Assembly (NCBI RefSeq): GCF_018263905.1
Contig: NZ_JAAFZU010000002.1
Location: 1 to 64,000 of the forward strand
Length of the DNA stretch: 64,000 nucleotides
DNA from: Loktanella sp. SALINAS62
GTDB taxonomy: Bacteria > Pseudomonadota > Alphaproteobacteria > Rhodobacterales > Rhodobacteraceae
Direction of reading: 5' to 3'
A model generated the notes under the pieces. The model saw only the letters and a list, made by a program, of their open reading frames with translations, was not told the origin of the DNA and searched no databases. Both the position numbers and the translations under genes were made by a program. Positions within the stretch are counted from its first letter, which is position 1, and each line of letters opens with the position of its first letter. Below, piece after piece: positions 1-64,000 of this stretch.

Positions 1-330
1 TTCCTTGGAAATCGTCATCGTCATCGTCCTTGCTTCTCTCAGGAAGCATGAACCAAATCCCAGTTACACAGAAGGTCGGACACTCTCCCAAACGTGGAAA
101 CTCTACTTGGCGGCAAAATATCGTGCTCATCCCAATAGCCCAACAATCCCACCAATTTAGCTGAACCACTCCAGTGACGGGAAAACGCCACCCTGAAAGG
201 TGGCGCTTCATCGTCCAGATATTCTACTGCGTTTTCAACGGCTGGCAAAATAAGGCCAGCAAAGTGGCGGCCGATTTATGCGAAATGGCAGAGAAAAGCC
301 GCCATTTACAACAAAACAGTACGGATCACC
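1..330. other. AT-richer non-coding stretch downstream of nrdJ
   Basis: This stretch is visibly richer in A+T than the genes around it. It holds a short triplet run (ATCGTC repeated near 11-28) and two hairpins at 186-205 and 241-260. A minus-strand open frame of 69 codons (39-248) exists, but it would need a TTG start, has no clear ribosome binding site, matches no family I know, and contains the likely nrdJ terminator. I therefore treat the stretch as intergenic. Confidence 0.5.
181..205 (-). terminator. Probable rho-independent terminator of nrdJ
   Basis: CGCCACC (186-192) and GGTGGCG (199-205) form a 7-bp stem with a 6-base loop. Read on the minus strand, the stem is followed by TTTTC. 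It lies about 125 bases beyond the nrdJ stop codon in the right orientation. Confidence 0.55.
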
Positions 331-2598
331 CTAGCCGCATTTGGAATAGCCGCAGCTTGCGCAGGTCATGCAGCCTTCGACCATCCTCAGCTCAAAGCTG
401 CCGCAGCTGGAACAGGCCTTGCCGCGCGGTTTGCCGGTCAGGTTCACGACGTCCGCCTGCGGGTCGGTTTTCAGGCCTTCGCCTTCTCCGGTCAAAAAGC
501 CGATGGCAATCATATGCTGCTCGATCACACCGCCGATGGCGGCCAGAATGCTGGGGACGTATTTGCCTTTGACCCATGCGCCGCCGCGCGGATCGAACAC
601 CGCTTTCAGTTCTTCAACGACAAAGCTCACGTCTCCGCCGCGCCGGAACACGGCAGAGATCATCCGCGTCAGCGCCACGGTCCATGCGAAATGTTCCATG
701 TTCTTGGAATTGATAAACACCTCGAACGGACGTCGGTGCCCCGCGACAACCAGATCGTTTACGGTGATGTAGATCGCGTGTTCGCTGTCGGGCCACTTCA
801 GCTTGTAGGTGGCGCCTTCCAATTCTGTCGGACGGTCCAGTGGTTCGGTCATATAGACGACCTCTGCCGACTCCCCGTCGGTCTTGACCTGCACCGGCTT
901 GTCCTCGGATACACTTAGCACCGACCCGGTGACTGCGTTGGGGCGGTAGGTGGTGCAGCCTTTGCAACCCTGATCCCAAGCGGCCATGTACACCTCTTTG
1001 AAATCGTCAAAGCTGATGTCTTCGGGGCAGTTGATGGTTTTTGAAATGCTGGAATCCACCCATTTCTGGGCCGCTGCCTGCATCCGCACGTGGTCCAGCG
1101 GGGCCAGCGTCTGGGCGTTGACGAAATAGTCGGGCAGCGGTGCGTCGCCTTTTTGTTCGCGCCACATCTGCACGGCGTAGTCGACGACCTCTTCTTCGGT
1201 CCGCGACCCGTCTTTTTGCAGCACCTTGCGGGTATAGGCATAGGCAAAGACCGGTTCGATCCCGCTGGACACGTTTCCTGCGTAAAGAGAGATCGTGCCC
1301 GTCGGTGCGATGGATGTCAGCAGCGCGTTGCGGATGCCGTGTTCGCGGATCGCGTCACGCACGTCGTCGTCCATCACCTGCATCGCCCCGGACGCCAGAT
1401 AGGCGTCGGCGTCGAACAGCGGAAACGCACCTTTTTCGCGGGCAAGGTCGACGGACGCCAGATATGCGGCGCGGGCGATGGCGTGCATCCAGCGGTCGGT
1501 CTGACGCGCCGCTTCCTCTGATCCGTAGCGCAGCCCGACCATCAGCAGCGCGTCGGCCAAACCGGTCACGCCAAGGCCGATGCGGCGTTTCGCCTGCGCC
1601 TCTTGCCGCTGTGCGTCCAGCGGGAATTGCGACGCGTCCACGACGTTATCCATCATGCGTACGGCGGTGGCGACCAGATCGGCCAGCGCGGCATCATCCA
1701 GTGCAGCCGCGTCCCCGAACGGGTCCGACACCAACCGCGCCATGTTGATCGACCCCAGCAGGCAGGCGCCATAGGGCGGCAGCGGCTGCTCGCCGCAGGG
1801 GTTGGTCGCGGCGATCGTTTCACAGTAGCTCAGGTTGTTGGCCGCGTTGATCCGGTCGATAAAGATCACACCGGGTTCCGCCACTTCGTATGTCGACCGC
1901 ATGATCGCATCCCACAGGTCGCGCGCCTTGACGGTGCGATAAACCCGGCCGCCGAACACCAGATCCCAATCGCCCCCGGATTTGACCGCATCCATGAACG
2001 GATCGGTGATCAGCACGCTCATGTTGAACATCCGCAGGCGGGCGGCGTCATGCTTGGCGGTGATGAAATCCTCGACGTCGGGATGGTCGCAGCGCATCGT
2101 CGCCATCATCGCACCGCGCCGCGAACCCGCCGACATGATCGTGCGGCACATCGCGTCCCAGACATCCATGAACGACAACGGGCCGGATGCGTCGGCAGCG
2201 ACCCCGTGGACCGCAGCGCCCTTGGGCCGGATCGTGGAAAAATCATAGCCGATGCCGCCGCCCTGCTGCATGGTCAGCGCAGCCTCTTTCAGCATGTCGA
2301 AAATGCCGCCCATGCTGTCCGGCACGGTGCCCATGACGAAACAGTTGAACAGCGTGACCTGACGCGCGGTCCCCGCCCCTGCCGTGATCCGTCCCGCAGG
2401 CAGATATTTGAAATCCGCCAGCGCGTCGTAAAACCGGTCTTCCCACGCCGCCGGGTCCGTTTCCACAGCCGCCAGCGCGCCCGCGATGCGGCGCCACGTA
2501 TCTTCGACCGATGTGTCGATCGGTGTGCCGTCCGCTTCTTTGAAACGGTACTTCATGTCCCAGATCTGTTCTGCGATCGGTGCGGTAAAACGGGTCAT
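331..2598 (-). CDS. nrdJ: Adenosylcobalamin-dependent (class II) ribonucleoside-diphosphate reductase
   Basis: Makes deoxyribonucleotides from ribonucleotides using a B12-generated thiyl radical, so it works with or without oxygen. The 755-residue product has the class I/II active-site string NPCGE (Asn266, Cys268, Glu270) and, upstream, the LFNCF half of the redox cysteine pair. The last 27 residues carry several CxxC/CxC pairs (CSSC, CMTC, ASCG, KCG), the usual swinging thiol/zinc tail of NrdJ. The frame stays open 27 codons further upstream, but the ATG at 2598 is preceded by AAAGGAATCGTC and starts the conserved protein, so I chose it. It is transcribed away from the DUF1489 gene. The cobinamide-processing genes at 48-49 kb fit the B12 need. 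Confidence 0.93.
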   Translation of the reverse strand: MTRFTAPIAEQIWDMKYRFKEADGTPIDTSVEDTWRRIAGALAAVETDPAAWEDRFYDALADFKYLPAGRITAGAGTARQVTLFNCFVMGTVPDSMGGIFDMLKEAALTMQQGGGIGYDFSTIRPKGAAVHGVAADASGPLSFMDVWDAMCRTIMSAGSRRGAMMATMRCDHPDVEDFITAKHDAARLRMFNMSVLITDPFMDAVKSGGDWDLVFGGRVYRTVKARDLWDAIMRSTYEVAEPGVIFIDRINAANNLSYCETIAATNPCGEQPLPPYGACLLGSINMARLVSDPFGDAAALDDAALADLVATAVRMMDNVVDASQFPLDAQRQEAQAKRRIGLGVTGLADALLMVGLRYGSEEAARQTDRWMHAIARAAYLASVDLAREKGAFPLFDADAYLASGAMQVMDDDVRDAIREHGIRNALLTSIAPTGTISLYAGNVSSGIEPVFAYAYTRKVLQKDGSRTEEEVVDYAVQMWREQKGDAPLPDYFVNAQTLAPLDHVRMQAAAQKWVDSSISKTINCPEDISFDDFKEVYMAAWDQGCKGCTTYRPNAVTGSVLSVSEDKPVQVKTDGESAEVVYMTEPLDRPTELEGATYKLKWPDSEHAIYITVNDLVVAGHRRPFEVFINSKNMEHFAWTVALTRMISAVFRRGGDVSFVVEELKAVFDPRGGAWVKGKYVPSILAAIGGVIEQHMIAIGFLTGEGEGLKTDPQADVVNLTGKPRGKACSSCGSFELRMVEGCMTCASCGYSKCG

Positions 2599-2746
2599 GA
2601 CGATTCCTTTGAGGCGGTGGCAAGACGCGCAGGCATAGGTGCTGCGCCGGGTGTGGTCAATTGAAACTGCAGTCATCAATCCTTAACTGGTCGTCAGGTC
2701 AAGAATCGGTTAAGCCGGGGCTGTATACTACATCTGGGGTCACACT

Positions 2747-3178
2747 TTGGGCAACCACGTAAATCTGGTAAAATTATCTGTCGGAACAGAGTCGATCGAA
2801 ACCATGCTCGACTGGCAGCGCCATCGGTCGCAGCAGGTCGCGGGCGGGCAATACTACCACGTGACCCGCATGTTTCCCAAACGCGAAACCGAACTGCTGA
2901 ACGGCGGTTCGATCTATTGGGTCATCAAGGGTGTGATCCTGTGTCGGCAGGAAATTCTGGGCCTGCGCGAGGTGATTGGACAGGATCAGGTGCGCCGCTG
3001 CGGTCTGGTGCTGGATGCAGATGTGATCCGCGTCGCCGCGACCCCGAAAAAAGCATTTCAGGGCTGGCGTTATCTGTCCCCCGCCGACGCGCCACCCGAC
3101 CTTGCCGCAGGCCGCCAGTCCGAAGAACCGCTGCCCCCCGCCCTGTCAAAGGCGCTGGCAGACATCGGCGTGCGATAA
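2747..3178 (+). CDS. DUF1489 family protein
   Basis: A 143-residue protein of the alphaproteobacterial DUF1489 family, function unknown. The family look is clear: NLVKLSVG near the N-terminus, YHVTRMFPKR and a GSIYWVIKG core, then QEILGLREVIG and an LVLDADVIRVAATPKKAFQGWRY-type C-terminal block. No ATG precedes the conserved N-terminus. The best start is the TTG at 2747, seven bases after GGGG, so this is probably a non-ATG start. It is divergent from nrdJ with 148 bp between the two start codons. It is likely cytoplasmic, with no signal peptide or membrane segment. Confidence 0.85.
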   Translation: MGNHVNLVKLSVGTESIETMLDWQRHRSQQVAGGQYYHVTRMFPKRETELLNGGSIYWVIKGVILCRQEILGLREVIGQDQVRRCGLVLDADVIRVAATPKKAFQGWRYLSPADAPPDLAAGRQSEEPLPPALSKALADIGVR

Positions 3179-3246
3179 CGCCACGTCATCGCAGGTGACA
3201 GACGCGTCGGCCCGTGCGACGCTGATCCCGTAACCGGGGGGTCAGC

Positions 3247-4806
3247 ATGCATATTTATCCGAATAAATTTTCAGACGTGCCGTTGCGCGACGTGTCGATC
3301 ACGCAGGCTGTCTTTCAAGGACTCGAAACCCGCAGATCAGAGGTCGTCCTGACAGACGGCCCGACGGGGCGCTGCCTGACAGCGGGCGATGTGGTCGACC
3401 AGATCCGCGCATTGGCGGGCGGGCTCCGCGCGCAGGGGTTCGGTCCGGGAAAAACGCTGGCCCTGATGGCGCCGAACATGCCTGAATATTGCGTGATCTT
3501 TCACGCCGCGGCCTTTGCCGGCGGTACCGTCACGACGATCAACCCGACCTATACCGCAGCAGAGGTGCGCCACCAGCTGAACGATAGTCAGGCCAATCTG
3601 CTGATCACTGTCGCCATGTTCGTGGACACGGCCAAGGACGCGGTGGCTGATACCGGCGTCACGCAGATTTACAGCATCGACGATGCGGTCGGCGTGCCTC
3701 GGATCACCGATCTGATGGGCGATCCGCTGGCCGATCAGGTGCCCGTCGATCTGGACGCACATACCGTCGTGCTGCCCTATTCATCGGGCACCACAGGCCT
3801 GCCGAAAGGCGTGATGCTGTCGCACCGCAACCTTGTGGTGAACGTCGATCAGATCATCCACGGCGCGGATTTCCAGCGCGGAGAGGTAGCCGCAGGCTTT
3901 CTGCCGTTTTTTCATATCTACGGCATGACCGTGCTGATGAACGTCCACCTTGCCGGTGGCGGCGCATTGGTCACCCTGCCCCGCTTCGATCTGGAAATGT
4001 TCCTGAAGATCACGCAGGATCACGGCGCGCGGCGCATGTGGGTCGTGCCCCCCGTTGCGCTGGCACTGGCCAAACACCCGATGGTTGCCGATTTTGACCT
4101 GTCCAGCGTTGAACAAACGTTCTGCGGTGCGGCCCCGCTGGGGGCCGATCTGTCAAACGCCGTCGGCGCGCGACTGGATTGCGTCAGCCTGCAAGGCTAC
4201 GGCATGACCGAACTGTCGCCGGTCAGCCACCTGTGCCCACTGAATGACGCAAAGCCCGGATCGTCCGGTATCGCCGCCCCCAACGTGCTGTGCCGCATCG
4301 TCGATTCCGAAACCGGGCAGGACGCCACACCCGGGGACGAAGGCGAATTGTGGATCAAGGGTCCGAACGTCATGCAGGGATATCTTAACAACGATGCGGC
4401 AACCGCCGCGACCATTGTCGCAGATGGCTGGCTGCGCACCGGGGATATTTCCCGCATTGACGCGGATGGCCATATGTTCGTCGTGGACCGGCTCAAGGAA
4501 CTGATCAAATACAAGGGTTTTCAGGTCGCCCCGGCGGAACTGGAAGCGACGATCATCGCACTGGACGGCATCACCGACGTCGCGGTCATCGGCATTCCCG
4601 ATCCGCAGGCGGGCGAATTGCCCATGGCCTTTATCGTGGCAGGCGACAACGCCCCCGACGACGCCACGATCAAGGCGCATCTGGCCCGCACCCTGTCATC
4701 CTATAAACAGGTCCACCGCATCGACCGGATCGCCGAAATCCCCAAAAGCGCGTCTGGCAAAATCCTCCGTCGGTTTCTGCGCGACAGGGTTCAGGCCGAA
4801 AGCTGA
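3247..4806 (+). CDS. AMP-forming acyl-CoA ligase, 4-coumarate-CoA ligase-like
   Basis: A 519-residue ANL-superfamily enzyme that would adenylate a carboxylic acid and transfer it to CoA. The phosphate-binding A3 motif (SSGTTGLPKGVM, about 179-190), the GYGMTE motif, the WLRTGD motif, DRLKELIKYKG and the catalytic C-terminal lysine (K505 in PKSASGKILRR) are all intact. Overall layout resembles plant-type 4-coumarate-CoA ligases more than acetyl- or long-chain acyl-CoA synthetases. The substrate cannot be told from the sequence; aryl or medium-chain acids are plausible. It stands alone, so context gives no pathway. Confidence 0.88.
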   Translation: MHIYPNKFSDVPLRDVSITQAVFQGLETRRSEVVLTDGPTGRCLTAGDVVDQIRALAGGLRAQGFGPGKTLALMAPNMPEYCVIFHAAAFAGGTVTTINPTYTAAEVRHQLNDSQANLLITVAMFVDTAKDAVADTGVTQIYSIDDAVGVPRITDLMGDPLADQVPVDLDAHTVVLPYSSGTTGLPKGVMLSHRNLVVNVDQIIHGADFQRGEVAAGFLPFFHIYGMTVLMNVHLAGGGALVTLPRFDLEMFLKITQDHGARRMWVVPPVALALAKHPMVADFDLSSVEQTFCGAAPLGADLSNAVGARLDCVSLQGYGMTELSPVSHLCPLNDAKPGSSGIAAPNVLCRIVDSETGQDATPGDEGELWIKGPNVMQGYLNNDAATAATIVADGWLRTGDISRIDADGHMFVVDRLKELIKYKGFQVAPAELEATIIALDGITDVAVIGIPDPQAGELPMAFIVAGDNAPDDATIKAHLARTLSSYKQVHRIDRIAEIPKSASGKILRRFLRDRVQAES

Positions 4807-4883
4807 CGCCGGCTGCCGGTGGCAAGACGGCACATTCAGTCTAGGTTTTGTGTCCTACCACTGCCGTGACAGGGAGAAAGCGC

Positions 4884-5315
4884 ATGACAAAACCGCTCGA
4901 TCCCGCGTCGGATGATGACCTGACACTTTCCGCGCCTGACCCCGGCGGAACAGAACGAAAAATCGCGCTGCGGATATTGCACCTGATCGAACGGCTGCTT
5001 CTTGCGGTGGTTGTCCTGCTGACCATCGGCGCTGCGGCCCTGGAAATCGTCGCCATCATGCAGTCGATGTCGATTGCGCTGGCCGATATCCTGCTGATGT
5101 TTCTCTACGCAGAGGTCATCGGCATGGTGATCGTTTTCTATGCCGACAGACAAGCGGTGTTCGTCTATCCGATCTTTATCGCGATCACGGCGCTGGCACG
5201 GCTCATCATCCTGCAAGGCAAGGACATGGCCCCCGAAAACATTCTTTACGAAGCAGTTTCAATCCTGCTTTTGACGCTGGCCGCCCTTGTCATCATCAGG
5301 GTCCGCAAATCCTAG
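4884..5315 (+). CDS. PsiE-like phosphate-starvation-inducible membrane protein
   Basis: A 143-residue inner-membrane protein with about four hydrophobic helices after a short polar N-terminus. The pattern IERLLLAVVVLLTIGAA, then LADILLMFLYAEVIGMV, FVYPIFIAITALAR and a last helix ending in IIRVRKS matches the PsiE family. PsiE is induced by phosphate starvation in enterics; its biochemical role is unknown. The start is the ATG at 4884 after AGGGAGAAAG; the frame is open 12 codons upstream but without a better signal. It runs convergently into hisG. Confidence 0.8.
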   Translation: MTKPLDPASDDDLTLSAPDPGGTERKIALRILHLIERLLLAVVVLLTIGAAALEIVAIMQSMSIALADILLMFLYAEVIGMVIVFYADRQAVFVYPIFIAITALARLIILQGKDMAPENILYEAVSILLLTLAALVIIRVRKS

Positions 5316-5370
5316 ATCCGACCCCAAGGCGTCCAGACTGCACGACCACTGTGATGCACGAAAAACCGCG

Positions 5371-6060
5371 TCACAGCCCCAGCAGCTTTTCCAATGTACG
5401 AAAGGTGTCACGCTGTTCGCAGGTCCAGCGCGACCGCGATGATCGGAACAGCGTCGCCTGACTGGCGTGGATCATCCCGTCGGACAAGATTTTCAGCCCG
5501 TTCGCGCGCAGCGTTTCCCCGGTCGAGGTGATATCAGCGATCGCTTCGGCGGTTTCGTTCTTGATCGTGCCTTCGGTGGCACCCTGACTGTCGACCAGCG
5601 CGTAATCTGCGACACCCTCATGCGCCAGAAATTCGCGCACCAGCCGGTGATATTTCGTGGCGATCCGCAACCGGTGGCCGTGGGTCGCGCGAAACGCGGC
5701 AGCGGCAGCATCCAGATCGTCCAGCGTATCGACATCGACCCAGCCCGCAGGCACGGCGATGATCAGATCGGCCCCCCCGAACCCCATCGGTTTCACCTCG
5801 CGCACGACGGTTTCCCATTGCGCCAGCTTTTCGCGCACCAGATCGGACCCGGTGACACCCAGTTGGATGCGCCCGGCGGCCAGTTCGCGCGGGATTTCGC
5901 CCGCCGACAGCAGGACGAGATCGACACCGTCGATCCCGTCCACCGTCCCGGCATATTCCCGGTCAGACCCGGATTTGCGCAGCGTGATGCCGCGCTTGCC
6001 GAACCACTGGAACGTCTTTTCCATCAGCCGCCCCTTGGACGGCACACCCAGTTTCAGCAT
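5371..6060 (-). CDS. hisG: ATP phosphoribosyltransferase, short form (catalytic subunit)
   Basis: Catalyses the first step of histidine synthesis, joining ATP and PRPP. At about 229 residues it is the short HisG that lacks the C-terminal regulatory ACT-like domain and must pair with HisZ, encoded immediately upstream. Visible signs are the N-terminal LGVPSKGRL, the DLVLLSAGEIP region and the PRPP-binding loop region ending in ITSTGETLRANGLK. The ATG at 6058-6060 overlaps the hisZ stop (TGATG), which suggests translational coupling; an in-frame GTG lies one codon earlier. Gene order hisS-hisZ-hisG is typical of Rhodobacteraceae. Confidence 0.95.
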   Translation of the reverse strand: MLKLGVPSKGRLMEKTFQWFGKRGITLRKSGSDREYAGTVDGIDGVDLVLLSAGEIPRELAAGRIQLGVTGSDLVREKLAQWETVVREVKPMGFGGADLIIAVPAGWVDVDTLDDLDAAAAAFRATHGHRLRIATKYHRLVREFLAHEGVADYALVDSQGATEGTIKNETAEAIADITSTGETLRANGLKILSDGMIHASQATLFRSSRSRWTCEQRDTFRTLEKLLGL

Positions 6061-7136
6061 CACGCGTCGCCTTTCACGGCCAGCACCAGATCGGGGCGGA
6101 TCACACCGCCCACAGCGGGCACGGCGGTATCGCCCAGCCGCGCGGTCAGCGCGTCGTAACGGCCCCCCGTTGCGACGGGGGGCAAATGCCCCTCTGCCGC
6201 GTAGAAGCCAAAGACGAATCCGTCGTAATATTCCAGCGATGTGCGGCCATAGCTGCCTTCGAATTCCAGTGCGGTCACATCGACGTCGCGCGCGGCCAAC
6301 GCGTCCAGACGTCTGGCCATACGCCTGACCGCTGGTTCGATGGCGGGCATGTCGATGGCGATGTCGCGCAACCGGTCCAGCGCCTGCGACGCCGTCGCGC
6401 GCAGATCAAGGATCACATCCAGCAGTGCGATTTCCTGACCTAAAATCGGGGCGGCGGCCGCGTCTTCGCGCAGGGCGGCAATGCGGCTTTCGATTTCGGC
6501 CTGCGTGCGCACACCGGCCAGCGGCGGCGCGTCGGCCAGCGGATCGGCCTTGGCCAGCAGTGCAGCACGCGACGCAGGCACCGGCACCCGCCCGCCAAAT
6601 CGGTCCAGCAGGGCACGAAACCGGCGTGGCCGCCAGATGTGCCGCAGCAATGCCGATTTACGCGCGTCCGTCGTCTGCAACCCCTGCACGGCGGCCATCA
6701 ACACACCGATATCGCCCGTCGCAGCGCGCAGCGGCAGATCGCCCAACGCAGCGCGGATCGTGGCAAATACTTCTGCCTCGGCGGCGGCGGGATCGTCGCC
6801 GCCCATCAGTTCGTACCCGACCTGCACGAATTCACGGGCGCGGTCCGGCACCATGTCCTGTTTGCGAAACACCCGCCCGGCATAGGTATAGCGTGCGGGA
6901 TCAGCATGCGACTGCATGTGCATCTGCACCACAGGCACGGTAAAATCGGGCCGCAACACCATTTCGCCCAGCACCGGATCGGACGTCAGATAGGACCGTC
7001 CGCGAATGTCCTCGCCATACAGGTCCAGCAAGGTGTCGGCGGATTGCAGCACGTCGGTCCAGACCGGCTGCGCGCCCGCATCGACGAAACACGCGGACAA
7101 GCGGTCGGTTTCACGGCTGATCGCATTGGCGGTCAC
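6060..7136 (-). CDS. hisZ: ATP phosphoribosyltransferase regulatory subunit
   Basis: A 358-residue HisRS paralogue without tRNA charging activity that activates and feedback-regulates short HisG. Class II synthetase motifs are recognisable ([20 protein letters not shown], then [12 protein letters not shown]), and the C-terminal anticodon-binding domain of true HisRS is missing. The start is a GTG at 7136 that overlaps the hisS stop codon (GTGA); the frame continues upstream inside hisS but those residues are not conserved. The overlaps at both ends show a tight hisS-hisZ-hisG operon. Confidence 0.93.
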
Positions 7137-8752
7137 GACTGGTCGCCCAGCATCTGGCGGACGCGGGCCAACAAGTCGGCGCGCGCCACCTCGACCTGTT
7201 GCGGGCGATCTTTCCATTCTTCGGCGGTGGCGTCCTTGGCCAGTTCCGCGCCCAGGATCAGATCCTTGATCTGCACCACGTCACGGTCGAATTCGTCGCC
7301 ACCCGCGATGATCGCAATCGGGCTTTCGCGCTTGTCGGCGTATTTCAACTGGTTGCCGAAATTCTTGGGGTTGCCCAGATAGACCTCTGCCCGGATGGGT
7401 TTGCCGCCGTCTTTCGGCTGCCGCAATTCCGCGACCATGGTCTGATAGTCGGCCATCCGTGCCTTATCCATCACCGTGACGATAACCGGACCAGCGGCGC
7501 GCGTATCCAGCCGCCCCTTGGCATGCAGTGCGGCCAGCAGACGGTCCACACCGATGGACACGCCGGTCGCAGGCACCTCTTGCCCGGTAAAGCGTTTGAC
7601 CAGATCGTCATACCGCCCGCCTCCCGCGACAGAGCCAAAGTTGCGCGGACGCCCCTTTTCGTCGGTCACCTCAAAGGTCAGTTCCGCCTCGAACACAGGC
7701 CCGGTGTAATAGCCGAGGCCGCGCACGACCGAAGGGTCGATGACGATGCGGTCGGGGCCGTAGCCTTGGGCACGGAGTAAGTCGGAAATTTCGGCCAGTT
7801 CTTTGACGCCGGAAAAACCAACCTGAGAGTCTACGACAATGCTCTGCAGGTAATCCAAAGCAGCCCAGTTGCGAAGCTTGCTAACTAGATCAGAATTCAA
7901 AGAGAGATCCTCGTTGGCAGCGCTTAAATGGGCAGCCTTGTACTCAGAGTAATACTCTCCTCGCAGGCTCTCGGCTTTTCCGCGCAAGAGGTCTTTGACC
8001 CCGTTCTCAGCATCAACGAACATCATGATCTTTTCGATCTGTTGCTTACTGAGCCCAGCACCTTTGGTAAAATCGCCGCTTTCATCCTTGCGGCCTTCAC
8101 CCAGCAGCGCGCGCACGCCGTCGACGCCCAAACGGTCGAGTTTATCAATCGCGCGCAGCACGATGCCGCGCTCGGCCTCCTTGTCGTCGCCGGACAGACC
8201 CGCGACCTCCAGCACACCGTTCAGCACCTTGCGGTTGTTGACCCGGATCACGTAATCGCCGCGGGGGATGCCGACGGCTTCCAGCGTGTCGGACAGCATG
8301 GCGCAGATTTCGGCGTCGGCGGCGACGCTGGGCGCGCCGACCGTGTCCGCATCGCATTGGTAGAACTGACGAAACCGCCCCGGCCCCGGCTTTTCATTGC
8401 GCCAGACCGGGCCCATTGCATAGCGGCGATAGGGCGACGGCAGCGTGTCGCGATACTGTGCCGCGACCCGTGCCAGCGGTGCGGTCAGGTCATAGCGCAG
8501 CGCCAGCCAGTCGCTGTCTTCTTCCCATGCGAACACGCCTTCGTTGGGGCGGTCCACATCGGGCAGGAACTTGCCCAGCGCCTCGACCGTCTCGACCCCG
8601 GATGTTTCCAGCGGGTCGAACCCGTAGCGGTGATAGACCTCTGCGATCTTGGCCAGCATGTCGGTGCGATGCGTGACCTCTGCCCCGAAATAATCGCGGA
8701 ACCCCTTGGGCGTCTGGGCCTTGGGGCGCGGGGTCTTTTTCGGCTTTGCCAT
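7133..8752 (-). CDS. hisS: Histidine-tRNA ligase
   Basis: Charges tRNA-His. The 539-residue product has class II motif 2 with the [13 protein letters not shown] and [10 protein letters not shown] blocks, the HisRS signature [14 protein letters not shown], and a C-terminal anticodon domain. The ATG at 8752 was chosen because homologues begin close to [20 protein letters not shown]; the frame is open 20 codons further. Between the catalytic blocks, about 7790-8090 differs in composition: I count 49% G+C over 7801-8040, against 60-67% in the flanking lines. That part encodes the variable insertion region (residues about 220-320), so the enzyme is likely functional but this segment may have been replaced. 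Confidence 0.94.
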
Positions 8753-8851
8753 TGGATCACCTGTGGGTCTGTCGGTCGCGCGCGACATACCGCGCACGGG
8801 CCTGCGGGGCAATGGCTTGGCAGATCGTCCGCGATGCCCTAACTCCCGGTC

Positions 8852-9052
8852 ATGGATACCACAGCGCTAGAAGAACAGATCGCCCACCTGACCCGCCTTG
8901 TCGAAGACCTGTCGGATGTCGTCGCGCGTCAGGACCGGGACCTGACCATCGCCCAGCGCCGGATCGAAATGCTGATGCAGCGCGAAGCCACGCGAGAGAT
9001 CGAAGGCGGCGGGACCGTCCCCTTGGGCGATGAACGCCCGCCGCATTGGTGA
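8852..9052 (+). CDS. slyX: SlyX family protein
   Basis: A 66-residue, heptad-rich small protein of the SlyX family. Hydrophobic residues spaced as in a coiled coil run through [22 protein letters not shown] and the RIEMLMQRE stretch, and it ends in the family's PPHW tail. SlyX in E. coli lies beside slyD; its function is unknown. It is divergent from hisS and converges on the SDR gene with one base between the stops. Confidence 0.85.
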
Positions 9053-9053
9053 T

Positions 9054-9707
9054 TTAGCGCCGGATGGCCGCGACCGCCTGATCGACCGGCGTGTCGCCGC
9101 CCGTCAGTTCCAGCGTTTCATGATGGATGTCGGGCGTGTCGATCAATGCCGCCAGCGTCGCCGCCACATCGCCGCGCGCCACATCGCCATAGGCAACCGC
9201 CCGGCCCAGCGTCACCTGTCCGTCGCCATCCGCGTCCTGCAATGTGCCGGGGCGCAGCAGCACCCAATCTAAATCGCTGGCCGCAACCGCCACATCGGCG
9301 CGACGCTTTTCGGCCATGTAATGTTCGAACCCGTCGCCCAGATCGGCGCCACGGCCCGCATCGGGAATCACCGATACGACATAAAGCCTGCGGATTGCAT
9401 TTTCCTGCGCGGCCTTCAGCACCTTGATCGGGCCGTCGCCGTCGATGACCGTTGCGCGTTCATCACCGCTGCCCGCAGCACCCGCGGAAAACACGACGAT
9501 ATCGGCCCGCTTGGTCGCCTGTGTCATGGCATCGGCGTCCATCTTCATCAGATCGCCCTGCACCGGTATAACGCCTTGTGCGCGCAGATCGTCGGCCTGT
9601 TCAGGTTTGCGGTGCAGCCCGCTGACGCGGTGGCCTGCGGCTGTCAGCAGCGGGATCAGCCGTGATCCCACGCCGCCCGTCGCCCCGATAATAAAGACAT
9701 GTGACAT
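9054..9707 (-). CDS. NAD(P)-binding SDR-like oxidoreductase
   Basis: A 217-residue atypical short-chain dehydrogenase of the NAD(P)H-binding (NmrA/SDR_a5) kind. The Rossmann GATGGVGSRL motif is at residues 8-17, followed by DIVVFSAGA, YVVSVIPDAG and a YMAEKRRAD segment that supplies the YxxxK-like pair. There is no obvious partner gene; the substrate is unknown and some members are only NAD(P) sensors. The start at 9707 follows AAAGGACCGCATA. Confidence 0.82.
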   Translation of the reverse strand: MSHVFIIGATGGVGSRLIPLLTAAGHRVSGLHRKPEQADDLRAQGVIPVQGDLMKMDADAMTQATKRADIVVFSAGAAGSGDERATVIDGDGPIKVLKAAQENAIRRLYVVSVIPDAGRGADLGDGFEHYMAEKRRADVAVAASDLDWVLLRPGTLQDADGDGQVTLGRAVAYGDVARGDVAATLAALIDTPDIHHETLELTGGDTPVDQAVAAIRR

Positions 9708-9764
9708 TATGCGGTCCTTTCAAATGACAGGACGCAACGGCTGCGGGGCCGCGATGTTCCGTGT

Positions 9765-10340
9765 TCAGGGCGTTTCAGTGCCGCTGCCCGCGACCGTGCC
9801 TTCGTGCAGCAGGAATTCTTTCCATGATCTGCTGTCGGTGAACTGTGGATAGGCCGTCAGGAACACGGTCCGCCGGGCCAGCACGTCAATCCGGTCGCCG
9901 CAGCGTTCGCCGGTACCCACACGGCAAAACGCCAGCTTGATCGCCTCATAGGCGGTATCCGTCTGGGAATAGCGCTGTTCGCTGGCCGGGCGCGCATAGC
10001 GTACGGCCTCGTGCGTGTCGACGTCACCGGTCAGAACCAGTGCTGCGGTGAACTGGCGCGCGCATCCATCGGTGAACCCGTCCACGTAATGGGTCCGCAG
10101 CGCCGTGCTGCCGGGCGATGTGTCATACACCGTATAGCCAGAGGCCGTTGCAACCGCCGTCCCCATCGCCGCCGAAGAGACACCACAGGTCGTGGCGATA
10201 TCCCCGAATGACAGCTGCGCGCCGGGTGCGGCCATCGCGGCATCAACGTCGGACGTGACCAAAGGCGTGCCGCCCCCCACGGCCACAGCACCGCACCCCG
10301 CAAGGGCTGCACAGACCAACACGGTCAAGGTCGCTTTCAT
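9765..10340 (-). CDS. Predicted lipoprotein of unknown function
   Basis: About 191 residues. A short signal peptide ends in a lipobox (AALAGC), so the mature protein should be lipid-anchored at Cys and face the periplasm. The rest (ISFATTCGV-like start, TASGYTVYDTSPGS, HYVDGFTDGCARQFTAAL, then RTVFLTAYPQFTDS) has four scattered cysteines that could form disulfides. I recognise no domain. Three ATG codons lie in a row (10346, 10343, 10340); the last has the best distance from GGGA. It follows dnaE on the same strand and may be co-transcribed. Confidence 0.7.
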   Translation of the reverse strand: MKATLTVLVCAALAGCGAVAVGGGTPLVTSDVDAAMAAPGAQLSFGDIATTCGVSSAAMGTAVATASGYTVYDTSPGSTALRTHYVDGFTDGCARQFTAALVLTGDVDTHEAVRYARPASEQRYSQTDTAYEAIKLAFCRVGTGERCGDRIDVLARRTVFLTAYPQFTDSRSWKEFLLHEGTVAGSGTETP

Positions 10341-10386
10341 CATCATTCCCATCCAAATATCGCGACACAGCCCCGGCGCTGCGCGC

Positions 10387-13300
10387 TCAGGCGTCTTCAA
10401 CCTCGATGACGCCGCCCAGACTGCGCAGCGCCCCCCTGATTTGCGGATTGACCGGGAAATCCTGTCCCAGATCAACCTCGACCTCGCCGGGCAGGCCATC
10501 GGCCATCAGGCGAAAGAACACAGGCCCCCGCGCGCCCTTGACCTTGTCGCGGGCGGCGTTCGCCAGAATGGATGCCACCGACGGGATCGCCTCTGGCCCG
10601 TCCAGAAACACCCGCAGGCCGTTGCTGGCCGCGTCGACGACCGCGCTGTCGATCGGGCTGACGGACCGGCCCAGCAGTTTCAACTGATCGCTTTCCATCG
10701 TCGCTTCGCACTGGATGACGACCTGACTGCCGGTTTCCAGATACTCGCGCGCCGCTTCCAGCGTGTCGCTGAACATCGTGACCTCATATTGCCCGGTCGG
10801 GTCCGACAGTTGGACAAAGGCAAAACGATTCCCGCGTGCCGATTTGCGTTCCTGCCGTCCCGACACGGTGCCCGCCATTTTCACGATGGCCGCACCGCGT
10901 TCGGCCCGTGCGGTAACTTCGTCCAGCGTCATGACGTTCTTGCGTTTCAGCGCGCCCATGTAATCGTCCAGCGGATGGCCGGACAGATAGAACCCGATGG
11001 CCTTGAACTCTTCGGCCAGCCGTTCGGCGGGCAGCCAGTCGTCGCCACCTGCAAGGCGCGGTTCGGGCAAATCTTCGCCCGCATCACCGAACAGGCTGAC
11101 CTGATTAGAATTTTTCTGGTCGTGGATCGCCGCCGAATAACCGACCAGCGCATCAAGACTGGCCATCACGCGCCGCCGGTTCGGGTCCAGCACATCGAAC
11201 GCCCCAGCCCGCGCCAGCATTTCAAGGGGGCGCTTGCCCACGCGTTTCAGATCGACCCGGCGGGCCAGATCGAACAGCGTCACGAACTGATCATCGCCGC
11301 GTGCGGTCACGATCAGTTGCATCGCATCGACACCGACGTTTTTCAGCGCACCAAGCCCGTAGACCAGCTTGCCGTCGCGCACATCGAACGTCGCCATCGA
11401 CCGGTTCACGCAGGGCGGGATGTAACCGATGCCCAGTCCTTTTTTGACCTCTTGGAAATAGACGCCCAGCTTGTCGGTCAGGTGGATATCGCAGTTCATC
11501 ACCCCGGCCATGAATTCGACTGCGTGGTTCGCTTTGAGCCAGGCCGTCTGGTAGCTGACCACCGCATAGGCCGCCGCGTGCGATTTGTTGAACCCGTAGT
11601 TGGCGAATTTTTCCAACAGGTCAAAGACCTCTCTGGCCTTTTTCTTATCGACGCCGTTTGCGATGGCACCCGCCTCGAATTTGGGGCGTTCCTTTGCCAT
11701 TTCTTCGGCGATCTTCTTGCCCATCGCGCGGCGCAACAGGTCGGCCCCGCCCAGACTGTAGCCCGCCATGACCTGCGCAATCTGCATCACCTGTTCCTGA
11801 TAGACGATGATGCCCTGGGTTTCTTCAAGGATGTAATCGATGCTGGGGTGGATCGATTCCAGTTCCTTTTGGCCGTTCTTCACCTCGCAATAGGTGGGGA
11901 TGTTTTCCATCGGGCCGGGACGATACAGCGCCACAAGGGCCACGATGTCCTCGATGCAGGTCGGTTTCATCCGTTTCAGCGCGTCCATCATGCCGCTGGA
12001 TTCCACTTGGAACACGGCGACCGTCTTGGCGGCGGCATAAAGCGCATAGGATTTCGGATCGTCCAGCGGGATCGTCCCGATGTCGTTTTCCGCGCCCGCG
12101 GGCGGTTCATACAGCGTGTTGCCGTCCGCATCGACATGCAGCGGGCGGCCCGATTTCAGGATCAGATCCACCGCGTTCTGGATCACCGTCAGGGTTTTCA
12201 GTCCCAGAAAGTCGAATTTGACCAGCCCTGCCTGTTCGACCCATTTCATGTTGAACTGGGTTGCGGGCATGTCCGACCGGGGGTCCTGATACAGCGGCAC
12301 AAGCGCATCCAGCGGACGGTCCCCGATCACCACACCGGCGGCGTGGGTCGATGCGTTGCGCAACAACCCTTCGACCTGCTGGGCATATTTCAGCAGACGG
12401 TCCACGACCTCTTCGGCCTTGGCTTCTTCGCGCAGGCGGGGTTCATCGGCCAGCGCTTTTTCGATGCTGACGGGTTTGACGCCTTCGACCGGGATCATCT
12501 TGGACAGGCGGTCAACCTGACCATATGGCATCTGCAACACGCGGCCCACATCGCGCACCGCCGCCTTGGACAACAGCGCGCCAAAGGTGATGATCTGACC
12601 GACCTTGTCGCGTCCGTATTTGTCCTGCACGTAACGGATGACCTCTTCGCGTCGGTCCATGCAAAAGTCGATGTCGAAATCGGGCATCGACACCCGTTCG
12701 GGGTTCAGGAACCGTTCGAACAGCAGCGAATAGCGCAGCGGGTCAAGATCGGTGATCAGCAGCGCATAGGCCACCAGCGATCCTGCACCCGACCCCCGGC
12801 CCGGCCCCACGGGGATATTCTGGCCCTTGGCCCATTTGATGAAATCGGCCACGATCAGGAAATAGCCGGGGAACCCCATGCCTTCGATGATCCCCAACTC
12901 GAATTCCAGCCGTTTTTCATAATCTTCGACAGGGGCGGCGTGCGGAATGATGGCAAGCCGTGCGCGCAGGCCTTCCTGTGCCTGACGGCGCAATTCCGCG
13001 ACCTCGTCATCGGCAAATCGCGGCAGGATCGGGTCGCGTTTATACACCTTGAACGCACATCGCCGCGCGATTTCGACGGTGTTTTCCAGCGCTTCCGGCA
13101 GGTCCGCGAACAGTGTCGCCATTTCCTGTTGCGACTTGAAATAATGCTGCGCGGTCAGCCGCCTGCGGTCTTCCTGCTGGTCGACATAGGCACCGTCCGC
13201 AATGCACAGCAGCGCGTCATGTGCTTCATACAGGTCCGATTTCGGGAAATGCACGTCGTTCGTTGCGACCAGCGGAATATCCTTGGCATAGGCCATTTCG

Positions 13301-13887
13301 ACATGGCCGCGTTCGGTCAATGCCTCTGCCGGGGGCAGACCGTCGCCGTCGGGATGGCGCTGCAGTTCCATATACAGGCGATCACCGAACAATGCGTGCA
13401 GCGTGTCCACCAGCGCCTCTGCCCTTGGGCGCTGGCCTTGGCGCAACAGCCGCCCCACAGGGCCATCCGGCCCGCCCGTCAGGCAGATCAGGCCTGCGTT
13501 GTATTGCGACAGATCGTCGATGCTGACCTGTGGCACCAGCCCATCGCTGCGCAGATACAGGGCAGAGTTCAGCTTCATCAGGTTCATGTAGCCCTGTTCG
13601 GTCTGCGCCAGCAGAACGATGGACGCAGGCGCATCGGGCCGCTTGCCGGGTTCCGGCGTCGTGTAGCCCAGCGCGATCTGGCAGCCGATGATCGGCTGCA
13701 ACCCCGCCTTTGACGCATATTCGCTGAATTCCAGTGCCGCGAACATGTTGTTGCTGTCGGTCACGGCGACGGCGGGCATGTCGTGCTTTTCGGCCAGCCC
13801 GGACAATTTCTTGACCGGAACAGCGCCTTCAAGCAGCGAATATTCGGTGTGCAGACGCAGGTGGATGAATCGGGGTGCTTTGCTCAT
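10387..13887 (-). CDS. dnaE: DNA polymerase III subunit alpha
   Basis: The replicative polymerase. At 1166 residues it has the expected parts: N-terminal PHP domain (HLRLHTEYSLLEGA, about 9-22), the palm domain with the catalytic PDFDIDF motif (402-408) and the preceding GPGRGSGAGSLVAY loop, the fingers (YRPGPMENIP, GKKIAEEMAKER, NKSHAAAYAVVSYQTAW), a tandem helix-hairpin-helix region, an OB-fold region (KMAGTVSGRQERKSARGN) and the C-terminal tau-binding tail. The gene is divergent from an ArsR-type regulator. The opposite strand has a long open frame (10192-13713), a by-product of codon bias. Confidence 0.97.
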   Translation of the reverse strand: MSKAPRFIHLRLHTEYSLLEGAVPVKKLSGLAEKHDMPAVAVTDSNNMFAALEFSEYASKAGLQPIIGCQIALGYTTPEPGKRPDAPASIVLLAQTEQGYMNLMKLNSALYLRSDGLVPQVSIDDLSQYNAGLICLTGGPDGPVGRLLRQGQRPRAEALVDTLHALFGDRLYMELQRHPDGDGLPPAEALTERGHVEMAYAKDIPLVATNDVHFPKSDLYEAHDALLCIADGAYVDQQEDRRRLTAQHYFKSQQEMATLFADLPEALENTVEIARRCAFKVYKRDPILPRFADDEVAELRRQAQEGLRARLAIIPHAAPVEDYEKRLEFELGIIEGMGFPGYFLIVADFIKWAKGQNIPVGPGRGSGAGSLVAYALLITDLDPLRYSLLFERFLNPERVSMPDFDIDFCMDRREEVIRYVQDKYGRDKVGQIITFGALLSKAAVRDVGRVLQMPYGQVDRLSKMIPVEGVKPVSIEKALADEPRLREEAKAEEVVDRLLKYAQQVEGLLRNASTHAAGVVIGDRPLDALVPLYQDPRSDMPATQFNMKWVEQAGLVKFDFLGLKTLTVIQNAVDLILKSGRPLHVDADGNTLYEPPAGAENDIGTIPLDDPKSYALYAAAKTVAVFQVESSGMMDALKRMKPTCIEDIVALVALYRPGPMENIPTYCEVKNGQKELESIHPSIDYILEETQGIIVYQEQVMQIAQVMAGYSLGGADLLRRAMGKKIAEEMAKERPKFEAGAIANGVDKKKAREVFDLLEKFANYGFNKSHAAAYAVVSYQTAWLKANHAVEFMAGVMNCDIHLTDKLGVYFQEVKKGLGIGYIPPCVNRSMATFDVRDGKLVYGLGALKNVGVDAMQLIVTARGDDQFVTLFDLARRVDLKRVGKRPLEMLARAGAFDVLDPNRRRVMASLDALVGYSAAIHDQKNSNQVSLFGDAGEDLPEPRLAGGDDWLPAERLAEEFKAIGFYLSGHPLDDYMGALKRKNVMTLDEVTARAERGAAIVKMAGTVSGRQERKSARGNRFAFVQLSDPTGQYEVTMFSDTLEAAREYLETGSQVVIQCEATMESDQLKLLGRSVSPIDSAVVDAASNGLRVFLDGPEAIPSVASILANAARDKVKGARGPVFFRLMADGLPGEVEVDLGQDFPVNPQIRGALRSLGGVIEVEDA

Positions 13888-13970
13888 GCGGGCAACCTAC
13901 GCCCCGCGCCGGGACTGGGAAAGCGAAACGTGCCGTTGACGTGGCCGCCCGGCAATGCGACGCCATCACA

Positions 13971-14345
13971 ATGTCGCTGCCCCTGAACGCCTTTTTCGCC
14001 GCCCTGTCCGATCCGACCCGCCGCGCGGTGCTGGAACAACTGTCGGGCGGCCCCAAAACCGTCAGCGCACTGGCGGCGCCGCACGATATCGCACTGCCCA
14101 GTTTCATGAAGCATCTGGCAAAACTGGAAGCGGCGGGGCTGGTCCGGTCCGTGAAAAAAGGCCGGGTCCGCACCTGCCATCTGAACACCGATCCCCTGAT
14201 CGAAGCGCAGGGCTGGCTTGCGTGGCAACGCGCGATCTGGGAACGTCAGCTCGGGTCGCAAGATCAGCTGGCGCTGTCACTTGATGAAGCCGACGACCCG
14301 GCCCATCATACAAGGATTCCACCCCGACATGACCGCAGCACATGA
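13971..14345 (+). CDS. ArsR family transcriptional regulator
   Basis: A 124-residue winged-helix regulator. FFAALSDPTRRAVLEQL opens the ArsR fold and is followed by SFMKHLAKLEAAGLVRS, the recognition-helix region. No metal-binding ELCVCDL motif is seen, so it belongs to the non-metal ArsR type that is usually paired with an SRPBCC/AHSA1 gene. That partner follows with a 17-base overlap. The start at 13971 was chosen because MSLPLNAFFAALSDP aligns with family N-termini; the frame is open upstream without a binding site. Confidence 0.87.
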   Translation: MSLPLNAFFAALSDPTRRAVLEQLSGGPKTVSALAAPHDIALPSFMKHLAKLEAAGLVRSVKKGRVRTCHLNTDPLIEAQGWLAWQRAIWERQLGSQDQLALSLDEADDPAHHTRIPPRHDRST

Positions 14346-14808
14346 CCTGACGTTCACCCGCACACTGTCCGCGACCCCCGCACAGGTCTGGCGCTGCTGG
14401 ACCGAACCCGACCTACTGATGCAATGGTTCACACCCCGCCCCGTCACGACGACATCGGCAGACATCGATGCGCGACCCGGCGGCATCTTTCGCACCGTGA
14501 TGCAGGTGCCCGACCATGGCGAAATGGCGGGCGCTGCGGGATGCTTTCTGGTGGCCGACCCGGAACGCCAACTGATCTGGACCAATGCGCTGGGACCGGG
14601 ATTCCGCCCGAATGCGCTGGGCGATGGCCCGATGGATTTCGCCCTGACCGCACGGATCGACATGGCACCCGCACCGGGCGGCTGCACCTATACCGCGACC
14701 TGCACCCATGCCACACCACAGGCAGCCCAAACCCACGCCGACATGGGGTTTCACGATGGCTGGGGTGCCGCGACCACCCAGCTTGAGGCGTTGGCGCGCA
14801 GGCTTTAG
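14329..14808 (+). CDS. SRPBCC family (AHSA1-like) protein
   Basis: A 159-residue START-like protein of the Aha1/YdjC-type SRPBCC group. The opening strand DLTFTRTLSATPAQVWRCWTEPDLLMQWF is diagnostic, followed by the GGIFRTVMQ and DFALTARIDM strands and the C-terminal helix HDGWGAATTQLEAL. The ATG at 14329 lies inside the end of the ArsR gene, so the two are translationally linked. ArsR-SRPBCC pairs are common in bacteria; the bound small molecule is unknown. Confidence 0.87.
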   Translation: MTAAHDLTFTRTLSATPAQVWRCWTEPDLLMQWFTPRPVTTTSADIDARPGGIFRTVMQVPDHGEMAGAAGCFLVADPERQLIWTNALGPGFRPNALGDGPMDFALTARIDMAPAPGGCTYTATCTHATPQAAQTHADMGFHDGWGAATTQLEALARRL

Positions 14809-15161
14809 TCCGGCTGCAAAATCTCGATCCGGTTGCCGAACGGGTCGGTGATATAGAACCGTCGCAGCCCCGGCAGCGCCGTGATCGCACTGCCACCCAG
14901 CGCGGCATGGGCCGCCAGCAGATCATCCACAATCAACGCCGGATGTGCCTTGCGCGCGGGCACGAACGGATCTTCGACCCCCAGATGCAGCGCCAGCGTG
15001 CCGCCCGTGAACCAGCAGCCGCCGCGTCCGGCCAGATCGGCGGGCTTGTCCACCTCTTGCAGGCCAAGTTGCCCGACATAGAACGCGCGCGCCTGCGGCT
15101 CTGCCCCTACAGGCATCGCCAGTTGCACGTGATGCAGCCCCGTCACTGTGAACCCGGTCAT
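14805..15161 (-). CDS. VOC family (glyoxalase-like) protein
   Basis: A 118-residue vicinal-oxygen-chelate protein. It has the opening GLHHVQLAMP strand with the first metal-ligand histidine, an AFYVGQLGLQEVDKP helix-turn, and the closing FYITDPFGNRIEILQP with the last ligand glutamate. The activity is unknown (dioxygenase, glyoxalase or resistance protein). The stop codons of this gene and the SRPBCC gene overlap by four bases tail to tail. The start at 15161 gives the family N-terminus. Confidence 0.85.
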   Translation of the reverse strand: MTGFTVTGLHHVQLAMPVGAEPQARAFYVGQLGLQEVDKPADLAGRGGCWFTGGTLALHLGVEDPFVPARKAHPALIVDDLLAAHAALGGSAITALPGLRRFYITDPFGNRIEILQPD

Positions 15162-15389
15162 GCCCTGTTTCCACGCTGTCCTATCGTCACGGCGCGGTAT
15201 CGCCCCGGAACGCAACCGCCACAACCCCACCGTGCGCCCCCGGCGCGCCCGGAACATGCGCTGGCGCAAGCCGCGCGCGTGTAACCCTTGCCAAACGCGT
15301 CCCGATCCGTTTTCCTGTGCAAAGGGACGCGTCTACGCCGCATCGACGCGCCCGGCTGATGGATTTTCGGTATCGCGGCGGACACATCC

Positions 15390-16742
15390 ATGCACACCAC
15401 CTTTCGTCTGAACGGAAAGGTCGTCAGCGTTGACAGCGACCCCACGCGCACCCTGCTGGACTGGCTGCGCGAAGACCGCGGCCTGACCGGCACAAAAGAA
15501 GGCTGCAACGAAGGCGACTGCGGCGCCTGTTCGGTCATCGTCACCGATGACGACGGCGCACGCACGCTGAATGCCTGTATTCTGTTTCTACCGCAACTGG
15601 CGGGCAAGGCGGTCCGCACCGTCGAAGGCATCGCCGCCCCCGACGGCACATTGCATCCCGTGCAACAGGCCATGGTCGACCACCACGGCAGCCAATGCGG
15701 TTTCTGCACCCCCGGTTTCATCGTGGCGATGGCCGCAGCCCACCTAAAGGGCCGGACCGACCACGACGACCAACTGGCAGGCAACCTGTGCCGTTGCACG
15801 GGATACGCGCCCATCGTGCGCGCCGCACAGGCCGCCGAAAGCGCGCCAGTGCCCGCCCATATGCACGACACACCCGTCGATGCCCCCGCCCCGTTCGCCC
15901 CCGCGACCGAAGACGCGCTGGCCGACTGGTATGCAGCGCACCCGAACGGCACGCTGATCGCCGGCGCAACCGATGTGGGCCTGTGGGTGACAAAGCAGTT
16001 CCGCGATCTGGGGGATGTGGCATTCCTGAACCGCTGCACCGATTTGCAGACGATCACGGAAACGGACGATACTTTTTACATCGGCGCGGGCGTCACCATG
16101 ACCCGCGTGCTGGATGCCATCGGGGATCATTACCCGTCCTATGGCCAGATGATCGGCCGCTATGGGTCGGTGCAGGTGCGCAACGCCGCGACCATCGGGG
16201 GCAACATCGCAAACGGCTCTCCGATCGGTGACAATCCGCCTGCGCTGATCGCGCTTGGCGCGACGCTGCATCTGCGATGTGGCGACACCCGGCGACACAT
16301 GCCGTTGCAGGATTTTTTCCTGTCCTACGGCAAACAAGACCGTGCGCCGGGCGAATTCGTCACCGGAATCAGCATTCCCAAGGGGCGGGTCAACCACCGC
16401 GTCTACAAGATTTCCAAACGGTTCGATCAGGATATCTCGGCGGTCTGCGGGGCGTTCGATCTGGATATCACGGATGGCACAGTGACCGCCGCGCGGATCG
16501 CATTCGGCGGCATGGCAGGCACACCGCTCCGCGCCAGCACGGTCGAGGCGGCCCTGACAGGCCAGCCGTGGACGGCACAGACCATCGCTGCCGCCCTGCC
16601 CGCCTTTGCGCAGGATTACCAACCCCTGTCGGACATGCGCGCAAGTGCTGCATATCGCCTGCAAACCGCGCAAAACCTGCTGCGCCGGTATCATGCCGAT
16701 CTGAGCGGGGCCGCGCATGACGTGCGGATGGTGTCGGCATGA
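15390..16742 (+). CDS. xdhA: Xanthine dehydrogenase small subunit (FeS and FAD)
   Basis: Electron-transfer subunit of the molybdenum enzyme that oxidises hypoxanthine and xanthine to urate. The 450 residues hold a plant-type [2Fe-2S] site (Cys39, Cys44, Cys47, Cys63), a second [2Fe-2S] domain (Cys103, Cys106, Cys134, Cys136) and an FAD-binding domain from about residue 165 ([32 protein letters not shown]). This split architecture is that of bacterial XdhA/XdhB. The stop overlaps the xdhB start by four bases. The intergenic region before it is about 230 bp. Confidence 0.95.
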
Positions 16743-19153
16743 GCGTCGCAAAACCACTTCCGCACGATTCGGGCCAACTGCATGTCACCGGTGGCGCACG
16801 GTATATCGACGACATCCCGACGCCTGCCGACGCACTGCATCTGGCGTTTGGCCTGTCGGGTATCGCGCGGGGCCGCATCACCGACATGGACCTGTCCGAT
16901 GTGCGGACAGCACCCGGCGTTCACGCGGTGCTGACGGCGGACGACCTGCCCAGCGCCTGCGATGTCAGCCCGTCGAACCATGACGAACCGCTGCTGTCTG
17001 ACGGCACTGTGCATTATGCGGGCCAGCCGCTGTTTCTGGTGGTGGCCGACAGCCACGGTGCCGCCCGCCGCGCCGCCACCCGCGCGCGCGTCACCTATGA
17101 CGCACAGGACCCAATCCTGACGGTAGAACAGGCGCTGGCCGCCGATAGCCGGTTCGAGGACGGCCCCCGCATCTGGACCAAGGGCGACATAGGCCGCGCA
17201 CTTGACGCCGCCCCCCACCGGATCACGGGCCGGATCGACATGGGCGGGCAGGAACATTTCTATCTGGAAGGTCAGGCCGCACTGGCGCTGCCGCAGGAAG
17301 GCGGCGACATGGTCGTCCATTCCTCGACCCAGCACCCGACCGAAATCCAGCACAAGGTCGCAGAGGCATTGCACCTGCCGATGCACGCCGTGCGGGTCGA
17401 AGTGCGGCGCATGGGCGGCGGGTTCGGCGGCAAGGAAAGCCAGGGCAACGCGCTGGCCGTCGCCTGCGCCGTGGTCGCGGCACATATGCAGCGCCCAGCA
17501 CGGATGCGTTACGACCGCGATGACGACATGATCATCACTGGCAAGCGTCACGATTTCCGCATCGATTACGACGCGGGTTTTGACGGCAGCGGGCGTCTGC
17601 TGGGTGTCGATTTCACCCATTACGCGCGCTGTGGCTGGGCGATGGACCTGTCGCTGCCGGTGGCCGACCGCGCGATGCTGCATGCGGACAATGCCTATTT
17701 GCTGGCGGCCTGCCGGATCACGTCGCACCGGTTGAAAACCAACACCCAAAGCGCCACCGCGTTTCGCGGCTTCGGCGGTCCGCAGGGGCTGCTTGGTATC
17801 GAACGGGTGATGGATCACGCGGCGCATGTGCTGGGGCTGGACCCGGTCGCGGTGCGCCGGATCAACTATTACCGCGCAATGAACGCCGTCGGAGGGGGGC
17901 CGTCTGCCCCCCGGCCTGCGGCCCCCCCCGAGAGTATTTCAGGCAAGATGATGCATGCGGACATCGCGTCACGCGGATCGCAGACCGTGGCCGACGACCG
18001 TCATGCCGTCGATGCAGGTCATGTGAATACGACGCCCTATGGCATGACAGTGGCGGATTTCATCCTGCACGACATGACCGACAGGCTGTTGACGACATCG
18101 GATTATGCCGCCCGGCGCACGGCGATCGCCGCATGGAACGCCGACCAGCCGCTGATGAAACGCGGCATCGCGTTTTCACCGGTGAAATTCGGCATTTCGT
18201 TCACGCTGACCCACCTTAATCAGGCAGGCGCACTGGTGCATGTGTATCAGGACGGATCGATCCATCTGAACCATGGCGGGACGGAAATGGGTCAGGGGTT
18301 GTTTCAGAAGGTGGCGCAGGTCGCCGCCAGCCGGTTCGGCGTGGACCCGTCCATGATCAAGATCACGGCGACCGATACCGGCAAGGTGCCCAACACCAGT
18401 GCGACGGCGGCGTCGTCGGGCGCGGATCTGAACGGGATGGCGGTGGCCAACGCCTGTGACACGATCCGCGACCGGATCGCCGCCTGTTTGGCGGAATTCC
18501 ATCAGGTGGCCCCCGATACGGTACGGTTCGGTGACGGACAGGTGCAGGTCGCGGGCGATACGATGTCGTTCGAAAAAGCCGTGACAACCGCCTATCAGAA
18601 CCGCGTCAGCCTGTCGGCCACGGGTTTCTACAAGACACCCGACCTTGCCTGGGACCGGATCGCGGGACAGGGGCGGCCGTTCTTTTATTTTGCGCAGGGC
18701 GCCGCCGTGACAGAGGTCGTGATCGACACGTTGACCGGCGAGAACCGGATTTTGCGCACCGACGTGCTGCATGACGCCGGCACGTCGCTGAACCCGGCAC
18801 TGGACATCGGCCAGATCGAAGGCGGCTATGTGCAGGGTGCGGGCTGGCTGACGATGGAAGAACTGGTCTGGGACGACAGGGGCGTGCTGAAAACCCATGC
18901 CCCCAGCACCTATAAGATTCCCGGCTGTGGCGACCGGCCCCGCATCTTTAACGTGGACCTGTGGGACCAGCCGAACCCGGCGGCGACGATCTACCGGTCC
19001 AAGGCGGTGGGTGAGCCGCCGTTCATGCTGGGTGTCTCGGCGTATCTGGCGCTGTCGGACGCCTGTGCCGCCTGCGGGCCGCACTGGCCCGACCTGCAAG
19101 CGCCCGCCACGGCAGAGGCGGTGCTGGCCGCCATCGCCCGCGCTACCGGATGA
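16739..19153 (+). CDS. xdhB: Xanthine dehydrogenase molybdopterin-binding subunit
   Basis: Catalytic subunit that carries the molybdenum cofactor. The 804 residues include the [14 protein letters not shown] substrate-channel motif, [12 protein letters not shown], the FRGFGGPQG loop, HGGTEMGQG and the C-terminal [12 protein letters not shown] with the catalytic Glu. Residues about 384-415 are unlike the family: they are encoded by a GC palindrome and a copy of an interspersed repeat (17889-17956) that stayed in frame, reading [13 protein letters not shown] then SISGKMMH. The family normally continues from NYYRA directly towards TTPYGM, so this is an in-frame insertion in a surface loop. The gene is otherwise complete. 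Confidence 0.94.
17889..17956 (+). repeat. Interspersed repeat copy A, in frame inside xdhB
   Basis: A GC palindrome (GGAGGGGGGC ... GCCCCCCGG, then CCTGCGGCCCCCCCC) followed by GAGTATTTCAGGCAAGATGATGC-type core at about 17932-17955. Same core as copies B and D. This copy lies within an open reading frame and adds about 25-30 residues to XdhB. Confidence 0.85.
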
Positions 19154-19893
19154 CCGGCATCCGTATCACAGTGGCACGCACGGCAGGGTCCGTCCCGCGC
19201 GAGGCAGGCACCGCCATGTGGGTGGGGCCAGACCGCACCCATGGGACCATCGGTGGCGGTGCGCTGGAATGGGATGCCATCGCGCAGGCCCGTCGCATGC
19301 TGGCGGATGGGGCGACGCAGGCGCGTCAGGTCATACCGCTGGGACCGGCGCTGGGCCAGTGCTGCGGCGGGTCGGTCACGCTGGAATTTGTCGCAGCCGA
19401 CATGCCGGACAGGCCGCAGGGTCCACCACTGTGGATTTACGGGGCGGGGCACGTCGGGCGGGCGCTGGTCGATGTGATCGCGCCCCTGCCCGACTGGTCG
19501 ATCACATGGGTCGACGATGCGGCGGACCGGTTTCCGACAGCGATCCCAGACGGGGTGACGCCGCTGGTCGCCGCCGACATGACGCAGGGCGCGCGTCACG
19601 CACCGGATGATGCGGAACATCTGATCCTGACATATTCACACCGCATCGACCTTGACCTGTGCCACGCCATCCTGTCCCGGCCGTTTTCCGGTGCGGGCCT
19701 GATCGGATCAGCGACGAAATGGGCGCGCTTTCAGTCTCGGTTGCGGGTGTTGGGGCACACACCTGCCCAAATCGCACGCATTGCCTGTCCAATAGGCGAT
19801 CCAGCCTTGGGAAAACACCCGCAGGCCATTGCCATCAGCGTCGCAGGCGCGATGATACGCCGCACCGCCGCAAGACAGGAACGCCACGCATGA
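19150..19893 (+). CDS. xdhC: Xanthine dehydrogenase accessory protein XdhC
   Basis: Binds molybdenum cofactor and helps sulfurate and insert it into XdhB. The 247-residue protein has an N-terminal XdhC/CoxI domain (GSVPREAGTAMWVG, GTIGGGALEWDA, LGPALGQCCGG with the conserved double Cys) and a C-terminal Rossmann domain (LWIYGAGHVGRAL). The ATG overlaps the xdhB stop, and the stop overlaps the start of the ABC ATPase in the same way, so the xdh genes and the transporter appear to form a single transcript. Confidence 0.93.
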   Translation: MTGIRITVARTAGSVPREAGTAMWVGPDRTHGTIGGGALEWDAIAQARRMLADGATQARQVIPLGPALGQCCGGSVTLEFVAADMPDRPQGPPLWIYGAGHVGRALVDVIAPLPDWSITWVDDAADRFPTAIPDGVTPLVAADMTQGARHAPDDAEHLILTYSHRIDLDLCHAILSRPFSGAGLIGSATKWARFQSRLRVLGHTPAQIARIACPIGDPALGKHPQAIAISVAGAMIRRTAARQERHA

Positions 19894-21413
19894 GGGACAC
19901 GCTGCTGACGCTTGAAGGGCTGACCAAGGCCTATCCGGGCGTTGTCGCCAATCGCGACGTGTCGTTTGACATCGGAAAGGGAGAGATCCACGCGTTGCTG
20001 GGTGAAAACGGGGCTGGCAAATCGACGCTGGTCAAAACGATCTACGGGCTGGTCAAACCCGACAGTGGCCACATGACGCTGGACGGCCGCCGCTTTGCCC
20101 CGGACGATCCTGCCGCCGCGCGGCGCGCCGGCGTCGGCATGGTCTTTCAGCACTTTTCCCTGTTCGACGCATTGACGGTTGCCGAAAACATCGTGTTGGG
20201 CATGGATGCCCCCCCCAGCCCCCGCGCCATCGCGGCAGAGGTGCGGCGCGTTTCCGACCTGTACGGTCTGCCGCTGGACCCCGACCGGACCGTAGGCGAC
20301 CTGTCGGCGGGCGAACGCCAGCGGGTCGAAATCATCCGCTGCCTGCTGCAGGATCCCCGTCTGCTGATCATGGATGAACCGACGTCCGTGCTGACCCCGC
20401 AAGAGGTGGACATCCTGTTCACTACCCTGCGCAAGCTGTCAGGCGAAGGCACCGCGATCCTGTATATCAGCCATAAACTGTCCGAAATCGCGGCCCTGTG
20501 CGAAGCGGCCACCGTGCTGCGGTTGGGCGCGGTCGTGGCGACCTGCGATCCACGCACGACGGCACCGCGCGACATGGCTGAATTGATGGTCGGTCAAGTG
20601 CTGCAATCGCCCGTGCGCGCAGCCCGACCCGCGGGCCGGATGGCGCTGGAATTGCGCGGGTTGTCCGCGCGGGCACCGCACCGGTTCGGCACCGCACTGC
20701 GCGACATCACTGTCGCCGTCCGGGCCGGAGAGGTGCTGGGCATCGGCGGTGTCGCGGGCAACGGTCAGGACGAACTGGTCGCGGCCCTGTCGGGCGAAAT
20801 GCCGGTCGCGGCGGACATGGTCTGGTTCAACGGGTCGCCTGTGGGAAGCGATCCGGTGAATACGCGCCGCGCCAATGGATTGCTGTGCGCGCCAGAGGAA
20901 CGGCTGGGCCATGCCGCAGCCCCCGACATGACATTGACCGAAAACGCCCTGCTGACCGGTGTTACCCGCAAGGGACTGGCAAGGCGCGGTTTCCTGCGCT
21001 GGCCGCAGGCGCGCCATTTCGCCCAAGAGATCATCGCCGGTTTTGACGTGCGCACGCCGGGGCCGGAGAACACGGCCCGGTCGCTGTCGGGTGGTAACCT
21101 GCAGAAATTCGTCATCGGACGCGAAATCATGCAAGACCCGCAGGTGTTTGTCGTGAACCAGCCGACATGGGGCGTCGATGCCGCCGCTGCCGCAGCAATC
21201 CGGCAGGCGCTTTTGACGCTGGCCGACAACGGCGCGGCGGTGATCGTGATCTCTCAGGATCTGGACGAGTTGATGGAGATATCGGACCGCTTCTGTGCGT
21301 TGACCGAAGGCCGGCTGAGCGAGCCGCGTCCCGCACGTGGCCTGACGGTCGACCAGATCGGGATGATGCTGGGTGGTGCACACGATATGGAGGTCGCGCA
21401 TGTTGCGAAATGA
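19890..21413 (+). CDS. BMP-type nucleoside ABC importer, ATP-binding protein
   Basis: A 507-residue protein with two ABC domains. The first has an intact Walker A (GENGAGKST, 38-46), signature LSAGERQRVEI and Walker B LLIMDEPTSVL. The second has a weak Walker A (GVAGNGQDEL) but a good LSGGNLQKFVIGREI signature, the pattern of sugar/nucleoside (RbsA/YufO) ATPases. It starts at ATG 19890 overlapping xdhC. Placed after xdhABC and before two permeases and a BMP lipoprotein-like binding protein, it most likely powers uptake of purine nucleosides or bases. Confidence 0.92.
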   Translation: MRDTLLTLEGLTKAYPGVVANRDVSFDIGKGEIHALLGENGAGKSTLVKTIYGLVKPDSGHMTLDGRRFAPDDPAAARRAGVGMVFQHFSLFDALTVAENIVLGMDAPPSPRAIAAEVRRVSDLYGLPLDPDRTVGDLSAGERQRVEIIRCLLQDPRLLIMDEPTSVLTPQEVDILFTTLRKLSGEGTAILYISHKLSEIAALCEAATVLRLGAVVATCDPRTTAPRDMAELMVGQVLQSPVRAARPAGRMALELRGLSARAPHRFGTALRDITVAVRAGEVLGIGGVAGNGQDELVAALSGEMPVAADMVWFNGSPVGSDPVNTRRANGLLCAPEERLGHAAAPDMTLTENALLTGVTRKGLARRGFLRWPQARHFAQEIIAGFDVRTPGPENTARSLSGGNLQKFVIGREIMQDPQVFVVNQPTWGVDAAAAAAIRQALLTLADNGAAVIVISQDLDELMEISDRFCALTEGRLSEPRPARGLTVDQIGMMLGGAHDMEVAHVAK

Positions 21414-21457
21414 GGGACGCCTGCGGCGGGCGAGTATTTTTGGCAAGATGATGCAAC
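21413..21457 (+). repeat. Interspersed repeat copy B, after the ABC ATPase gene
   Basis: Directly after the ATPase stop: CCTGCGGCGGGC then GAGTATTTTTGGCAAGATGATGC (about 21432-21454). It forms most of the gap before the permease GTG at 21468. Confidence 0.85.
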
Positions 21458-21467
21458 GGGTCGCGCT

Positions 21468-22553
21468 GTGATCGTTCTGGAAAAACGCCCGATGCCATCG
21501 CAGGTCTGGGCCTGGGCCGCACCCCTGATGGCTGTGGCACTGACCATGCTGCTGGGCGGCTTTTTGTTCGCCGCACTTGGCAAGAACCCGGTGAGCGTCA
21601 TACGGACGATCTTTTGGGATCCGTTGTTTTCGGAATTCGCGTGGTTCTATCGCCCACAGATCCTGATCAAGGGCGCGCCATTGGTGCTGATCGCCATCGG
21701 GCTTAGTTTCGGGTTTCGCGCCGGTGTCTGGAACATCGGGGCCGAAGGTCAGTATATCGTCGGCGCCATTTGTGGCGCGGCGGTGGCGCTGGCGCTGTAT
21801 CCAATGGATGCCCGCTGGCTGATCTTTCCGCTGATGGTGGTGGCGGGCGCGCTGGGCGGCTGGGTCTGGGCGATGATCCCCGGTGTGCTGCGCGTACGCT
21901 TTGGCACCAACGAGATTCTGGTCAGCCTGATGTTGGTCTATGTCGCGGAACAATTGCTGTCCGGCATGGCGCTGGGCGCGATGCGCAACCCTGACGGCAT
22001 GGGATTTCCCGGCAGCCGCAATCTGGCGCAATACCCGTCGGCGGCAAACCTTGATCTGATCGCAGGGACCGGGATGCACTGGGGCGTCGTGTTTGCGCTG
22101 ATCGCTGTCATTTTTGCCTATGTCACACTGTCGCGGCACCTGTTCGGCTTTCAGGTGCGGCTGGCCGGACAGGCGCCGCGCGCCGCACGGTTCGCAGGCG
22201 TCAACCCGGCGCGGATGATCCTGCTCTGTATGGGTATTTCCGGCGCACTTGCAGGGGTTGCCGGGTTGTTCGAGGTTGCCGGTCCGTCCGGCCAGATCAG
22301 TATTGATTTCAACGTCGGCTACGGGTTCACCGCGATTATCGTGGCGTTTCTGGGGCGCCTGCATCCACTGGGCATTCTGGCCGCAGGCGCGCTGATGGCG
22401 CTGACCTACATCGGCGGCGGCATCGCGCAAAGCCAGTTGGGCCTGCCTGCCGCCGCGATCAGCCTGTTGCAGGGGATGCTGCTGTTCACCCTGCTGGCGG
22501 TCGATGTGCTGACAAATTACCGCGTCCGGTTTGGCCGCAGAGAGGTGGCGTGA
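21468..22553 (+). CDS. BMP-type nucleoside ABC importer, permease 1
   Basis: A 361-residue BPD_transp_2 membrane protein with about nine to ten helices. It shows the family blocks LVLIAIGLSFGFRAGVWNIGAEGQ and VRFGTNEILVSLML. The annotated start is a GTG; an in-frame ATG eight codons later (21492) is an alternative and neither has a strong binding site, perhaps because the repeat copy B sits just upstream. It pairs with permease 2, whose start overlaps its stop. Confidence 0.9.
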   Translation: MIVLEKRPMPSQVWAWAAPLMAVALTMLLGGFLFAALGKNPVSVIRTIFWDPLFSEFAWFYRPQILIKGAPLVLIAIGLSFGFRAGVWNIGAEGQYIVGAICGAAVALALYPMDARWLIFPLMVVAGALGGWVWAMIPGVLRVRFGTNEILVSLMLVYVAEQLLSGMALGAMRNPDGMGFPGSRNLAQYPSAANLDLIAGTGMHWGVVFALIAVIFAYVTLSRHLFGFQVRLAGQAPRAARFAGVNPARMILLCMGISGALAGVAGLFEVAGPSGQISIDFNVGYGFTAIIVAFLGRLHPLGILAAGALMALTYIGGGIAQSQLGLPAAAISLLQGMLLFTLLAVDVLTNYRVRFGRREVA

Positions 22554-23467
22554 TGGATCTTACGTCGATCAACCCGATTCTGTTCTTTGCATCCCTGATG
22601 GTCGCGGCGACCCCGATCCTGCTGGCCGCCATCGGCGAATTGGTGGTCGAACGCGCGGGCGTGCTTAATCTGGGTGTCGAGGGCATGATGATCACCGGCG
22701 CTGTCATCGGTTTTATAGTCGCGGTAAGCACCGGCAGCCCGTGGCTGGGTTTTCTGGGGGCAGCGGTGGGTGGCGCGCTGATCAGTCAGGTGTTCGGGTT
22801 GCTGACGCAATATCTGCTGTCCAATCAGGTGGCGACGGGGCTGGCGCTGACGCTGTTCGGGCTGGGGCTTAGCGCGTTGATGGGTCAGGGCTACATCGGG
22901 ATCAAGGCGCCGTCCTTTCCCGACCTGCACCTGCCGATCCTGAGCGACATTCCCTATCTTGGGCCGATCGCGTTCCAGCATGATCCGATGGTCTATGTCG
23001 GGCTGCTGATCGTGCTGGCGGTCTGGCTGTTTTTGAACCGCAGCCGCGCGGGGCTGATCCTGCGCGCGGTCGGTGAAAACCACGATGCCGCGCATGCGCT
23101 GGGCTATAACGTCCGTCGCACACGGATGTTGGCCATCGCATTCGGCGGGGCCTGCGCGGGGCTGGGGGGCGCATACCTGAGCCTTCTGCGCGTACCGCAG
23201 TGGACCGAAGGCATGACCGCAGGTGCGGGCTGGATTGCATTGGCGATTGTCGTTTTTGCCAGTTGGCGACCGGGGCGGCTGGTGCTGGGTGCCTACCTTT
23301 TTGGCGGCGTCACCGTCCTGCAGCTTAATTTGCAGGCGGCTGGCATTGCGATCCCGGTCGAGTACCTGTCAATGTCGCCATATCTTGCCACCATTGCCGT
23401 TCTGGTCATCATGTCCGCCGGACGCAGCCCCGGTTCACTGGGCAAGCAGTTTCACGCAGCCCGCTAG
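22553..23467 (+). CDS. BMP-type nucleoside ABC importer, permease 2
   Basis: A 304-residue membrane permease of the BPD_transp_2 family, shorter than permease 1, as usual for this importer class. Diagnostic strings are LLAAIGELVVERAGVLNLGVEGMM and ILRAVGENHDAAHALGYNV. The ATG at 22553 overlaps the previous stop (TGATG) behind AGAGGTGG; a GTG one codon earlier is less likely. The stop is followed after 23 bases by the binding-protein gene. Confidence 0.91.
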   Translation: MDLTSINPILFFASLMVAATPILLAAIGELVVERAGVLNLGVEGMMITGAVIGFIVAVSTGSPWLGFLGAAVGGALISQVFGLLTQYLLSNQVATGLALTLFGLGLSALMGQGYIGIKAPSFPDLHLPILSDIPYLGPIAFQHDPMVYVGLLIVLAVWLFLNRSRAGLILRAVGENHDAAHALGYNVRRTRMLAIAFGGACAGLGGAYLSLLRVPQWTEGMTAGAGWIALAIVVFASWRPGRLVLGAYLFGGVTVLQLNLQAAGIAIPVEYLSMSPYLATIAVLVIMSAGRSPGSLGKQFHAAR

Positions 23468-23490
23468 GGCGACCAACAGGAGAGAAAACA

Positions 23491-24570
23491 ATGAAACGCA
23501 GAACCTTACTTGCGACAACCGCAGCGCTGCTCGCGCTGGGCACAGGGGCGTTCGCCCAATCCGATGACGTCACAAAGGTCGGCTTTGTCTATGTCGGGCC
23601 GGTGGGTGACGGCGGCTGGACCTATGAACACGATCAGGCCCGACAGGCGGTCGAGGCCGAATTCGGCGATGCCGTCGAAACGGTGTTCGTGGAATCGGTT
23701 CCCGAAGGCCCCGACGCCGAACGCGTGATGACCCAGATGGCACTGGACGGCGCGGACCTGATCTTTACCACCTCCTTCGGCTATATGGACCCGACCGTAA
23801 ACGTCGCCGCAAAATTCCCCGACGTGAAATTCGAACACGCCACCGGGTTCAAGCGCGCGGACAACCTGTCGACCTATTCCGCCCGCTTCTACGAAGGCCG
23901 CGCCGTTCAGGGCCACATCGCGGGCCAGCTGACCGAAAGCAATATCGTGGGTTACATCGGGTCCTACCCGATTCCCGAAGTGATCCGCGGTATCAACAGC
24001 GCCTATCTGCATGCCAAGGAAGTGAACCCCGACATCGAATTCAAGATCGTCTGGGCCTACACTTGGTTCGATCCCGCGAAAGAGGCCGAAGCTGCCAGCG
24101 TTCTGATCGAACAGGGCGCGGACGTGATCCTGCAACACACCGATTCCACCGCACCGCAGGCCGCTGCTCAGGCTGCGGGCAACGTCTATACCTTTGGTCA
24201 GGCGTCCGACATGGCGGAATACGGACCGATGCCGCGCGTGTCGTCGATCATCGACGATTGGGCCCCCTATTACATCGCCCGCACGCAGGCCGTCATGGAT
24301 GGCACATGGGAATCGACCGACACATGGGACGGCATCGGTCCGGGCATGGTCGGCATCGGTGAAATTTCCGACGCCGTCCCGGCAGAGGTGAAAGCATCGG
24401 CAGAAGCACTGCGCGACAGCATTGCAGAAGGCAGCTATCATCCGTTCACAGGCCCGATCAACAAGCAGGACGGGTCTGTCTGGCTGGCCGAAGGCGAAAC
24501 CGCCGACGACGGCACGCTGCTGGGCATGAATTTCTACGTCGAAGGTCTTGAAGGCGACATTCCAGAATAA
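23491..24570 (+). CDS. BMP family substrate-binding protein
   Basis: A 359-residue periplasmic protein of the basic-membrane-protein/PnrA family, the ligand receptor of the importer. It has a Sec signal peptide (KRRTLLATTAALLALGTGAFA), then KVGFVYVGPVGDGGWTYEHD, the usual first ligand loop. The AGGAGAG binding site gives strong translation. Known PnrA members bind purine nucleosides; the neighbouring xanthine dehydrogenase makes a purine ligand likely but does not prove which. A hairpin with a T-run follows the stop. Confidence 0.92.
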   Translation: MKRRTLLATTAALLALGTGAFAQSDDVTKVGFVYVGPVGDGGWTYEHDQARQAVEAEFGDAVETVFVESVPEGPDAERVMTQMALDGADLIFTTSFGYMDPTVNVAAKFPDVKFEHATGFKRADNLSTYSARFYEGRAVQGHIAGQLTESNIVGYIGSYPIPEVIRGINSAYLHAKEVNPDIEFKIVWAYTWFDPAKEAEAASVLIEQGADVILQHTDSTAPQAAAQAAGNVYTFGQASDMAEYGPMPRVSSIIDDWAPYYIARTQAVMDGTWESTDTWDGIGPGMVGIGEISDAVPAEVKASAEALRDSIAEGSYHPFTGPINKQDGSVWLAEGETADDGTLLGMNFYVEGLEGDIPE

Positions 24571-24595
24571 GTTCTGCGCCTGAACGACGGATCGG

Positions 24596-24621
24596 GGGCG
24601 GCCTGCGGGTCGCCCTTTTTT
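24596..24621 (+). terminator. Terminator of the xdh/BMP transporter operon
   Basis: GGGCG (24596-24600) pairs with CGCCC (24611-24615) around a 10-base loop, followed by a run of six or more T. It lies 26 bases after the binding-protein stop. Confidence 0.6.
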
Positions 24622-24711
24622 CTGCGCCATGACAGGTCGCGCAAGACCTTGCTTGCAGGGGCGTCGTTTTCGGCATTCGATGGGACAGCATAACCCGAAA
24701 GGATCGCCCCC

Positions 24712-25194
24712 ATGCCTGCCATCACCGGCCTTGGCCACGTTGCGCTAAAGGTCAAAGACGTTGAAAGATCGCTCGCGTTCTACCGCGATGTGATGCAATT
24801 TCCTGAAATGATGCGGCTGCACCACGACGATGGCAGCCTTTTTCTGATCTATCTGCGCATCACCGATACACAGTATCTGGAATTGTTTCCTGACGGGGTG
24901 GATGACACAGCACCCGGCCCCGACCACACCGGCATGCATCATTTTTGCCTGACGATCGATGTCATCGAACAGACCGTGGACCAGATCGTCGCGCGCGGCG
25001 GCATCCCCTGCGCGTGGACGACTGAAAACGGCACATCGGCGCTGCGCCCGGTGGACAAACCCGTGATTACCGACGGGCTGGACGGCAACCGCCAATCATG
25101 GCTGCAAGACCCCGATGGCAATCGGATCGAATTGATGGAAATGGCACCCGATTGCCTGCAAATGCAAGCCATTCGAAAACTCAAAGACATGTGA
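24712..25194 (+). CDS. VOC family protein (glyoxalase/dioxygenase-like)
   Basis: A 160-residue single-module VOC protein. LGHVALKVKDVERSLAFYRDVMQF opens the fold with the first ligand His; YLELFPDG, GMHHFCLTIDVIEQTVDQI and LQDPDGNRIELMEM supply the other ligands. It looks more like lactoylglutathione-lyase relatives than like ring-cleaving dioxygenases, but the reaction is not identifiable. The start follows AAAGGATCGCCCCC. It has its own transcription unit between two hairpins. Confidence 0.85.
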   Translation: MPAITGLGHVALKVKDVERSLAFYRDVMQFPEMMRLHHDDGSLFLIYLRITDTQYLELFPDGVDDTAPGPDHTGMHHFCLTIDVIEQTVDQIVARGGIPCAWTTENGTSALRPVDKPVITDGLDGNRQSWLQDPDGNRIELMEMAPDCLQMQAIRKLKDM

Positions 25195-25200
25195 TCTGCT

Positions 25201-25221
25201 GGGGCGCTAAAAAGGCGCCCC
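25201..25221. terminator. Hairpin between convergent VOC and csoR genes
   Basis: GGGGCGC (25201-25207) and GCGCCCC (25215-25221) form a perfect 7-bp stem with a 7-base loop. No long T-run follows on the plus strand, so termination efficiency is uncertain. Confidence 0.5.
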
Positions 25222-25227
25222 GTCACA

Positions 25228-25500
25228 TTACCGGGATGCTTTTTGCAGCAAATCGATCAATTCATCGAACTTGACCCGTTGTTCCACCGCGTCCCCACTG
25301 GCGATTGCCGTTTCGACACAATGGATCGCGTGGTTTTGCAAAATCAGCTTTTCCACCCCCAGCACCGCCGACCGGATCGCCGCCGTCTGGGCCAGAATAT
25401 CCATGCAATAACGATCGTCTTCGACCATCCGTGCGACCCCGCGCACTTGGCCTTCGAGCCGGGACAAACGGTCCAGCGTCTTGTTCTTGTTGGTTTTCAT
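25228..25500 (-). CDS. CsoR/FrmR/RcnR family repressor, CsoR-type ligands
   Basis: A 90-residue all-helical repressor of the CsoR/RcnR family, which binds DNA until a metal or electrophile is bound. The ligand set is Cys32 (YCMDIL), His57 and Cys61 (NHAIHC), with the same spacing as the Cu(I)-binding Cys36-His61-Cys65 of M. tuberculosis CsoR. Persulfide sensors (CstR) lack the His. The start at 25500 gives a normal N-terminus (KTNKNKTLDRLSRLEGQVRG). It is divergent from the Grx-MauE gene and shares an 84-bp control region containing a palindrome, which predicts autoregulation plus control of the neighbour. Confidence 0.87.
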   Translation of the reverse strand: MKTNKNKTLDRLSRLEGQVRGVARMVEDDRYCMDILAQTAAIRSAVLGVEKLILQNHAIHCVETAIASGDAVEQRVKFDELIDLLQKASR

Positions 25501-25544
25501 GACGTGAATCCTTCTTGCGGCGACAGGGGTGACAAATCCCCAGC

Positions 25545-25561
25545 ATACCCCATATGGGTAT
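25545..25561. promoter_or_regulatory. Probable CsoR-type operator
   Basis: ATACCC - 5 bases - GGGTAT (arms 25545-25550 and 25556-25561) is a perfect dyad in the divergent gap between the CsoR-family gene and the Grx-MauE gene. The TACCC/GGGTA half-sites are the kind bound by CsoR/CstR/FrmR family repressors. Confidence 0.6.
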
Positions 25562-25584
25562 ACAGACATGATGGAGACAAGACC

Positions 25585-26397
25585 ATGACGGCAACAGACT
25601 TGACTGACGACCCCGCCACGGCCCGCAGCAAAAGCAAGGGTGCCGACAAAAAAGCGTCACTTTACCGGATGGCCATGCCGGGACATTTATGCCCCTTTGG
25701 CCTGAAATCCAAATCCATGCTGGAACGCAAGGGTTATACCGTCGACGACAACCTGCTGGAAAGCCGTGAACAGATCGACGCGTTCAAGGCCGCGCACGAT
25801 GTTCAGACAACGCCGCAGGCCTTTATCGATGGTGAACGGGTCGGCGGCTACACCGACCTGAAAAAGCATTTTGGCTACCGCGTGCTGGAAAAAGGCGACA
25901 CCACCTATCGCCCCGTGATTGCGATTTTCGCCGCGACCGCGCTGATGGCGCTGGCCGTCGTGCTGAACCGCTACGACGGTTTTCCCGTTCTGACATGGCT
26001 CAAATGGTTTCTGGCCACGTCCATGGCAGTGCTGGCGATCCAGAAACTGCAAGACCTCGAAGGTTTCGTGAACGGCTTTCTGGGCTATGATCTGCTGGCC
26101 CGACGCTATGTGCCTTATGGCTACGCCTACCCCTTTGCCGAACTGTGGGCCGGGGTCGGCATGATGGCCCTGATCGGCACGGGATCGGCGCTGATCTGGC
26201 TGGTGGCACCCGTCGGCATATTCATCGGGTCCATCGGTGCAATCAGCGTGATCAAGGCTGTCTATATCGACAAACGTGAACTGACCTGCGCCTGCGTCGG
26301 CGGCGGATCGAACGTCCCGCTGGGATTCATTTCGTTGACCGAAAACCTGGCTATGCTGGGCATGGGGATCTGGATGCTGGCCCTGCTGTTGGGCTGA
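25585..26397 (+). CDS. Glutaredoxin-MauE fusion membrane protein
   Basis: A 270-residue two-part protein. Residues about 25-98 are a glutaredoxin domain with a monothiol CPFG active site (Cys36), the cis-proline loop TTPQAF and GGYTDL for glutathione contacts. Residues about 108-268 form four to five membrane helices of the MauE/DoxX type, with a CAC pair (Cys235, Cys237) in the ELTCACVGG loop, the counterpart of the redox cysteines of MauE. It would pass thiol redox equivalents at the membrane. It starts at ATG 25585 after GGAGACAAGACC. The divergent CsoR-type gene suggests induction by copper or a reactive sulfur species. The substrate is unknown. Confidence 0.8.
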   Translation: MTATDLTDDPATARSKSKGADKKASLYRMAMPGHLCPFGLKSKSMLERKGYTVDDNLLESREQIDAFKAAHDVQTTPQAFIDGERVGGYTDLKKHFGYRVLEKGDTTYRPVIAIFAATALMALAVVLNRYDGFPVLTWLKWFLATSMAVLAIQKLQDLEGFVNGFLGYDLLARRYVPYGYAYPFAELWAGVGMMALIGTGSALIWLVAPVGIFIGSIGAISVIKAVYIDKRELTCACVGGGSNVPLGFISLTENLAMLGMGIWMLALLLG

Positions 26398-26416
26398 TGC
26401 CGCAGGGTGGTTGGCG

Positions 26417-27094
26417 TCAGCGTGGCGCCAACCATTGATCGGCAAAGATGCCCAGATCGGGCGCCGCATAGTCTGGCGTGATGATCCCACCCGCTGGCAA
26501 CATGGCGTTACCGACCCGCGTGATGAATGCGCCCTGCGCCCCGACGGCCTGCGCGCCGACCGTGTCCCACAGATGCGCTGCAACCAGACACAACGCCCCC
26601 GCCGGCACCCCCAGCGCGTCCGCCACCATGCGATAACAATCCGGGTGCGGCTTGAATTTACCAATGCTGTGCACGCTGTAATGCGCTTCGAAAAACCCGG
26701 CGATTCCGGCTTTTTCCATCGGTGTCGGGCTGTCGGTCGGGGGCGAATTGGTCAACGTCACCATGCGCACGCCCGCATCACTTAACCGTGTCAGGGCCGG
26801 AATGACGTCGGGACAGGCTGGCATGTTGGTCAGCAGGTGCCGCAGCTCTGCCGTATCAGCGTCTGTAACGGCCACTCCTTCGGTCTCGCCCAGCATGTGC
26901 AACGTGCCGACCGCCAATTCGCCAAAGGGCGCGTAGGTCCCCGACAGCGTCACGGTCTGCGCATACAAAATCAGCTGCGCAAACCAAAGCCGCATTACCG
27001 ATGCATCATCGAACAACCGTGCAAACAGCGGTTCAATTGTCGTGATATCCAGCAAGGTTTCGTTGACATCAAAAACCAGAACACGGTCGGCCAT
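26417..27094 (-). CDS. Haloacid dehalogenase type II
   Basis: A 225-residue HAD-superfamily hydrolase of the L-2-haloacid dehalogenase type. The nucleophile Asp is in LVFDVNETLLD, motif II Thr/Ser in VTLTNSP, motif III Lys in GKFKPHPDCY and motif IV in VAAHLWDTVGAQAVG (the AHxWD form typical of dehalogenases). Whether it acts on halogenated acids in the cell is not shown by sequence. The start ATG at 27094 follows AAGGGGATCGCC; the open frame extends 31 codons upstream without signal. Confidence 0.87.
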   Translation of the reverse strand: MADRVLVFDVNETLLDITTIEPLFARLFDDASVMRLWFAQLILYAQTVTLSGTYAPFGELAVGTLHMLGETEGVAVTDADTAELRHLLTNMPACPDVIPALTRLSDAGVRMVTLTNSPPTDSPTPMEKAGIAGFFEAHYSVHSIGKFKPHPDCYRMVADALGVPAGALCLVAAHLWDTVGAQAVGAQGAFITRVGNAMLPAGGIITPDYAAPDLGIFADQWLAPR

Positions 27095-27147
27095 GGCGAT
27101 CCCCTTTTGCCTGCGCCCGCAAACATGACACGCCAAAACCCAAAGAA

Positions 27148-27175
27148 AAAGGCCCGCCGTAACAGGCGGGCCTTT
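27148..27175 (-). terminator. Strong terminator of the small secreted-protein gene
   Basis: AAAGGCCCGCC (27148-27158) and GGCGGGCCTTT (27165-27175) form an 11-bp perfect stem with a 6-base loop. On the minus strand it is followed by TTTTTCTTT. It lies 35 bases beyond the stop at 27210 and also insulates the dehalogenase gene. Confidence 0.8.
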
Positions 27176-27209
27176 GAGATGATTCACCGCAAAACAGCGG
27201 TGAAAGCGT

Positions 27210-27527
27210 TTAGTACAGGCCGTTCGAACCGATCAGGGTGTCGCCATCGGCATAGAGCGCACGCAGCAATTGCGCCTTGGTCGAATCGTATACGTTCGAA
27301 CCCATGATGCGGACCGCAAAGTCACGGTCTTTGCCGGTCAGCACTTCGCCCGGCGACACTGCCACACCCAAACGGGCCAGATTTTCGTTGAATGCTTCGC
27401 TGTTGGCCGAAGATGCGACAAAGCGATCGACGGGCAGAAGCGACATGGTCTGTGCGGATGCGGTGGTGGCGAACAGGCTACCTGCAGCAGCGACAGCGAT
27501 CACGGTGGCTTTGATGACGTTTTTCAT
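27210..27527 (-). CDS. Small secreted protein of unknown function
   Basis: A 105-residue protein with a clear Sec signal peptide (KNVIKATVIAVAAAGSLFATTASA) and a mature part of about 80 residues without cysteines. The mature part (SLLPVDRFVASSANSEAF, GVAVSPGEVLTGKDRDFAV, ALYADGDTLIGSNGLY) matches no family I know. It has a good ribosome binding site (TTGGAGAAAAGTT) and its own terminator, so it is probably expressed from its own promoter in the AT-rich gap upstream. Confidence 0.75.
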   Translation of the reverse strand: MKNVIKATVIAVAAAGSLFATTASAQTMSLLPVDRFVASSANSEAFNENLARLGVAVSPGEVLTGKDRDFAVRIMGSNVYDSTKAQLLRALYADGDTLIGSNGLY

Positions 27528-27693
27528 AACTTTTCTCCAATGAGTGACCCGGCGACAATGCGTCGTCGGTATGGGTATGAATTGGTATCACCTGCAAAAA
27601 AATGCGATTATAGATTTAGGACCATCTATCTGTGCGTTTTTGCAGTGTAACAAAAACACTTTTCGCTGCCATCAACGCATGACACAAAGCGGC

Positions 27694-28629
27694 ATGACCC
27701 AGCTTCTGACCCGTGATGGAACCGCCCTGTCGCCGTTGACCTTCGGCACGATGCAATTCGGTGGCGACGCCGATGCCACCGCCAGCCGCGCGATGTTCGA
27801 TGCCGCGCGCGCAGCGGGGATCAACCATTTTGACACCGCCGTCGGCTATACCGGCGGCGCGTCCGAACGCCTGATCGGCCCCATGATCGCCGCCGACCGT
27901 GACGCGCTGTATCTGGCGACCAAGGTGGCTTATGCCGGTGGTGCGGGCCGCGCCAACATCCTGTCGATGTTCGACACCTGCCGCAGCCAGTTGGGGCTGG
28001 ACAGCGTCGATCTGCTGTATCTGCACCGCTTCGATCCCGACACGCCGCTTTCCGAAACGTTTGAAACGATGGCCCGCCTGCAATCCGATGGCGCGATCCG
28101 GCACATCGGCGTGTCCAACTATGCCGCCTGGCAGGTGATGAAGGCGCAGGCCATTTGCGCCACCCTTGGCACCCGGATCGACGTGATCCAGCCGATGTAC
28201 AACCTTGTCAAACGACAGGCAGAGGTTGAAATCCTGCCGATGGCAGCCGATCAGGATATCCTCGCCTGCACCTATTCGCCACTGGGCGGCGGGCTGCTGA
28301 CCGGCAAATATGCCCGTGGCGAAAACGGTCGCCTGCGCACCAACGACATGTATGCAGCACGCTATGGCCGCGACTGGATGCACAGCGCCGCCACGGCCAT
28401 GACCGATATCGCCCGCGACGTCGGCACTCACCCCGCGACCCTTGCAGTAGCGTGGGTGGCCCGGCATGCAACCCGCCCTTCGCCCATCGTGTCGGGCAAA
28501 TCGGTCGGACAGCTTGCGCCGTCGCTGGATGCCAACACCTACACCATGTCCGACGCGCTTTATGATCGGATCACGGCGCTGTCACCGACCCCGCCCCCCG
28601 CCACCGACCGGCTAGAGGAAGCGACATGA
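27694..28629 (+). CDS. Aldo/keto reductase
   Basis: A 311-residue (alpha/beta)8-barrel NADPH oxidoreductase. The tetrad is visible: Asp and Tyr in HFDTAVGYTGGASERLIG, Lys in LATKVAY, His in LYLHRFD. The C-terminal cofactor region is GKSVGQLAPSLDANTY. Starts at 27679 and 27694 are both possible and neither has a strong binding site; homologues begin near MTQLLTRDG. The FAD oxidoreductase gene follows with an ATGA overlap, which suggests a shared pathway, perhaps carbohydrate or amino-acid derivative turnover. Confidence 0.87.
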   Translation: MTQLLTRDGTALSPLTFGTMQFGGDADATASRAMFDAARAAGINHFDTAVGYTGGASERLIGPMIAADRDALYLATKVAYAGGAGRANILSMFDTCRSQLGLDSVDLLYLHRFDPDTPLSETFETMARLQSDGAIRHIGVSNYAAWQVMKAQAICATLGTRIDVIQPMYNLVKRQAEVEILPMAADQDILACTYSPLGGGLLTGKYARGENGRLRTNDMYAARYGRDWMHSAATAMTDIARDVGTHPATLAVAWVARHATRPSPIVSGKSVGQLAPSLDANTYTMSDALYDRITALSPTPPPATDRLEEAT

Positions 28630-29699
28630 CTGATTTCATCGTGATCGGCGGCGGCATCGCCGGATTGTCGGCAGCAGCGGAACTGGCCACACTGGGCCAT
28701 GTGACCGTGCTGGAACGCGAACCCCAGACCGGCTACCACAGCTCTGGCCGGTCGGCGGCGCTGTTCGAACAGAACTATGGCAAACCCACGACACGCGCCC
28801 TGAACCGCGCCAGCCGCGACACGCATGCCGCAATGAGTGTGCTGTCACCGCGCGGTCTGATGATTGTCGGGCAGGCGCACGAAACGGATCAGTTCGCCGC
28901 CGATATGGCCGACATGGATCTGCGCCGGATCGATATGACGGACGCCCGCGCGATGGTACCGATCCTGTCGGACGCGATCACCGATGCGGCCTATTTCGAC
29001 GGCGCACAGGACATCGATACCGATTTGCTGATGCAGACATGGATCAAGTCGATCCGCGCCAGCGGCGGGGTGGTGCGGACCGGCATTGACGTCACCGCCA
29101 TCACGCGCACCACGTCGGGCTGGCAGGTGAACATCGGCGCGGACGACGTGCTGGCAGCACCCGTGCTGATCAACGCTGCGGGCGCCTGGGCCGACCGGAT
29201 CGCAGACCTGGCTGGCATTGCACCGTTGGGATTGCAGGCGCTCCGCCGTTCGATGGCCCGTCTGGCCGCACCTGGCGGGCATGATGTCCGCGCCTGGCCG
29301 ATGATCTTTGGACCCGGCGAATCCTGGTATGCGAAACCCGACGCGGGTGCCCTGCTTGTCTCTCCGGCAGAAGAGGACCCGGTCGAACCGATGGACGCCT
29401 GGCCCGACGACATGGTGCTGGCCGAAGGTCTGGCGCGCTATCAGGATGCGGTTACGGTCGCGGTCACACGCCCGATCGCCACATGGGCCGGGCTGCGGAC
29501 CTTTGCACCCGACAGGTCACTTGTACTGGGCCGCGACACTGCCGACCCCAGTTTTATCTGGTGCGCCGGACAGGGGGGATACGGCGTGCAATCATCGCCT
29601 GCCGCCGGACGCCATATCGCGGATGTGGTCGCGGAACGCGCGCCTGCCATCGGCGCCGACGTTGCCGCACAACTGGCTCCGGCGCGGTTCAACCGCTAG
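28626..29699 (+). CDS. FAD-dependent oxidoreductase (DAO family)
   Basis: A 357-residue flavoprotein related to D-amino-acid dehydrogenases and glycine/sarcosine oxidases. The FAD-binding GxGxxG is at the N-terminus (VIGGGIAGLSAAAELA), with HSSGRSAALFEQNYG after it and the closing FAD contact in FIWCAGQGGYGVQ. The substrate is unknown; a secondary amine or D-amino acid is the usual guess. It overlaps the aldo/keto reductase gene and converges on a Hint-domain gene, with a repeat copy between. Confidence 0.87.
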   Translation: MTDFIVIGGGIAGLSAAAELATLGHVTVLEREPQTGYHSSGRSAALFEQNYGKPTTRALNRASRDTHAAMSVLSPRGLMIVGQAHETDQFAADMADMDLRRIDMTDARAMVPILSDAITDAAYFDGAQDIDTDLLMQTWIKSIRASGGVVRTGIDVTAITRTTSGWQVNIGADDVLAAPVLINAAGAWADRIADLAGIAPLGLQALRRSMARLAAPGGHDVRAWPMIFGPGESWYAKPDAGALLVSPAEEDPVEPMDAWPDDMVLAEGLARYQDAVTVAVTRPIATWAGLRTFAPDRSLVLGRDTADPSFIWCAGQGGYGVQSSPAAGRHIADVVAERAPAIGADVAAQLAPARFNR

Positions 29700-29765
29700 G
29701 GCTTCTTCTTGCCATAAATATCCCGGGGGAGTCCGCAGGACGGGGGCTGGCCCCCACCTGACCGC
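29700..29765 (-). repeat. Interspersed repeat copy C, between convergent genes
   Basis: On the minus strand: GGGGGCCAGCCCCC palindrome, CCTGCGGACTCCCCCGGG, then ATATTTATGGCAAGAAGAAG (ending near 29702). Oriented like the minus-strand Hint gene and placed directly after its stop. Core of the GAAGAAG subtype, shared with copies E and F. Confidence 0.85.
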
Positions 29766-29768
29766 AGG

Positions 29769-30803
29769 TCAGGCCACGCAGGCCATCAGTTCCCAGCTGC
29801 GCAACGTCGTGAACGCTGCATCGTGGCTGTGCCCGCCGACCCGCAGTTCCGGAAACAGGGTAAACAGCTCTGCGCGGGCATCGGGCGACATGGTCGCGAT
29901 CACTTCTTCACCGGGGTGAAAGCTTTCGGTTGCCGCACCTTCGGCAAAGATGACCTCGTGCCGATCAAAAACGAGTTGAACATACGTGATTTCGGACAGG
30001 CCACTGTCGACATAGACCTGCTCGAACGTGGCGGCCATGGATTTTGCGCGGATGAATACCGCGTCTTCCCCGAACAGCAGCGGCACCCTGATGCTTTGAT
30101 ACAGCATCCGGTGCTGTGGGCTGACCCACAGATTGCGTTGCGGCAGACCAAATCCCATGGCACCCGCCTGAATGCAGACCGGCCAAAGCTTGCGGTTATG
30201 CCGCAGGTCGTCCCCCTTGATGCGGCGGCTGTGGATCATGCGGACCGGTCGTGCGTCACCATCCCATGTCGTGACCAGATCACCGACCCGCAAGTCATCG
30301 ATCAGTCGCGCACCATCCGGCGTGTCGATCAGCGTGCCCGCGGTCAGGCAGATCGGCACCGCATCGACATCCCACGCCGTGTCCAGCCGGTGGCCGTGGG
30401 CATCGAACACGATGCTGTCACCGATGGGTGGCGTCAGGGCGGTGGCCACATGGCCGACCGCCGGCCCGTCCAGCGCGGTGAGCGGGCTTGCCAACGCATA
30501 AAACGACGCCACGCCGCCCGTGGCTATCGCATCTATCAGGGCAATCGCGCGGCCGCCCTGTCCCGGATCCGCCAGTGGAACGCTCAGATCAAACATGAAC
30601 CAGCCCGTTTCGGTGTCGACCACAGGCGCCACATCGGCCAATGTGACAACCTGCATCACATGACCATCAACATGATAAAACGCGATTGAAAATTGCGCGA
30701 TCCGATCCATATCGGAATAGTCAGCGACGACCTTCACTTTGCCCGCGCTGGGTGTCGTCAATGCTATCGCCGTGGGGTATGTGATCGTCGAAACGAAAGC
30801 CAT
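29769..30803 (-). CDS. Hint-domain protein (apparently active)
   Basis: A 344-residue protein. Residues 1-145 form a beta-rich N-terminal part of unknown function (TYPTAIALTTPSAGKVKV, FDLSVPLADPGQGG). Residues about 150-315 are a Hint (Hedgehog/intein) domain: splicing-type Cys152 in CLTAGTLIDTPDG, LRVGDLVTTWDG, the SPQHRM block with His231, and FDRHEVIFAEG. All the usual catalytic positions are present, so self-cleavage or thioester chemistry is possible. There is no signal peptide. A strong CGGAGGA site precedes the ATG at 30803. Rhodobacteraceae carry many such proteins; their role is unclear. Confidence 0.85.
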   Translation of the reverse strand: MAFVSTITYPTAIALTTPSAGKVKVVADYSDMDRIAQFSIAFYHVDGHVMQVVTLADVAPVVDTETGWFMFDLSVPLADPGQGGRAIALIDAIATGGVASFYALASPLTALDGPAVGHVATALTPPIGDSIVFDAHGHRLDTAWDVDAVPICLTAGTLIDTPDGARLIDDLRVGDLVTTWDGDARPVRMIHSRRIKGDDLRHNRKLWPVCIQAGAMGFGLPQRNLWVSPQHRMLYQSIRVPLLFGEDAVFIRAKSMAATFEQVYVDSGLSEITYVQLVFDRHEVIFAEGAATESFHPGEEVIATMSPDARAELFTLFPELRVGGHSHDAAFTTLRSWELMACVA

Positions 30804-30893
30804 TTTTTTATCCTCCGGGCGATTGCGTGTGATGACAGCATCGACCAGACAGGTGGCTTGCGGATGTTCCGCATTGGGAAAGATTAAGGCAGC

Positions 30894-31253
30894 GTGACCC
30901 AGACTCCACCGCCCGATGGGCCAAAGCGGACACCGCGCTTTCTAACCCCGAAAATGCGCGAACGCGCGCGGTTGGAACGTCAGTTCACATGGTTGCGCCG
31001 TTATAGCCCAACGCTGGGGCGCGTGGTCCAGACCATCACCCGTCCCGGTTGGACTCTGGTCCGTGTGCCCGTTGGCATGATGTTCATATTGGGCGGTATT
31101 CTGGCCATTCTCCCGATCTTTGGGCTATGGATGATCCCGGTCGGCCTGTTGCTGCTGGCCGTCGATGTGCCACGACTGCGCCGCCCTGTCGCCACGGCTG
31201 TCATTCGGATGCGCCGTCGCGCGGAACGCTGGAAATCACGCCGGAAAGACTGA
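30894..31253 (+). CDS. Small two-helix membrane protein
   Basis: A 119-residue protein: a basic N-terminal arm (about 1-45), two close hydrophobic helices (VRVPVGMMFILGGILAILPI and FGLWMIPVGLLLLAVDV, about 57-94) and a basic tail with RMRRRAERWKSRRKD. The RPGW motif and the helix pair recall the PGPGW transmembrane family, but I cannot be sure of the membership. The start is a GTG at 30894. Its stop codon lies within a perfect 20-bp palindrome. Confidence 0.65.
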   Translation: MTQTPPPDGPKRTPRFLTPKMRERARLERQFTWLRRYSPTLGRVVQTITRPGWTLVRVPVGMMFILGGILAILPIFGLWMIPVGLLLLAVDVPRLRRPVATAVIRMRRRAERWKSRRKD

Positions 31254-31270
31254 TTGCCAATTGGCAATCA
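31251..31270. repeat. Perfect 20-bp palindrome overlapping a stop codon
   Basis: TGATTGCCAA followed directly by its exact reverse complement TTGGCAATCA. The first three bases are the stop codon of the small membrane protein gene. There is no loop, so as RNA it would only fold poorly; as DNA it is a symmetric protein-binding site candidate. Confidence 0.8.
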
Positions 31271-31288
31271 GGCCAAAAATACGGCAAC

Positions 31289-31321
31289 AACAAGGGGTCA
31301 AATTGAATTTAACCCCTTGTT
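31289..31321 (-). terminator. Terminator-like hairpin after the FAD/GcvT gene
   Basis: AACAAGGGGT (31289-31298) and ACCCCTTGTT (31312-31321) form a perfect 10-bp stem with a 13-base loop. It lies 12 bases beyond the stop of the minus-strand gene at 31334 and also follows the plus-strand membrane-protein gene. Confidence 0.65.
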
Positions 31322-31333
31322 AATAATCACTTA

Positions 31334-33841
31334 TCAGGCCGATGCATCCTTGCGGATCGTCTCGTTTTTGGGATCATACGGGCTGTCTTCGACAATTTCG
31401 CAGTGCCACAGCTTGTCGAACATCTTGACCTGCAACTTGGTCCCGACAGCGGCATGATCTGGATTGACGTAGCCCATGCCGATGCTTTTGCCGAAATGCA
31501 CCGAATAGCCGCCCGACGTCAGACGCCCCACACGGGTGTCGCCAGCATACAGCACTTCGCGGCCCCATGGGTCAGCGTCGTCCGGGCCGTCGATCAGCAG
31601 CGTCACGCATATGGACCGGATGCCTTTGGCCTGCATCGCCGCCTTGCCGTGGAAATCCTTGTCCAGATCGACGAAACGCGGCAGGTCCGCTTCCATCGGG
31701 GTCGCGTCGCGGCCCAGTTCGGTGCCAAAGGCGCGGTATGATTTTTCCTGCCGCAACCAGTTCTGCGCCCGTGCGCCGACCAGTTTCATGCCGTGCGGTT
31801 CGCCCGCCTTTTCCAGCAGATCGAACAGGTAGTTCTGCATTTCGATCGGGTGGTGCAGTTCCCAGCCCAACTCTCCGGTATAGGCGACGCGGATCGCGTT
31901 CACCGGGCACATGCCCAGTTCGATGGACCGTGCCGACAGCCACGGGAACCGCTTGTTCGACAGCACGGTGGCGGGGTCCGCGTCCTTGATCACGGCATTC
32001 AGCACGTCGCGGGATTTCGGCCCAGCGATGGCGAATACGCCCCATTGCGTCGTGACGTTCTGCACCTCGATCCGGCCCAATTCGGCTTGCTTGTCTTCGA
32101 CCGCCTTGCGCAGGAAATCGGCGTCATAGGCCGTCCATGCCCCTGCGGACACAAGGTAGAATTCGTCCTCTTTCATCCGCACGATCGTGTATTCGGTGCG
32201 CGTCGTGCCCGCGGCGGTCAGCGCATAGGTCAGGTTGATGCGACCGACCTTTGGCAATTTGTTGGTGGTGAACCAATCAAGGAAAGCTGCCGCACCCGGT
32301 CCTTTGACCACATGCTTGGTGAATGCGGATGCGTCGATCAGGCCGACGCCTTCGCGGATCGCCTTTGCCTCTTCGACGGCGTATTGCCACCAGCCACCAC
32401 GGCGGAATGACCGCGCGTCGTGGTCAAAGTTGTCGGGCGCATCCACCGGGCCGAAATAGTTGGGGCGTTCCCAGCCGTTGACCCATCCGAATTGCGCGCC
32501 GCGCGCTTTTTGCCGGTCGAACGCGGGCACTGTGCGCAGGGGGCGGCAGGCAGGGCGTTCTTCGTCAGGATGGTGAATGATATAGACGTGTTCGTAAGCT
32601 TCTTCGTTCTTGCGGGCCGCCCATTCGGTGGTCATCCAATCGCCATAGCGTTTGGGATCTAGCGACGCCATGTCGATTTCTGCTTCGCCATTGACCATCA
32701 TCTGGGCAAGGTAATAGCCGGTGCCGCCTGCCGCCGTGATCCCAAAGGAAAAGCCTTCGGCCAGCCACATGTTACGCAAACCCGGAGCTGGGCCAACCAG
32801 CGGGTTGCCGTCGGGGGTATAGCAGATCGGGCCGTTGAAATCGTTCTTCAGTCCGCAGTCTTCACACGACGGAATGCGGTGGGCCATCGCCATGTATTGC
32901 TCTTCGATCCGTTCCAGATCGAGTTCGAACAGGTCGGCCCGGAAACTGTCGGGCACGCCGTATTCGAACCGCGCGGGCGCGTGCGGTTCATAGACACCCA
33001 GAATCCAGCCACCGCGTTCTTCGCGGACATAGGATTGCGCGTCGGCGTCGCGGATGACGGGGTGTTCGGGGTTGCCGTTCTGGCGGTACTCGACCAGCGC
33101 AGGGTCGGTATCCATCACGATGAACTGGTGTTCGACGGGAATCGCCGGAATCTTGATGCCCAACATTTTCGCGGTGCGCTGCGCGTGGTTGCCGGATGCC
33201 GTCACGACGTGTTCGGCGGTAATGACGACCTGTTCGTCACTGGGGACCAGATTGCCACCCTTTTCAACCATCTTGGTGCAGGTCACATCCCAGGCCGTGC
33301 CGTTCCATTGGAACCCATCGGCCTGCCATTTGCGAACGATTTCGACGCCGCGCTGGCGCGCACCCTTGGCCATCGCCATCGTCACATCGGCGGGGTTAAT
33401 ATAGCCGTCAGTAATGTGATACAGCGCGCCCTTCAGATCCTCAGTCCGGATCAGCGGCCATTTTTCCTTGATCTGTTCGGGCGTCATGAAAACATACGGC
33501 ACGCCGCAGGTTTCTGCAGTCGATGCGTAAAGCTGGTATTCTTCCATCCGTTCGTCGGTCTGCGCCATCCGCAGGTTGCCCACGACCGCGAACCCCGCAT
33601 TCAACCCGGTTTCTTCTTCCAGTGTCTTGTAGAACCGGATGGAATAATCGTGGATGTGGGTCGTCGCATAGCTCATGTTGAAATAGGGCAGCAGGCCCGC
33701 TGCGTGCCATGTCGAACCCGACGTCAGTTCGTCCCGTTCCAGCAGGACCACATCATCCCAGCCCGCAGCCGCCAGATGATAAGCGATGGACGTGCCGACC
33801 GCACCGCCGCCGACGACCAAAGCTTTGACGTTCGTTTTCAT
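31334..33841 (-). CDS. FAD/GcvT family protein, dimethylglycine/sarcosine dehydrogenase-like
   Basis: An 835-residue enzyme that likely oxidatively demethylates an N-methyl compound and hands the carbon to folate. Residues about 1-380 are a DAO-type FAD domain (VVGGGAVGTSIAYHLAAAG, SGSTWHAAGLLP with the His that carries FAD in relatives), 380-440 the bridging FAO_M domain, and 440-830 the GcvT folate-binding domains (GVGLIDASAFTKHVVKGPGA, YTGELGWELHHP, then RVGRLTSGGYSVHFGKSIG). Roseobacters have many paralogues used for glycine betaine, choline and related osmolytes, so the exact substrate is open. It starts at 33841 behind AAGGGGCGCAGCC and stands alone. Confidence 0.87.
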   Translation of the reverse strand: MKTNVKALVVGGGAVGTSIAYHLAAAGWDDVVLLERDELTSGSTWHAAGLLPYFNMSYATTHIHDYSIRFYKTLEEETGLNAGFAVVGNLRMAQTDERMEEYQLYASTAETCGVPYVFMTPEQIKEKWPLIRTEDLKGALYHITDGYINPADVTMAMAKGARQRGVEIVRKWQADGFQWNGTAWDVTCTKMVEKGGNLVPSDEQVVITAEHVVTASGNHAQRTAKMLGIKIPAIPVEHQFIVMDTDPALVEYRQNGNPEHPVIRDADAQSYVREERGGWILGVYEPHAPARFEYGVPDSFRADLFELDLERIEEQYMAMAHRIPSCEDCGLKNDFNGPICYTPDGNPLVGPAPGLRNMWLAEGFSFGITAAGGTGYYLAQMMVNGEAEIDMASLDPKRYGDWMTTEWAARKNEEAYEHVYIIHHPDEERPACRPLRTVPAFDRQKARGAQFGWVNGWERPNYFGPVDAPDNFDHDARSFRRGGWWQYAVEEAKAIREGVGLIDASAFTKHVVKGPGAAAFLDWFTTNKLPKVGRINLTYALTAAGTTRTEYTIVRMKEDEFYLVSAGAWTAYDADFLRKAVEDKQAELGRIEVQNVTTQWGVFAIAGPKSRDVLNAVIKDADPATVLSNKRFPWLSARSIELGMCPVNAIRVAYTGELGWELHHPIEMQNYLFDLLEKAGEPHGMKLVGARAQNWLRQEKSYRAFGTELGRDATPMEADLPRFVDLDKDFHGKAAMQAKGIRSICVTLLIDGPDDADPWGREVLYAGDTRVGRLTSGGYSVHFGKSIGMGYVNPDHAAVGTKLQVKMFDKLWHCEIVEDSPYDPKNETIRKDASA

Positions 33842-34004
33842 GGCTGCGCCCCTTGCTAATATTCACGCCACATATGCCCCACGCGGGATGGGCGCGCGGG
33901 AATGATCCGACGGATTTTGGTAGGAAACCGACCTCGTGTCTGATCTGACGTTTGCCGTGGCGGCGTGACGGGGTATACCTTGGGTCAAATTGCAGGGGGA
34001 CCAT

Positions 34005-34643
34005 ATGGACCGGGACCAGTTTATCACGCTTGCGGGTCCGACGCTGTTCCATGCAACGCTGGTGACCAACCTGCCCAGCATCGCTGCACGCGGCCTGATC
34101 CGCCCGGCCGAAGCGGCACGCCGCGTCGGTTTGAAACCCGCCGATCTGGCATTGCGCCGCACGCCCGAAACCATCGTCAGCCCCGAAGGCCCGGTCACGC
34201 TTAATCACCAATGTCCCCTGTGCGCGGGCGAGGGGAAGGATTTCCTGACTGGCGGCACCCTGCGCGACTGGGCGATGCAATTGGACGAGCGTATCTTCTT
34301 CTGGCCCCATCGTGCGCGTCACGCCTTTGTCGAAAGCCTGTCGGACCTAGGCGATCTGATATTGCTGCAGATCGACAGCGGACGGATGTTCGACGCGGCA
34401 AAGGACCATCTGTTCCTTGCGCCGATCAACACGGGTGCTGCGGTGCGCAGGCCCAGCGTGCGGGGGTTGTGGATTTACAGCCCCGCCACGGGAAGCGTCG
34501 ACCGGTTCCGTAACAACCGCATCCGCCGAAATCTGTGCAAATCGCCAGATACCGCGGCAGAGGTCAGCCTGACCTGCGACGTGCCGCTGGATATGCTGAC
34601 AGACCTGCTGGTCGATCCCTCTGTTCTGGATGTTGTCCGCTGA
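34005..34643 (+). CDS. DUF7002-like protein, possible ADP-ribosyltransferase fold
   Basis: A 212-residue cytoplasmic protein. LFHATLVTNLPSIAARGLIRP near the N-terminus has the H-x-T ... NLPSI ... GL pattern seen in DUF7002 proteins and, more distantly, in DarT-like ADP-ribosyltransferases. Further blocks are ERIFFWPHRARHAFVESL and LLQIDSGRMFDAAKDHLFLAPINTG. A CPLC pair lies at about residues 69-72. The start is ATG 34005 after AGGGGGACC; a TTG five codons earlier is less likely. No antitoxin or partner gene is adjacent. Family call from memory; activity is inference. Confidence 0.55.
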   Translation: MDRDQFITLAGPTLFHATLVTNLPSIAARGLIRPAEAARRVGLKPADLALRRTPETIVSPEGPVTLNHQCPLCAGEGKDFLTGGTLRDWAMQLDERIFFWPHRARHAFVESLSDLGDLILLQIDSGRMFDAAKDHLFLAPINTGAAVRRPSVRGLWIYSPATGSVDRFRNNRIRRNLCKSPDTAAEVSLTCDVPLDMLTDLLVDPSVLDVVR

Positions 34644-34701
34644 TCCGCTTGCCCCGGTTTGCGGCGCCGCCTAGAACCTGTTGAAAGGGGGAACCGCGCC
34701 T

Positions 34702-35544
34702 ATGTTGATCTGCAATACCGTCGCTGACATGCGGGCTGCCGTGTCCGACCTGCGGGTTCCTGGCAGCGTTGGGCTGGTCACCACAATGGGTGCGCTGCAC
34801 GCGGGGCACATGGCGCTGGTGGCTGCGGCACGGGCAGATCACCCGTCGGTCGTGGCAACGATTTTCGTCAATCCGACGCAATTCGGTGATCCTGCCGATC
34901 TGGACAAATATCCCCGCACCGAAGACACCGATCTGGCGATGCTGCGGGCTGCGGGTGTCGACGCCGTGTTCATGCCCGATGTGGCGACGATGTATCCCGA
35001 CGGTGCGGAAACCATCGTGGAAACGACTGAATTGGCGCATGTTCTGCATGGCGCCGTGCGACCCGGCCATTTTCGCGGCGTCGCAACCGTCGTGACCAAA
35101 CTGTTCAACATCATTGGCGCGGATGCCGCCTATTTCGGGGAAAAGGATTACCAGCAGCTTGCGGTAATCCGGCGCATGGTGGCGGACCTTTATACACCCG
35201 TTGCGGTGCATGGCGTGACAACAGTGCGCGAACCCGACGGGCTGGCGATGTCGTCACGCAACATGCGGCTGACCCCTGCGGACCGTGCCGCAGCCCCCGT
35301 ATTGCATCAGGCGCTGACGGATGCCGCCGCCGTTCTGCGCGCTGGCGGCACGGTTGCTGACGCGCGGCAGGCAATCCACGACCGGCTTGCCACGGCGCCG
35401 CGCGCCCAGCTTGAAGGGTTGGATTTCGTCGATGCGGCCACATTCGCCCCCGTCGATGGTGCCCCGCGCGGCACCATTGGCATCATGATCAGCGCCCACT
35501 TCGGGGACATCCTGCTGATCGACCAAAAGGAGATCGAGACATGA
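34702..35544 (+). CDS. panC: Pantoate-beta-alanine ligase
   Basis: Joins pantoate and beta-alanine with ATP to give pantothenate, the coenzyme A precursor. The 280-residue protein has the nucleotidyltransferase HxGH motif in [31 protein letters not shown], the [10 protein letters not shown]-type central block and the KMSKS-like LAMSSRN. The start is ATG 34702 (GGGGGA upstream); the frame opens with a TTG seven codons earlier. Its stop overlaps panB. The coenzyme A gene coaBC lies about 10 kb away. Confidence 0.95.
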
Positions 35545-36350
35545 GCACCCAAGCCCCCATCCGGCGCAACACCGTGCCGCAGATTGCGGCCCGCAAAGGC
35601 GGCGACCCTATCGTGTCGCTGACCAGCTACCACGCGCATACCGCCGCCATCGTGGATAAATTTGCGGACTTCATTCTGGTAGGTGACAGTCTGGGCATGG
35701 TGATGCACGGCATGGACAGCACCGTGGGCGTGCCGCTGGACCTGATGATCATGCACGGCAAGGCGGTTGTGCGCGGCACGCAAAAGGCCCTGATCGTCGT
35801 CGACATGCCCTTTGGCAGCTACGAAGAATCGCCCAAGGTCGCGTTCCGCAACGCCGCCAAGATCATGAAGGAAACAGGCTGCGGCGCGGTCAAACTGGAA
35901 GGCGGCGCGCGCATGGCGAAAACCATCCATTTCCTTGTCGAACGCGGCGTGCCCGTGATGGCGCATACCGGACTGACCCCACAATCGTCGCACGTCATGG
36001 GCGGGTTCAAAACGCAGGGCCGTGACGAATCGACGTGGGACGCGCACCGCGAAGACGCCCGCGCCGTGGCCGAAGCCGGTGCCTTTGCCGTGGTGCTGGA
36101 AGGCATGGTCGAACCGCTGGCCGCGCAGATCACCACCGAAATTGACATTCCAACCATCGGAATCGGCGCGTCGGTGCACTGCGACGGCCAGATCCTCGTG
36201 CTGGAAGACATGCTGGGTCTGAACCCGTGGACGCCAAAATTCGTCAAGGTCTATGGCCAGCTTGGTCCGATGATCGAAGATTCTGTCCGCCGCTACGCCG
36301 AAGACGTCAAAAACCGCGCCTTTCCAACCGAAGACGAGGTGTACCGCTGA
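35541..36350 (+). CDS. panB: 3-methyl-2-oxobutanoate hydroxymethyltransferase
   Basis: Adds a hydroxymethyl group from methylene-THF to ketoisovalerate, the committed step to pantoate. The 269-residue TIM barrel shows [47 protein letters not shown] with the substrate-binding Lys/Glu, and [15 protein letters not shown]. It follows panC with an ATGA overlap, forming a two-gene pantothenate operon. Confidence 0.95.
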
Positions 36351-36540
36351 GTCCCACGCGCAACACATTTCCGCATCAGCCAGCAGCATAACCGTATGAT
36401 TTCAGTACGTTATCGAACATGCGCGCGTGACGTTCGCCGTCAACGCGTCCGCTGGTGACGATTGTGCCTTATTTCTGCCGCACTCATGCCTATACTTAGC
36501 CACGGTACCGCACGTCAGAGGCGGGCCGAGGAGAGCAGTG

Positions 36541-36687
36541 ATGAAACGCACCACCCTGATTGCGGTGGCTGCCGCTTTGGGTCTAACGGCCTGCGCGCAG
36601 CCCATGCCGGTATCCAGCCGGGCCGATAACGACATGCTGCGGTTTTCAACCCGCAACTACATCGCCGTGGTCGAAGGCGTCCAGTAA
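36541..36687 (+). CDS. Very small lipoprotein
   Basis: A 48-residue product with a lipoprotein signal (KRTTLIAVAAALGLTAC, lipobox LTAC) and about 30 mature residues (AQPMPVSSRADNDML, RFSTRNYIAVVEGVQ). A very good ribosome binding site (GAGGAGAGCAGTG) precedes the ATG, and a hairpin follows the stop, which support a real gene despite the size. Function unknown; small anchored lipoproteins often act as envelope tethers or entericidin-like factors. Confidence 0.6.
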   Translation: MKRTTLIAVAAALGLTACAQPMPVSSRADNDMLRFSTRNYIAVVEGVQ

Positions 36688-36710
36688 TCTTGAGATAAAG
36701 CCCAAGCAAA

Positions 36711-36728
36711 GGGCCGCCGAAGCGGCCC
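36711..36728 (-). terminator. Hairpin between two convergent lipoprotein genes
   Basis: GGGCCGC (36711-36717), tetraloop CGAA on the plus strand (TTCG on the minus), GCGGCCC (36722-36728). On the minus strand it is followed by TTTGCTT. It sits 9 bases past the stop of the minus-strand lipoprotein gene. Confidence 0.65.
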
Positions 36729-36737
36729 CGATGCGGG

Positions 36738-37049
36738 TCAGGCGTCGTCTGACGACGAGTCGGTATCGGCGGGCGGCGGTGGTGGCACCACCCCACTGAC
36801 AACACCGATTTCAACCGGCGGCGGTGCCATACCGTTGGTGCTGGGGCGCGGCGTGACAGTCCCACCGTCCAGCGACCGCGATGTGATCGGGTCCGGGCCC
36901 GGCAGCGGCACCGCAGGCGGCATGGTCGCAGAAAGCGGCGCATTCGACTGTGACCCCACAATCAGGCGTCCGTCAAACGGGGTCGGCTGCACTTCTGCGC
37001 AGGCGGTTGTCAGTGCAAGCAGGCCGATGGCCGTAAGCTGTCGTTTCAT
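36738..37049 (-). CDS. Proline-rich lipoprotein
   Basis: A 103-residue predicted lipoprotein: signal KRQLTAIGLLALTTAC with lipobox, then a low-complexity mature part rich in Pro, Ser and Thr (AVPLPGPDPI, TPRPSTNGMAPPP, VVPPPPPADTDSSSDDA) and an acidic C-terminus. It has no recognisable domain. It has an AGGAG-like site upstream of 37049 and ends near a shared terminator. A possible cell-envelope spacer or tether; function unknown. Confidence 0.68.
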   Translation of the reverse strand: MKRQLTAIGLLALTTACAEVQPTPFDGRLIVGSQSNAPLSATMPPAVPLPGPDPITSRSLDGGTVTPRPSTNGMAPPPVEIGVVSGVVPPPPPADTDSSSDDA

Positions 37050-37079
37050 GCAATTCTCCGGTGGCTTTGAATAATCATA

Positions 37080-38066
37080 TCACAGTATTCCCGGCACCAC
37101 GAGGTCGGGCGGACGATGGCCGTCGGCAAAAGTCTTGACGTTGATCAAGACTTTCTCTCCCATTTCGATCCGCCCTTCGATCGTGGCCGATCCCATATGC
37201 GGCAAAAGAATCACATTGGACAGCGCCTTGAGCCGGGGATTGATCGCGTGGCCGCGCTCGAACACGTCCAGCCCGGCACCGCCCAGTTCATTGGCGCGCA
37301 AGGCCCGCGTCAGGGCGTTTTCGTCGATCACTTCGCCGCGCGATGTGTTGACGATCACCGCGGTCGGTTTCATCAGCTTCAGCCGTCGCGCGTTCAGCAG
37401 ATGGAACGTCGACGGCGTATGCGGGCAGTTGACCGATACGATGTCCATGCGTGCGACCATCTGGTCAAGGCTGTCCCAGAATGTCGCATCCAGCGCCGTT
37501 TCGATTTCTGGCCGCAGGCGTTTGCGGTTGTGGTAATGGATCTGCATGCCGAACGCGCGGGCGCGCTGCGCCACCGCCTGCCCGATCCGGCCCATCCCCA
37601 GAATGCCCAATCGCTTGCCACCCAGCCGCCCACCCAGGTTTGACGTGGGCGACCACCCGGCCCAGTCCTCGCCCTGCGCGATCCGCATGCCTTCGGGGAT
37701 GCGGCGCACGACCGACAGGATCAGCGCCAACGTCATGTCGGCCGTGTCATCTGTCAGCACGCCGGGCGTGTTGGACACAAGTATCCCACGCTGGCGGGCG
37801 GTGGCCACGTCGATATTGTCCACCCCCGCACCGTAGTTTGCGATCAGTTTCAGCCGGTCGCCTGCCTGCGCCAGCATCGCCGCATCGATCTGATCGGTGA
37901 TCGTGGGCACCAGCACATCTGCCCCCTGCATCGCCGCGACCAACACGTCGCGCGGCATCTGGCCGTCGTCGTCCCGCAAGGTGACGTCAAACAGCTCTTT
38001 CATCCGGGTCTCGACCGGTTCGGGCAACCGTCGCGTGACGACAACACTCAGCTTCTTACCCGGCAT
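37080..38066 (-). CDS. D-isomer specific 2-hydroxyacid dehydrogenase (glyoxylate/D-glycerate type)
   Basis: A 328-residue NAD(P)H-dependent dehydrogenase. The cofactor motif is GILGMGRIGQAVAQRAR, the catalytic Arg is in NTSRGEVIDE, the Glu in the EL..AGLDVFERG region and the His in LLPHMGSAT. This arrangement fits glyoxylate/hydroxypyruvate reductases or D-glycerate dehydrogenases. The ATG at 38066 follows AGGGGGTCGG; the open frame extends 71 codons further into the divergent gap and was rejected. Divergent from the SH3-domain gene. Confidence 0.87.
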   Translation of the reverse strand: MPGKKLSVVVTRRLPEPVETRMKELFDVTLRDDDGQMPRDVLVAAMQGADVLVPTITDQIDAAMLAQAGDRLKLIANYGAGVDNIDVATARQRGILVSNTPGVLTDDTADMTLALILSVVRRIPEGMRIAQGEDWAGWSPTSNLGGRLGGKRLGILGMGRIGQAVAQRARAFGMQIHYHNRKRLRPEIETALDATFWDSLDQMVARMDIVSVNCPHTPSTFHLLNARRLKLMKPTAVIVNTSRGEVIDENALTRALRANELGGAGLDVFERGHAINPRLKALSNVILLPHMGSATIEGRIEMGEKVLINVKTFADGHRPPDLVVPGIL

Positions 38067-38182
38067 CCGACCCCCTGATCCCTTTTCAATACGACGTATC
38101 GCTGTCAGGTTGCCAGTCAGGGACGCGCGGCACAAGAACCGATGCGCCCGACCAGGCGAATGACAGCAGGCGGATGATCGAT

Positions 38183-38719
38183 ATGAAAACGATGGCGTGG
38201 ATGCGTGGGCTTGCGCTGGCGGTTTTTTGTGGTGCGGCCACGGTCGCCCCGGCGCAACAGGCAACACAGGCGTCAGCACCCGCCACCACAGAAGTGGGTC
38301 CCGTCACGAACCTGCCCCTGCCCCGCTACGTCAGCCTGAAAGCGTCAGAAGCAAACGTGCGCCGCGGCCCGTCACTGACGCACCGGATCGACTGGGTGTT
38401 CCAGCGGCGCGGCATGCCGTTGCAGGTTGTGGCGGAATACGGCCATTGGCGCCGGGTCATTGACCGCGACGGTCAGGGCGGATGGGTGCATTACACGATG
38501 CTGTCGGGCGTGCGGGCAGCGCTGGTCACCGAACCCGTGTTGACGCTGCACGCCAAACCCGAAGCACAATCATCCGAACGCGCCTATCTGGAACAGGGCG
38601 TCGTCGCCCGTCTGGGGGCCTGCCAGAACGGCTGGTGCGAATTGAATGCCGTCGGGCATAGTGGCTGGGCCCCACAAAGCGCTATATGGGGTGTCGACCC
38701 CGGCGAAACCAAAGAGTAG
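38183..38719 (+). CDS. Secreted SH3-domain protein
   Basis: A 178-residue exported protein. A signal peptide (about 1-25, ending in APAQQ) is followed by two bacterial SH3 repeats: YVSLKASEANVRRGPSLTHRIDWVF to VHYTMLSGVRAAL, and LHAKPEAQSSERAYLEQGVV to GWAPQSAIWGV. Such domains bind cell-wall peptides in other proteins. ATG 38183 has GGA at a good distance; ATG 38174 is closer to it than usual. The cation transporter gene follows after 6 bases. Confidence 0.82.
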   Translation: MKTMAWMRGLALAVFCGAATVAPAQQATQASAPATTEVGPVTNLPLPRYVSLKASEANVRRGPSLTHRIDWVFQRRGMPLQVVAEYGHWRRVIDRDGQGGWVHYTMLSGVRAALVTEPVLTLHAKPEAQSSERAYLEQGVVARLGACQNGWCELNAVGHSGWAPQSAIWGVDPGETKE

Positions 38720-38725
38720 CGATCC

Positions 38726-39631
38726 ATGAGCCGCAGCGACACACGATTGAACCTGTCCGCAGGGCTGATGTCGTCGGCTGTGGCCCTGACATTGGTCGTG
38801 GCCAAGCTGTGGGCACTGGGGGAAACCGGATCGCTGGCCGTCGCCGCGACGCTGGCGGATTCCGCGATGGACCTGATGATGTCGCTGGGCGCACTGGCAG
38901 CCATCGCCTATGCCGCGAAACCGGCGGACGACGATCACAACTTCGGCCACTCCTCGGCAGAGGATCTGGCCGCACTCGCGCAATCGCTGATCATCCTTGT
39001 GTCGGCGGCCGTGATCGCCACCGTGGCCGTTCTGCGCCTGATGCAGGGCGATGCGCAACTGCCCGAAAACGAAACCTCCGGCATGGCGATCATCGCGCTG
39101 TCGATCCTGCTGACGCTGGCGCTGGTGATCTGGCAACGCCGCGTGGCGGCCCAGACCGACAACGCCGTGGTCAAAGCTGATTCGCTGCATTATCTGGGCG
39201 ACCTGATCCCCAATGTCGGCGCACTGGTCGCACTTTGGGCCTCATCCGCGCTGGGTCTGGCACAGGTGGACAGCGTGGTCGCACTGGGTGCGGCGCTGAT
39301 CCTTGCAGTGGGTGCTGTGCGCATCGGGCGTGCCGCATGGGACGCGCTGATGGACCGTCAGGTCGATCCCGACATGATCGCGGGCATCGGCCGGATCGCT
39401 CAGGATTTTCCCGGCGTGCATGGGTTTCACGATCTCAAGACACGCCGCGCGGGCAGCCGCGTGTTCGTCAACCTGCATATCGAACTGGACGGCAACCAGA
39501 CCCTGCATGACGCCCATGCCATCGGCGCGGCCCTGCGCCGCGCTATCTTGCAAGCCTATCCACGCTGCGACGTGCTGATCCACAAGGATCCGCTGGGGGT
39601 GCAACCGCACCCCGACGACCCACGGGCCTGA
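38726..39631 (+). CDS. Cation diffusion facilitator (FieF-like) efflux protein
   Basis: A 301-residue metal/H+ antiporter of the CDF family with six membrane helices and a cytoplasmic C-terminal domain. Metal-site residues in helices II and V appear as DSAMDLMMS and KADSLHYLGDLIPN (the DxxxD and HxxxD motifs), and HNFGH lies after helix II. The C-terminal part (HGFHDLKTRRAGSRVFVNLHIELD) is the metal-sensing domain. Zinc, iron or cadmium are likely cargo. It follows the SH3 gene closely and precedes a small conserved-looking gene. Confidence 0.88.
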   Translation: MSRSDTRLNLSAGLMSSAVALTLVVAKLWALGETGSLAVAATLADSAMDLMMSLGALAAIAYAAKPADDDHNFGHSSAEDLAALAQSLIILVSAAVIATVAVLRLMQGDAQLPENETSGMAIIALSILLTLALVIWQRRVAAQTDNAVVKADSLHYLGDLIPNVGALVALWASSALGLAQVDSVVALGAALILAVGAVRIGRAAWDALMDRQVDPDMIAGIGRIAQDFPGVHGFHDLKTRRAGSRVFVNLHIELDGNQTLHDAHAIGAALRRAILQAYPRCDVLIHKDPLGVQPHPDDPRA

Positions 39632-39660
39632 CCGCCCCCAACAACAAAAGGACAACGCCA

Positions 39661-39897
39661 ATGACGATGCCCCCCGAAACGTTCGAAGGTCGGCTGACCG
39701 CGCAACGCCAGATCCTTGCCCGGTTGATCCATGCCCATGGTGGCGGCGACCTGCGCGATTTTATGCGCGACAGATCAACGGTGCGCGTGCCCGAAGAAGA
39801 CCCCGGCGCAGACGGCCCCGATTCCGCATTCGGTATAGAGGCCGCACTGGCGGAAGAAATGCGCCTGATCCTTGACGCAGTCGAACGACTGGACTGA
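39661..39897 (+). CDS. Small hypothetical protein
   Basis: A 78-residue soluble, acidic protein with a helical N-terminal part (TFEGRLTAQRQILARLIHAH), a proline- and acid-rich middle and a C-terminal helix (EAALAEEMRLILDAVERLD). It has AAAGGACAACGCCA before the ATG and follows the cation efflux gene by 29 bases, so co-transcription is likely. I recognise no family. It converges with the M3 peptidase gene, the stops being three bases apart. Confidence 0.65.
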   Translation: MTMPPETFEGRLTAQRQILARLIHAHGGGDLRDFMRDRSTVRVPEEDPGADGPDSAFGIEAALAEEMRLILDAVERLD

Positions 39898-39900
39898 CGC

Positions 39901-41925
39901 TCAGGCCGCCAGCCCGCGCCCTTTCAACAGCGCCTCGACCCCCGGCATGCGGCCCCGGAACGCGGTATACAGCGCGTCGGGCGCGATCGATCCGCCCGAC
40001 GACAGCACCGTCTGTTCCAGCTTGCGCGCTAGCTCCGGGTCAAACGGGTCGCCCGCTTCGACAAAGGCGTCAAAGGCATCGGCGTCCATGACTTCGGACC
40101 ACATGTAGCTGTAGTAGCCGCTGGAATAGCCGTCACCGGAAAACACATGCGCGAAATGCGGCGTGGCGTGGCGCATCCCGATGGCGTGGGGCATGTCGAT
40201 GCCTTCCAGAATTTCGGCTTGCGTCTGCATCGGATCGCGCGGCGCGTCCTCAGTCGCATGGAATTCCAGATCGACAAGGGCGCTTGCGATATATTCGACC
40301 GTCTGGAACCCCATGTCGAACGTCGATGCCGCCAGCAATCGATCCAGCATTTCAGCCGGCATCGCGTCACCCGTTTCGGTGTGTGTGGCGAATTTTGTCA
40401 GCACCTCGGGCACCTCCAGCCAATGTTCAAATAGCTGGCTGGGCAGTTCGACGAAATCCCGCGCGACCGACGTGCCGCTGACCGACGGATAGGTCACATT
40501 GGACAGCATCTGGTGCAGCGCGTGACCAAATTCGTGAAACAGCGTGCGCGCATCGTCATAGGACAGCAGCGCAGGCCTGTCCGCCGCCGGTTTGGCAAAG
40601 TTGCAGACGTTGACCACGATGGGACGGATGTCACCCGCCAGCCGCTGCTGGCTGCGCATCGCCATGCACCACGCCCCGGACCGCTTCGACGCGCGGGCGA
40701 AATAATCGCCCACGAACACGGCAATGTGCTGGCCGTCGCGTGTCACCTCCCACAACCGCACATCAGGGTGATAGGTCGGACCATCCAGCGGTGCAAAATC
40801 CAGCCCGAACAGCCGGTGCGCGCAGTCGAACGCCGCGTCGATCATCCGGTCCAGCTGAAAGAACGGCTTGATCTCTGCCTCGTTCAGGTCGTGTTCCGCC
40901 TGACGCCGCTTTTCCGCATAATACCGCCAATCCCACGGTTCCAGCGGGCCGGGCACACCGTCGGCATGCATCATCGCCTGAAGCTTTGTCTGGTCGGCTT
41001 CGGCACTGGCGCGGGCGGGTTCCCAGACCTGCATCAGCAGATCGCGCACCGCGTCGGGCGTCTTGGCCATTTCGGGTTCCAGCTTGAATTCGGCAAAGCT
41101 GTCGTAACCCAGCAGGTTCGCGCGTTCCGCGCGCAGCGCCAGCGTTTCAGCGGCAATATCGCGGTTATCGGTGTCACCGCCCGTCATGCCCCGTGCGGTC
41201 CATGCGGCATACGCGTTTTCGCGCAGCGCGCGATCGGGCGAAAACTGCAGGAACGGCACGATCAGCGACCGCGACAATGTCACCACCGGACCAGCGTGAT
41301 CGCCCGCAGCACCTGCTGCACGGGCAGCCTCGGCGACGAAATCCGGCAGGTCCGCCACATCCGTCTCGGCCAGCGGCATGAACCAACTGCGTTCATCGGC
41401 CAGCAGGTTCTGGCTGAACTGTGTGCCCAGCACCGACAGCCGCGCAGTCACATCCCGCAACCTGTCGCTGGCGTATCCGTTCAGCTCCGCGCCCTGTCGG
41501 ACAAAAGATTGGTGCGTCAATTTCAGCACCATCTGTTCTTCGTCGGTCAGGTCCAGCGCGTCGCGGTCCTGCCACAGCGTCTCGATCCGCGCGAACAGCG
41601 CCTTGTTGCTGCTGATTTCGGATGCAAACGCCGACAACATCGGGGCGAAATCGCGCTGCAATGCTTCGCGTGCCGGGGTGCTGTCAGCGCCCGCCACACC
41701 GTAAAAGGTGCCCAATATCCGGTCCAGATCGGACTCTGCCAACGCCATCGCCGCGATGGTATTGGTGAATGTGGGGGGCTCTGCGGCCGTGGCGATGGCG
41801 TCGATCACGGCGCGCGCATTAGTCAGCGCCTGGTCGACCGCCGGGCGGAAATCATCGTCTGAAATCGCATCGAACGGCGGCATGCCAAACGGGGTGTCCC
41901 AGTCGGACAATAACGGATTGGTCAT
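39901..41925 (-). CDS. M3 family oligopeptidase (Dcp/PrlC-like)
   Basis: A 674-residue zinc peptidase that degrades short peptides in the cytoplasm or periplasm. The zinc site is LFHEFGHALHQML (HExxH) with the downstream Glu in the STFDMGFQTVEY region. The protein covers the whole M3 fold, from the N-terminal PFDAISDDDFRPAVDQAL helices to SGYYSYMWSEVMDADAFDAF near the end. No signal peptide is seen, so a cytoplasmic Dcp-type enzyme is most likely. ATG 41925 is preceded by AAGGAGAATTTTG; a TTG one codon earlier is less likely. Confidence 0.92.
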   Translation of the reverse strand: MTNPLLSDWDTPFGMPPFDAISDDDFRPAVDQALTNARAVIDAIATAAEPPTFTNTIAAMALAESDLDRILGTFYGVAGADSTPAREALQRDFAPMLSAFASEISSNKALFARIETLWQDRDALDLTDEEQMVLKLTHQSFVRQGAELNGYASDRLRDVTARLSVLGTQFSQNLLADERSWFMPLAETDVADLPDFVAEAARAAGAAGDHAGPVVTLSRSLIVPFLQFSPDRALRENAYAAWTARGMTGGDTDNRDIAAETLALRAERANLLGYDSFAEFKLEPEMAKTPDAVRDLLMQVWEPARASAEADQTKLQAMMHADGVPGPLEPWDWRYYAEKRRQAEHDLNEAEIKPFFQLDRMIDAAFDCAHRLFGLDFAPLDGPTYHPDVRLWEVTRDGQHIAVFVGDYFARASKRSGAWCMAMRSQQRLAGDIRPIVVNVCNFAKPAADRPALLSYDDARTLFHEFGHALHQMLSNVTYPSVSGTSVARDFVELPSQLFEHWLEVPEVLTKFATHTETGDAMPAEMLDRLLAASTFDMGFQTVEYIASALVDLEFHATEDAPRDPMQTQAEILEGIDMPHAIGMRHATPHFAHVFSGDGYSSGYYSYMWSEVMDADAFDAFVEAGDPFDPELARKLEQTVLSSGGSIAPDALYTAFRGRMPGVEALLKGRGLAA

Positions 41926-41975
41926 CAAAATTCTCCTTTGCCAATAACCTAGTCATTGGATGGCACGGGTCACAC

Positions 41976-42017
41976 CCCTGCATGCATCATCTTGCCTAAA
42001 ATACTCAAACCGCCGCG
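41976..42017 (-). repeat. Interspersed repeat copy D, after the permease gene
   Basis: On the minus strand: CGCGGCGG then TTTGAGTATTTTAGGCAAGATGATGC-type core ending near 41980, immediately after the stop codon of the amino-acid permease gene. Core of the GATGATGC subtype, shared with copies A and B. Confidence 0.85.
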
Positions 42018-42833
42018 TCAGCGGCGCAGTCCCCGTTCGAACCGGCGCAGCAGGATGGACAGCCCGATGGTCATCGTCAGATAGATCAGCGCCACCACGT
42101 TGTAGGTTTCGAAATACCTGAAATTGCCCGCCGCCGTGATCTTGCCCAGTTGTGTGACGTCCGCGACGCCGACCACTGATACCAGCGACGAATCCTTGAC
42201 CATCGCCACGAAATCATTGCCCAGCGGCGGCAGGATGGTGCGCAACGCCTGCGGCCAGACGATATGCCGGAACCGCTGCCAGCCGGACAATCCCAACGCT
42301 TCCGCCGCTTCGATCTGGCCTTCGTCTACCGACTGCAACCCGGCGCGGAACACCTCTGCCAGAAACGACGCATAGGCCAGTGTCAGGGCGATGATCGCCC
42401 GCCACAGCAGGCTGAAATCGCGGGTCCGCGCCTCTGGCAAGCCCAGCGCGTTCCAGCCACTCACAAGGGCGGGCGCCAGCACAAAGGCCACGTAGAGCAA
42501 CAGCACGATGATCGGGATGCCGCGCATGACCTCGACATAGAACCGCGCGATCTGGCGCAGCACCTTTGACCGCGACAGCGCCATGACCGCCAGCAGCAGC
42601 CCCAGCCCGCAGGCCATCACATAACTGACGACCGCCACGAAAACGGTGATCCGGATGCCCTTGGCCAGCGTGCCCAGCACCCCGTCATAGGCATCGTCTG
42701 TGGCGATCTGAAAGAACATCCAGACGCCCAGCCCGGCCACGGCCACCAACCACCACGGAAAATCGCGATCCCCGGACGGCGCAGGCGCCACGTCCGCCGC
42801 CCGACGTCGCTTATTCGCCCATCTTGAAATCAA
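42018..42833 (-). CDS. Amino-acid ABC transporter permease
   Basis: A polar-amino-acid type permease of about 257-271 residues. It has the conserved EAA loop ([21 protein letters not shown]), ILPPLGNDF and [14 protein letters not shown], typical of HisM/GlnP permeases, with about five helices. Two starts are possible: a TTG at 42833 that overlaps the binding-protein gene, or a GTG at 42791 just after it; neither has a good binding site. The binding protein precedes it, but no ATPase or second permease gene is in the cluster, so the importer must borrow an ATPase encoded elsewhere. Confidence 0.88.
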
Positions 42834-43590
42834 GGAACCACTTTTTGTTCAGCGCAGCGATCGTGCCATCGGCGGCCATGTCCGCGATGGCGGCGTTGAT
42901 CGGACCGACCAGCTCGGACCCCTTGGGAAAGATGAAACCGAAATCTTCGGTGCCCAGCTTTTCGCCGATGATCTTCAGCCCGCCGTCGCTGGCGTCGACA
43001 TAACCCTGACCGGCGGTCCCGTCGGTCAGCACCAGATCGACATCGCCGGTACGCAGCGCCTGCACGGTTGCGCCGAATGTTTCCATCTTGACGATACGCG
43101 GTGTCGTCTCATCCCCGTCCAGCACGTCATAGACGCCGACATAGAACGGCGTCGTGCCCGGTTGTGCCGCCATCAGCATGTCGGGATCGGCCGCGAAACC
43201 TGCCGCATCGCTGAACCGGTCCTCGTCACCGCGCACCAGCATCACCATCTCAGAGGTCATGTAGCTGTCGGAAAAATCCACCACTTCGGCGCGGTCTTCG
43301 CGGATCGTGATCCCCGTCATGCCCAGATCGTATTGGCCTTCGGCCACGGCGGGGATCATCGCGTCCCAGCTGATCGTCTGATAATCGACCGTCAGGTTCA
43401 GACGGTCCGCGATTTCGGCCATGGCGTCGTATTCCCAGCCCATGGCCTGACCGTCCTGCATGAATTGCAGCGGCGGATAGGCGTTTTCGACGGCCACGGC
43501 GATTTGCTGACCAGCCAGATCGGGCAGGTCGGTCTGCGCGGTGACGGCGGTGGCAAACAATGCTGCGGCAACAGTTGTGATGGTCTTCAT
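42811..43590 (-). CDS. Amino-acid ABC transporter substrate-binding protein
   Basis: A 259-residue periplasmic binding protein (SBP_bac_3). Signal peptide [18 protein letters not shown], then [45 protein letters not shown] and [12 protein letters not shown], the usual amino-acid pocket blocks. The start at 43590 follows GGGGGATACC. The ligand is probably an amino acid or related small metabolite; which one is unknown. It overlaps the permease start region and follows the ThiF/MoeB gene with 43 bases between. Confidence 0.9.
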
Positions 43591-43633
43591 GGTATCCCCC
43601 AAGGATGTAATCGCGTTCGACATTGGCGCGGGC

Positions 43634-44683
43634 CTAAGGGGTGTGCAAGCCCCTGCCCTGACAGACAGCACAATCGGCGCGCGGCTTTGTCTTCATCAGG
43701 CGGGTTTCGGCATAAAGTGCGTCATAAATCAGCAATCGCCCCCGCAGCCCGGTGCCCGCGTCGGTCAAAAGCTTCACCGCTTCGACGGCCATCATCGATC
43801 CGACCACACCGGGCAGCGGGCCGATCACCCCAGCCTCTGCGCAGGTCGGGACAAGACCGGGCGCGGGCCGGTTGGGAAACACACAGGCAAGGCATGGCCC
43901 GCCGCGCGCCGGATCATACAGGCTGATCTGGCCTTCCCACTGTGTCAGCGCCCCCGCGATCAGCGGCACCCCCGCCGCGACACAGGTGCGGTTCACCAAT
44001 TCGCGGGTGTCGAAATTATCGCAACCGTCCAGCACAAGGTCATAGTCTGCGATCAGCTCTGCCGCGATGTCAGCGGTCAGGCGCCGGTGATAGGGCCGCA
44101 AGGTGATATGCGGGTTCAGTTCCAGAACGGCCTGTTTCGCCGCCGCGACTTTTGGCATCCCGATCCACTGGTCGCGGTGTATGATCTGGCGTTGCAGGTT
44201 GCTGGCGTCCACGTCATCGTCATCGATCACGGCCAATGTGCCGATTCCGCTGGCCGCCAGATACAGCAGCGCGGGCGATCCAAGCCCCCCCGCCCCCACG
44301 ACCAGTACCCGAGCGCCTTTCAGCGCGCTTTGGCCCGGCCCGCCGACTTCGCGCAACATGATATGGCGGGCATAGCGGTTCAGTTCGGCGTCCGAAAACC
44401 CCTTGCGCGGGGCGGGCTCCGGTGTCGGTGCGACGCGGCTTTTCAGCATCCGCAGCCCGCGACGATAGCCCCAGACAAGCACGCCGAAACCGATCAGCAG
44501 CAGCCACAGCCGCACATCGCCACCGGTTGCCAGCCGCAGCGCGTTGTCCGCAGGCAGGACAAGTTGCGCGATGATGACAGCGCCCAACAGCACAAAGGTC
44601 ATCGCCCAGCGCGCGCGGCGCGGCGCCTTCATTGCGGCCCCGATCCCCCAGATTGCGGCGATCATCGCCAGCACCATGATCAT
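43634..44683 (-). CDS. Membrane-anchored ThiF/MoeB/HesA family adenylyltransferase
   Basis: A 349-residue E1-like enzyme that would adenylate a ThiS/MoaD-type carrier tail. Residues about 5-75 contain two or three hydrophobic segments ([33 protein letters not shown]), unusual additions that anchor it in the membrane. From about 95 the canonical domain follows: [28 protein letters not shown] for [30 protein letters not shown], and two CxxC pairs (CLAC, CAVC) for zinc. The ATG at 44683 overlaps the dut stop. The carrier is unknown; molybdopterin or thiamine carriers are possible. Confidence 0.87.
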
Positions 44684-45132
44684 GCGTCAGTTCCCGTCGA
44701 TCCAAACCCGCCCGCGCCCCGTGCGGTCGTATCCAGCCCATCTAGGGCGAAATCCGCCCGCACCACGGGGACCGCGACAAGTTGCGCCACCCGCATCCCA
44801 TGAAGCACCGTGAAATCCGCAGTGCCCAGATTGACCAGCAGCACGCCGACCTCTCCGCGATAATCGCTGTCGATGGTGCCGGGCGCATTCGCGACCGTCA
44901 CGCCATGCTTGAACGCAAGCCCGGACCGGGGCCGCACCTGCACCTCGTACCCTTCCGGAATGGCCAGCCGCAGCCCCGTCGGCACAAGCACGCGCGCACC
45001 CGGCGCCAGCGTCAACACGCCGCGGTCCGGCAGATTGGCACAGACATCGGCCCCTGCAGCCCCGGCACTCGCATAGCGCGGCAAGGGCAAGCCTTCATCC
45101 GCCCCGTCCACAAAGGCTGCGGCGATCCTCAT
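44680..45132 (-). CDS. dut: dUTP diphosphatase
   Basis: Hydrolyses dUTP to dUMP, keeping uracil out of DNA and feeding dTMP synthesis. The 150-residue trimeric enzyme shows the five motifs: [47 protein letters not shown] and the C-terminal [10 protein letters not shown]. It lies between coaBC and the ThiF/MoeB gene. The coaBC-dut order is common in alphaproteobacteria. A repeat copy fills most of the gap upstream. Confidence 0.95.
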
Positions 45133-45135
45133 GTC

Positions 45136-45190
45136 TGTCCCATTCTTCTTGCCAAAAATATCCGCCCCGCCGGCGAGGCGTCCCGCAGCC
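45136..45190 (-). repeat. Interspersed repeat copy E, between coaBC and dut
   Basis: On the minus strand, directly after the coaBC stop: GGCTGCGGGACGCCTCGCCGGCGGGGCG palindromic part followed by GATATTTTTGGCAAGAAGAATG (core about 45141-45163). It separates two co-directional genes and lies about 10 bases ahead of the dut ATG. Confidence 0.85.
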
Positions 45191-46384
45191 TCATGCCAGC
45201 GCCCCGGCCAGTTTTTGTGCCAGACGGCGCGCGACCGCAGCCTTGTCCATGCGGGGCCACGCCTCTGTCCCGGTCTCGGTGATCAGCGTTACAGCGTTTT
45301 CGGTCCCGCCCATGATCCCGGTGCCGTCGGACACATCGTTGGCGACGATCCAGTCACAGCCCTTGCGCGCCCGTTTGGCAGTCGCATTGGCCAGCACATC
45401 CTGCGTTTCAGCAGCAAACCCGACCACAAGGCGCGGGCGCTGCGGCCCCTGAACGGACACGGCGGCCAGAATGTCGGGATTTTCTGCAAAGGCCAGCGTC
45501 GGCAGCCCGTCCTTGGTCTTCTTGATTTTCTGCGTGCCCGCATTGGCGACATGCCAGTCCGCGACGGCAGCCGCCATGACGCAGGCGTCGGCGGGCAGCG
45601 CCTGCATCACCGCATCATGCATCTGCCGCGCGGTCTGCACCCGCACCAGCGCCACGCTATCCGGCGGCGGCACATCGGCAGGACCGGTCACGAATGTCAC
45701 CCGCGCGCCCAGCCCTACCAGCGCCCGCGCAATCGCCGTGCCCTGCGCGCCAGAGGACCGGTTTGCGATATAGCGGACCGGATCAATCGGTTCATGGGTC
45801 GGACCGGATGTCACGATTACATGGCGGCCACGCAGCGGACCATCCGCCAGCCGTGCGGTGATCGCGGCCAGGATATCTTCGGGTTCGGCCAGCCGTCCGG
45901 GGCCGAATTCACCGCAGGCCATGTCGCCGTCATCCGGGCCGACGAAATCCACCCCATCGGCGCGCAACGTCGCCAGATTGCGCTGTGTCGCGGGATGCTG
46001 CCACATCCGCACATTCATCGCGGGGGCCATCAGCACGGGCGTATCGGTCGCCAACAAAAGCGTCGTTGCCAGATCGCGCGCCTGTCCGGTTGCGGCCTGC
46101 GCCATCAAGTTCGCCGTCGCGGGGGCCACCACGATCAGGTCCGCCACCCGGGACAGTTGGATATGGCCCATCTCCGCCTCGTCCGTCAGGTCGAACAGCG
46201 CGTCATAGACCTTTTCCCCCGCCAGCGCGGCCACGCTTAGCGGGGTGACGAATTCCCCGGCCGCCCGGGTCATGACCGGTGTCACCGCAGCCCCCGCACC
46301 ACGCAGCAGCCGGATCAGCAGCAGGGATTTATAGGCCGCGATACCGCCGCCGATGATCAACAGGATTCGTTTGCCGTGCAGCAT
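45191..46384 (-). CDS. coaBC: Bifunctional phosphopantothenoylcysteine decarboxylase/synthetase
   Basis: Makes 4'-phosphopantetheine in coenzyme A synthesis. The 397-residue protein has the flavoprotein decarboxylase first ([48 protein letters not shown] with its conserved PXMNxxMW) and the ligase second, with CTP-binding [21 protein letters not shown] and [10 protein letters not shown] and the Lys in GADVLVAN-like [13 protein letters not shown]. Linked in pathway to panBC in this window. It is the first gene of a run with dut and the ThiF/MoeB gene. Confidence 0.95.
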
Positions 46385-46445
46385 GGGGTGCCTCGCAAGT
46401 GTCGGTCACAGGTGTAGGCAGGGCGCGCCTGCGATGCAACGCCGC

Positions 46446-47219
46446 CTAGCGCGCAAGCGTCAGGCAGGGATCGGGGCGGTCAAACGGATCGGTCACATTC
46501 ACCGCGTCAAAAGGTGCGTCGCCGTCAGGTGCGGCTTCCAACTGGCCCAGCGACCAGACCGTCAGGTCAGGTGCCAACTGCGCCAGCAGCGCAGGCACGC
46601 CGGTATCGGTGCGCGCATGCCCGTTGCCGGTGATGACGACAACCGGACCGCCGGTGTCGTCGTTTGCATCACGCGCGGCCAGCGCCAGCGTGGCGTCGCG
46701 CAATCGCTGTGCTTCGACCATGCCGGGCAACATGTCATCGGGCAACATCCCGCAATGCGCATCGCGCTGGTCCGCGACCAGCCTGTCATAGACAGCGCCC
46801 GACCGGGGCCACAGGTTGAACCCCACCGTGCCAACACCCAGCACCGACGCCGCATCGCTGGCCATCGCCGCCATCAAGTCGTCACGGGCGACATCCGCCC
46901 CGACAATCGTCGCAGCGGGGGCCGCCAGAAAGATCGGGTGATACATCGTGAAATCCGGCCAGCCTTTTTCATCCCAACGCAGTGCGTCGGCCAGCGCATC
47001 GGCGTCTGTGATATCGACCACAGCCGCTGCATCCGCCGCCGTGATCATTTCGAACACCAGCGCCTTGGGTGCGATCCGGGCCACCAGCGCGGCCTGCATC
47101 GCGTGATGGGCGGGATTGTCGTGGACCTCTCCCAATACGTAAACGTCGGCCCGTGGCAGCGGGCCGACGTCGGCGGCCGCAGGCACGGCCGCACAGCACA
47201 ACAGCGCGAGCAGGCGCAT
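46446..47219 (-). CDS. ChaN-like (DUF399) protein
   Basis: A 257-residue exported protein with a signal peptide (RLLALLCCAAVPAAADV). The mature part has VYVLGEVHDNPAHHAMQAALV, the signature GEVHDN..H of the ChaN family of haem/iron-responsive lipoproteins, and GNGHARTDTGVPALL near the end. The precursor has cysteines after the hydrophobic stretch, but no clean lipobox, so anchoring is unsure. It follows rpoH, the ATG overlapping the sigma-factor stop (an ATG pair at 47222 and 47219), so it may be coupled to rpoH expression. Confidence 0.82.
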   Translation of the reverse strand: MRLLALLCCAAVPAAADVGPLPRADVYVLGEVHDNPAHHAMQAALVARIAPKALVFEMITAADAAAVVDITDADALADALRWDEKGWPDFTMYHPIFLAAPAATIVGADVARDDLMAAMASDAASVLGVGTVGFNLWPRSGAVYDRLVADQRDAHCGMLPDDMLPGMVEAQRLRDATLALAARDANDDTGGPVVVITGNGHARTDTGVPALLAQLAPDLTVWSLGQLEAAPDGDAPFDAVNVTDPFDRPDPCLTLAR

Positions 47220-48097
47220 CATGCGAAAAAATTCATCACTTCCCGGCTTTGGGATTCAAGGTTCTTGCGCATCTTGCCGAATGCCGCGGCTTCCAGTTGG
47301 CGCACACGTTCCTTTGACAAACCCAGTTCTGTGCCCAGGCTTTCCAGCGTCCGGGGATCGTCGCGCATCTTGCGTTCGCGCACGATGAACCGTTCGCGGT
47401 CGTTCAGATCGGACAGCGCGGTCAGCAGCCAATTGCGCAGGCAGGCGTTGTCATGGGTCAATTCCACATGCTCGGCAGCCTGAGAGCTGTCGTCTTCCAG
47501 CGCGTCGATCCATTCCCGGCCCTCGTCCTCTGACGATTGCGTCGCGTTCAGCGAATAGTCGGAACCTGACAGACGGCCTTCCATCATTTCGACGTCATGC
47601 AGCGGCACGCCCACTTCGGTCGCGATCAGCTTGCGCATCACATGGCCTTCCAGCTTGCGGCCTTCGGCAGCGGCTTCGCGTTCCAACCGGGCCTGCACGC
47701 GGCGCATGTTGAAAAACAGCGACTTCTGACTGGACGTGGACCCGGTGCGCACCATCGACCAGTTCCGCATCACATAGTCCTGGATGCTCGCCTTGATCCA
47801 CCACACGGCATAGGTCGAAAACCGCACACCGCGATCGGGGTCGAACTTTTCGGCGGCCTTCATCAGGCCAACGGATGCTTCTTGGATCAGATCGTTCATC
47901 GGGGCGCCGTAACGCTTGAACTTCGCGGCCATCGAAATCGCCAGTCGCATATATGCGGTGATCAGCCGATGCAGCGATTCCTCGCACCGTTCGTCGCGCC
48001 AGGCATAGGCCAGACGAAGTTCTGTTTCTGCGTCCAGCAATTCAGCCTTCATCGCTGTCCTGGACAATTTCTGATCCGAAAATCCGTCAAAGGCCAT
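47219..48097 (-). CDS. rpoH: RNA polymerase sigma-32 factor, RpoHII type
   Basis: Directs RNA polymerase to heat-shock and, for the RpoHII type, oxidative (singlet oxygen) stress promoters. The 292-residue sigma factor has region 2 (MNDLIQEASVGLMKAAEKFD, FSTYAVWWIKASIQDYVMRN) and region 4 (LESLGTELGLSKERVRQLE). The RpoH-box region reads SLFFNMRRV, unlike the main RpoHI QRKLFFNLR. The start ATG 48097 follows GGGGGAAGAACA; the frame is open 21 codons further. It is divergent from cobU and followed by the ChaN-like gene. Confidence 0.92.
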   Translation of the reverse strand: MAFDGFSDQKLSRTAMKAELLDAETELRLAYAWRDERCEESLHRLITAYMRLAISMAAKFKRYGAPMNDLIQEASVGLMKAAEKFDPDRGVRFSTYAVWWIKASIQDYVMRNWSMVRTGSTSSQKSLFFNMRRVQARLEREAAAEGRKLEGHVMRKLIATEVGVPLHDVEMMEGRLSGSDYSLNATQSSEDEGREWIDALEDDSSQAAEHVELTHDNACLRNWLLTALSDLNDRERFIVRERKMRDDPRTLESLGTELGLSKERVRQLEAAAFGKMRKNLESQSREVMNFFA

Positions 48098-48187
48098 TGT
48101 TCTTCCCCCTGAAGCTTGCTGTTTGTCATCCGGTACGGATACAGCTTGAACCTGCACCAAGAACGCGAGTGGGGGAATTTTAGTTCC

Positions 48188-48715
48188 GTGAAAAAGTTGC
48201 AGCGCGTCACTTTCGTTCTAGGAGGTGCATCCTCTGGCAAGTCTGTCTGGGCCGAACAATGCGTGATCGGCACGAATTTGCCACGCATCTATCTGGCGAC
48301 CGCGCAGGCCTTCGATGACGAAATGCGCGCAAAGGTCGCACAGCATCGCCACCAGCGTGGCCCCGATTGGACAACCGTCGAAGAACCGTTGGAAATCCCG
48401 CAGGTCCTGCGCGATCAATCCGCCGGTGCGATTGTGCTGCTGGATTGCGTGACCCTGTGGCTGTCCAACGTGCTGCTGGCCGGACGCGACACGGATGCCG
48501 CCTGCGCCGATCTGCTGGCAGCGGTCGCAACCGTTCCGGGTCCGCTGGTCATCATCTCGAACGAGGTCGGCATGGGCATCGTCCCGGACAACGCGCTATC
48601 GCGCAGGTTCCGCAGCGCCCAGGGTCGTCTGAACCGCGATCTGGCCGCCAGCGCCGATACCGTCGTCGCCGTCATGGCGGGCCTGCCACTGGCACTAAAG
48701 GGCGATCTGCCGTGA
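48188..48715 (+). CDS. cobU: Adenosylcobinamide kinase/guanylyltransferase
   Basis: Phosphorylates adenosylcobinamide and transfers GMP to it in the late steps of B12 assembly (named cobP in aerobic producers). The 175-residue protein has the P-loop GGASSGKSVWAEQ, the guanylylation-site stretch IYLATAQAFDDEMRAKVAQHRHQR with its conserved His, and LLDCVTLWLSNVLLA. The start is probably the GTG at 48188, about 12 bases after GGGGGA; the frame continues upstream with residues unlike homologues. The stop overlaps the GTG of the phosphatase gene. Confidence 0.9.
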   Translation: MKKLQRVTFVLGGASSGKSVWAEQCVIGTNLPRIYLATAQAFDDEMRAKVAQHRHQRGPDWTTVEEPLEIPQVLRDQSAGAIVLLDCVTLWLSNVLLAGRDTDAACADLLAAVATVPGPLVIISNEVGMGIVPDNALSRRFRSAQGRLNRDLAASADTVVAVMAGLPLALKGDLP

Positions 48716-49284
48716 CGTCGCTTTGGCTGGTCCGGCATGGGCCGACTCATCAAAAAACGATGACCGGCTGGCGTGACGTGCCTGCCGATCTGTCCGATAC
48801 CGCCGCCCTATCACGGCTGAACGCGTTTCTGCCACAGGGCGTGGTGATATCTTCGGATCTGACGCGCGCCATCACGACCGCAGATGCGATCCAGGGCAGT
48901 CGCCACCGCTTGCCCCACCACCGCGCGTTGCGCGAAATGGATTTCGGCGCATGGGACGGCCTGCACCATACCGAAGTCACCGCGCGCGATCCGCAATTAT
49001 CGCGCGACTTCTGGGAAACCCCCGGCGATCTGACCGCACCGGATGGCGAAAGCTGGAACGCCCTGACGTCCCGCGTCACCAAAGCGATCGATGCGATCAT
49101 CGCGGACATGGCCCCGCCTCATCTGATTGTGGTGGCGCATATGGGTGTCATCATGTGCCAGTTCCCCCGTGCGGGCGGCACGCCTTATCAGGCCATGGGA
49201 CACAGTCTCGACCCGCTGGGCGTCAGCCGCATGGATCTGGGGCCGGACGGCTGGACATTGGCGCAGGTCAATCATCGCCCGTGA
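48712..49284 (+). CDS. cobC: Histidine phosphatase, CobC-like (alpha-ribazole phosphatase)
   Basis: A 190-residue phosphatase of the RHG family. LWLVRHGPTHQKTMTGW has the RHG catalytic His, SSDLTRAITTADAI the second Arg pattern, ALREMDFGAWDGLHH the Glu, and VVAHMGVIM the last His. GTG start with a four-base overlap to cobU, which points to the CobC role of removing phosphate from alpha-ribazole phosphate. Supplies B12 steps that the class II ribonucleotide reductase in this window depends on. Confidence 0.85.
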   Translation: MTSLWLVRHGPTHQKTMTGWRDVPADLSDTAALSRLNAFLPQGVVISSDLTRAITTADAIQGSRHRLPHHRALREMDFGAWDGLHHTEVTARDPQLSRDFWETPGDLTAPDGESWNALTSRVTKAIDAIIADMAPPHLIVVAHMGVIMCQFPRAGGTPYQAMGHSLDPLGVSRMDLGPDGWTLAQVNHRP

Positions 49285-49362
49285 TGGGGCGCATCACGAA
49301 ACGGCGTTGGCGTCCCCCATCGTCCGCTTGCTAGTTTCTGCCAGCACAGCAAGAGGCGACAC

Positions 49363-50229
49363 ATGACTTACGATCTGTTCATCGGGGACCGCACATTTTC
49401 CAGCTGGTCGCTGCGCGGCTGGCTGATGCTGGCCGCCTTCGATCTGCCGTTCCGCAGCCATACCGTGGGGCTGTACGACGGCACCATGGCCGCCGACCTC
49501 GCAGCGCTGATCCCAGCGCGCACGGTCCCGGTGATGCGCACCCCCGCCGGCGGCGTGCTGACGGACAGTCTGGCCATGGCCGAAACACTGGCGGAATCGC
49601 ACCCGGACGCCAACCTTTACCCGGATGAGCCGCAGGCCCGTGCGCTGGCACGCTCGATGGTGGCCGAAATGCACAGCGGCTTTCACGCGCTGCGTGGCGA
49701 CTGTCCGATGATGCTGGCGCACGGCTGGTCAGGGTTCGTCCCCAGTGCGGCGGTGCGCGCCGATCTCGACCGGATCGAAACGCTCTGGTCACTGGCCCGG
49801 TCACGTCACGGATCGAACGGGCCATGGCTTTTCGGCAGCTATACGCTGGCCGATGCCTTCTATGCCCCGGTGGCCTTGCGGATCGCCACCTATGACCTGC
49901 CGGTCAGCGCCAGCGCAAAGACGTATGTCGACGCCCATCTGACGCACCACCTGATCCGGCAGTGGCGCGCGACGGGGCTGACCCGCAGTTATAACCCGAT
50001 GCCCTATGCGCTGGACCTGCCCAAAACGCCATGGCCCGGCCCCGTCCCTGTGCCTGCGCAGGCGGTTGACACCGGCACACCCGAAAACGACCGCTGCCCC
50101 TACTCGGGCGATCCGGTGACGCATCTGCTGACAATGCAGGACCGCATCTTCGGCTTTTGCAACGCTGTGTGCCGCGACAAGGCAGCGATCGATCCCGCCG
50201 CCTGGCCGCGCTTCATGGCGCTGGTCTGA
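49363..50229 (+). CDS. Glutathione S-transferase with Cys-rich C-terminal tail
   Basis: A 288-residue protein. Residues about 1-80 form a thioredoxin-like GST N-domain (LFIGDRTFSSWSLRGWLML, PVMRTPAGGVLTDSLAMAE) and about 90-205 the helical C-domain. An extra tail (about 236-288) has Cys245, Cys266 and Cys270 in CPYSGDPVTH and FGFCNAVCRDK, followed by DPAAWPRF. This pattern resembles TRASH/YHS-type zinc modules (CP.CG.P ... FC...C ... DP..Y). So the enzyme may bind a metal or a partner. The ribosome site is AAGAGGCGACAC. It stands alone. Confidence 0.85.
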   Translation: MTYDLFIGDRTFSSWSLRGWLMLAAFDLPFRSHTVGLYDGTMAADLAALIPARTVPVMRTPAGGVLTDSLAMAETLAESHPDANLYPDEPQARALARSMVAEMHSGFHALRGDCPMMLAHGWSGFVPSAAVRADLDRIETLWSLARSRHGSNGPWLFGSYTLADAFYAPVALRIATYDLPVSASAKTYVDAHLTHHLIRQWRATGLTRSYNPMPYALDLPKTPWPGPVPVPAQAVDTGTPENDRCPYSGDPVTHLLTMQDRIFGFCNAVCRDKAAIDPAAWPRFMALV

Positions 50230-50290
50230 CCTTCTTCTTGCCGAAAATATCCCGGGGGGCCGCAGGCGGGGGCAGCGCCCCCTCTCCCTT
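50229..50290 (-). repeat. Interspersed repeat copy F, after the GST gene
   Basis: On the minus strand: GGGGGCGCTGCCCCCGCC palindrome, CCTGCGGCCCCCCGGG, then ATATTTTCGGCAAGAAGAAG (core about 50232-50253). Here the repeat points opposite to both neighbouring genes, unlike copies A-E. Confidence 0.85.
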
Positions 50291-50364
50291 GCAACCGGGA
50301 CCGCGTTAACCATTTGCAAACCATGTGCGGGTCATCTGGGGCGGCAACCACCGGAACCGCATCA

Positions 50365-51879
50365 ATGACCGCCCTTGCCTATACTGTCGCCTTCGATGGC
50401 ATCGACGCGCGGCTGGTGCAGGTGCAATGCGCCGTCACCCCCGGTCTGCCCGCATTCACCATCGTGGGCCTGCCGGACAAGGCCGTGTCAGAAGCGCGCG
50501 AAAGGGTCCGCGCGGCGCTGTCAGCACTTGCCATCGCCCTGCCCAGCGCCCGGATAAGCATCAACCTGTCCCCCGCCAACATCCTGAAAGAAGGATCGCA
50601 CTTCGACCTGCCCATCGCGCTGGCGGTGCTGGCCGCCATCGACATCCTGCCAAAGGACGACATTGCCGCCACTGTCGCCCTTGGCGAACTGTCGCTGGAC
50701 GGCACGCTGGTCCCGGTGACCGGCGCGCTGCCTGCCGCCGTGGCCGCAGGCAGCGATGACCGCGCCCTGATGTGCCCCCGCGCCTGCGGCGCCGAAGCGG
50801 CCTGGGTCGATACGGTGCGGGTGCTCGCGCCCGGATCGCTGGCGCAAGCCATCGATCATTTCACCGGGCGCCGCGTGCTGGACCCAGCCACCGCTGGCGA
50901 AGTGCGCCACGACAGCGGCGCGCGCTGCCTGTCAGAGGTCAAGGGCCAGGAACGCGCGAAACGCGCGCTGGAAATCGCGGCCGCCGGTCGACACCACCTG
51001 ATCATGGTCGGCAGTCCGGGGTCCGGCAAATCCATGCTGGCCGCACGCCTGCCGGGGCTGTTGCCCCCGCTGACCCCGGTGGAAGCGCTGGAAACCTCGA
51101 TGATCCATTCGGTGGCGGGCTTGCTCAGCGACGGCGGCATCAACCGCGCCCGACCGTTTCGGGAACCGCACCACACCGCATCCACCCCCGCGATCGTCGG
51201 CGGCGGGCGCGGTGCCAAACCGGGTGAAATCAGCCTTGCCCACAACGGCGTGCTGTTCATGGACGAATTTCCCGAATTCCCCCGGCAGGTGCTGGAAACC
51301 CTGCGCCAGCCGATCGAAACGGGCGAGGTCGTGGTCGCCCGTGCCAACGCCCATGTCCGTTATCCCTGCCGGTTCATGCTGGTGGCGGCGGCGAACCCGT
51401 GCAAATGCGGTTACCTGTCCGAACAGGGCCGCGCCTGCGGGCGCGCACCGGGGTGCGGCGACGATTATCTGGGCCGTATCTCTGGCCCGCTGATGGACCG
51501 CTTCGATCTGCGGGTCGAGGTGCCGCCGGTGGCCTACAGCGATCTGGACCTGCCCGCACAGGGCGAAACCACCGCCGTGGTTGCCGCCCGCATCGCGAAT
51601 GCGCGGGCGATGCAGACCGCACGCTACCGCGCCGCCAGCGATATGTGGTCCAACGCCGATGCGCAGGGCGATGTGCTGGATGCGGTGGCCACCCCCGACG
51701 ACGCGGGCCGCATCCTGTTGCGCGACGTGGCGGAACGGTTCGGCCTGTCGGCGCGGGGGTATCACCGGGTTCTGCGGGTCGCACGCACCATCGCGGATCT
51801 GGACGGCTGCGACACCGTCGGGCGGGCGCATGTGGCCGAAGCCGTCAGCTTTCGCCTGACGCTATCCAAGCAGGTCTAA
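50365..51879 (+). CDS. comM: YifB/ComM family AAA+ ATPase
   Basis: A 504-residue Mg-chelatase-like protein; the ComM helicase extends branch migration of foreign single-stranded DNA during natural transformation in related families. Domains: N-terminal ChlI-like part (FDGIDARLVQVQ to INLSPANILKEGSHFDLPIA), ATPase with Walker A GSPGSGKSMLA and Walker B VLFMDEFPEF, zinc-like CKCG ... CGRAPGCG, and the C-terminal helical domain (DVAERFGLSARGYHRVLRVARTIADL). The ATG at 50365 fits homologues. It converges with phnA, with overlapping stops. Confidence 0.93.
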   Translation: MTALAYTVAFDGIDARLVQVQCAVTPGLPAFTIVGLPDKAVSEARERVRAALSALAIALPSARISINLSPANILKEGSHFDLPIALAVLAAIDILPKDDIAATVALGELSLDGTLVPVTGALPAAVAAGSDDRALMCPRACGAEAAWVDTVRVLAPGSLAQAIDHFTGRRVLDPATAGEVRHDSGARCLSEVKGQERAKRALEIAAAGRHHLIMVGSPGSGKSMLAARLPGLLPPLTPVEALETSMIHSVAGLLSDGGINRARPFREPHHTASTPAIVGGGRGAKPGEISLAHNGVLFMDEFPEFPRQVLETLRQPIETGEVVVARANAHVRYPCRFMLVAAANPCKCGYLSEQGRACGRAPGCGDDYLGRISGPLMDRFDLRVEVPPVAYSDLDLPAQGETTAVVAARIANARAMQTARYRAASDMWSNADAQGDVLDAVATPDDAGRILLRDVAERFGLSARGYHRVLRVARTIADLDGCDTVGRAHVAEAVSFRLTLSKQV

Positions 51880-52211
51880 CCGGGCACCTTTTTCACGAAC
51901 TGCGATTTCAGACCCATCTGGCCGAAACCCGGCACCTTGCAGTCGATATCGTGGTCGCCGCCCACAATCCGGATATTGGCGACCTTGGTGCCGACCTTGA
52001 CCACGCCGGACCCGCCCTTCAGCCGCAGGTCCTTGATCACGGTCACGGTGTCACCATCGGCCAGCACGGTGCCATGGGCGTCGCGGACAGCGTCGGTCTC
52101 ATCGTCACCCGGTGTCCACGCATGACCGCACAGCGGGCACATCAGCAGCGCGTCCATCGCATATGTCATGTCGGCGGCGCAGTCGGGGCACGGTTGCAAC
52201 GTATCATTCAT
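51876..52211 (-). CDS. PhnA/YjdM family zinc-ribbon protein
   Basis: A 111-residue soluble protein: N-terminal zinc ribbon with CPDC and CPLC (residues about 8-28), then an SH3-like PhnA domain (DGDTVTVIKDLRLKGGSGVVKVGTKV). E. coli YjdM was once linked to phosphonate use, but its function is not settled. The stop overlaps the comM stop by one to three bases in the opposite direction. Confidence 0.88.
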   Translation of the reverse strand: MNDTLQPCPDCAADMTYAMDALLMCPLCGHAWTPGDDETDAVRDAHGTVLADGDTVTVIKDLRLKGGSGVVKVGTKVANIRIVGGDHDIDCKVPGFGQMGLKSQFVKKVPG

Positions 52212-52403
52212 GCCACCGCTTTAGGGACGCCCCCGCGATCTGACCAGCAATTTCGTGATGATCCGGTCAGGAACACCCGTGCCCGCCTCGGGTTGGACCG
52301 TCCAACCAAGACGGGAAACCTGCACCAGTCTTGTTGTCGGGTCACAGGATCGTCGGCGCAGCCGAAGGCTGCAGCGTCGTGCAGGTGTTCATCCCGCGCC
52401 TGA

Positions 52404-52781
52404 CTGATTTGTGGCAGCAAGGCAGGTTCCGATTTCCATGCCATCGGGATCGATGTCATCGCCGTATCCGCTGACCCACAGGACAAGGCGCAGGATTTCA
52501 TCGACGCTATCGGATACACGGGCACTGTCGGATACGACCTGCGCATCGCCCAAATGCAGACGCTGGGGCTGTATGTGTCCGATCCGCGCAGTGCACAGGA
52601 GACTGACCGGCCCTTTGGCGAACCCGCCGTGTTCGTCATGCGCGATGACGGGACGCTGCATATCGTCGATATTTCAAATGCGCCGTTCGCGCGCCCTGCC
52701 CTTGCCAGCCTGCGCGACGGCCTGTCGTTCATCCGCAGAAACGACGACCCGATCCGCGGCACCCACGTCCAAGCCGCCTGA
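52404..52781 (+). pseudogene. 5'-truncated peroxiredoxin-like (AhpC/TSA) remnant
   Basis: From 52404 the frame reads a peroxiredoxin C-terminal half: AIGIDVIAVSADPQDKAQDF, GTVGYDLRIAQMQTLGLYVS, RPFGEPAVFVMRDDGTLHIVDI, SNAPFARPALASLRDGLSFI and DPIRGTHV. This is the AhpC/TSA-like family common in Rhodobacteraceae. The N-terminal half with the peroxidatic CPxC motif is missing: an in-frame stop lies at 52401, and no upstream frame restores it. An internal ATG at 52554 could start a 75-residue fragment but would lack the active site. So I call it a pseudogene. Confidence 0.75.
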
Positions 52782-52788
52782 TACGCAA

Positions 52789-52821
52789 AAGGCCCGCCCG
52801 GTTGCACACCGGGCGGGCCTT
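52789..52821. terminator. Strong bidirectional terminator
   Basis: AAGGCCCGCCCGG (52789-52801) and CCGGGCGGGCCTT (52809-52821) form a 13-bp perfect stem with a 7-base loop, flanked by AAAA before and a T-rich stretch after. It serves the pseudogene remnant on the plus strand and the ubiK gene on the minus strand. Confidence 0.8.
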
Positions 52822-52846
52822 CTTTCAGTCGCTCATGATGGGGTGA

Positions 52847-53089
52847 TTACCCCTTGGCTTCCAGTGCCGCGATACGGGCCGCAAGGGCTGCGTTTTCTTC
52901 GCGCGCTTTCTGCGCCATCGTGCGGACGGCGTCGAATTCTTCGCGCGTCACGAAATCACGGTCGGCCAGCCAACGGTCCATCATGCCGGAAATGGCGTTA
53001 TTCGCTTCATCTTTTGCACCTTGGGCGACACCCATGGCGTTGGTCATCAATTGGCTGATGTCGTCAAAAATCTTACCACGTTGCTGCAT
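52847..53089 (-). CDS. ubiK: UbiK family ubiquinone-synthesis accessory factor
   Basis: An 80-residue amphipathic coiled-coil protein of the BMFP/YqiC family, which assists ubiquinone biosynthesis by lipid binding. The N-terminal IFDDISQLMTNAMGVAQGAKDEANN and the C-terminal REEFDAVRTMAQKAREENAALAARIAALE are diagnostic. The ATG at 53089 gives the family N-terminus; the frame is open 57 codons upstream but into an unrelated region. It is divergent from lgt and followed by the terminator at 52.8 kb. Confidence 0.85.
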   Translation of the reverse strand: MQQRGKIFDDISQLMTNAMGVAQGAKDEANNAISGMMDRWLADRDFVTREEFDAVRTMAQKAREENAALAARIAALEAKG

Positions 53090-53189
53090 GTCGTCCACTC
53101 CGGTTTGCTGCGCTTGTCCATCATATGGGACCGGATTGACCCCTTCGCAAGCGGTTGACTTCATCCCACGCGCGCACGACAGATAGCCC

Positions 53190-54065
53190 ATGCTGGCTGC
53201 CATTCCCTTTCCCGACATCTCGCCCGAGGTTTTTTCGCTGGACCTGTTCGGCTTTACCATCGCGCTGCGCTGGTATGCGCTGGGTTATATCGTGGGTATC
53301 GCCATCGGGTATCAGTTGATCAAACATGCCCTGAACCGGCCCGCGTTGTGGCGGGGTGAACCGCCCATCGCCCCCGCACGGCTCGAAGATTACCTGACAT
53401 ATATCGTGATCGGCGTCATCGCGGGCGGGCGTCTGGGTTACTGCCTGTTCTATCAGCCGGCCTATTATCTGGCGAACCCGCTGGAAATTCCGGCGATCTG
53501 GACCGGCGGCATGTCGTTTCACGGTGGATTTCTGGGCGTCGTGCTGGCCGTCTATATCTTTAGCCGCCGCAATGGCGTGTCGTTCGGATCGATGGCCGAC
53601 GTCACCTGCCTTGCCGCGACGCCCGCGATCCTGTTGGTGCGGATCGCCAATTTCGTGAACGGCGAACTGTGGGGCCGCCCGACCGATCTGCCGTGGGGCG
53701 TCGTGTTTCCAGGTGCGGCGGCGCAGGATTGCGGCGATCTGGCAGGGCTGTGCGCCCGCCACCCCAGCCAGCTATACGAATCCGCGCTAGAGGGTTTGCT
53801 GCTGGGTGCCGTGCTGCTGTATCTGGTTTACCGGCGCGGCGGATTGCGGACGCCGTGGTTCATCACAGGCGTCTTCTGCGCGGGCTACGCACTGGCGCGG
53901 TTCACAATCGAATTCGTCCGCCAGCCCGATGCGCAGTTCCAGTCCCCCGGCAACCCGCTGGGCTGGGCGCTGGATTTCGGCACATGGGGCCTGACGATGG
54001 GCCAGTTGCTAAGCCTGCCGATGATCGCGTTCGGCCTGACCCTGATTGTTCTGTCACGGCGATGA
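53190..54065 (+). CDS. lgt: Prolipoprotein diacylglyceryl transferase
   Basis: Transfers a diacylglyceryl group to the lipobox Cys of prolipoproteins in the inner membrane, the first step of lipoprotein maturation. The 291-residue protein has seven hydrophobic segments and the signature GGMSFHGGFLG, VRIANFVNGELWGRPTDLPWGVVFP and HPSQLYE. The start ATG at 53190 has no strong binding site. Its stop overlaps the midA start (ATGA), beginning an lgt-midA-pgeF operon. Lipoprotein genes elsewhere in the window depend on it. Confidence 0.95.
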   Translation: MLAAIPFPDISPEVFSLDLFGFTIALRWYALGYIVGIAIGYQLIKHALNRPALWRGEPPIAPARLEDYLTYIVIGVIAGGRLGYCLFYQPAYYLANPLEIPAIWTGGMSFHGGFLGVVLAVYIFSRRNGVSFGSMADVTCLAATPAILLVRIANFVNGELWGRPTDLPWGVVFPGAAAQDCGDLAGLCARHPSQLYESALEGLLLGAVLLYLVYRRGGLRTPWFITGVFCAGYALARFTIEFVRQPDAQFQSPGNPLGWALDFGTWGLTMGQLLSLPMIAFGLTLIVLSRR

Positions 54066-55117
54066 CGCTTGCGGATCGCCTGCGCACGCGGATTGCGATG
54101 GACGGTCCGATGACACTGGCCGACTACATGACGGCCTGCCTGCTGGACCCTGCCGACGGCTACTATGCCACCCGCGACCCGCTGGGCGCTGCGGGCGATT
54201 TCATCACCGCACCGGAAATCAGCCAGATGTTCGGGGAACTGCTGGGGCTGGCGCTGGCGCAGGCATGGCTGGATCAGGGATCGCCCGCGCCATTCACACT
54301 TGCCGAACCGGGACCGGGGCGCGGCACGCTGATGGCAGACATCCTGCGCGCCACGGCCCGCGTGCCGGGATTTCACGCCGCGGCACAGGTCCACCTGATC
54401 GAGGCATCGCCGACGCTGCGCGCGGTGCAGGCGCAGGCGGTGCCGGGTGCGGTCTGGCACGACACGCTCGCCACGCTTCCTGACCAGCCGCTGTTTCTGG
54501 TCGCGAACGAATTTTTCGATGCACTGCCGATCCGCCAGTTCCAGCGCGATGGCGACGGCTGGCGCGAACGCGTTGTCGGCCTGTCGGGTGACGCGCTGGC
54601 GCTGGGCCTGACCGATCCTGCGCCGTTGACGCGGCTGGCGCACCGGCTGGACGATACCCGCGACGGCGATATCGTCGAACTGTCCAGCGCCGCCACCGAT
54701 GCAGTGGCCATCATCGGCGCACGGATCGCGGCACATGGCGGGGCGGCGATCATCGTGGATTATGGCGACTGGACCAGCCTTGGCGATACGTTTCAGGCAG
54801 TGCAGGCGCACCAGCCCGTCGATCCCTTTGCCACGCCGGGGCAGGCGGATTTGACCGCGCACGTCGATTTTGCCGCGCTGGCCCACGCCGCTGCCCCGGC
54901 GCGGCACAGCCGTCTGACACCGCAGGGCGTGTTTCTGGAACGGCTAGGGATTGCCCAAAGGGCGCAAGCGCTTGCCGCCGGAATGGACGATGCGGCGCGC
55001 GCGCGGCACATTTCCGCCCATCGCAGGTTGACCCACCCCGACGAAATGGGCGACCTATTCAAGGTATTGGGGCTGTTCGCAGATGGCGCCGCCCCACCGC
55101 CGGGACTGATGACATGA
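54062..55117 (+). CDS. MidA/NDUFAF7-like SAM-dependent methyltransferase
   Basis: A 351-residue class I methyltransferase of the DUF185/NDUFAF7 family; mitochondrial NDUFAF7 methylates a complex I subunit during assembly. Motifs are YMTACLLDPADGYYATRDPLG, GDFITAPEISQMFGE and a SAM-binding LAEPGPGRGTLMADIL. The longer open frame that starts within lgt was rejected; the ATG at 54062 overlapping the lgt stop is the true start. The stop overlaps pgeF. Its role here is inferred from the family only. Confidence 0.88.
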   Translation: MTLADRLRTRIAMDGPMTLADYMTACLLDPADGYYATRDPLGAAGDFITAPEISQMFGELLGLALAQAWLDQGSPAPFTLAEPGPGRGTLMADILRATARVPGFHAAAQVHLIEASPTLRAVQAQAVPGAVWHDTLATLPDQPLFLVANEFFDALPIRQFQRDGDGWRERVVGLSGDALALGLTDPAPLTRLAHRLDDTRDGDIVELSSAATDAVAIIGARIAAHGGAAIIVDYGDWTSLGDTFQAVQAHQPVDPFATPGQADLTAHVDFAALAHAAAPARHSRLTPQGVFLERLGIAQRAQALAAGMDDAARARHISAHRRLTHPDEMGDLFKVLGLFADGAAPPPGLMT

Positions 55118-55872
55118 CGCTGAAACCAATCACCGACGATTCCCTGTCCCCGTTGCGGCACGGTTTTTTCACGCGAAACGGCGGTGCGTCCTCTGGCATC
55201 TATGCCGCGCTGAATTGCGGTCTGGGCAGCGCCGACCAGTCGGAAATCGTGGACATCAATCGCGGGCGGGTGGCGGATCACATGGGGGTCGACCCCGACT
55301 GGCTGGTCGGCGTCTATCAGGTGCATTCGCCCGACGTGATCGCGGTGACCGGCCCCCTGCCCCACAGCCCAAAGGCCGACGCCATCGTCACAGCCACCCC
55401 CGGCGTCGCGCTGTTCACGCTGACCGCCGACTGCCAACCGGTGCTGTTCGCCGACCACACCGCACGCGTGATCGGTGCCGCGCACGCCGGATGGAAAGGC
55501 GCGCTGACAGGGGTGCTGGAAAATACCCTGACCGCCATGGAAACGCTTGGCGCGCAGCGTGGCAACATCACGGCTGTTATCGGTCCGTCGATCAGTCAGG
55601 CCGCATACGAGGTCGGACCCGATTTCATGGACAGATTTCTGGCCGAAGACGATGTCAGCGCCCGGTTTTTCGCCCAAGGCAAAGGCGACCGCCTGCAATT
55701 CGATCTGCCGGGGTACGGTTTGCACCGTTTGCGCGCCGCTGGCATCGGTCAGGCGTCATGGACCGGGCATTGCACCTATGGCGACCCGGATCGATTCTTC
55801 AGTTATCGCCGGTCTGTCCATGCGAATGACGCCGACTATGGCAGGCTGATCGCGTCGATCCGACTGGATTAA
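55114..55872 (+). CDS. pgeF: Peptidoglycan editing factor PgeF / YfiH laccase-domain protein
   Basis: A 252-residue copper/zinc-binding protein of the YfiH/LACC1 family. E. coli PgeF removes misincorporated L-serine precursors from peptidoglycan; other members cleave purine nucleosides. The conserved metal residues are in VYQVHSPDV, TADCQPVLF and AAHAGWKGAL, with GPSISQAAYEVG and WTGHCTYGDPDRFFSYRR downstream. It ends an lgt-midA-pgeF operon. Confidence 0.9.
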   Translation: MTLKPITDDSLSPLRHGFFTRNGGASSGIYAALNCGLGSADQSEIVDINRGRVADHMGVDPDWLVGVYQVHSPDVIAVTGPLPHSPKADAIVTATPGVALFTLTADCQPVLFADHTARVIGAAHAGWKGALTGVLENTLTAMETLGAQRGNITAVIGPSISQAAYEVGPDFMDRFLAEDDVSARFFAQGKGDRLQFDLPGYGLHRLRAAGIGQASWTGHCTYGDPDRFFSYRRSVHANDADYGRLIASIRLD

Positions 55873-56144
55873 GGCGGCTTGGCGGCAACGGCGCGCCACG
55901 GTTTTGCCCCAGATGGCGAAACAATCCACAGCACTCAGGCATGATTGACGACGCAAACCGGCTAAATCAACTGAAAACACAGTGTTTCTTCAATCGCGAC
56001 AACCGCGCCAAATTTGACCCGGCTGGCGCGCGAAAAAAATCGTCCAATCCGCAAAACTGTCCAATTCCTGCCCCGTCCAAAGGTGAAACTGCTTTCAGTC
56101 GCAGCGAAATCAGCGACACGCATTTGAAACAGAGGACCGGAAAA

Positions 56145-56324
56145 ATGAGCAAAGCACGTTGGATGAAGAACACCGTTGAAGAGGCCGCAACCTGCACGAC
56201 GAAAATGCCCTGGGAACGCGGATTGCGTCGTCAGGCCATGATCACGCGTCGGCTGGAAACCGAAACCCGCAGTGTGAAAATCTCTCTGGCGCCCCTGCCC
56301 GAAGGTCTGTGCCTCGCAGGCTAG
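56145..56324 (+). CDS. Small conserved protein of Rhodobacteraceae
   Basis: A 59-residue basic protein. The central block EEAATCTTKMPWERGLRRQAM is strikingly patterned, and I recall similar small proteins in this family, though I cannot name a Pfam entry. It has a ribosome site (AGAGGACCGG) before the ATG and a rho-independent terminator after the stop, so a separately expressed short gene is likely. No signal peptide or membrane helix. Function unknown. Confidence 0.65.
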   Translation: MSKARWMKNTVEEAATCTTKMPWERGLRRQAMITRRLETETRSVKISLAPLPEGLCLAG

Positions 56325-56376
56325 ACTGCCCCCGCTTTCCCGATGACCGCGCTGCGTTCCCCGGCCGGTCTACCTG

Positions 56377-56413
56377 CCCCGCGCGGAGCCACCTCTGGCC
56401 GCGCGGGTTTTTT
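56377..56413 (+). terminator. Terminator after the small Rhodobacteraceae gene
   Basis: CCCGCGCGG (56378-56386) and CCGCGCGGG (56399-56407) form a perfect 9-bp stem with a 12-base loop, followed by TTTTTT. It lies before the stop of the convergent carboxylate-amine ligase gene. Confidence 0.8.
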
Positions 56414-56421
56414 ATATCGGA

Positions 56422-57549
56422 TCAATAGTCGCAGAACACGTCCGCCAGCGCATGCACGACCGCGCACAGCGCCGCGTGATCGTCGGCGCCCTTGTCCAGT
56501 GCCTGTTGTCGCACGCGGCGCTGCCGATCCGCATCGGTGCCCTGTGCTGCGATGTCACGCACGCGCGTCGCCTCAGCCCGGCTGTTCAGCGCGTCGATGT
56601 CTTCGCCAATCAGGTCCAACAGGTCTTCCATCAGTTCGGCAAAGGGCACGACGCGGTTTTCGCCGCTGTCGATCAGCCCTTCGGACACGCCGTAGCGCTG
56701 TGCACGCCAGCGATTTTCGGACACGATCAGCGGGTCGGTTTCGCGCCATGGTTTGCCGTCTTGCGTGCGCCGCCACAGCATGCGCACCAGCGCCTGAATG
56801 ACAGCCGCCAGCGTCAGCGTGTTTTCCATCCGGGGCGAGACGTCGCAGATCCGTGTTTCCAGCGTCGGAAAGTTGGCAGAGGGGCGCAGATCCCACCAGA
56901 TTTTCGTCGCATCCTCGATCACGCCCAGATCAACCAACGTTTGCACACGGCGCTGATACATCGCCCAGCCCGCCATGCGGGGTGGCAGCCCGGTGCGCGG
57001 CATCGAATCGAACACCGTCATCCGGTAGCTTGCCAGCCCTGTGTCGCGGCCCTGCCAGAACGGTGACGACGCCGACAACGCCAGCAGATGCGGCAGGAAA
57101 TACGACAGCTGATTCATCAGTGAAATCCGCATGTCCTTGTCCGGCAACCCGACATGGACATGCATCCCGCCAATCAGCATGCGCCGCGCAACAGCGCCCA
57201 GATCGTTATCCAGTTGATTGTAGCGCGGCTTGTCGGTGCGGTTTTGCTGTTTCCAATCCGCGAACGGATGGCAGGATGCTGCGATCGGGCGCAGCCCGTA
57301 ATTCTGCGCCAGCCGCGCCACCGTGGACCGCAGATGCCCCAGATCGGCGCGGGCATCGGCAATCGTGTTGCAGATGTCTGTCCCGACCTCGACCTGGCAA
57401 TTCAGAAATTCCGACGTGACCCGGTCGCCCAATGCATCGACAAGATCGGCCATCAGGGCATCGGGGGTCGGCATCAACGCGCAGGTCCGGGCATCCACCA
57501 GCAGATATTCTTCTTCGATTCCGATGGTGAAGTGCGGCGTCTGCGTCAT
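56422..57549 (-). CDS. YbdK-type carboxylate-amine ligase
   Basis: A 375-residue ATP-dependent ligase of the GCS2 family (weak glutamate-cysteine ligase activity in E. coli YbdK). [13 protein letters not shown] is the first active-site block, [16 protein letters not shown] and [15 protein letters not shown]-like [13 protein letters not shown] follow, then [13 protein letters not shown] and [15 protein letters not shown]. The true product is unknown. It starts behind AAAGGGAACGCAGCG, with a hairpin-rich control region shared with the divergent Hint gene. Confidence 0.9.
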
Positions 57550-57574
57550 CGCTGCGTTCCCTTTGTGCGATTCG

Positions 57575-57592
57575 TGCCACGAACGCGTGGCA
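57575..57592. promoter_or_regulatory. Inverted repeat upstream of the carboxylate-amine ligase gene
   Basis: TGCCACG (57575-57581), AACG, CGTGGCA (57586-57592): a perfect 7-bp dyad 26-43 bases before the ligase ATG. Candidate operator or leader hairpin. Confidence 0.45.
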
Positions 57593-57597
57593 GCCCC

Positions 57598-57641
57598 CTA
57601 GGATTGTGGCGGATTTAGCCACGGTTAAAAAACAATCCTAG
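57598..57641. promoter_or_regulatory. Nested inverted repeat in the divergent gap
   Basis: CTAGGATTGT (57598-57607) and ACAATCCTAG (57632-57641) are perfect 10-bp arms. Within them GTGGC and GCCAC (57606-57610 and 57617-57621) form an inner dyad. The stretch lies between the ligase gene and the Hint gene start. Confidence 0.5.
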
Positions 57642-57685
57642 CGCGATCTGTTGGATTATCGCAGGAAATTGGCCAATGATCGGAA

Positions 57686-58597
57686 ATGTTTGACCAATTG
57701 CGTCGGTTGGCGCCTTATTTGGGTCAACAGCAACGTTCTCCTCAGATGTTGTCGGTGGGGCCGACAGATGATGTGACAAACCATATGGTGCGACACATGC
57801 CTAATCAGTCCCACTCTCGTTCCACAGGCCTGATGGAACGCGCCTTTTCCACCCCGGTTTCCTCAGACCGGACAGCTGGTCTGGATGGGCAATCTCGACG
57901 CGTGAAGCCTCTCATGCGCCAATACGAGATTGCCCATCTGACTCCCGCCCTTGATATCGTCAATCTGACCCGTATCGCCCCGGCGATCCCATTGTTCGAA
58001 GATTGTTTTGCAGCCTTCGGGCGTGGTGCGATTGTCACGACCGAAAACGGTCCGCGCGCCGTCGAGGATCTGTTGCCCGGTGACCGCGTGCTGACCACCA
58101 GCCATGGCCTGCTGCCACTGTTATGGCACGGTCGCATGCAGGTCATTCCCGGCTCGCAGAACGCCCGGCCCGAAATGGGCACAATGACGCGACTGACGCA
58201 GGATGCGCTGGGATACCGACGACCGAACGTCGATCTGGTGCTGGGCCCGGCCGCGCGGATTCTGCACCGTCACGCCATGAATGCGCGGCTGACCGGCGAC
58301 ACCGATACATTTGTGCCGGCGCGTGACTTCATCGACCAATCCAGCATCATCGAATTGCACCCGGCCACGGCAGTTGACGTATATCAGCTGGGTTTCGCAC
58401 ATCACGCCAGCGTTTCCGTCGCCGGTGGATTGGACATGGAATCCCTGCATCCCGGCCTGCCGCATACGCTCAAACTGCGGCCCGACAGCCTGAACCTTTT
58501 GATGTCGCTGTTCCCACACATGCAATCGCTGGCTGAATTCGGCCCGCTGTTGCACCCGCGGGTGACGCTTCGCGATCTGGACCTAGAAACCGCGTGA
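57686..58597 (+). CDS. Hint-domain protein with degenerate active site
   Basis: A protein of up to 303 residues. The first 95 residues are of unknown fold, and the true start is unclear: ATG codons at 57686, 57746 and 57797 are all possible and the nearby DNA is AT-rich. From about 100 the Hint domain begins: CFAAFGRGAIVTTENG with Cys107, LLPGDRVLTTSHGLLPLLWHGR, DVYQLGFAHHASVSVAGG and MESLHPG. The block that should be SPxHR reads LGPAARIL (186-193), so the catalytic His is missing and self-splicing chemistry is doubtful. It contrasts with the intact Hint protein at 30 kb. Confidence 0.82.
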   Translation: MFDQLRRLAPYLGQQQRSPQMLSVGPTDDVTNHMVRHMPNQSHSRSTGLMERAFSTPVSSDRTAGLDGQSRRVKPLMRQYEIAHLTPALDIVNLTRIAPAIPLFEDCFAAFGRGAIVTTENGPRAVEDLLPGDRVLTTSHGLLPLLWHGRMQVIPGSQNARPEMGTMTRLTQDALGYRRPNVDLVLGPAARILHRHAMNARLTGDTDTFVPARDFIDQSSIIELHPATAVDVYQLGFAHHASVSVAGGLDMESLHPGLPHTLKLRPDSLNLLMSLFPHMQSLAEFGPLLHPRVTLRDLDLETA

Positions 58598-58620
58598 TAT
58601 GTCAAATGACATATCACGCG
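58591..58620. repeat. Long perfect inverted repeat overlapping the Hint gene stop
   Basis: CGCGTGATATGTCA (58591-58604) and TGACATATCACGCG (58607-58620) are 14-bp perfect arms with a two-base spacer; the stop codon (58595-58597) is inside. There is no T-run after it. It separates the Hint gene from the convergent Lrp-type gene. Confidence 0.8.
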
Positions 58621-58649
58621 GACGTTACCAAGCATTTCAGGATGTTGGA

Positions 58650-59150
58650 TCAGGCGTCTTTTGCCAGTCGTGCTTCCAGCACGTCAAACGGCACGCCGGG
58701 TTCATCCTTTGCACCACGGATCACCAATGACGTTTTAACGCTGGCGACATTGGGCGCGCTGGTCAGCTCTTCGGTCAGGAACCGCTGGAACGACCGCAGG
58801 TCGGGGGCCACACATTTCAGGATAAAATCGACCTCGCCGTTTAACATATGACACTCTCGGACCAGCGGCCAAGTCTGGCAGCGGCCTTCGAATGCGGACA
58901 GGTCTGCTTCGGCCTGACTGACAAGCCCCACCATCGCAAAGACCTGCACTTCGAACCCCAGTTCGCGCGGGTCGACGTCGGCGTGATAGCCTAGGATATA
59001 TCCCTGCTCTTCCAACGTGCGGACGCGGCGCAGGCACGGTGGCGCGCTGATGCCAACGCGCTTTGCCAACTCGACATTCGTCATGCGACCGTCAGCCTGC
59101 AATTGAGCCAGAATCATCCGGTCGATTTCGTCCAGCTTCGCTCCGGGCAT
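58650..59150 (-). CDS. Lrp/AsnC family transcriptional regulator
   Basis: A 166-residue DNA-binding protein. The N-terminal helix-turn-helix is DRMILAQLQADGRMTNVELAKRVGISAPP, CLRRVRTLEEQGYILGYHADVD continues the DNA-binding domain, and the RAM (ASNC) domain follows (FAMVGLVSQAEADL, ECHMLNGEVDFILKCVAPDLRSF). An amino-acid ligand is probable but not identified. The ATG at 59150 fits homologues; the frame is open 33 codons upstream. It is divergent from trxB, which might be one of its targets. Confidence 0.88.
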   Translation of the reverse strand: MPGAKLDEIDRMILAQLQADGRMTNVELAKRVGISAPPCLRRVRTLEEQGYILGYHADVDPRELGFEVQVFAMVGLVSQAEADLSAFEGRCQTWPLVRECHMLNGEVDFILKCVAPDLRSFQRFLTEELTSAPNVASVKTSLVIRGAKDEPGVPFDVLEARLAKDA

Positions 59151-59305
59151 GTGCGGAAAACTCCTGTTTGGTTTTCCGATTCCTACGACCAAAGCCCTAC
59201 AAGCGCAACAATGTTTCATCACCGCGCAATTATCCGAAACCTGCCGCATCTTTCCCTGACGCCTGCGTCCGCCTATATGGACCCTGACACCGACAGGAGG
59301 CTTTC

Positions 59306-60307
59306 ATGTCCGACACACAGCACACCCGCGTTCTGATCGTGGGCTCTGGTCCCGCAGGTTACACCGCTGGGGTCTATGCCGCCCGCGCCATGCTGGAACC
59401 GATGCTGATTCAGGGGATTGAACCCGGCGGGCAGCTCACCACCACCACAGAGGTCGAAAACTGGCCCGGCGACACAGAAGTGCAGGGCCCCGATCTGATG
59501 GTCCGGATGGAATCGCACGCCCGCGCGATGGGGTGCAACATCGTGCATGATATCGTCACCGATCTGGACCTGTCCAAACGTCCGTTTACCGCGACCTGCG
59601 ATAGCGGTGCCGTCGTGACCGCCGACGCGATCATTCTTGCGACCGGCGCGCGCGCCAAATGGCTGGGCCTGCCGTCCGAAGACGCGTTCAAGGGGTTCGG
59701 CGTGAGCGCGTGCGCGACCTGTGACGGGTTTTTCTATCGTGGACAGGAAATCATCGTGGTCGGTGGCGGCAACACCGCCGTCGAAGAAGCATTGTTCCTG
59801 ACCAACTTTGCATCAAAGGTCACGTTGGTGCACCGCCGCGACGAACTGCGCGCCGAAGCGATCCTGCAAAACCGGCTAAAGAAAAATCCCAAGATCGAAA
59901 CGCTTTGGTTCCACCAGATCGAAGAAATCCGCGGCACCGACAGCCCCAAGGGTGTCGAATCCGTCGCACTGAAAAACGTCCAGACCGGCGAAATTACCGA
60001 ATTGCCCGCCAAGGGCGTGTTCATTGCGATCGGTCACGCCCCTGCGTCCGAACTGGTCAAGGATCAACTGGACCTGCACCACGGCGGCTACGTCAAGGTC
60101 GAACCCGGCACGACGCGCACCGCGATCCCCGGTGTGTTTGCCGCAGGCGACCTGACCGACCATGTGTATCGTCAGGCCGTGACAAGCGCCGGCATGGGCT
60201 GCATGGCGGCCCTTGACGCCGAACGGTTCCTTGCTGAACACGATCAGGCGGTGCGCGATACCGTTACCGAACCGCTGGGTTACGGCGCTGAAGAACCGGC
60301 GGAATAA
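59306..60307 (+). CDS. trxB: Thioredoxin-disulfide reductase
   Basis: NADPH-dependent flavoenzyme that reduces thioredoxin. The 333-residue protein has the FAD GxGxxG (LIVGSGPAGYTAGVYAARAML), the redox CATC in SACATCDGFF, the NADPH GGGNTAVEEALFL motif and the C-terminal FAD block GVFAAGDLTDHVYRQ. A perfect AGGAGG precedes the ATG. It is followed by sat/cysC with about 145 bases between, where an inverted repeat lies. Reduced thioredoxin is the electron donor for PAPS reduction in the assimilation branch, a functional link. Confidence 0.95.
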   Translation: MSDTQHTRVLIVGSGPAGYTAGVYAARAMLEPMLIQGIEPGGQLTTTTEVENWPGDTEVQGPDLMVRMESHARAMGCNIVHDIVTDLDLSKRPFTATCDSGAVVTADAIILATGARAKWLGLPSEDAFKGFGVSACATCDGFFYRGQEIIVVGGGNTAVEEALFLTNFASKVTLVHRRDELRAEAILQNRLKKNPKIETLWFHQIEEIRGTDSPKGVESVALKNVQTGEITELPAKGVFIAIGHAPASELVKDQLDLHHGGYVKVEPGTTRTAIPGVFAAGDLTDHVYRQAVTSAGMGCMAALDAERFLAEHDQAVRDTVTEPLGYGAEEPAE

Positions 60308-60331
60308 TCAGTCCGACGGCGGGCCAAAGGC

Positions 60332-60364
60332 GGCGCAAAGACGCAACACGCTGACCTTTGCGCC
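60332..60364 (+). terminator. Inverted repeat between trxB and sat/cysC
   Basis: GGCGCAAAG (60332-60340) and CTTTGCGCC (60356-60364) are perfect 9-bp arms with a 15-base spacer, 25 bases after the trxB stop. No T-run follows, so it may be a weak terminator or an operator. Confidence 0.4.
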
Positions 60365-60452
60365 CGACCGCATGCCCCGCTTTGCCTTGCCATGGGCGCG
60401 AATCCGTGTATCGCGTCCGCGAACCCCTATTTGCGCCAGCGAAAGTCTACAG

Positions 60453-62162
60453 ATGCCCGAAAATCTTGCGCCGATCCCCGAACTGTATGTCTCTTATGAC
60501 AGTGCCCAGAAACTGAAGCACGCGGCAGGCAGTCTTGTCAGCCACGATCTGACCCCGCGTCAGATTTGCGATTTGGAACTGTTGATGAACGGCGGGTTCA
60601 ACCCGCTGAAGGGTTTTCTGAGCGAGGCTGATTATAACGGCGTCGTCGAAAACATGCGTCTGGCCGACGGTACGTTGTGGCCGATGCCCATCACGCTGGA
60701 CGTTTCCGAAGATTTCGCAGCCAAAATCGAACCCGGTGTGGACATCGCCCTGCGCGATCAGGAAGGCGTGATCCTTGCCACCATGACCATCACCGACAAA
60801 TGGGTGCCGAACAAGGCGCGCGAGGCGGAAAAGGTCTTTGGCGCCGACGACGACGCGCATCCGGCGGTGAACTATCTGCACAATCATGCAGGCAAGGTGT
60901 ATCTGGGCGGTCCCGTGACCGGCATCCAGCAACCGATGCACTACGATTTCCGCGCCCGCCGCGATACGCCGAACGAATTGCGCGCCTATTTCCGCAAGCT
61001 GGGCTGGCGCAAGGTCGTGGCGTTCCAGACCCGGAACCCGCTGCACCGCGCGCATCAGGAACTGACGTTCCGCGCCGCAAAAGAAGCACAGGCCAACCTG
61101 CTGATCCATCCCGTTGTCGGTCTGACAAAACCGGGCGACGTGGACCATTTCACCCGTGTGCGCTGCTACGAAGCGGTGCTGGACCAGTATCAGCCGTCGA
61201 CCACCACGATGTCCCTGCTCAGCCTTGCCATGCGCATGGCTGGCCCGCGCGAAGCGGTGTGGCACGGCCTGATCCGCAAAAACCACGGCTGCACCCATTT
61301 CATTGTCGGCCGCGACCATGCCGGCCCCGGCAAGAATTCCGCCGGCGAAGATTTCTATGGCCCCTATGACGCGCAGGACCTGTTCCGCGAACATCAGGAC
61401 GAAATGGGCATCGAAATGGTCGATTTCAAACACATGGTCTATGTGCAGGAACGCGCCCAATACGAACCCGCCGACGAAATCGAGGACCGCGACAACGTCA
61501 CGATCCTGAACATTTCCGGCACCGAATTGCGCCGTCGTCTGCAAGAAGGTCTGGAAATCCCCGAATGGTTTTCGTTCCCGCAGGTGGTCGAAGAGTTGCG
61601 TCGCACGAAACCCGCGCGGTCCAAGCAGGGGTTCACGGTGTTCTTCACCGGCTTTTCCGGTTCCGGCAAATCGACAATCGCGAACGCCGTGATGGTCAAG
61701 CTGATGGAAATGGGCGGCCGTCCCGTGACGCTGCTGGACGGTGATATCGTCCGCAAGAACCTGTCGTCCGAACTGGGCTTCAGCAAGGAACACCGCGACC
61801 TGAACATCCGCCGTATCGGTTATGTCGCAAGCGAAATCACCAAAAACGGTGGTATCGCCATCTGTGCGCCCATCGCGCCCTATGCGACGACCCGCCGTGC
61901 CGTGCGCGAAGATATCGAACAATTCGGCGCCTTCATCGAAGTACACGTCGCCACATCGATCGAAGAATGCGAACGCCGTGACCGCAAGGGTCTGTACAAG
62001 CTGGCCCGCGAAGGCAAGATCAAGGAATTTACAGGCATTTCAGATCCTTACGATGTGCCCAAAGATCCCGAATTGCGCCTGGACACCGAAGGTCAGGATG
62101 TCGACAACTGCGCCCATCAGGTGATCCTGAAACTGGAATCGCTGGGCCTGATCAGCGGTTGA
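60453..62162 (+). CDS. Bifunctional sulfate adenylyltransferase/APS kinase
   Basis: Activates sulfate to APS and phosphorylates it to PAPS. The 569-residue protein has the ATP sulfurylase first (residues about 1-385: LMNGGFNPLKGFLSEADYNGV, then QTRNPLHRAHQEL with its HxxH, GRDHAGPGK) and the APS kinase second (GFSGSGKSTIANAV, LDGDIVRKNLSSELGFS, DLNIRRIGYVA). This is the monomeric Sat-CysC fusion, not the CysDN form. The ATG at 60453 was chosen at the conserved PENLAPIPELYVS; the frame is open much further upstream. Confidence 0.93.
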   Translation: MPENLAPIPELYVSYDSAQKLKHAAGSLVSHDLTPRQICDLELLMNGGFNPLKGFLSEADYNGVVENMRLADGTLWPMPITLDVSEDFAAKIEPGVDIALRDQEGVILATMTITDKWVPNKAREAEKVFGADDDAHPAVNYLHNHAGKVYLGGPVTGIQQPMHYDFRARRDTPNELRAYFRKLGWRKVVAFQTRNPLHRAHQELTFRAAKEAQANLLIHPVVGLTKPGDVDHFTRVRCYEAVLDQYQPSTTTMSLLSLAMRMAGPREAVWHGLIRKNHGCTHFIVGRDHAGPGKNSAGEDFYGPYDAQDLFREHQDEMGIEMVDFKHMVYVQERAQYEPADEIEDRDNVTILNISGTELRRRLQEGLEIPEWFSFPQVVEELRRTKPARSKQGFTVFFTGFSGSGKSTIANAVMVKLMEMGGRPVTLLDGDIVRKNLSSELGFSKEHRDLNIRRIGYVASEITKNGGIAICAPIAPYATTRRAVREDIEQFGAFIEVHVATSIEECERRDRKGLYKLAREGKIKEFTGISDPYDVPKDPELRLDTEGQDVDNCAHQVILKLESLGLISG

Positions 62163-62183
62163 TCACGCCATTATAGACAGGGC

Positions 62184-62212
62184 AAAAGGCCGGGCAATTC
62201 GCCCGGCCTTTT
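62184..62212 (+). terminator. Terminator of sat/cysC
   Basis: AAAAGGCCGGGC (62184-62195), loop AATTC, GCCCGGCCTTTT (62201-62212): a 12-bp perfect stem ending in T residues, 22 bases after the sat/cysC stop. Confidence 0.85.
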
Positions 62213-62331
62213 CAATTTCAACCTCACAGCCACGTGAACGTCACCTGATTGGCGCTTTTTTGCCCTGATCCCATGCAATCCAAAGCCAAGGTCGCATCGC
62301 GCGACAGGGTATTTCCAGGGGATTGGACATC

Positions 62332-63279
62332 ATGCACATTCTGGCCGTTGATGACGATCCAATCATTCTGGAACTGCTGTGCGACCCCGCCCTGCTGGGG
62401 GCCGCCCATACGGTGACCTGCGCAGTCGACGCGGCCACTGCACTGAAAGCCATCGCGCAACAGGATATACCGTTCGATGTGCTGTTGCTCGACGTGTTCA
62501 TGCCCGGCACCAACGGAATCGACCTGTGTGCGAAGCTGCGCAAGATGCCTGATTATGCCCAGGTGCCGATCATCATCATGACCGGCAGTTGCCAGATTGA
62601 TCTGATCCAGCGCGCCTATAACGCCGGGGCGACTGATTTCGTCAAAAAGCCACTGGAAGGTCTGGAATTGCTGACCCGCGTGATGATGGCCGAAGAATTG
62701 ACCACCGCCCGCCGCGACGCAAACGCCGCCCGCGCGACTGCAAAAACCCTGTCACGGCTGATCGCTGATCCGTTCGCGCATCATCCGCCACAGGCGGCCA
62801 AGACCGGGCGCCTGCGCTACATGGAACTGGAAAACCGTCTGTTGACCGCACCCCAAGGCTGTCATGCACTGCACCTGTTCCACATCATGGTCCCGACCGC
62901 CGCCACCGCGCCGGCCCCGCAGCGCGCGGAACGGTTTGCCGAGAATCTCGACCACGTTTTTGATACAGCGCTGTCGGCCACCGATCACAAAATGGATCTG
63001 GCCTATGCTGGACACGGCGTATTCGTCGGCGTGACCTATGGCCGCCGCCGCGAAACGATGAGCGCGCTGCAAATCAATATCGTGACCGCCCTGCAAAAAG
63101 CCGGTCACGCCCATCTTGCCGAAGGGCTGACCTGCGGCAGCATTTCACGCACCACTGTCTGGACCAGCCGTACCGCGGTCGCGGCCGTGCGCCATTTCGT
63201 CAACCGCCACGCGTCGTGTGACGCGGGCAGTGATCTGATGGACGAAAGCCTGTTCGACAAAGGCATGGCTGACGCCTGA
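62332..63279 (+). CDS. Response regulator with possible degenerate GGDEF output domain
   Basis: A 315-residue protein. Residues 1-120 are a receiver domain: acidic pair in VDDDP, phosphoacceptor Asp54 in LLLDVFMPGTNG, Thr84 and Lys105 (TDFVKKPLEG). A helical linker (about 118-150) follows, then a C-terminal part (about 160-315) that has spacing like a diguanylate cyclase: LHLFHIMVP, then LAYAGHGVFVGVTYG (222-237) where GGDEF would sit. The residues are not those of an active cyclase. No sensor kinase is adjacent. The ATG at 62332 has AGGGGATTGGACATC before it. Confidence 0.72.
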   Translation: MHILAVDDDPIILELLCDPALLGAAHTVTCAVDAATALKAIAQQDIPFDVLLLDVFMPGTNGIDLCAKLRKMPDYAQVPIIIMTGSCQIDLIQRAYNAGATDFVKKPLEGLELLTRVMMAEELTTARRDANAARATAKTLSRLIADPFAHHPPQAAKTGRLRYMELENRLLTAPQGCHALHLFHIMVPTAATAPAPQRAERFAENLDHVFDTALSATDHKMDLAYAGHGVFVGVTYGRRRETMSALQINIVTALQKAGHAHLAEGLTCGSISRTTVWTSRTAVAAVRHFVNRHASCDAGSDLMDESLFDKGMADA

Positions 63280-63301
63280 CGTCAGACGACAACCGGGCGC
63301 C

Positions 63302-64000
63302 TCAGGCCGCCGTGACGCGCCATATCACATCACCCACGTCATCTGCCATCAGCAGCGATTTGCCGTCCGCACCGACGGTGACCCCCACCGGACGCCCGTA
63401 GGATACACGCTCATCCGGGGACAGGAACCCGGTCAGGATATCGCGTGGCATGCCGTCGGGCATCCCGTTCTTGAACGGCACAAAAATCAGCTTGTAGCCT
63501 GACAATGTGGCGCGATTCCATGATCCGTGCTGGCCGATCACCATGCCTTCGCCGAAACCGGGCAACGTGCCGTCAGGCATCCAGCACAGACCCAGCGACG
63601 CTGTATGTCCGCCCAGCGCGTAATCCGGCACGGTCGATCCTGCCACGGCGATGGGGTCTTGCGGCACGCGGTCATCCACGATCCGGTCCCAATAGCTGTA
63701 GGGCCAGCCATAGAAGCCGCCGTCTTTCACCCGCGTCAGGTAATCGGGCGGTGTTTCGTCCCCCAGCCCGTCGCGTTCGTTCACCACTGTCCACAGCGCC
63801 CCTGTGCGGGGTTCCCACGCGGTGCCGACGGCATTGCGCAAGCCACTGGCGAACACCCGCGCCTTTTCGGTTTTCAGATCAAGTTCCCAGATGCAGGCGC
63901 GGCCTTCTTCGGCGGCGAAACCTTCGTCCGCGATGTTCGTCAGCGATCCGACACCGGCATAGATCTTGGTTTTGTCCGGCGACACGATCAGGCTGCGGGT
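63302..64000 (-). CDS. PQQ-dependent sugar dehydrogenase-like protein (partial)
   Basis: C-terminal part of a soluble aldose dehydrogenase (GdhB/YliI-type beta-propeller) whose N-terminus lies beyond the window. Visible blade sequence includes ARVFASGLRNAVGTAWEP, GALWTVVNERDGLGDETPPDYL, GGFYGWPYSYWD and GMVIGQHGSWNRATLSGYKLIFVPF, the usual PQQ/calcium site strings (RNxxG, NExDxxxD, GxHGSWNR). The reading frame remains open at the edge, so the gene is cut, not truncated. Substrate sugar and export signal cannot be judged. Confidence 0.87.
   Translation of the reverse strand, partial: TRSLIVSPDKTKIYAGVGSLTNIADEGFAAEEGRACIWELDLKTEKARVFASGLRNAVGTAWEPRTGALWTVVNERDGLGDETPPDYLTRVKDGGFYGWPYSYWDRIVDDRVPQDPIAVAGSTVPDYALGGHTASLGLCWMPDGTLPGFGEGMVIGQHGSWNRATLSGYKLIFVPFKNGMPDGMPRDILTGFLSPDERVSYGRPVGVTVGADGKSLLMADDVGDVIWRVTAA

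Follow-up and report, generated by a model that had tools for sequence, protein, structure and literature searches.

The window, the whole 64-kb stretch of DNA that was analyzed, carries six copies (A to F) of an interspersed repeat, which lie among the following features.

16739..19153, + strand: xdhB-like gene, encoding the molybdenum-binding subunit of a xanthine dehydrogenase family enzyme (Pfam MoCoBD_1, MoCoBD_2, Ald_Xan_dh_C); copy A occupies a variable loop of the product, the insert being counted from residue 385
17889..17956, + strand: copy A, within xdhB and in its frame; hairpin module of the three-run kind (G6/C6/second C-run) plus a small second hairpin, GGCCTGCGGCC; the tail, GTATTTCAGGCAAGATGATG, spans 17934-17953
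21413..21457, + strand: copy B, past the stop of the ABC-transporter gene at 19890-21413; hairpin GGGACGCC..GGCGGG, ATG-type tail at 21434-21453
29700..29765, - strand: copy C, flanked by two genes with convergent stops, 28626-29699 (+) and 29769-30803 (-); three-run module with an AAG-type tail spanning 29702-29721
41976..42017, - strand: copy D, past the permease gene whose stop is at 42018; hairpin of the TTTGAG type and an ATG-type tail spanning 41985-42004
45136..45190, - strand: copy E, past the DFP/flavoprotein gene whose stop is at 45191; hairpin GGGACGCC..GGCGGGG and an AAG-type tail spanning 45142-45161, with T rather than G as its last base
50229..50290, - strand: copy F, antisense to the GST gene at 49363-50229, the stop of which is 3 nt away from the 3' end of the core; three-run module whose C-runs are separated by GCCTGCGGC, and an AAG-type tail spanning 50231-50250

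The places given for all six copies in the initial annotation were verified, and their membership in a genuine repeat family was confirmed. Copy A is not intergenic, however, but lies in frame within the open reading frame at 16739-19153. The earlier statement that copies B to E follow a stop codon in the orientation of the gene they follow holds for B, D, and E, whereas C is flanked by two convergent stops; F, named as the exception, does abut the stop of a plus-strand gene in antisense. The word CCTGCGG, described as usual in the 5' palindrome, is present in A, B, C, and F (4/6) but not in D and E.

Family size and architecture

When up to 3 mismatches to TATTTNNGGCAAGAWGA were allowed, the window gave 8 matches, six of them exact, relative to an expectation of 0.84 and a maximum of 5 over 100 shuffles. 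Genome-wide, the same word occurred 59 times exactly and 9 times with one mismatch, whereas the reversed control gave 0 matches. The 20-mer RTATTTNNGGCAAGAWGAWG gave 53, 11, 3, and 9 matches at 0, 1, 2, and 3 mismatches (control total, 7), which implies a discrete family with no visible decay series. The genome contains 61 occurrences of the tail word GGCAAGAWGAWG, compared with 2 for the control; listed copies account for 54 of the 61, and of the 7 elsewhere one is preceded by TATTTTTT. Copies are sparse (~1 per 56 kb) and uneven, with 0 in 89 contigs totaling 1.13 Mb, where 20 were expected, and inverted pairs occur occasionally.

In line with the initial annotation, the family extends to other genomes: it is found across the Rhodobacteraceae at several dozen copies per genome. 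No Rfam family matched the window at gathering scores. Copy F had no match among phage records; seven IMG/VR stretches bear the ATG-type tail. No published account of the Rhodobacteraceae family was found in the titles and abstract openings of a largely open-access literature, and the available portions of PMC7866481, PMC7901474, PMC12306157, and PMC2267715 contain nothing on it.

The copies combine a 5' hairpin module, GC-rich and variable, with a directional tail of the form RRR-TATTT-NN-12 nt downstream of it; most of them have a hairpin. The stem ends 0 to 7 nt from TATTT in many copies, and the T-run after the hairpin is often just TATTT (NN is TT in 28/68 copies). Conservation is strongest in the 12 nt past the T-run, which vary between species. 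The two proposed subtypes are real and linked to the base before TATTT, A going with the AAG form (35 copies) and G with the ATG form (32 copies). The only exception, L058, has one mismatch, a poor hairpin, and the wrong base before TATTT, and it is probably a non-member, yet it is included in the 68; L032, which adjoins a run of N, was left unclassed. Hairpin types and tail types are re-assorted among copies rather than passed on as a single unit.

One among several 5' module types, the three-run module, is present in 38/68 own-genome copies, and mirror symmetry is confined to it. In this module, the third run and the purine arm are mirror complements: among 24 elements with asymmetric arms, 13 fitted the mirror, 0 fitted Watson-Crick pairing, and 11 fitted neither, two or more of these 11 coming from misread hairpins. 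Run lengths were equal in 94/114 cases (permutation mean, 40.5; maximum, 58). The runs do not follow the ITxF rule (stem of at least 6 nt, loops of 1 to 6 nt): their range is mostly 4 to 6 nt, with lengths of 4 or 5 nt in the majority and thus largely under its threshold, and a second hairpin is present in the linker of many copies.

Tail dialects and orthologous sites

Tails are homogeneous within a genome and form dialects. All 29 CCCGAGGTATTT sites of G001 carry AC[CG]AGAAGAAG, and all 10 CCCGGGATATTT sites of G009 carry CCAAGAAGT; the own-genome tail was found at 0 of the 35 listed G001 sites and 0 of the 18 listed G009 sites. Dialects are nevertheless not confined to single species, since the own genome (G000), G004, and G007 share the GGCAAGATGATG tail, and the GGCAAGAAGAAG tail is common to G000, G011, and several named genera.

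At orthologous sites the tail has changed in place, often beneath a kept hairpin. Occupancy of junctions B, D, E, and F is shared with most comparable relatives. At junction B, the hairpin, tail, and place in G004/G005 are all as in the own genome, G001/G006 combine a similar hairpin with a wholly different tail, and both parts differ in G002. Junction D has another tail in G001 and G006. At junction E, 1 to 2 nt of the tail differ under an unchanged hairpin in G002, G004, and G005, whereas in G001/G006 the hairpin has changed too; junction F likewise keeps its hairpin in G004 and G005, with 1 to 2 nt of difference in the tail. Silent divergence over this distance is saturated (four-fold identity of 0.562 between G000 and G004). 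Sites also turn over: C is unoccupied in G004/G005, and one G004/G005 site is missing from the own genome. Neither empty site showed a clean boundary or target duplication, the flanks being too diverged.

The copy in xdhB, which occupies one loop across genera and keeps its silent sites within the genus, is a direct test case for constraint on the nucleic acid. The loop is filled in 15/30 aligned homologues, and the presence of the insert requires 3 changes on the gene tree of these 30 (shuffled mean, 10.3), its site being common to several genera. Within the genus (9 genomes), four-fold identity was 0.844 (357/423) in the insert versus 0.548 in the rest of xdhB, and no window outside the insert reached the insert's value (786 windows scored in all). 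The xdhB insert is thus conserved at the nucleic-acid level.

Orientation and gene context

The G-rich strand is the leading strand, and where polarity is strong, the copies are oriented with this strand, which also bears the KOPS word. In G016, 72/80 copies agree with two arms (replichores) whose borders match the GC-skew switches, and coding near 30 of those copies is just 54% on the element strand. In the own genome, 41/51 copies lie on the G-rich strand at the 20-kb scale. When 359 genes were fitted by regression with gene strand included, element orientation contributed a further term of 0.033 +/- 0.003. Since just 11/18 antisense copies of this genome lie on the locally G-rich strand, the local signal partly follows gene direction. 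Over the whole chromosome, two-arm polarity was weak or absent in G006 (58/84; 196/5000 shuffles equally high), G011 (30/39; P = 0.08), G062 (27/41; P = 0.72), and G061 (14/18; P = 0.48). No significant ori-ter density gradient was seen in G016 (P = 0.18) or G011 (P = 0.15).

Polarity extends beyond the three-run module (33/39 three-run or unclassed, 14/15 GCCTCC, 5/5 GGGACGCC, and 6/9 TTTGAG copies), so triplex formation is not supported as its cause. The word GGGNAGGG is polar on the same strand as the copies (0.82 in G016, 0.91 in G011, and 0.81 in G000); outside elements, tail words (GAAGAAG, GATGATG, GGCAAGA, AAGAAGG, and AAATGAAG) were less polar, at 0.43 to 0.67, although a few values were significant. 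In G016, G011, and G000, the G-rich-strand fraction was 0.57, 0.47, and 0.61 for GAAGAAG and 0.64, 0.53, and 0.56 for GGCAAGA. The part of PMC13342612 available gives GGGNAGGG as the KOPS word used for a strain set that includes Cereibacter and Paracoccus.

With respect to genes, a genome scan bore out the link to gene ends: 2/62 copies lie at divergent junctions, a class that makes up 66 of 254 junctions with a length of 40 nt or more (P = 2e-5) in a background drawn from 21 stretches selected for containing copies. Gene calls came from a codon-usage script rather than a standard annotator; 50/58 own loci were used in one analysis based on them, and 9/10 G062 loci, one ambiguous locus being omitted. 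Between tandem genes of the own genome (n = 46), 28 copies are sense and 18 antisense; the pooled numbers for three genomes, 51 versus 30, lean slightly toward sense (P = 0.026). Five copies were called inside a gene: A and L054 are real, L017 lies in a weak short call, and the status of L030 and L031 is probably due to start-codon calls. Besides xdhB, cobN of the own genome contains another copy, in antisense, as does putA of Paracoccus, and the reading frames stay open through the copies in all three genes.

Interpretation and known systems

Given their replication-direction orientation in some genomes, tails that differ between species, and a copy within a gene, the copies look more like a DNA-level signal than like ordinary gene ends. 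We tentatively favor, with a confidence well short of even, a chromosomal hairpin repeat that would act as DNA rather than mainly as RNA: a directional site whose tail may be read by a co-evolving candidate factor. The constant directional tail downstream of the variable hairpin module is probably bound by a putative trans-acting factor, which would work in the direction of fork movement. Within a lineage, this factor and the tail would change in concert and so give rise to the dialects, whereas an old copy would keep its place and often its hairpin. We infer that the factor may be a protein with a role in replication, segregation, or recombination and that its sites may be kept by selection, not by copying. 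The discrete family without a decay series, the dialects, the in-place tail change, the xdhB conservation, and the polarity all fit a directional DNA site, whereas the weak or absent polarity in four genomes, the part of the local signal that follows gene direction, the site turnover, the hairpins that changed at B and E, the shared tails, the few, uneven copies, and the nonsignificant ori-ter gradient speak against it.

A close rival, albeit a rather unlikely one, is a REP/MITE-like non-autonomous element that would have transposed at the fork in single-stranded form and whose older copies would persist passively wherever they do no harm. IS200/IS605-type elements transpose in a fork-coupled manner, and movement as single-stranded DNA on the lagging-strand template would bring about an orientation bias such as that of G016. 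Also consistent with mobility are the hairpin with its conserved asymmetric end, the dispersal of dozens of copies, their scarcity at divergent junctions, the inverted pairs, and copies gained or lost between related species. However, decayed copies are nearly absent, hairpin and tail are not inherited as one unit, and the xdhB site is common to several genera with its silent sites conserved. The Y1 transposase family PF01797 occurs in 2/23 family genomes searched; a RAYT-driven REP was rejected on its 0 matches in the own genome. The 25 most frequent of the 152 Pfam families near copies (77/129 neighboring proteins scanned) include no linked transposase or recombinase. REP tags in the 68 upstream 60-nt stretches numbered 6 (GTAG), 4 (CTAC), 14 (CGTC), and 18 (GACG), as raw counts. 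Were the family a mobile repeat, it would lack the known REP transposase, and its orientation bias would point to replication-coupled movement.

The 3'-end role suggested in the initial annotation stood in part. Copies are tied to gene 3' flanks, but sense-strand termination or RNA processing is not supported as the main account, although sense copies may still act as terminators. An intrinsic terminator, or an mRNA 3'-end stabilizer or processing site consisting of a GC hairpin and then UAUUU, would match copies placed right past stop codons and rarely at divergent junctions, a stem ending close to TATTT, and the slight sense excess; we nevertheless consider it decidedly unlikely. The T-run is short, the best-conserved part lies past it and differs between species, and E. 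coli PIT/BoxC triplex repeats have no terminator activity according to the text available from PMC4666352. The antisense orientation of 18/46 tandem copies and the copies within xdhB, cobN, and putA weaken this reading, and a plain sense-strand 3'-end role is a poor fit.

Neisseria uptake words have dialects, and a DNA-uptake-type sequence whose dialects spread via biased uptake would account for ours and for the in-gene copies. Gene-end location would match as well, as in the Neisseria uptake words found in terminators, but uptake words number hundreds (both from the available text of PMC1852404), relative to just ~68 copies here. With 54/61 tail words sitting in composite copies and few (7/61) free-standing, we rejected this highly improbable reading.

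If, as we favor, the tail is read by a factor, the sites would record a DNA-recognition code shifting across a whole bacterial family and would constitute an oriented chromosome signal in addition to KOPS. That they represent an unnamed class of fork-oriented DNA signal in the Rhodobacteraceae, with a hairpin that is sometimes triplex-capable, a tail, a candidate co-evolving factor, and dozens of dispersed sites, one of them within a protein gene, that would switch dialect together in place, is a fuller claim that we regard as unlikely.

Copies and KOPS share a strand preference and are both purine-rich; the copies are 40- to 70-nt composites, are far fewer, and have tail words that are less polar by themselves. 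Identity with KOPS was rejected, the strongly polar word being GGGNAGGG and not the tail words. As far as the available text of PMC1852404 describes them, Neisseria/Pasteurellaceae uptake sequences are likewise repeated words at gene ends with species variants, whereas here copy number is lower and free-standing words are few. REP/RAYT systems, in the portions of PMC2817692 and PMC3733652 available, share the hairpin with a conserved asymmetric end, the dispersed, mostly intergenic placement, and more than one subfamily in each genome. Here, in contrast, there is no RAYT-type transposase, GTAG/CGTC tags seem not to be general to copies, in-gene copies are kept, and tails change at orthologous sites. 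PIT/BoxC/TM-ECO elements of E. coli and other bacteria, as presented in the accessible part of PMC4666352, are also short, dispersed, and G/C-rich, with inverted pairs, a few dozen copies per genome, and three runs of which the third mirrors the purine arm (Hoogsteen-type). The E. coli PIT/BoxC motif is described there as always intergenic and without strand bias, whereas the repeat described here also has copies in genes and is oriented with the G-rich strand in some genomes. Its three runs belong to one of several modules (38/68 copies) and are ordered purine-loop-pyrimidine-pyrimidine on the tail strand, and its conserved TATTT and dialect tail come after the hairpin.

Hairpin-and-tail elements and their tail dialects

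All six copies (A to F) that the initial annotation had described in the window were recovered in place; each is a GC-rich hairpin module followed by a directional tail (RRR-TATTT-NN-12 nt), and their common part is RTATTTNNGGCAAGAWGAWG. In the draft SALINAS62 assembly (3.83 Mb in 101 contigs, with the window making up the initial 64 kb of contig C46), this 20-mer occurs 53 times exactly, 11 times with 1 mismatch, and 3 times with 2; at 3 mismatches, there were 9 matches, and the control over the whole search gave 7. The family claim held up in a genome scan for a shorter core, which found 59 exact and 9 one-mismatch copies and none in a reversed control. Once aligned out and set in one orientation, these 68 copies resolved into the two proposed subtypes, as linked forms A..AAG (35/68) and G..ATG (32/68), the one exception to this linkage being a doubtful copy, L058. 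Taken by itself, the tail word GGCAAGAWGAWG was found 61 times versus 2 in the control, with 54/61 lying within listed copies. The remaining seven stand apart:

C78:486905, preceded by TATTTTTT; resembles a copy having a 3-nt spacer
C35:495049, a mixture of both tail forms
C35:245964, C35:337855, C61:21275, C63:53434 and C78:321213, tail words

When the core was counted with ≤2 mismatches against a control in 61 genomes, it was well above control in most of the 37 from the same family, consistent with the earlier suggestion that other Rhodobacteraceae carry similar strings, and close to control in most of the 24 from other families. Exceptions among the latter were G042 (25 versus 8 control) and G053 (15 versus 2 control), whose listed matches varied in sequence and almost all carried 1 or 2 mismatches. 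Where family genomes are poor in core matches, a different tail can be in use: in G013, 111 sites have the form CCSSRRRTATTT, most of those listed continuing into AAGAGATGAA.

Tails used by SALINAS62 (G000) and comparison genomes
GACGAGAAGAAG: G001
GACCAGAAGAAG: G003, G004, G006, G007
CCAAGAAGT: G009
GGCMAAATGAAG: G016
GGCAAGATGATG: common to G000, G004, G007
GGCAAGAAGAAG: common to G000, G011 and named genera

A third, minor tail, GAAAACAGCGA, is found on two CCCGGGATATTT sites in SALINAS62 (C3:110054 and C35:177161), with a similar one in G004; these sites are possibly fossils of another dialect. In a scan of named records, the 80 loci listed of at least 107 carried titles of Rhodobacteraceae/Paracoccaceae bins or genera (Roseovarius, Shimia, Rhodovulum, Leisingera, Marivita, Seohaeicola, etc.), together with one Bacilli-binned contig and two bins named only Alphaproteobacteria. 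The Bacilli-labelled MAG contig (L191) is short, carries a Rhodobacteraceae element, and is probably misbinned. Seven IMG/VR contigs (L261-L267) have an exact ATG-type tail, possibly in proviral flanks.

Orthologous sites and copies inside genes

Junctions B to F were compared in five relatives, which are few and not independent.

Junction B: G004/G005, same hairpin and tail; G001/G006, similar hairpin, other tail; G002, both differ
Junction C: empty in G004 and G005
Junction D: G004/G005, near-identical copies; G001/G006, other tail
Junction E: G002/G004/G005, same hairpin, tail changed by 1-2 nt; G001/G006, other module and tail
Junction F: G004/G005, same hairpin, tail changed by 2 nt; other relatives, no clean comparison

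One site occupied in G004/G005 is empty in SALINAS62. Background divergence is considerable, four-fold identity between SALINAS62 and G004 being just 0.562.

Copy A lies in frame within a xanthine dehydrogenase large-subunit gene. Among 30 homologues, 15 carry an element at the same loop with an open frame, 2 have possible remnants, and the other 13 lack it; the G002 homologue, one of those 15, retains the hairpin but has a degenerate tail. Since presence requires only 3 changes on the gene tree (shuffled mean, 10.3), which is poorly resolved in places, these sequences make an old gain followed by losses likelier than repeated insertion. Across nine genomes of the genus, four-fold identity was 0.844 in the insert versus 0.548 in the remainder of the gene, and no 18-residue window outside the insert was as high. 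Antisense copies with the frame left open were found in cobN of SALINAS62 and in putA on a Paracoccus liaowanqingii plasmid (L348, 1440-1560).

Orientation along the chromosome and position relative to genes

Orientation was examined in six genomes, drafts included. G016 divides into two arms in which 72/80 copies agree (maximum of 60 in 5000 shuffles), with borders at ~1.13 and 2.79 Mb that coincide with GC-skew sign changes (sampled in twenty 20-kb stretches). Since coding near 30 of these copies was on the element strand in only 54%, gene direction does not account for this polarity. In SALINAS62, the G-rich strand holds 41/51 copies (twenty 20-kb stretches plus the window; P = 1.5e-5). When 359 genes were entered in a regression, gene strand and element orientation each had a term of its own (0.030 and 0.033, respectively; standard error of the latter, 0.003). 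At a 3-kb scale with the element omitted, the G-rich strand held 58/68 copies in SALINAS62, 26/30 in G016, 21/30 in G006, 9/10 in G011, 7/9 in G062, and 6/10 in G061. Gene direction contributes to the local SALINAS62 signal, given that only 11/18 antisense copies, relative to 28/28 sense copies, were on that strand. The whole-chromosome two-arm test was weak in G006 (58/84, as high in 196/5000 shuffles) and nonsignificant in G011, G062, and G061; in twenty 20-kb stretches of G011, 23/31 copies agreed. Taken together, these results indicate that element polarity is strong in G016, significant in SALINAS62, and unsettled in the other genomes. The KOPS word (FtsK-orienting polar sequence) GGGNAGGG shows polarity toward the same side (0.82 in G016, 0.91 in G011, and 0.81 in SALINAS62), and tail words outside elements had polarities of 0.43-0.67, with a few reaching significance. 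In SALINAS62, the sign of GC skew and the direction of the elements flip together near C35:360-370 kb (within C35:350001-391000; L384 and L385), which may be a replication origin, a terminus, or an inversion border. A replication-coupled REP-like element would explain orientation, hairpins, and turnover, but it leaves conservation, the absence of decayed copies, and the missing RAYT unaccounted for; we regard it as a close but somewhat less likely rival of the reading favored below.

By gene calls from our own script, the SALINAS62 copies comprise 28 tandem sense, 18 tandem antisense, 14 convergent, 2 divergent, 5 within called genes, and 1 at a gap. The proposed link to gene ends was borne out in that copies adjoin them and divergent junctions are shunned (2/62 copies versus 66/254 junctions; P = 2e-5). 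Of the 32 convergent or antisense copies, 27 had the core 3' end ≤20 nt from the opposing stop codon (median, 7); of the 28 sense copies, 13 had it ≤20 nt from the next start codon. Classified copies were 12 convergent, 10 sense, 6 antisense, and 2 divergent in G016 (30/80) and 10, 13, 6, and 1, respectively, in G006 (30/87). Termination, the 3'-end role suggested initially, fits this position but not the orientation, the in-gene copies, or the tail, and we consider it unlikely.

Copies are unevenly spread: 89 contigs totalling 1.13 Mb have 0 (20 expected) and C78 (603 kb) has 2; these contigs are possibly extrachromosomal or distinct in some other way. Inverted copy pairs ~30-160 nt apart occur at L041 and L049 and in G006, G011, and G062. 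The gene downstream of copy C (window 29769-30803) encodes a Hint_2 domain (residues 151-298).

Any reading has to meet tail dialects that span the genome and change at orthologous sites where places, and often hairpins, are retained; nucleic-acid constraint within a coding region; fork orientation in the clearest genomes; and copies after genes in either orientation. We tentatively favor, as the best fit to these facts, a directional DNA site whose tail would be read by a putative factor, with factor and tail co-evolving.

Hairpin modules and three-run symmetry

The hairpin upstream of the tail is of a few kinds.

Module kinds among the 68 SALINAS62 copies
G-run/C-run hairpin plus second C-run: 38 copies (30 AAG, 8 ATG)
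GCCTCCGGCGG module: 15 copies (2 AAG, 13 ATG)
TTTGAG kind: 9 copies (0 AAG, 9 ATG)
GGGACGCC module: 5 copies (3 AAG, 2 ATG)
Other: 1 copy

By these counts, both tails occur with three of the four main kinds. In the commonest, the hairpin stem is formed by a G-run and a C-run, and another C-run lies 1-3 nt further on or past a longer linker that often contains a small hairpin of its own. This extra C-run was as long as the stem run in 94/114 distinct elements (under permutation: mean, 40.5; maximum, 58). Where the purine arms are asymmetric (e.g., GAGGGG..CCCCTC..CTCCCC; n = 24), the third run was a mirror in 13, Watson-Crick in 0, and neither in 11. A strict three-run scan of 1.26 Mb of stretches gave 19 loci with a TATTT tail, among which the asymmetric cases comprised 1 mirror and no Watson-Crick. 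Another 12 loci did not pass the tail rule (asymmetric cases, 2 mirror and 1 Watson-Crick); in roughly half of these 12, including the Watson-Crick case, the rule had trimmed an element by one base. Polarity is also seen outside the three-run module, so it is not accounted for by triplex avoidance.

The mirror rule is that of intrastrand triplexes, with class III on the tail strand and class I on its complement, as PMC4666352 names them. Since the third run follows this rule, we set the three-run module beside the PIT/BoxC/TM repeats, which share the mirror third run and which PMC4666352 reports to stall DNA polymerase in vitro and to lack both promoter and terminator activity.
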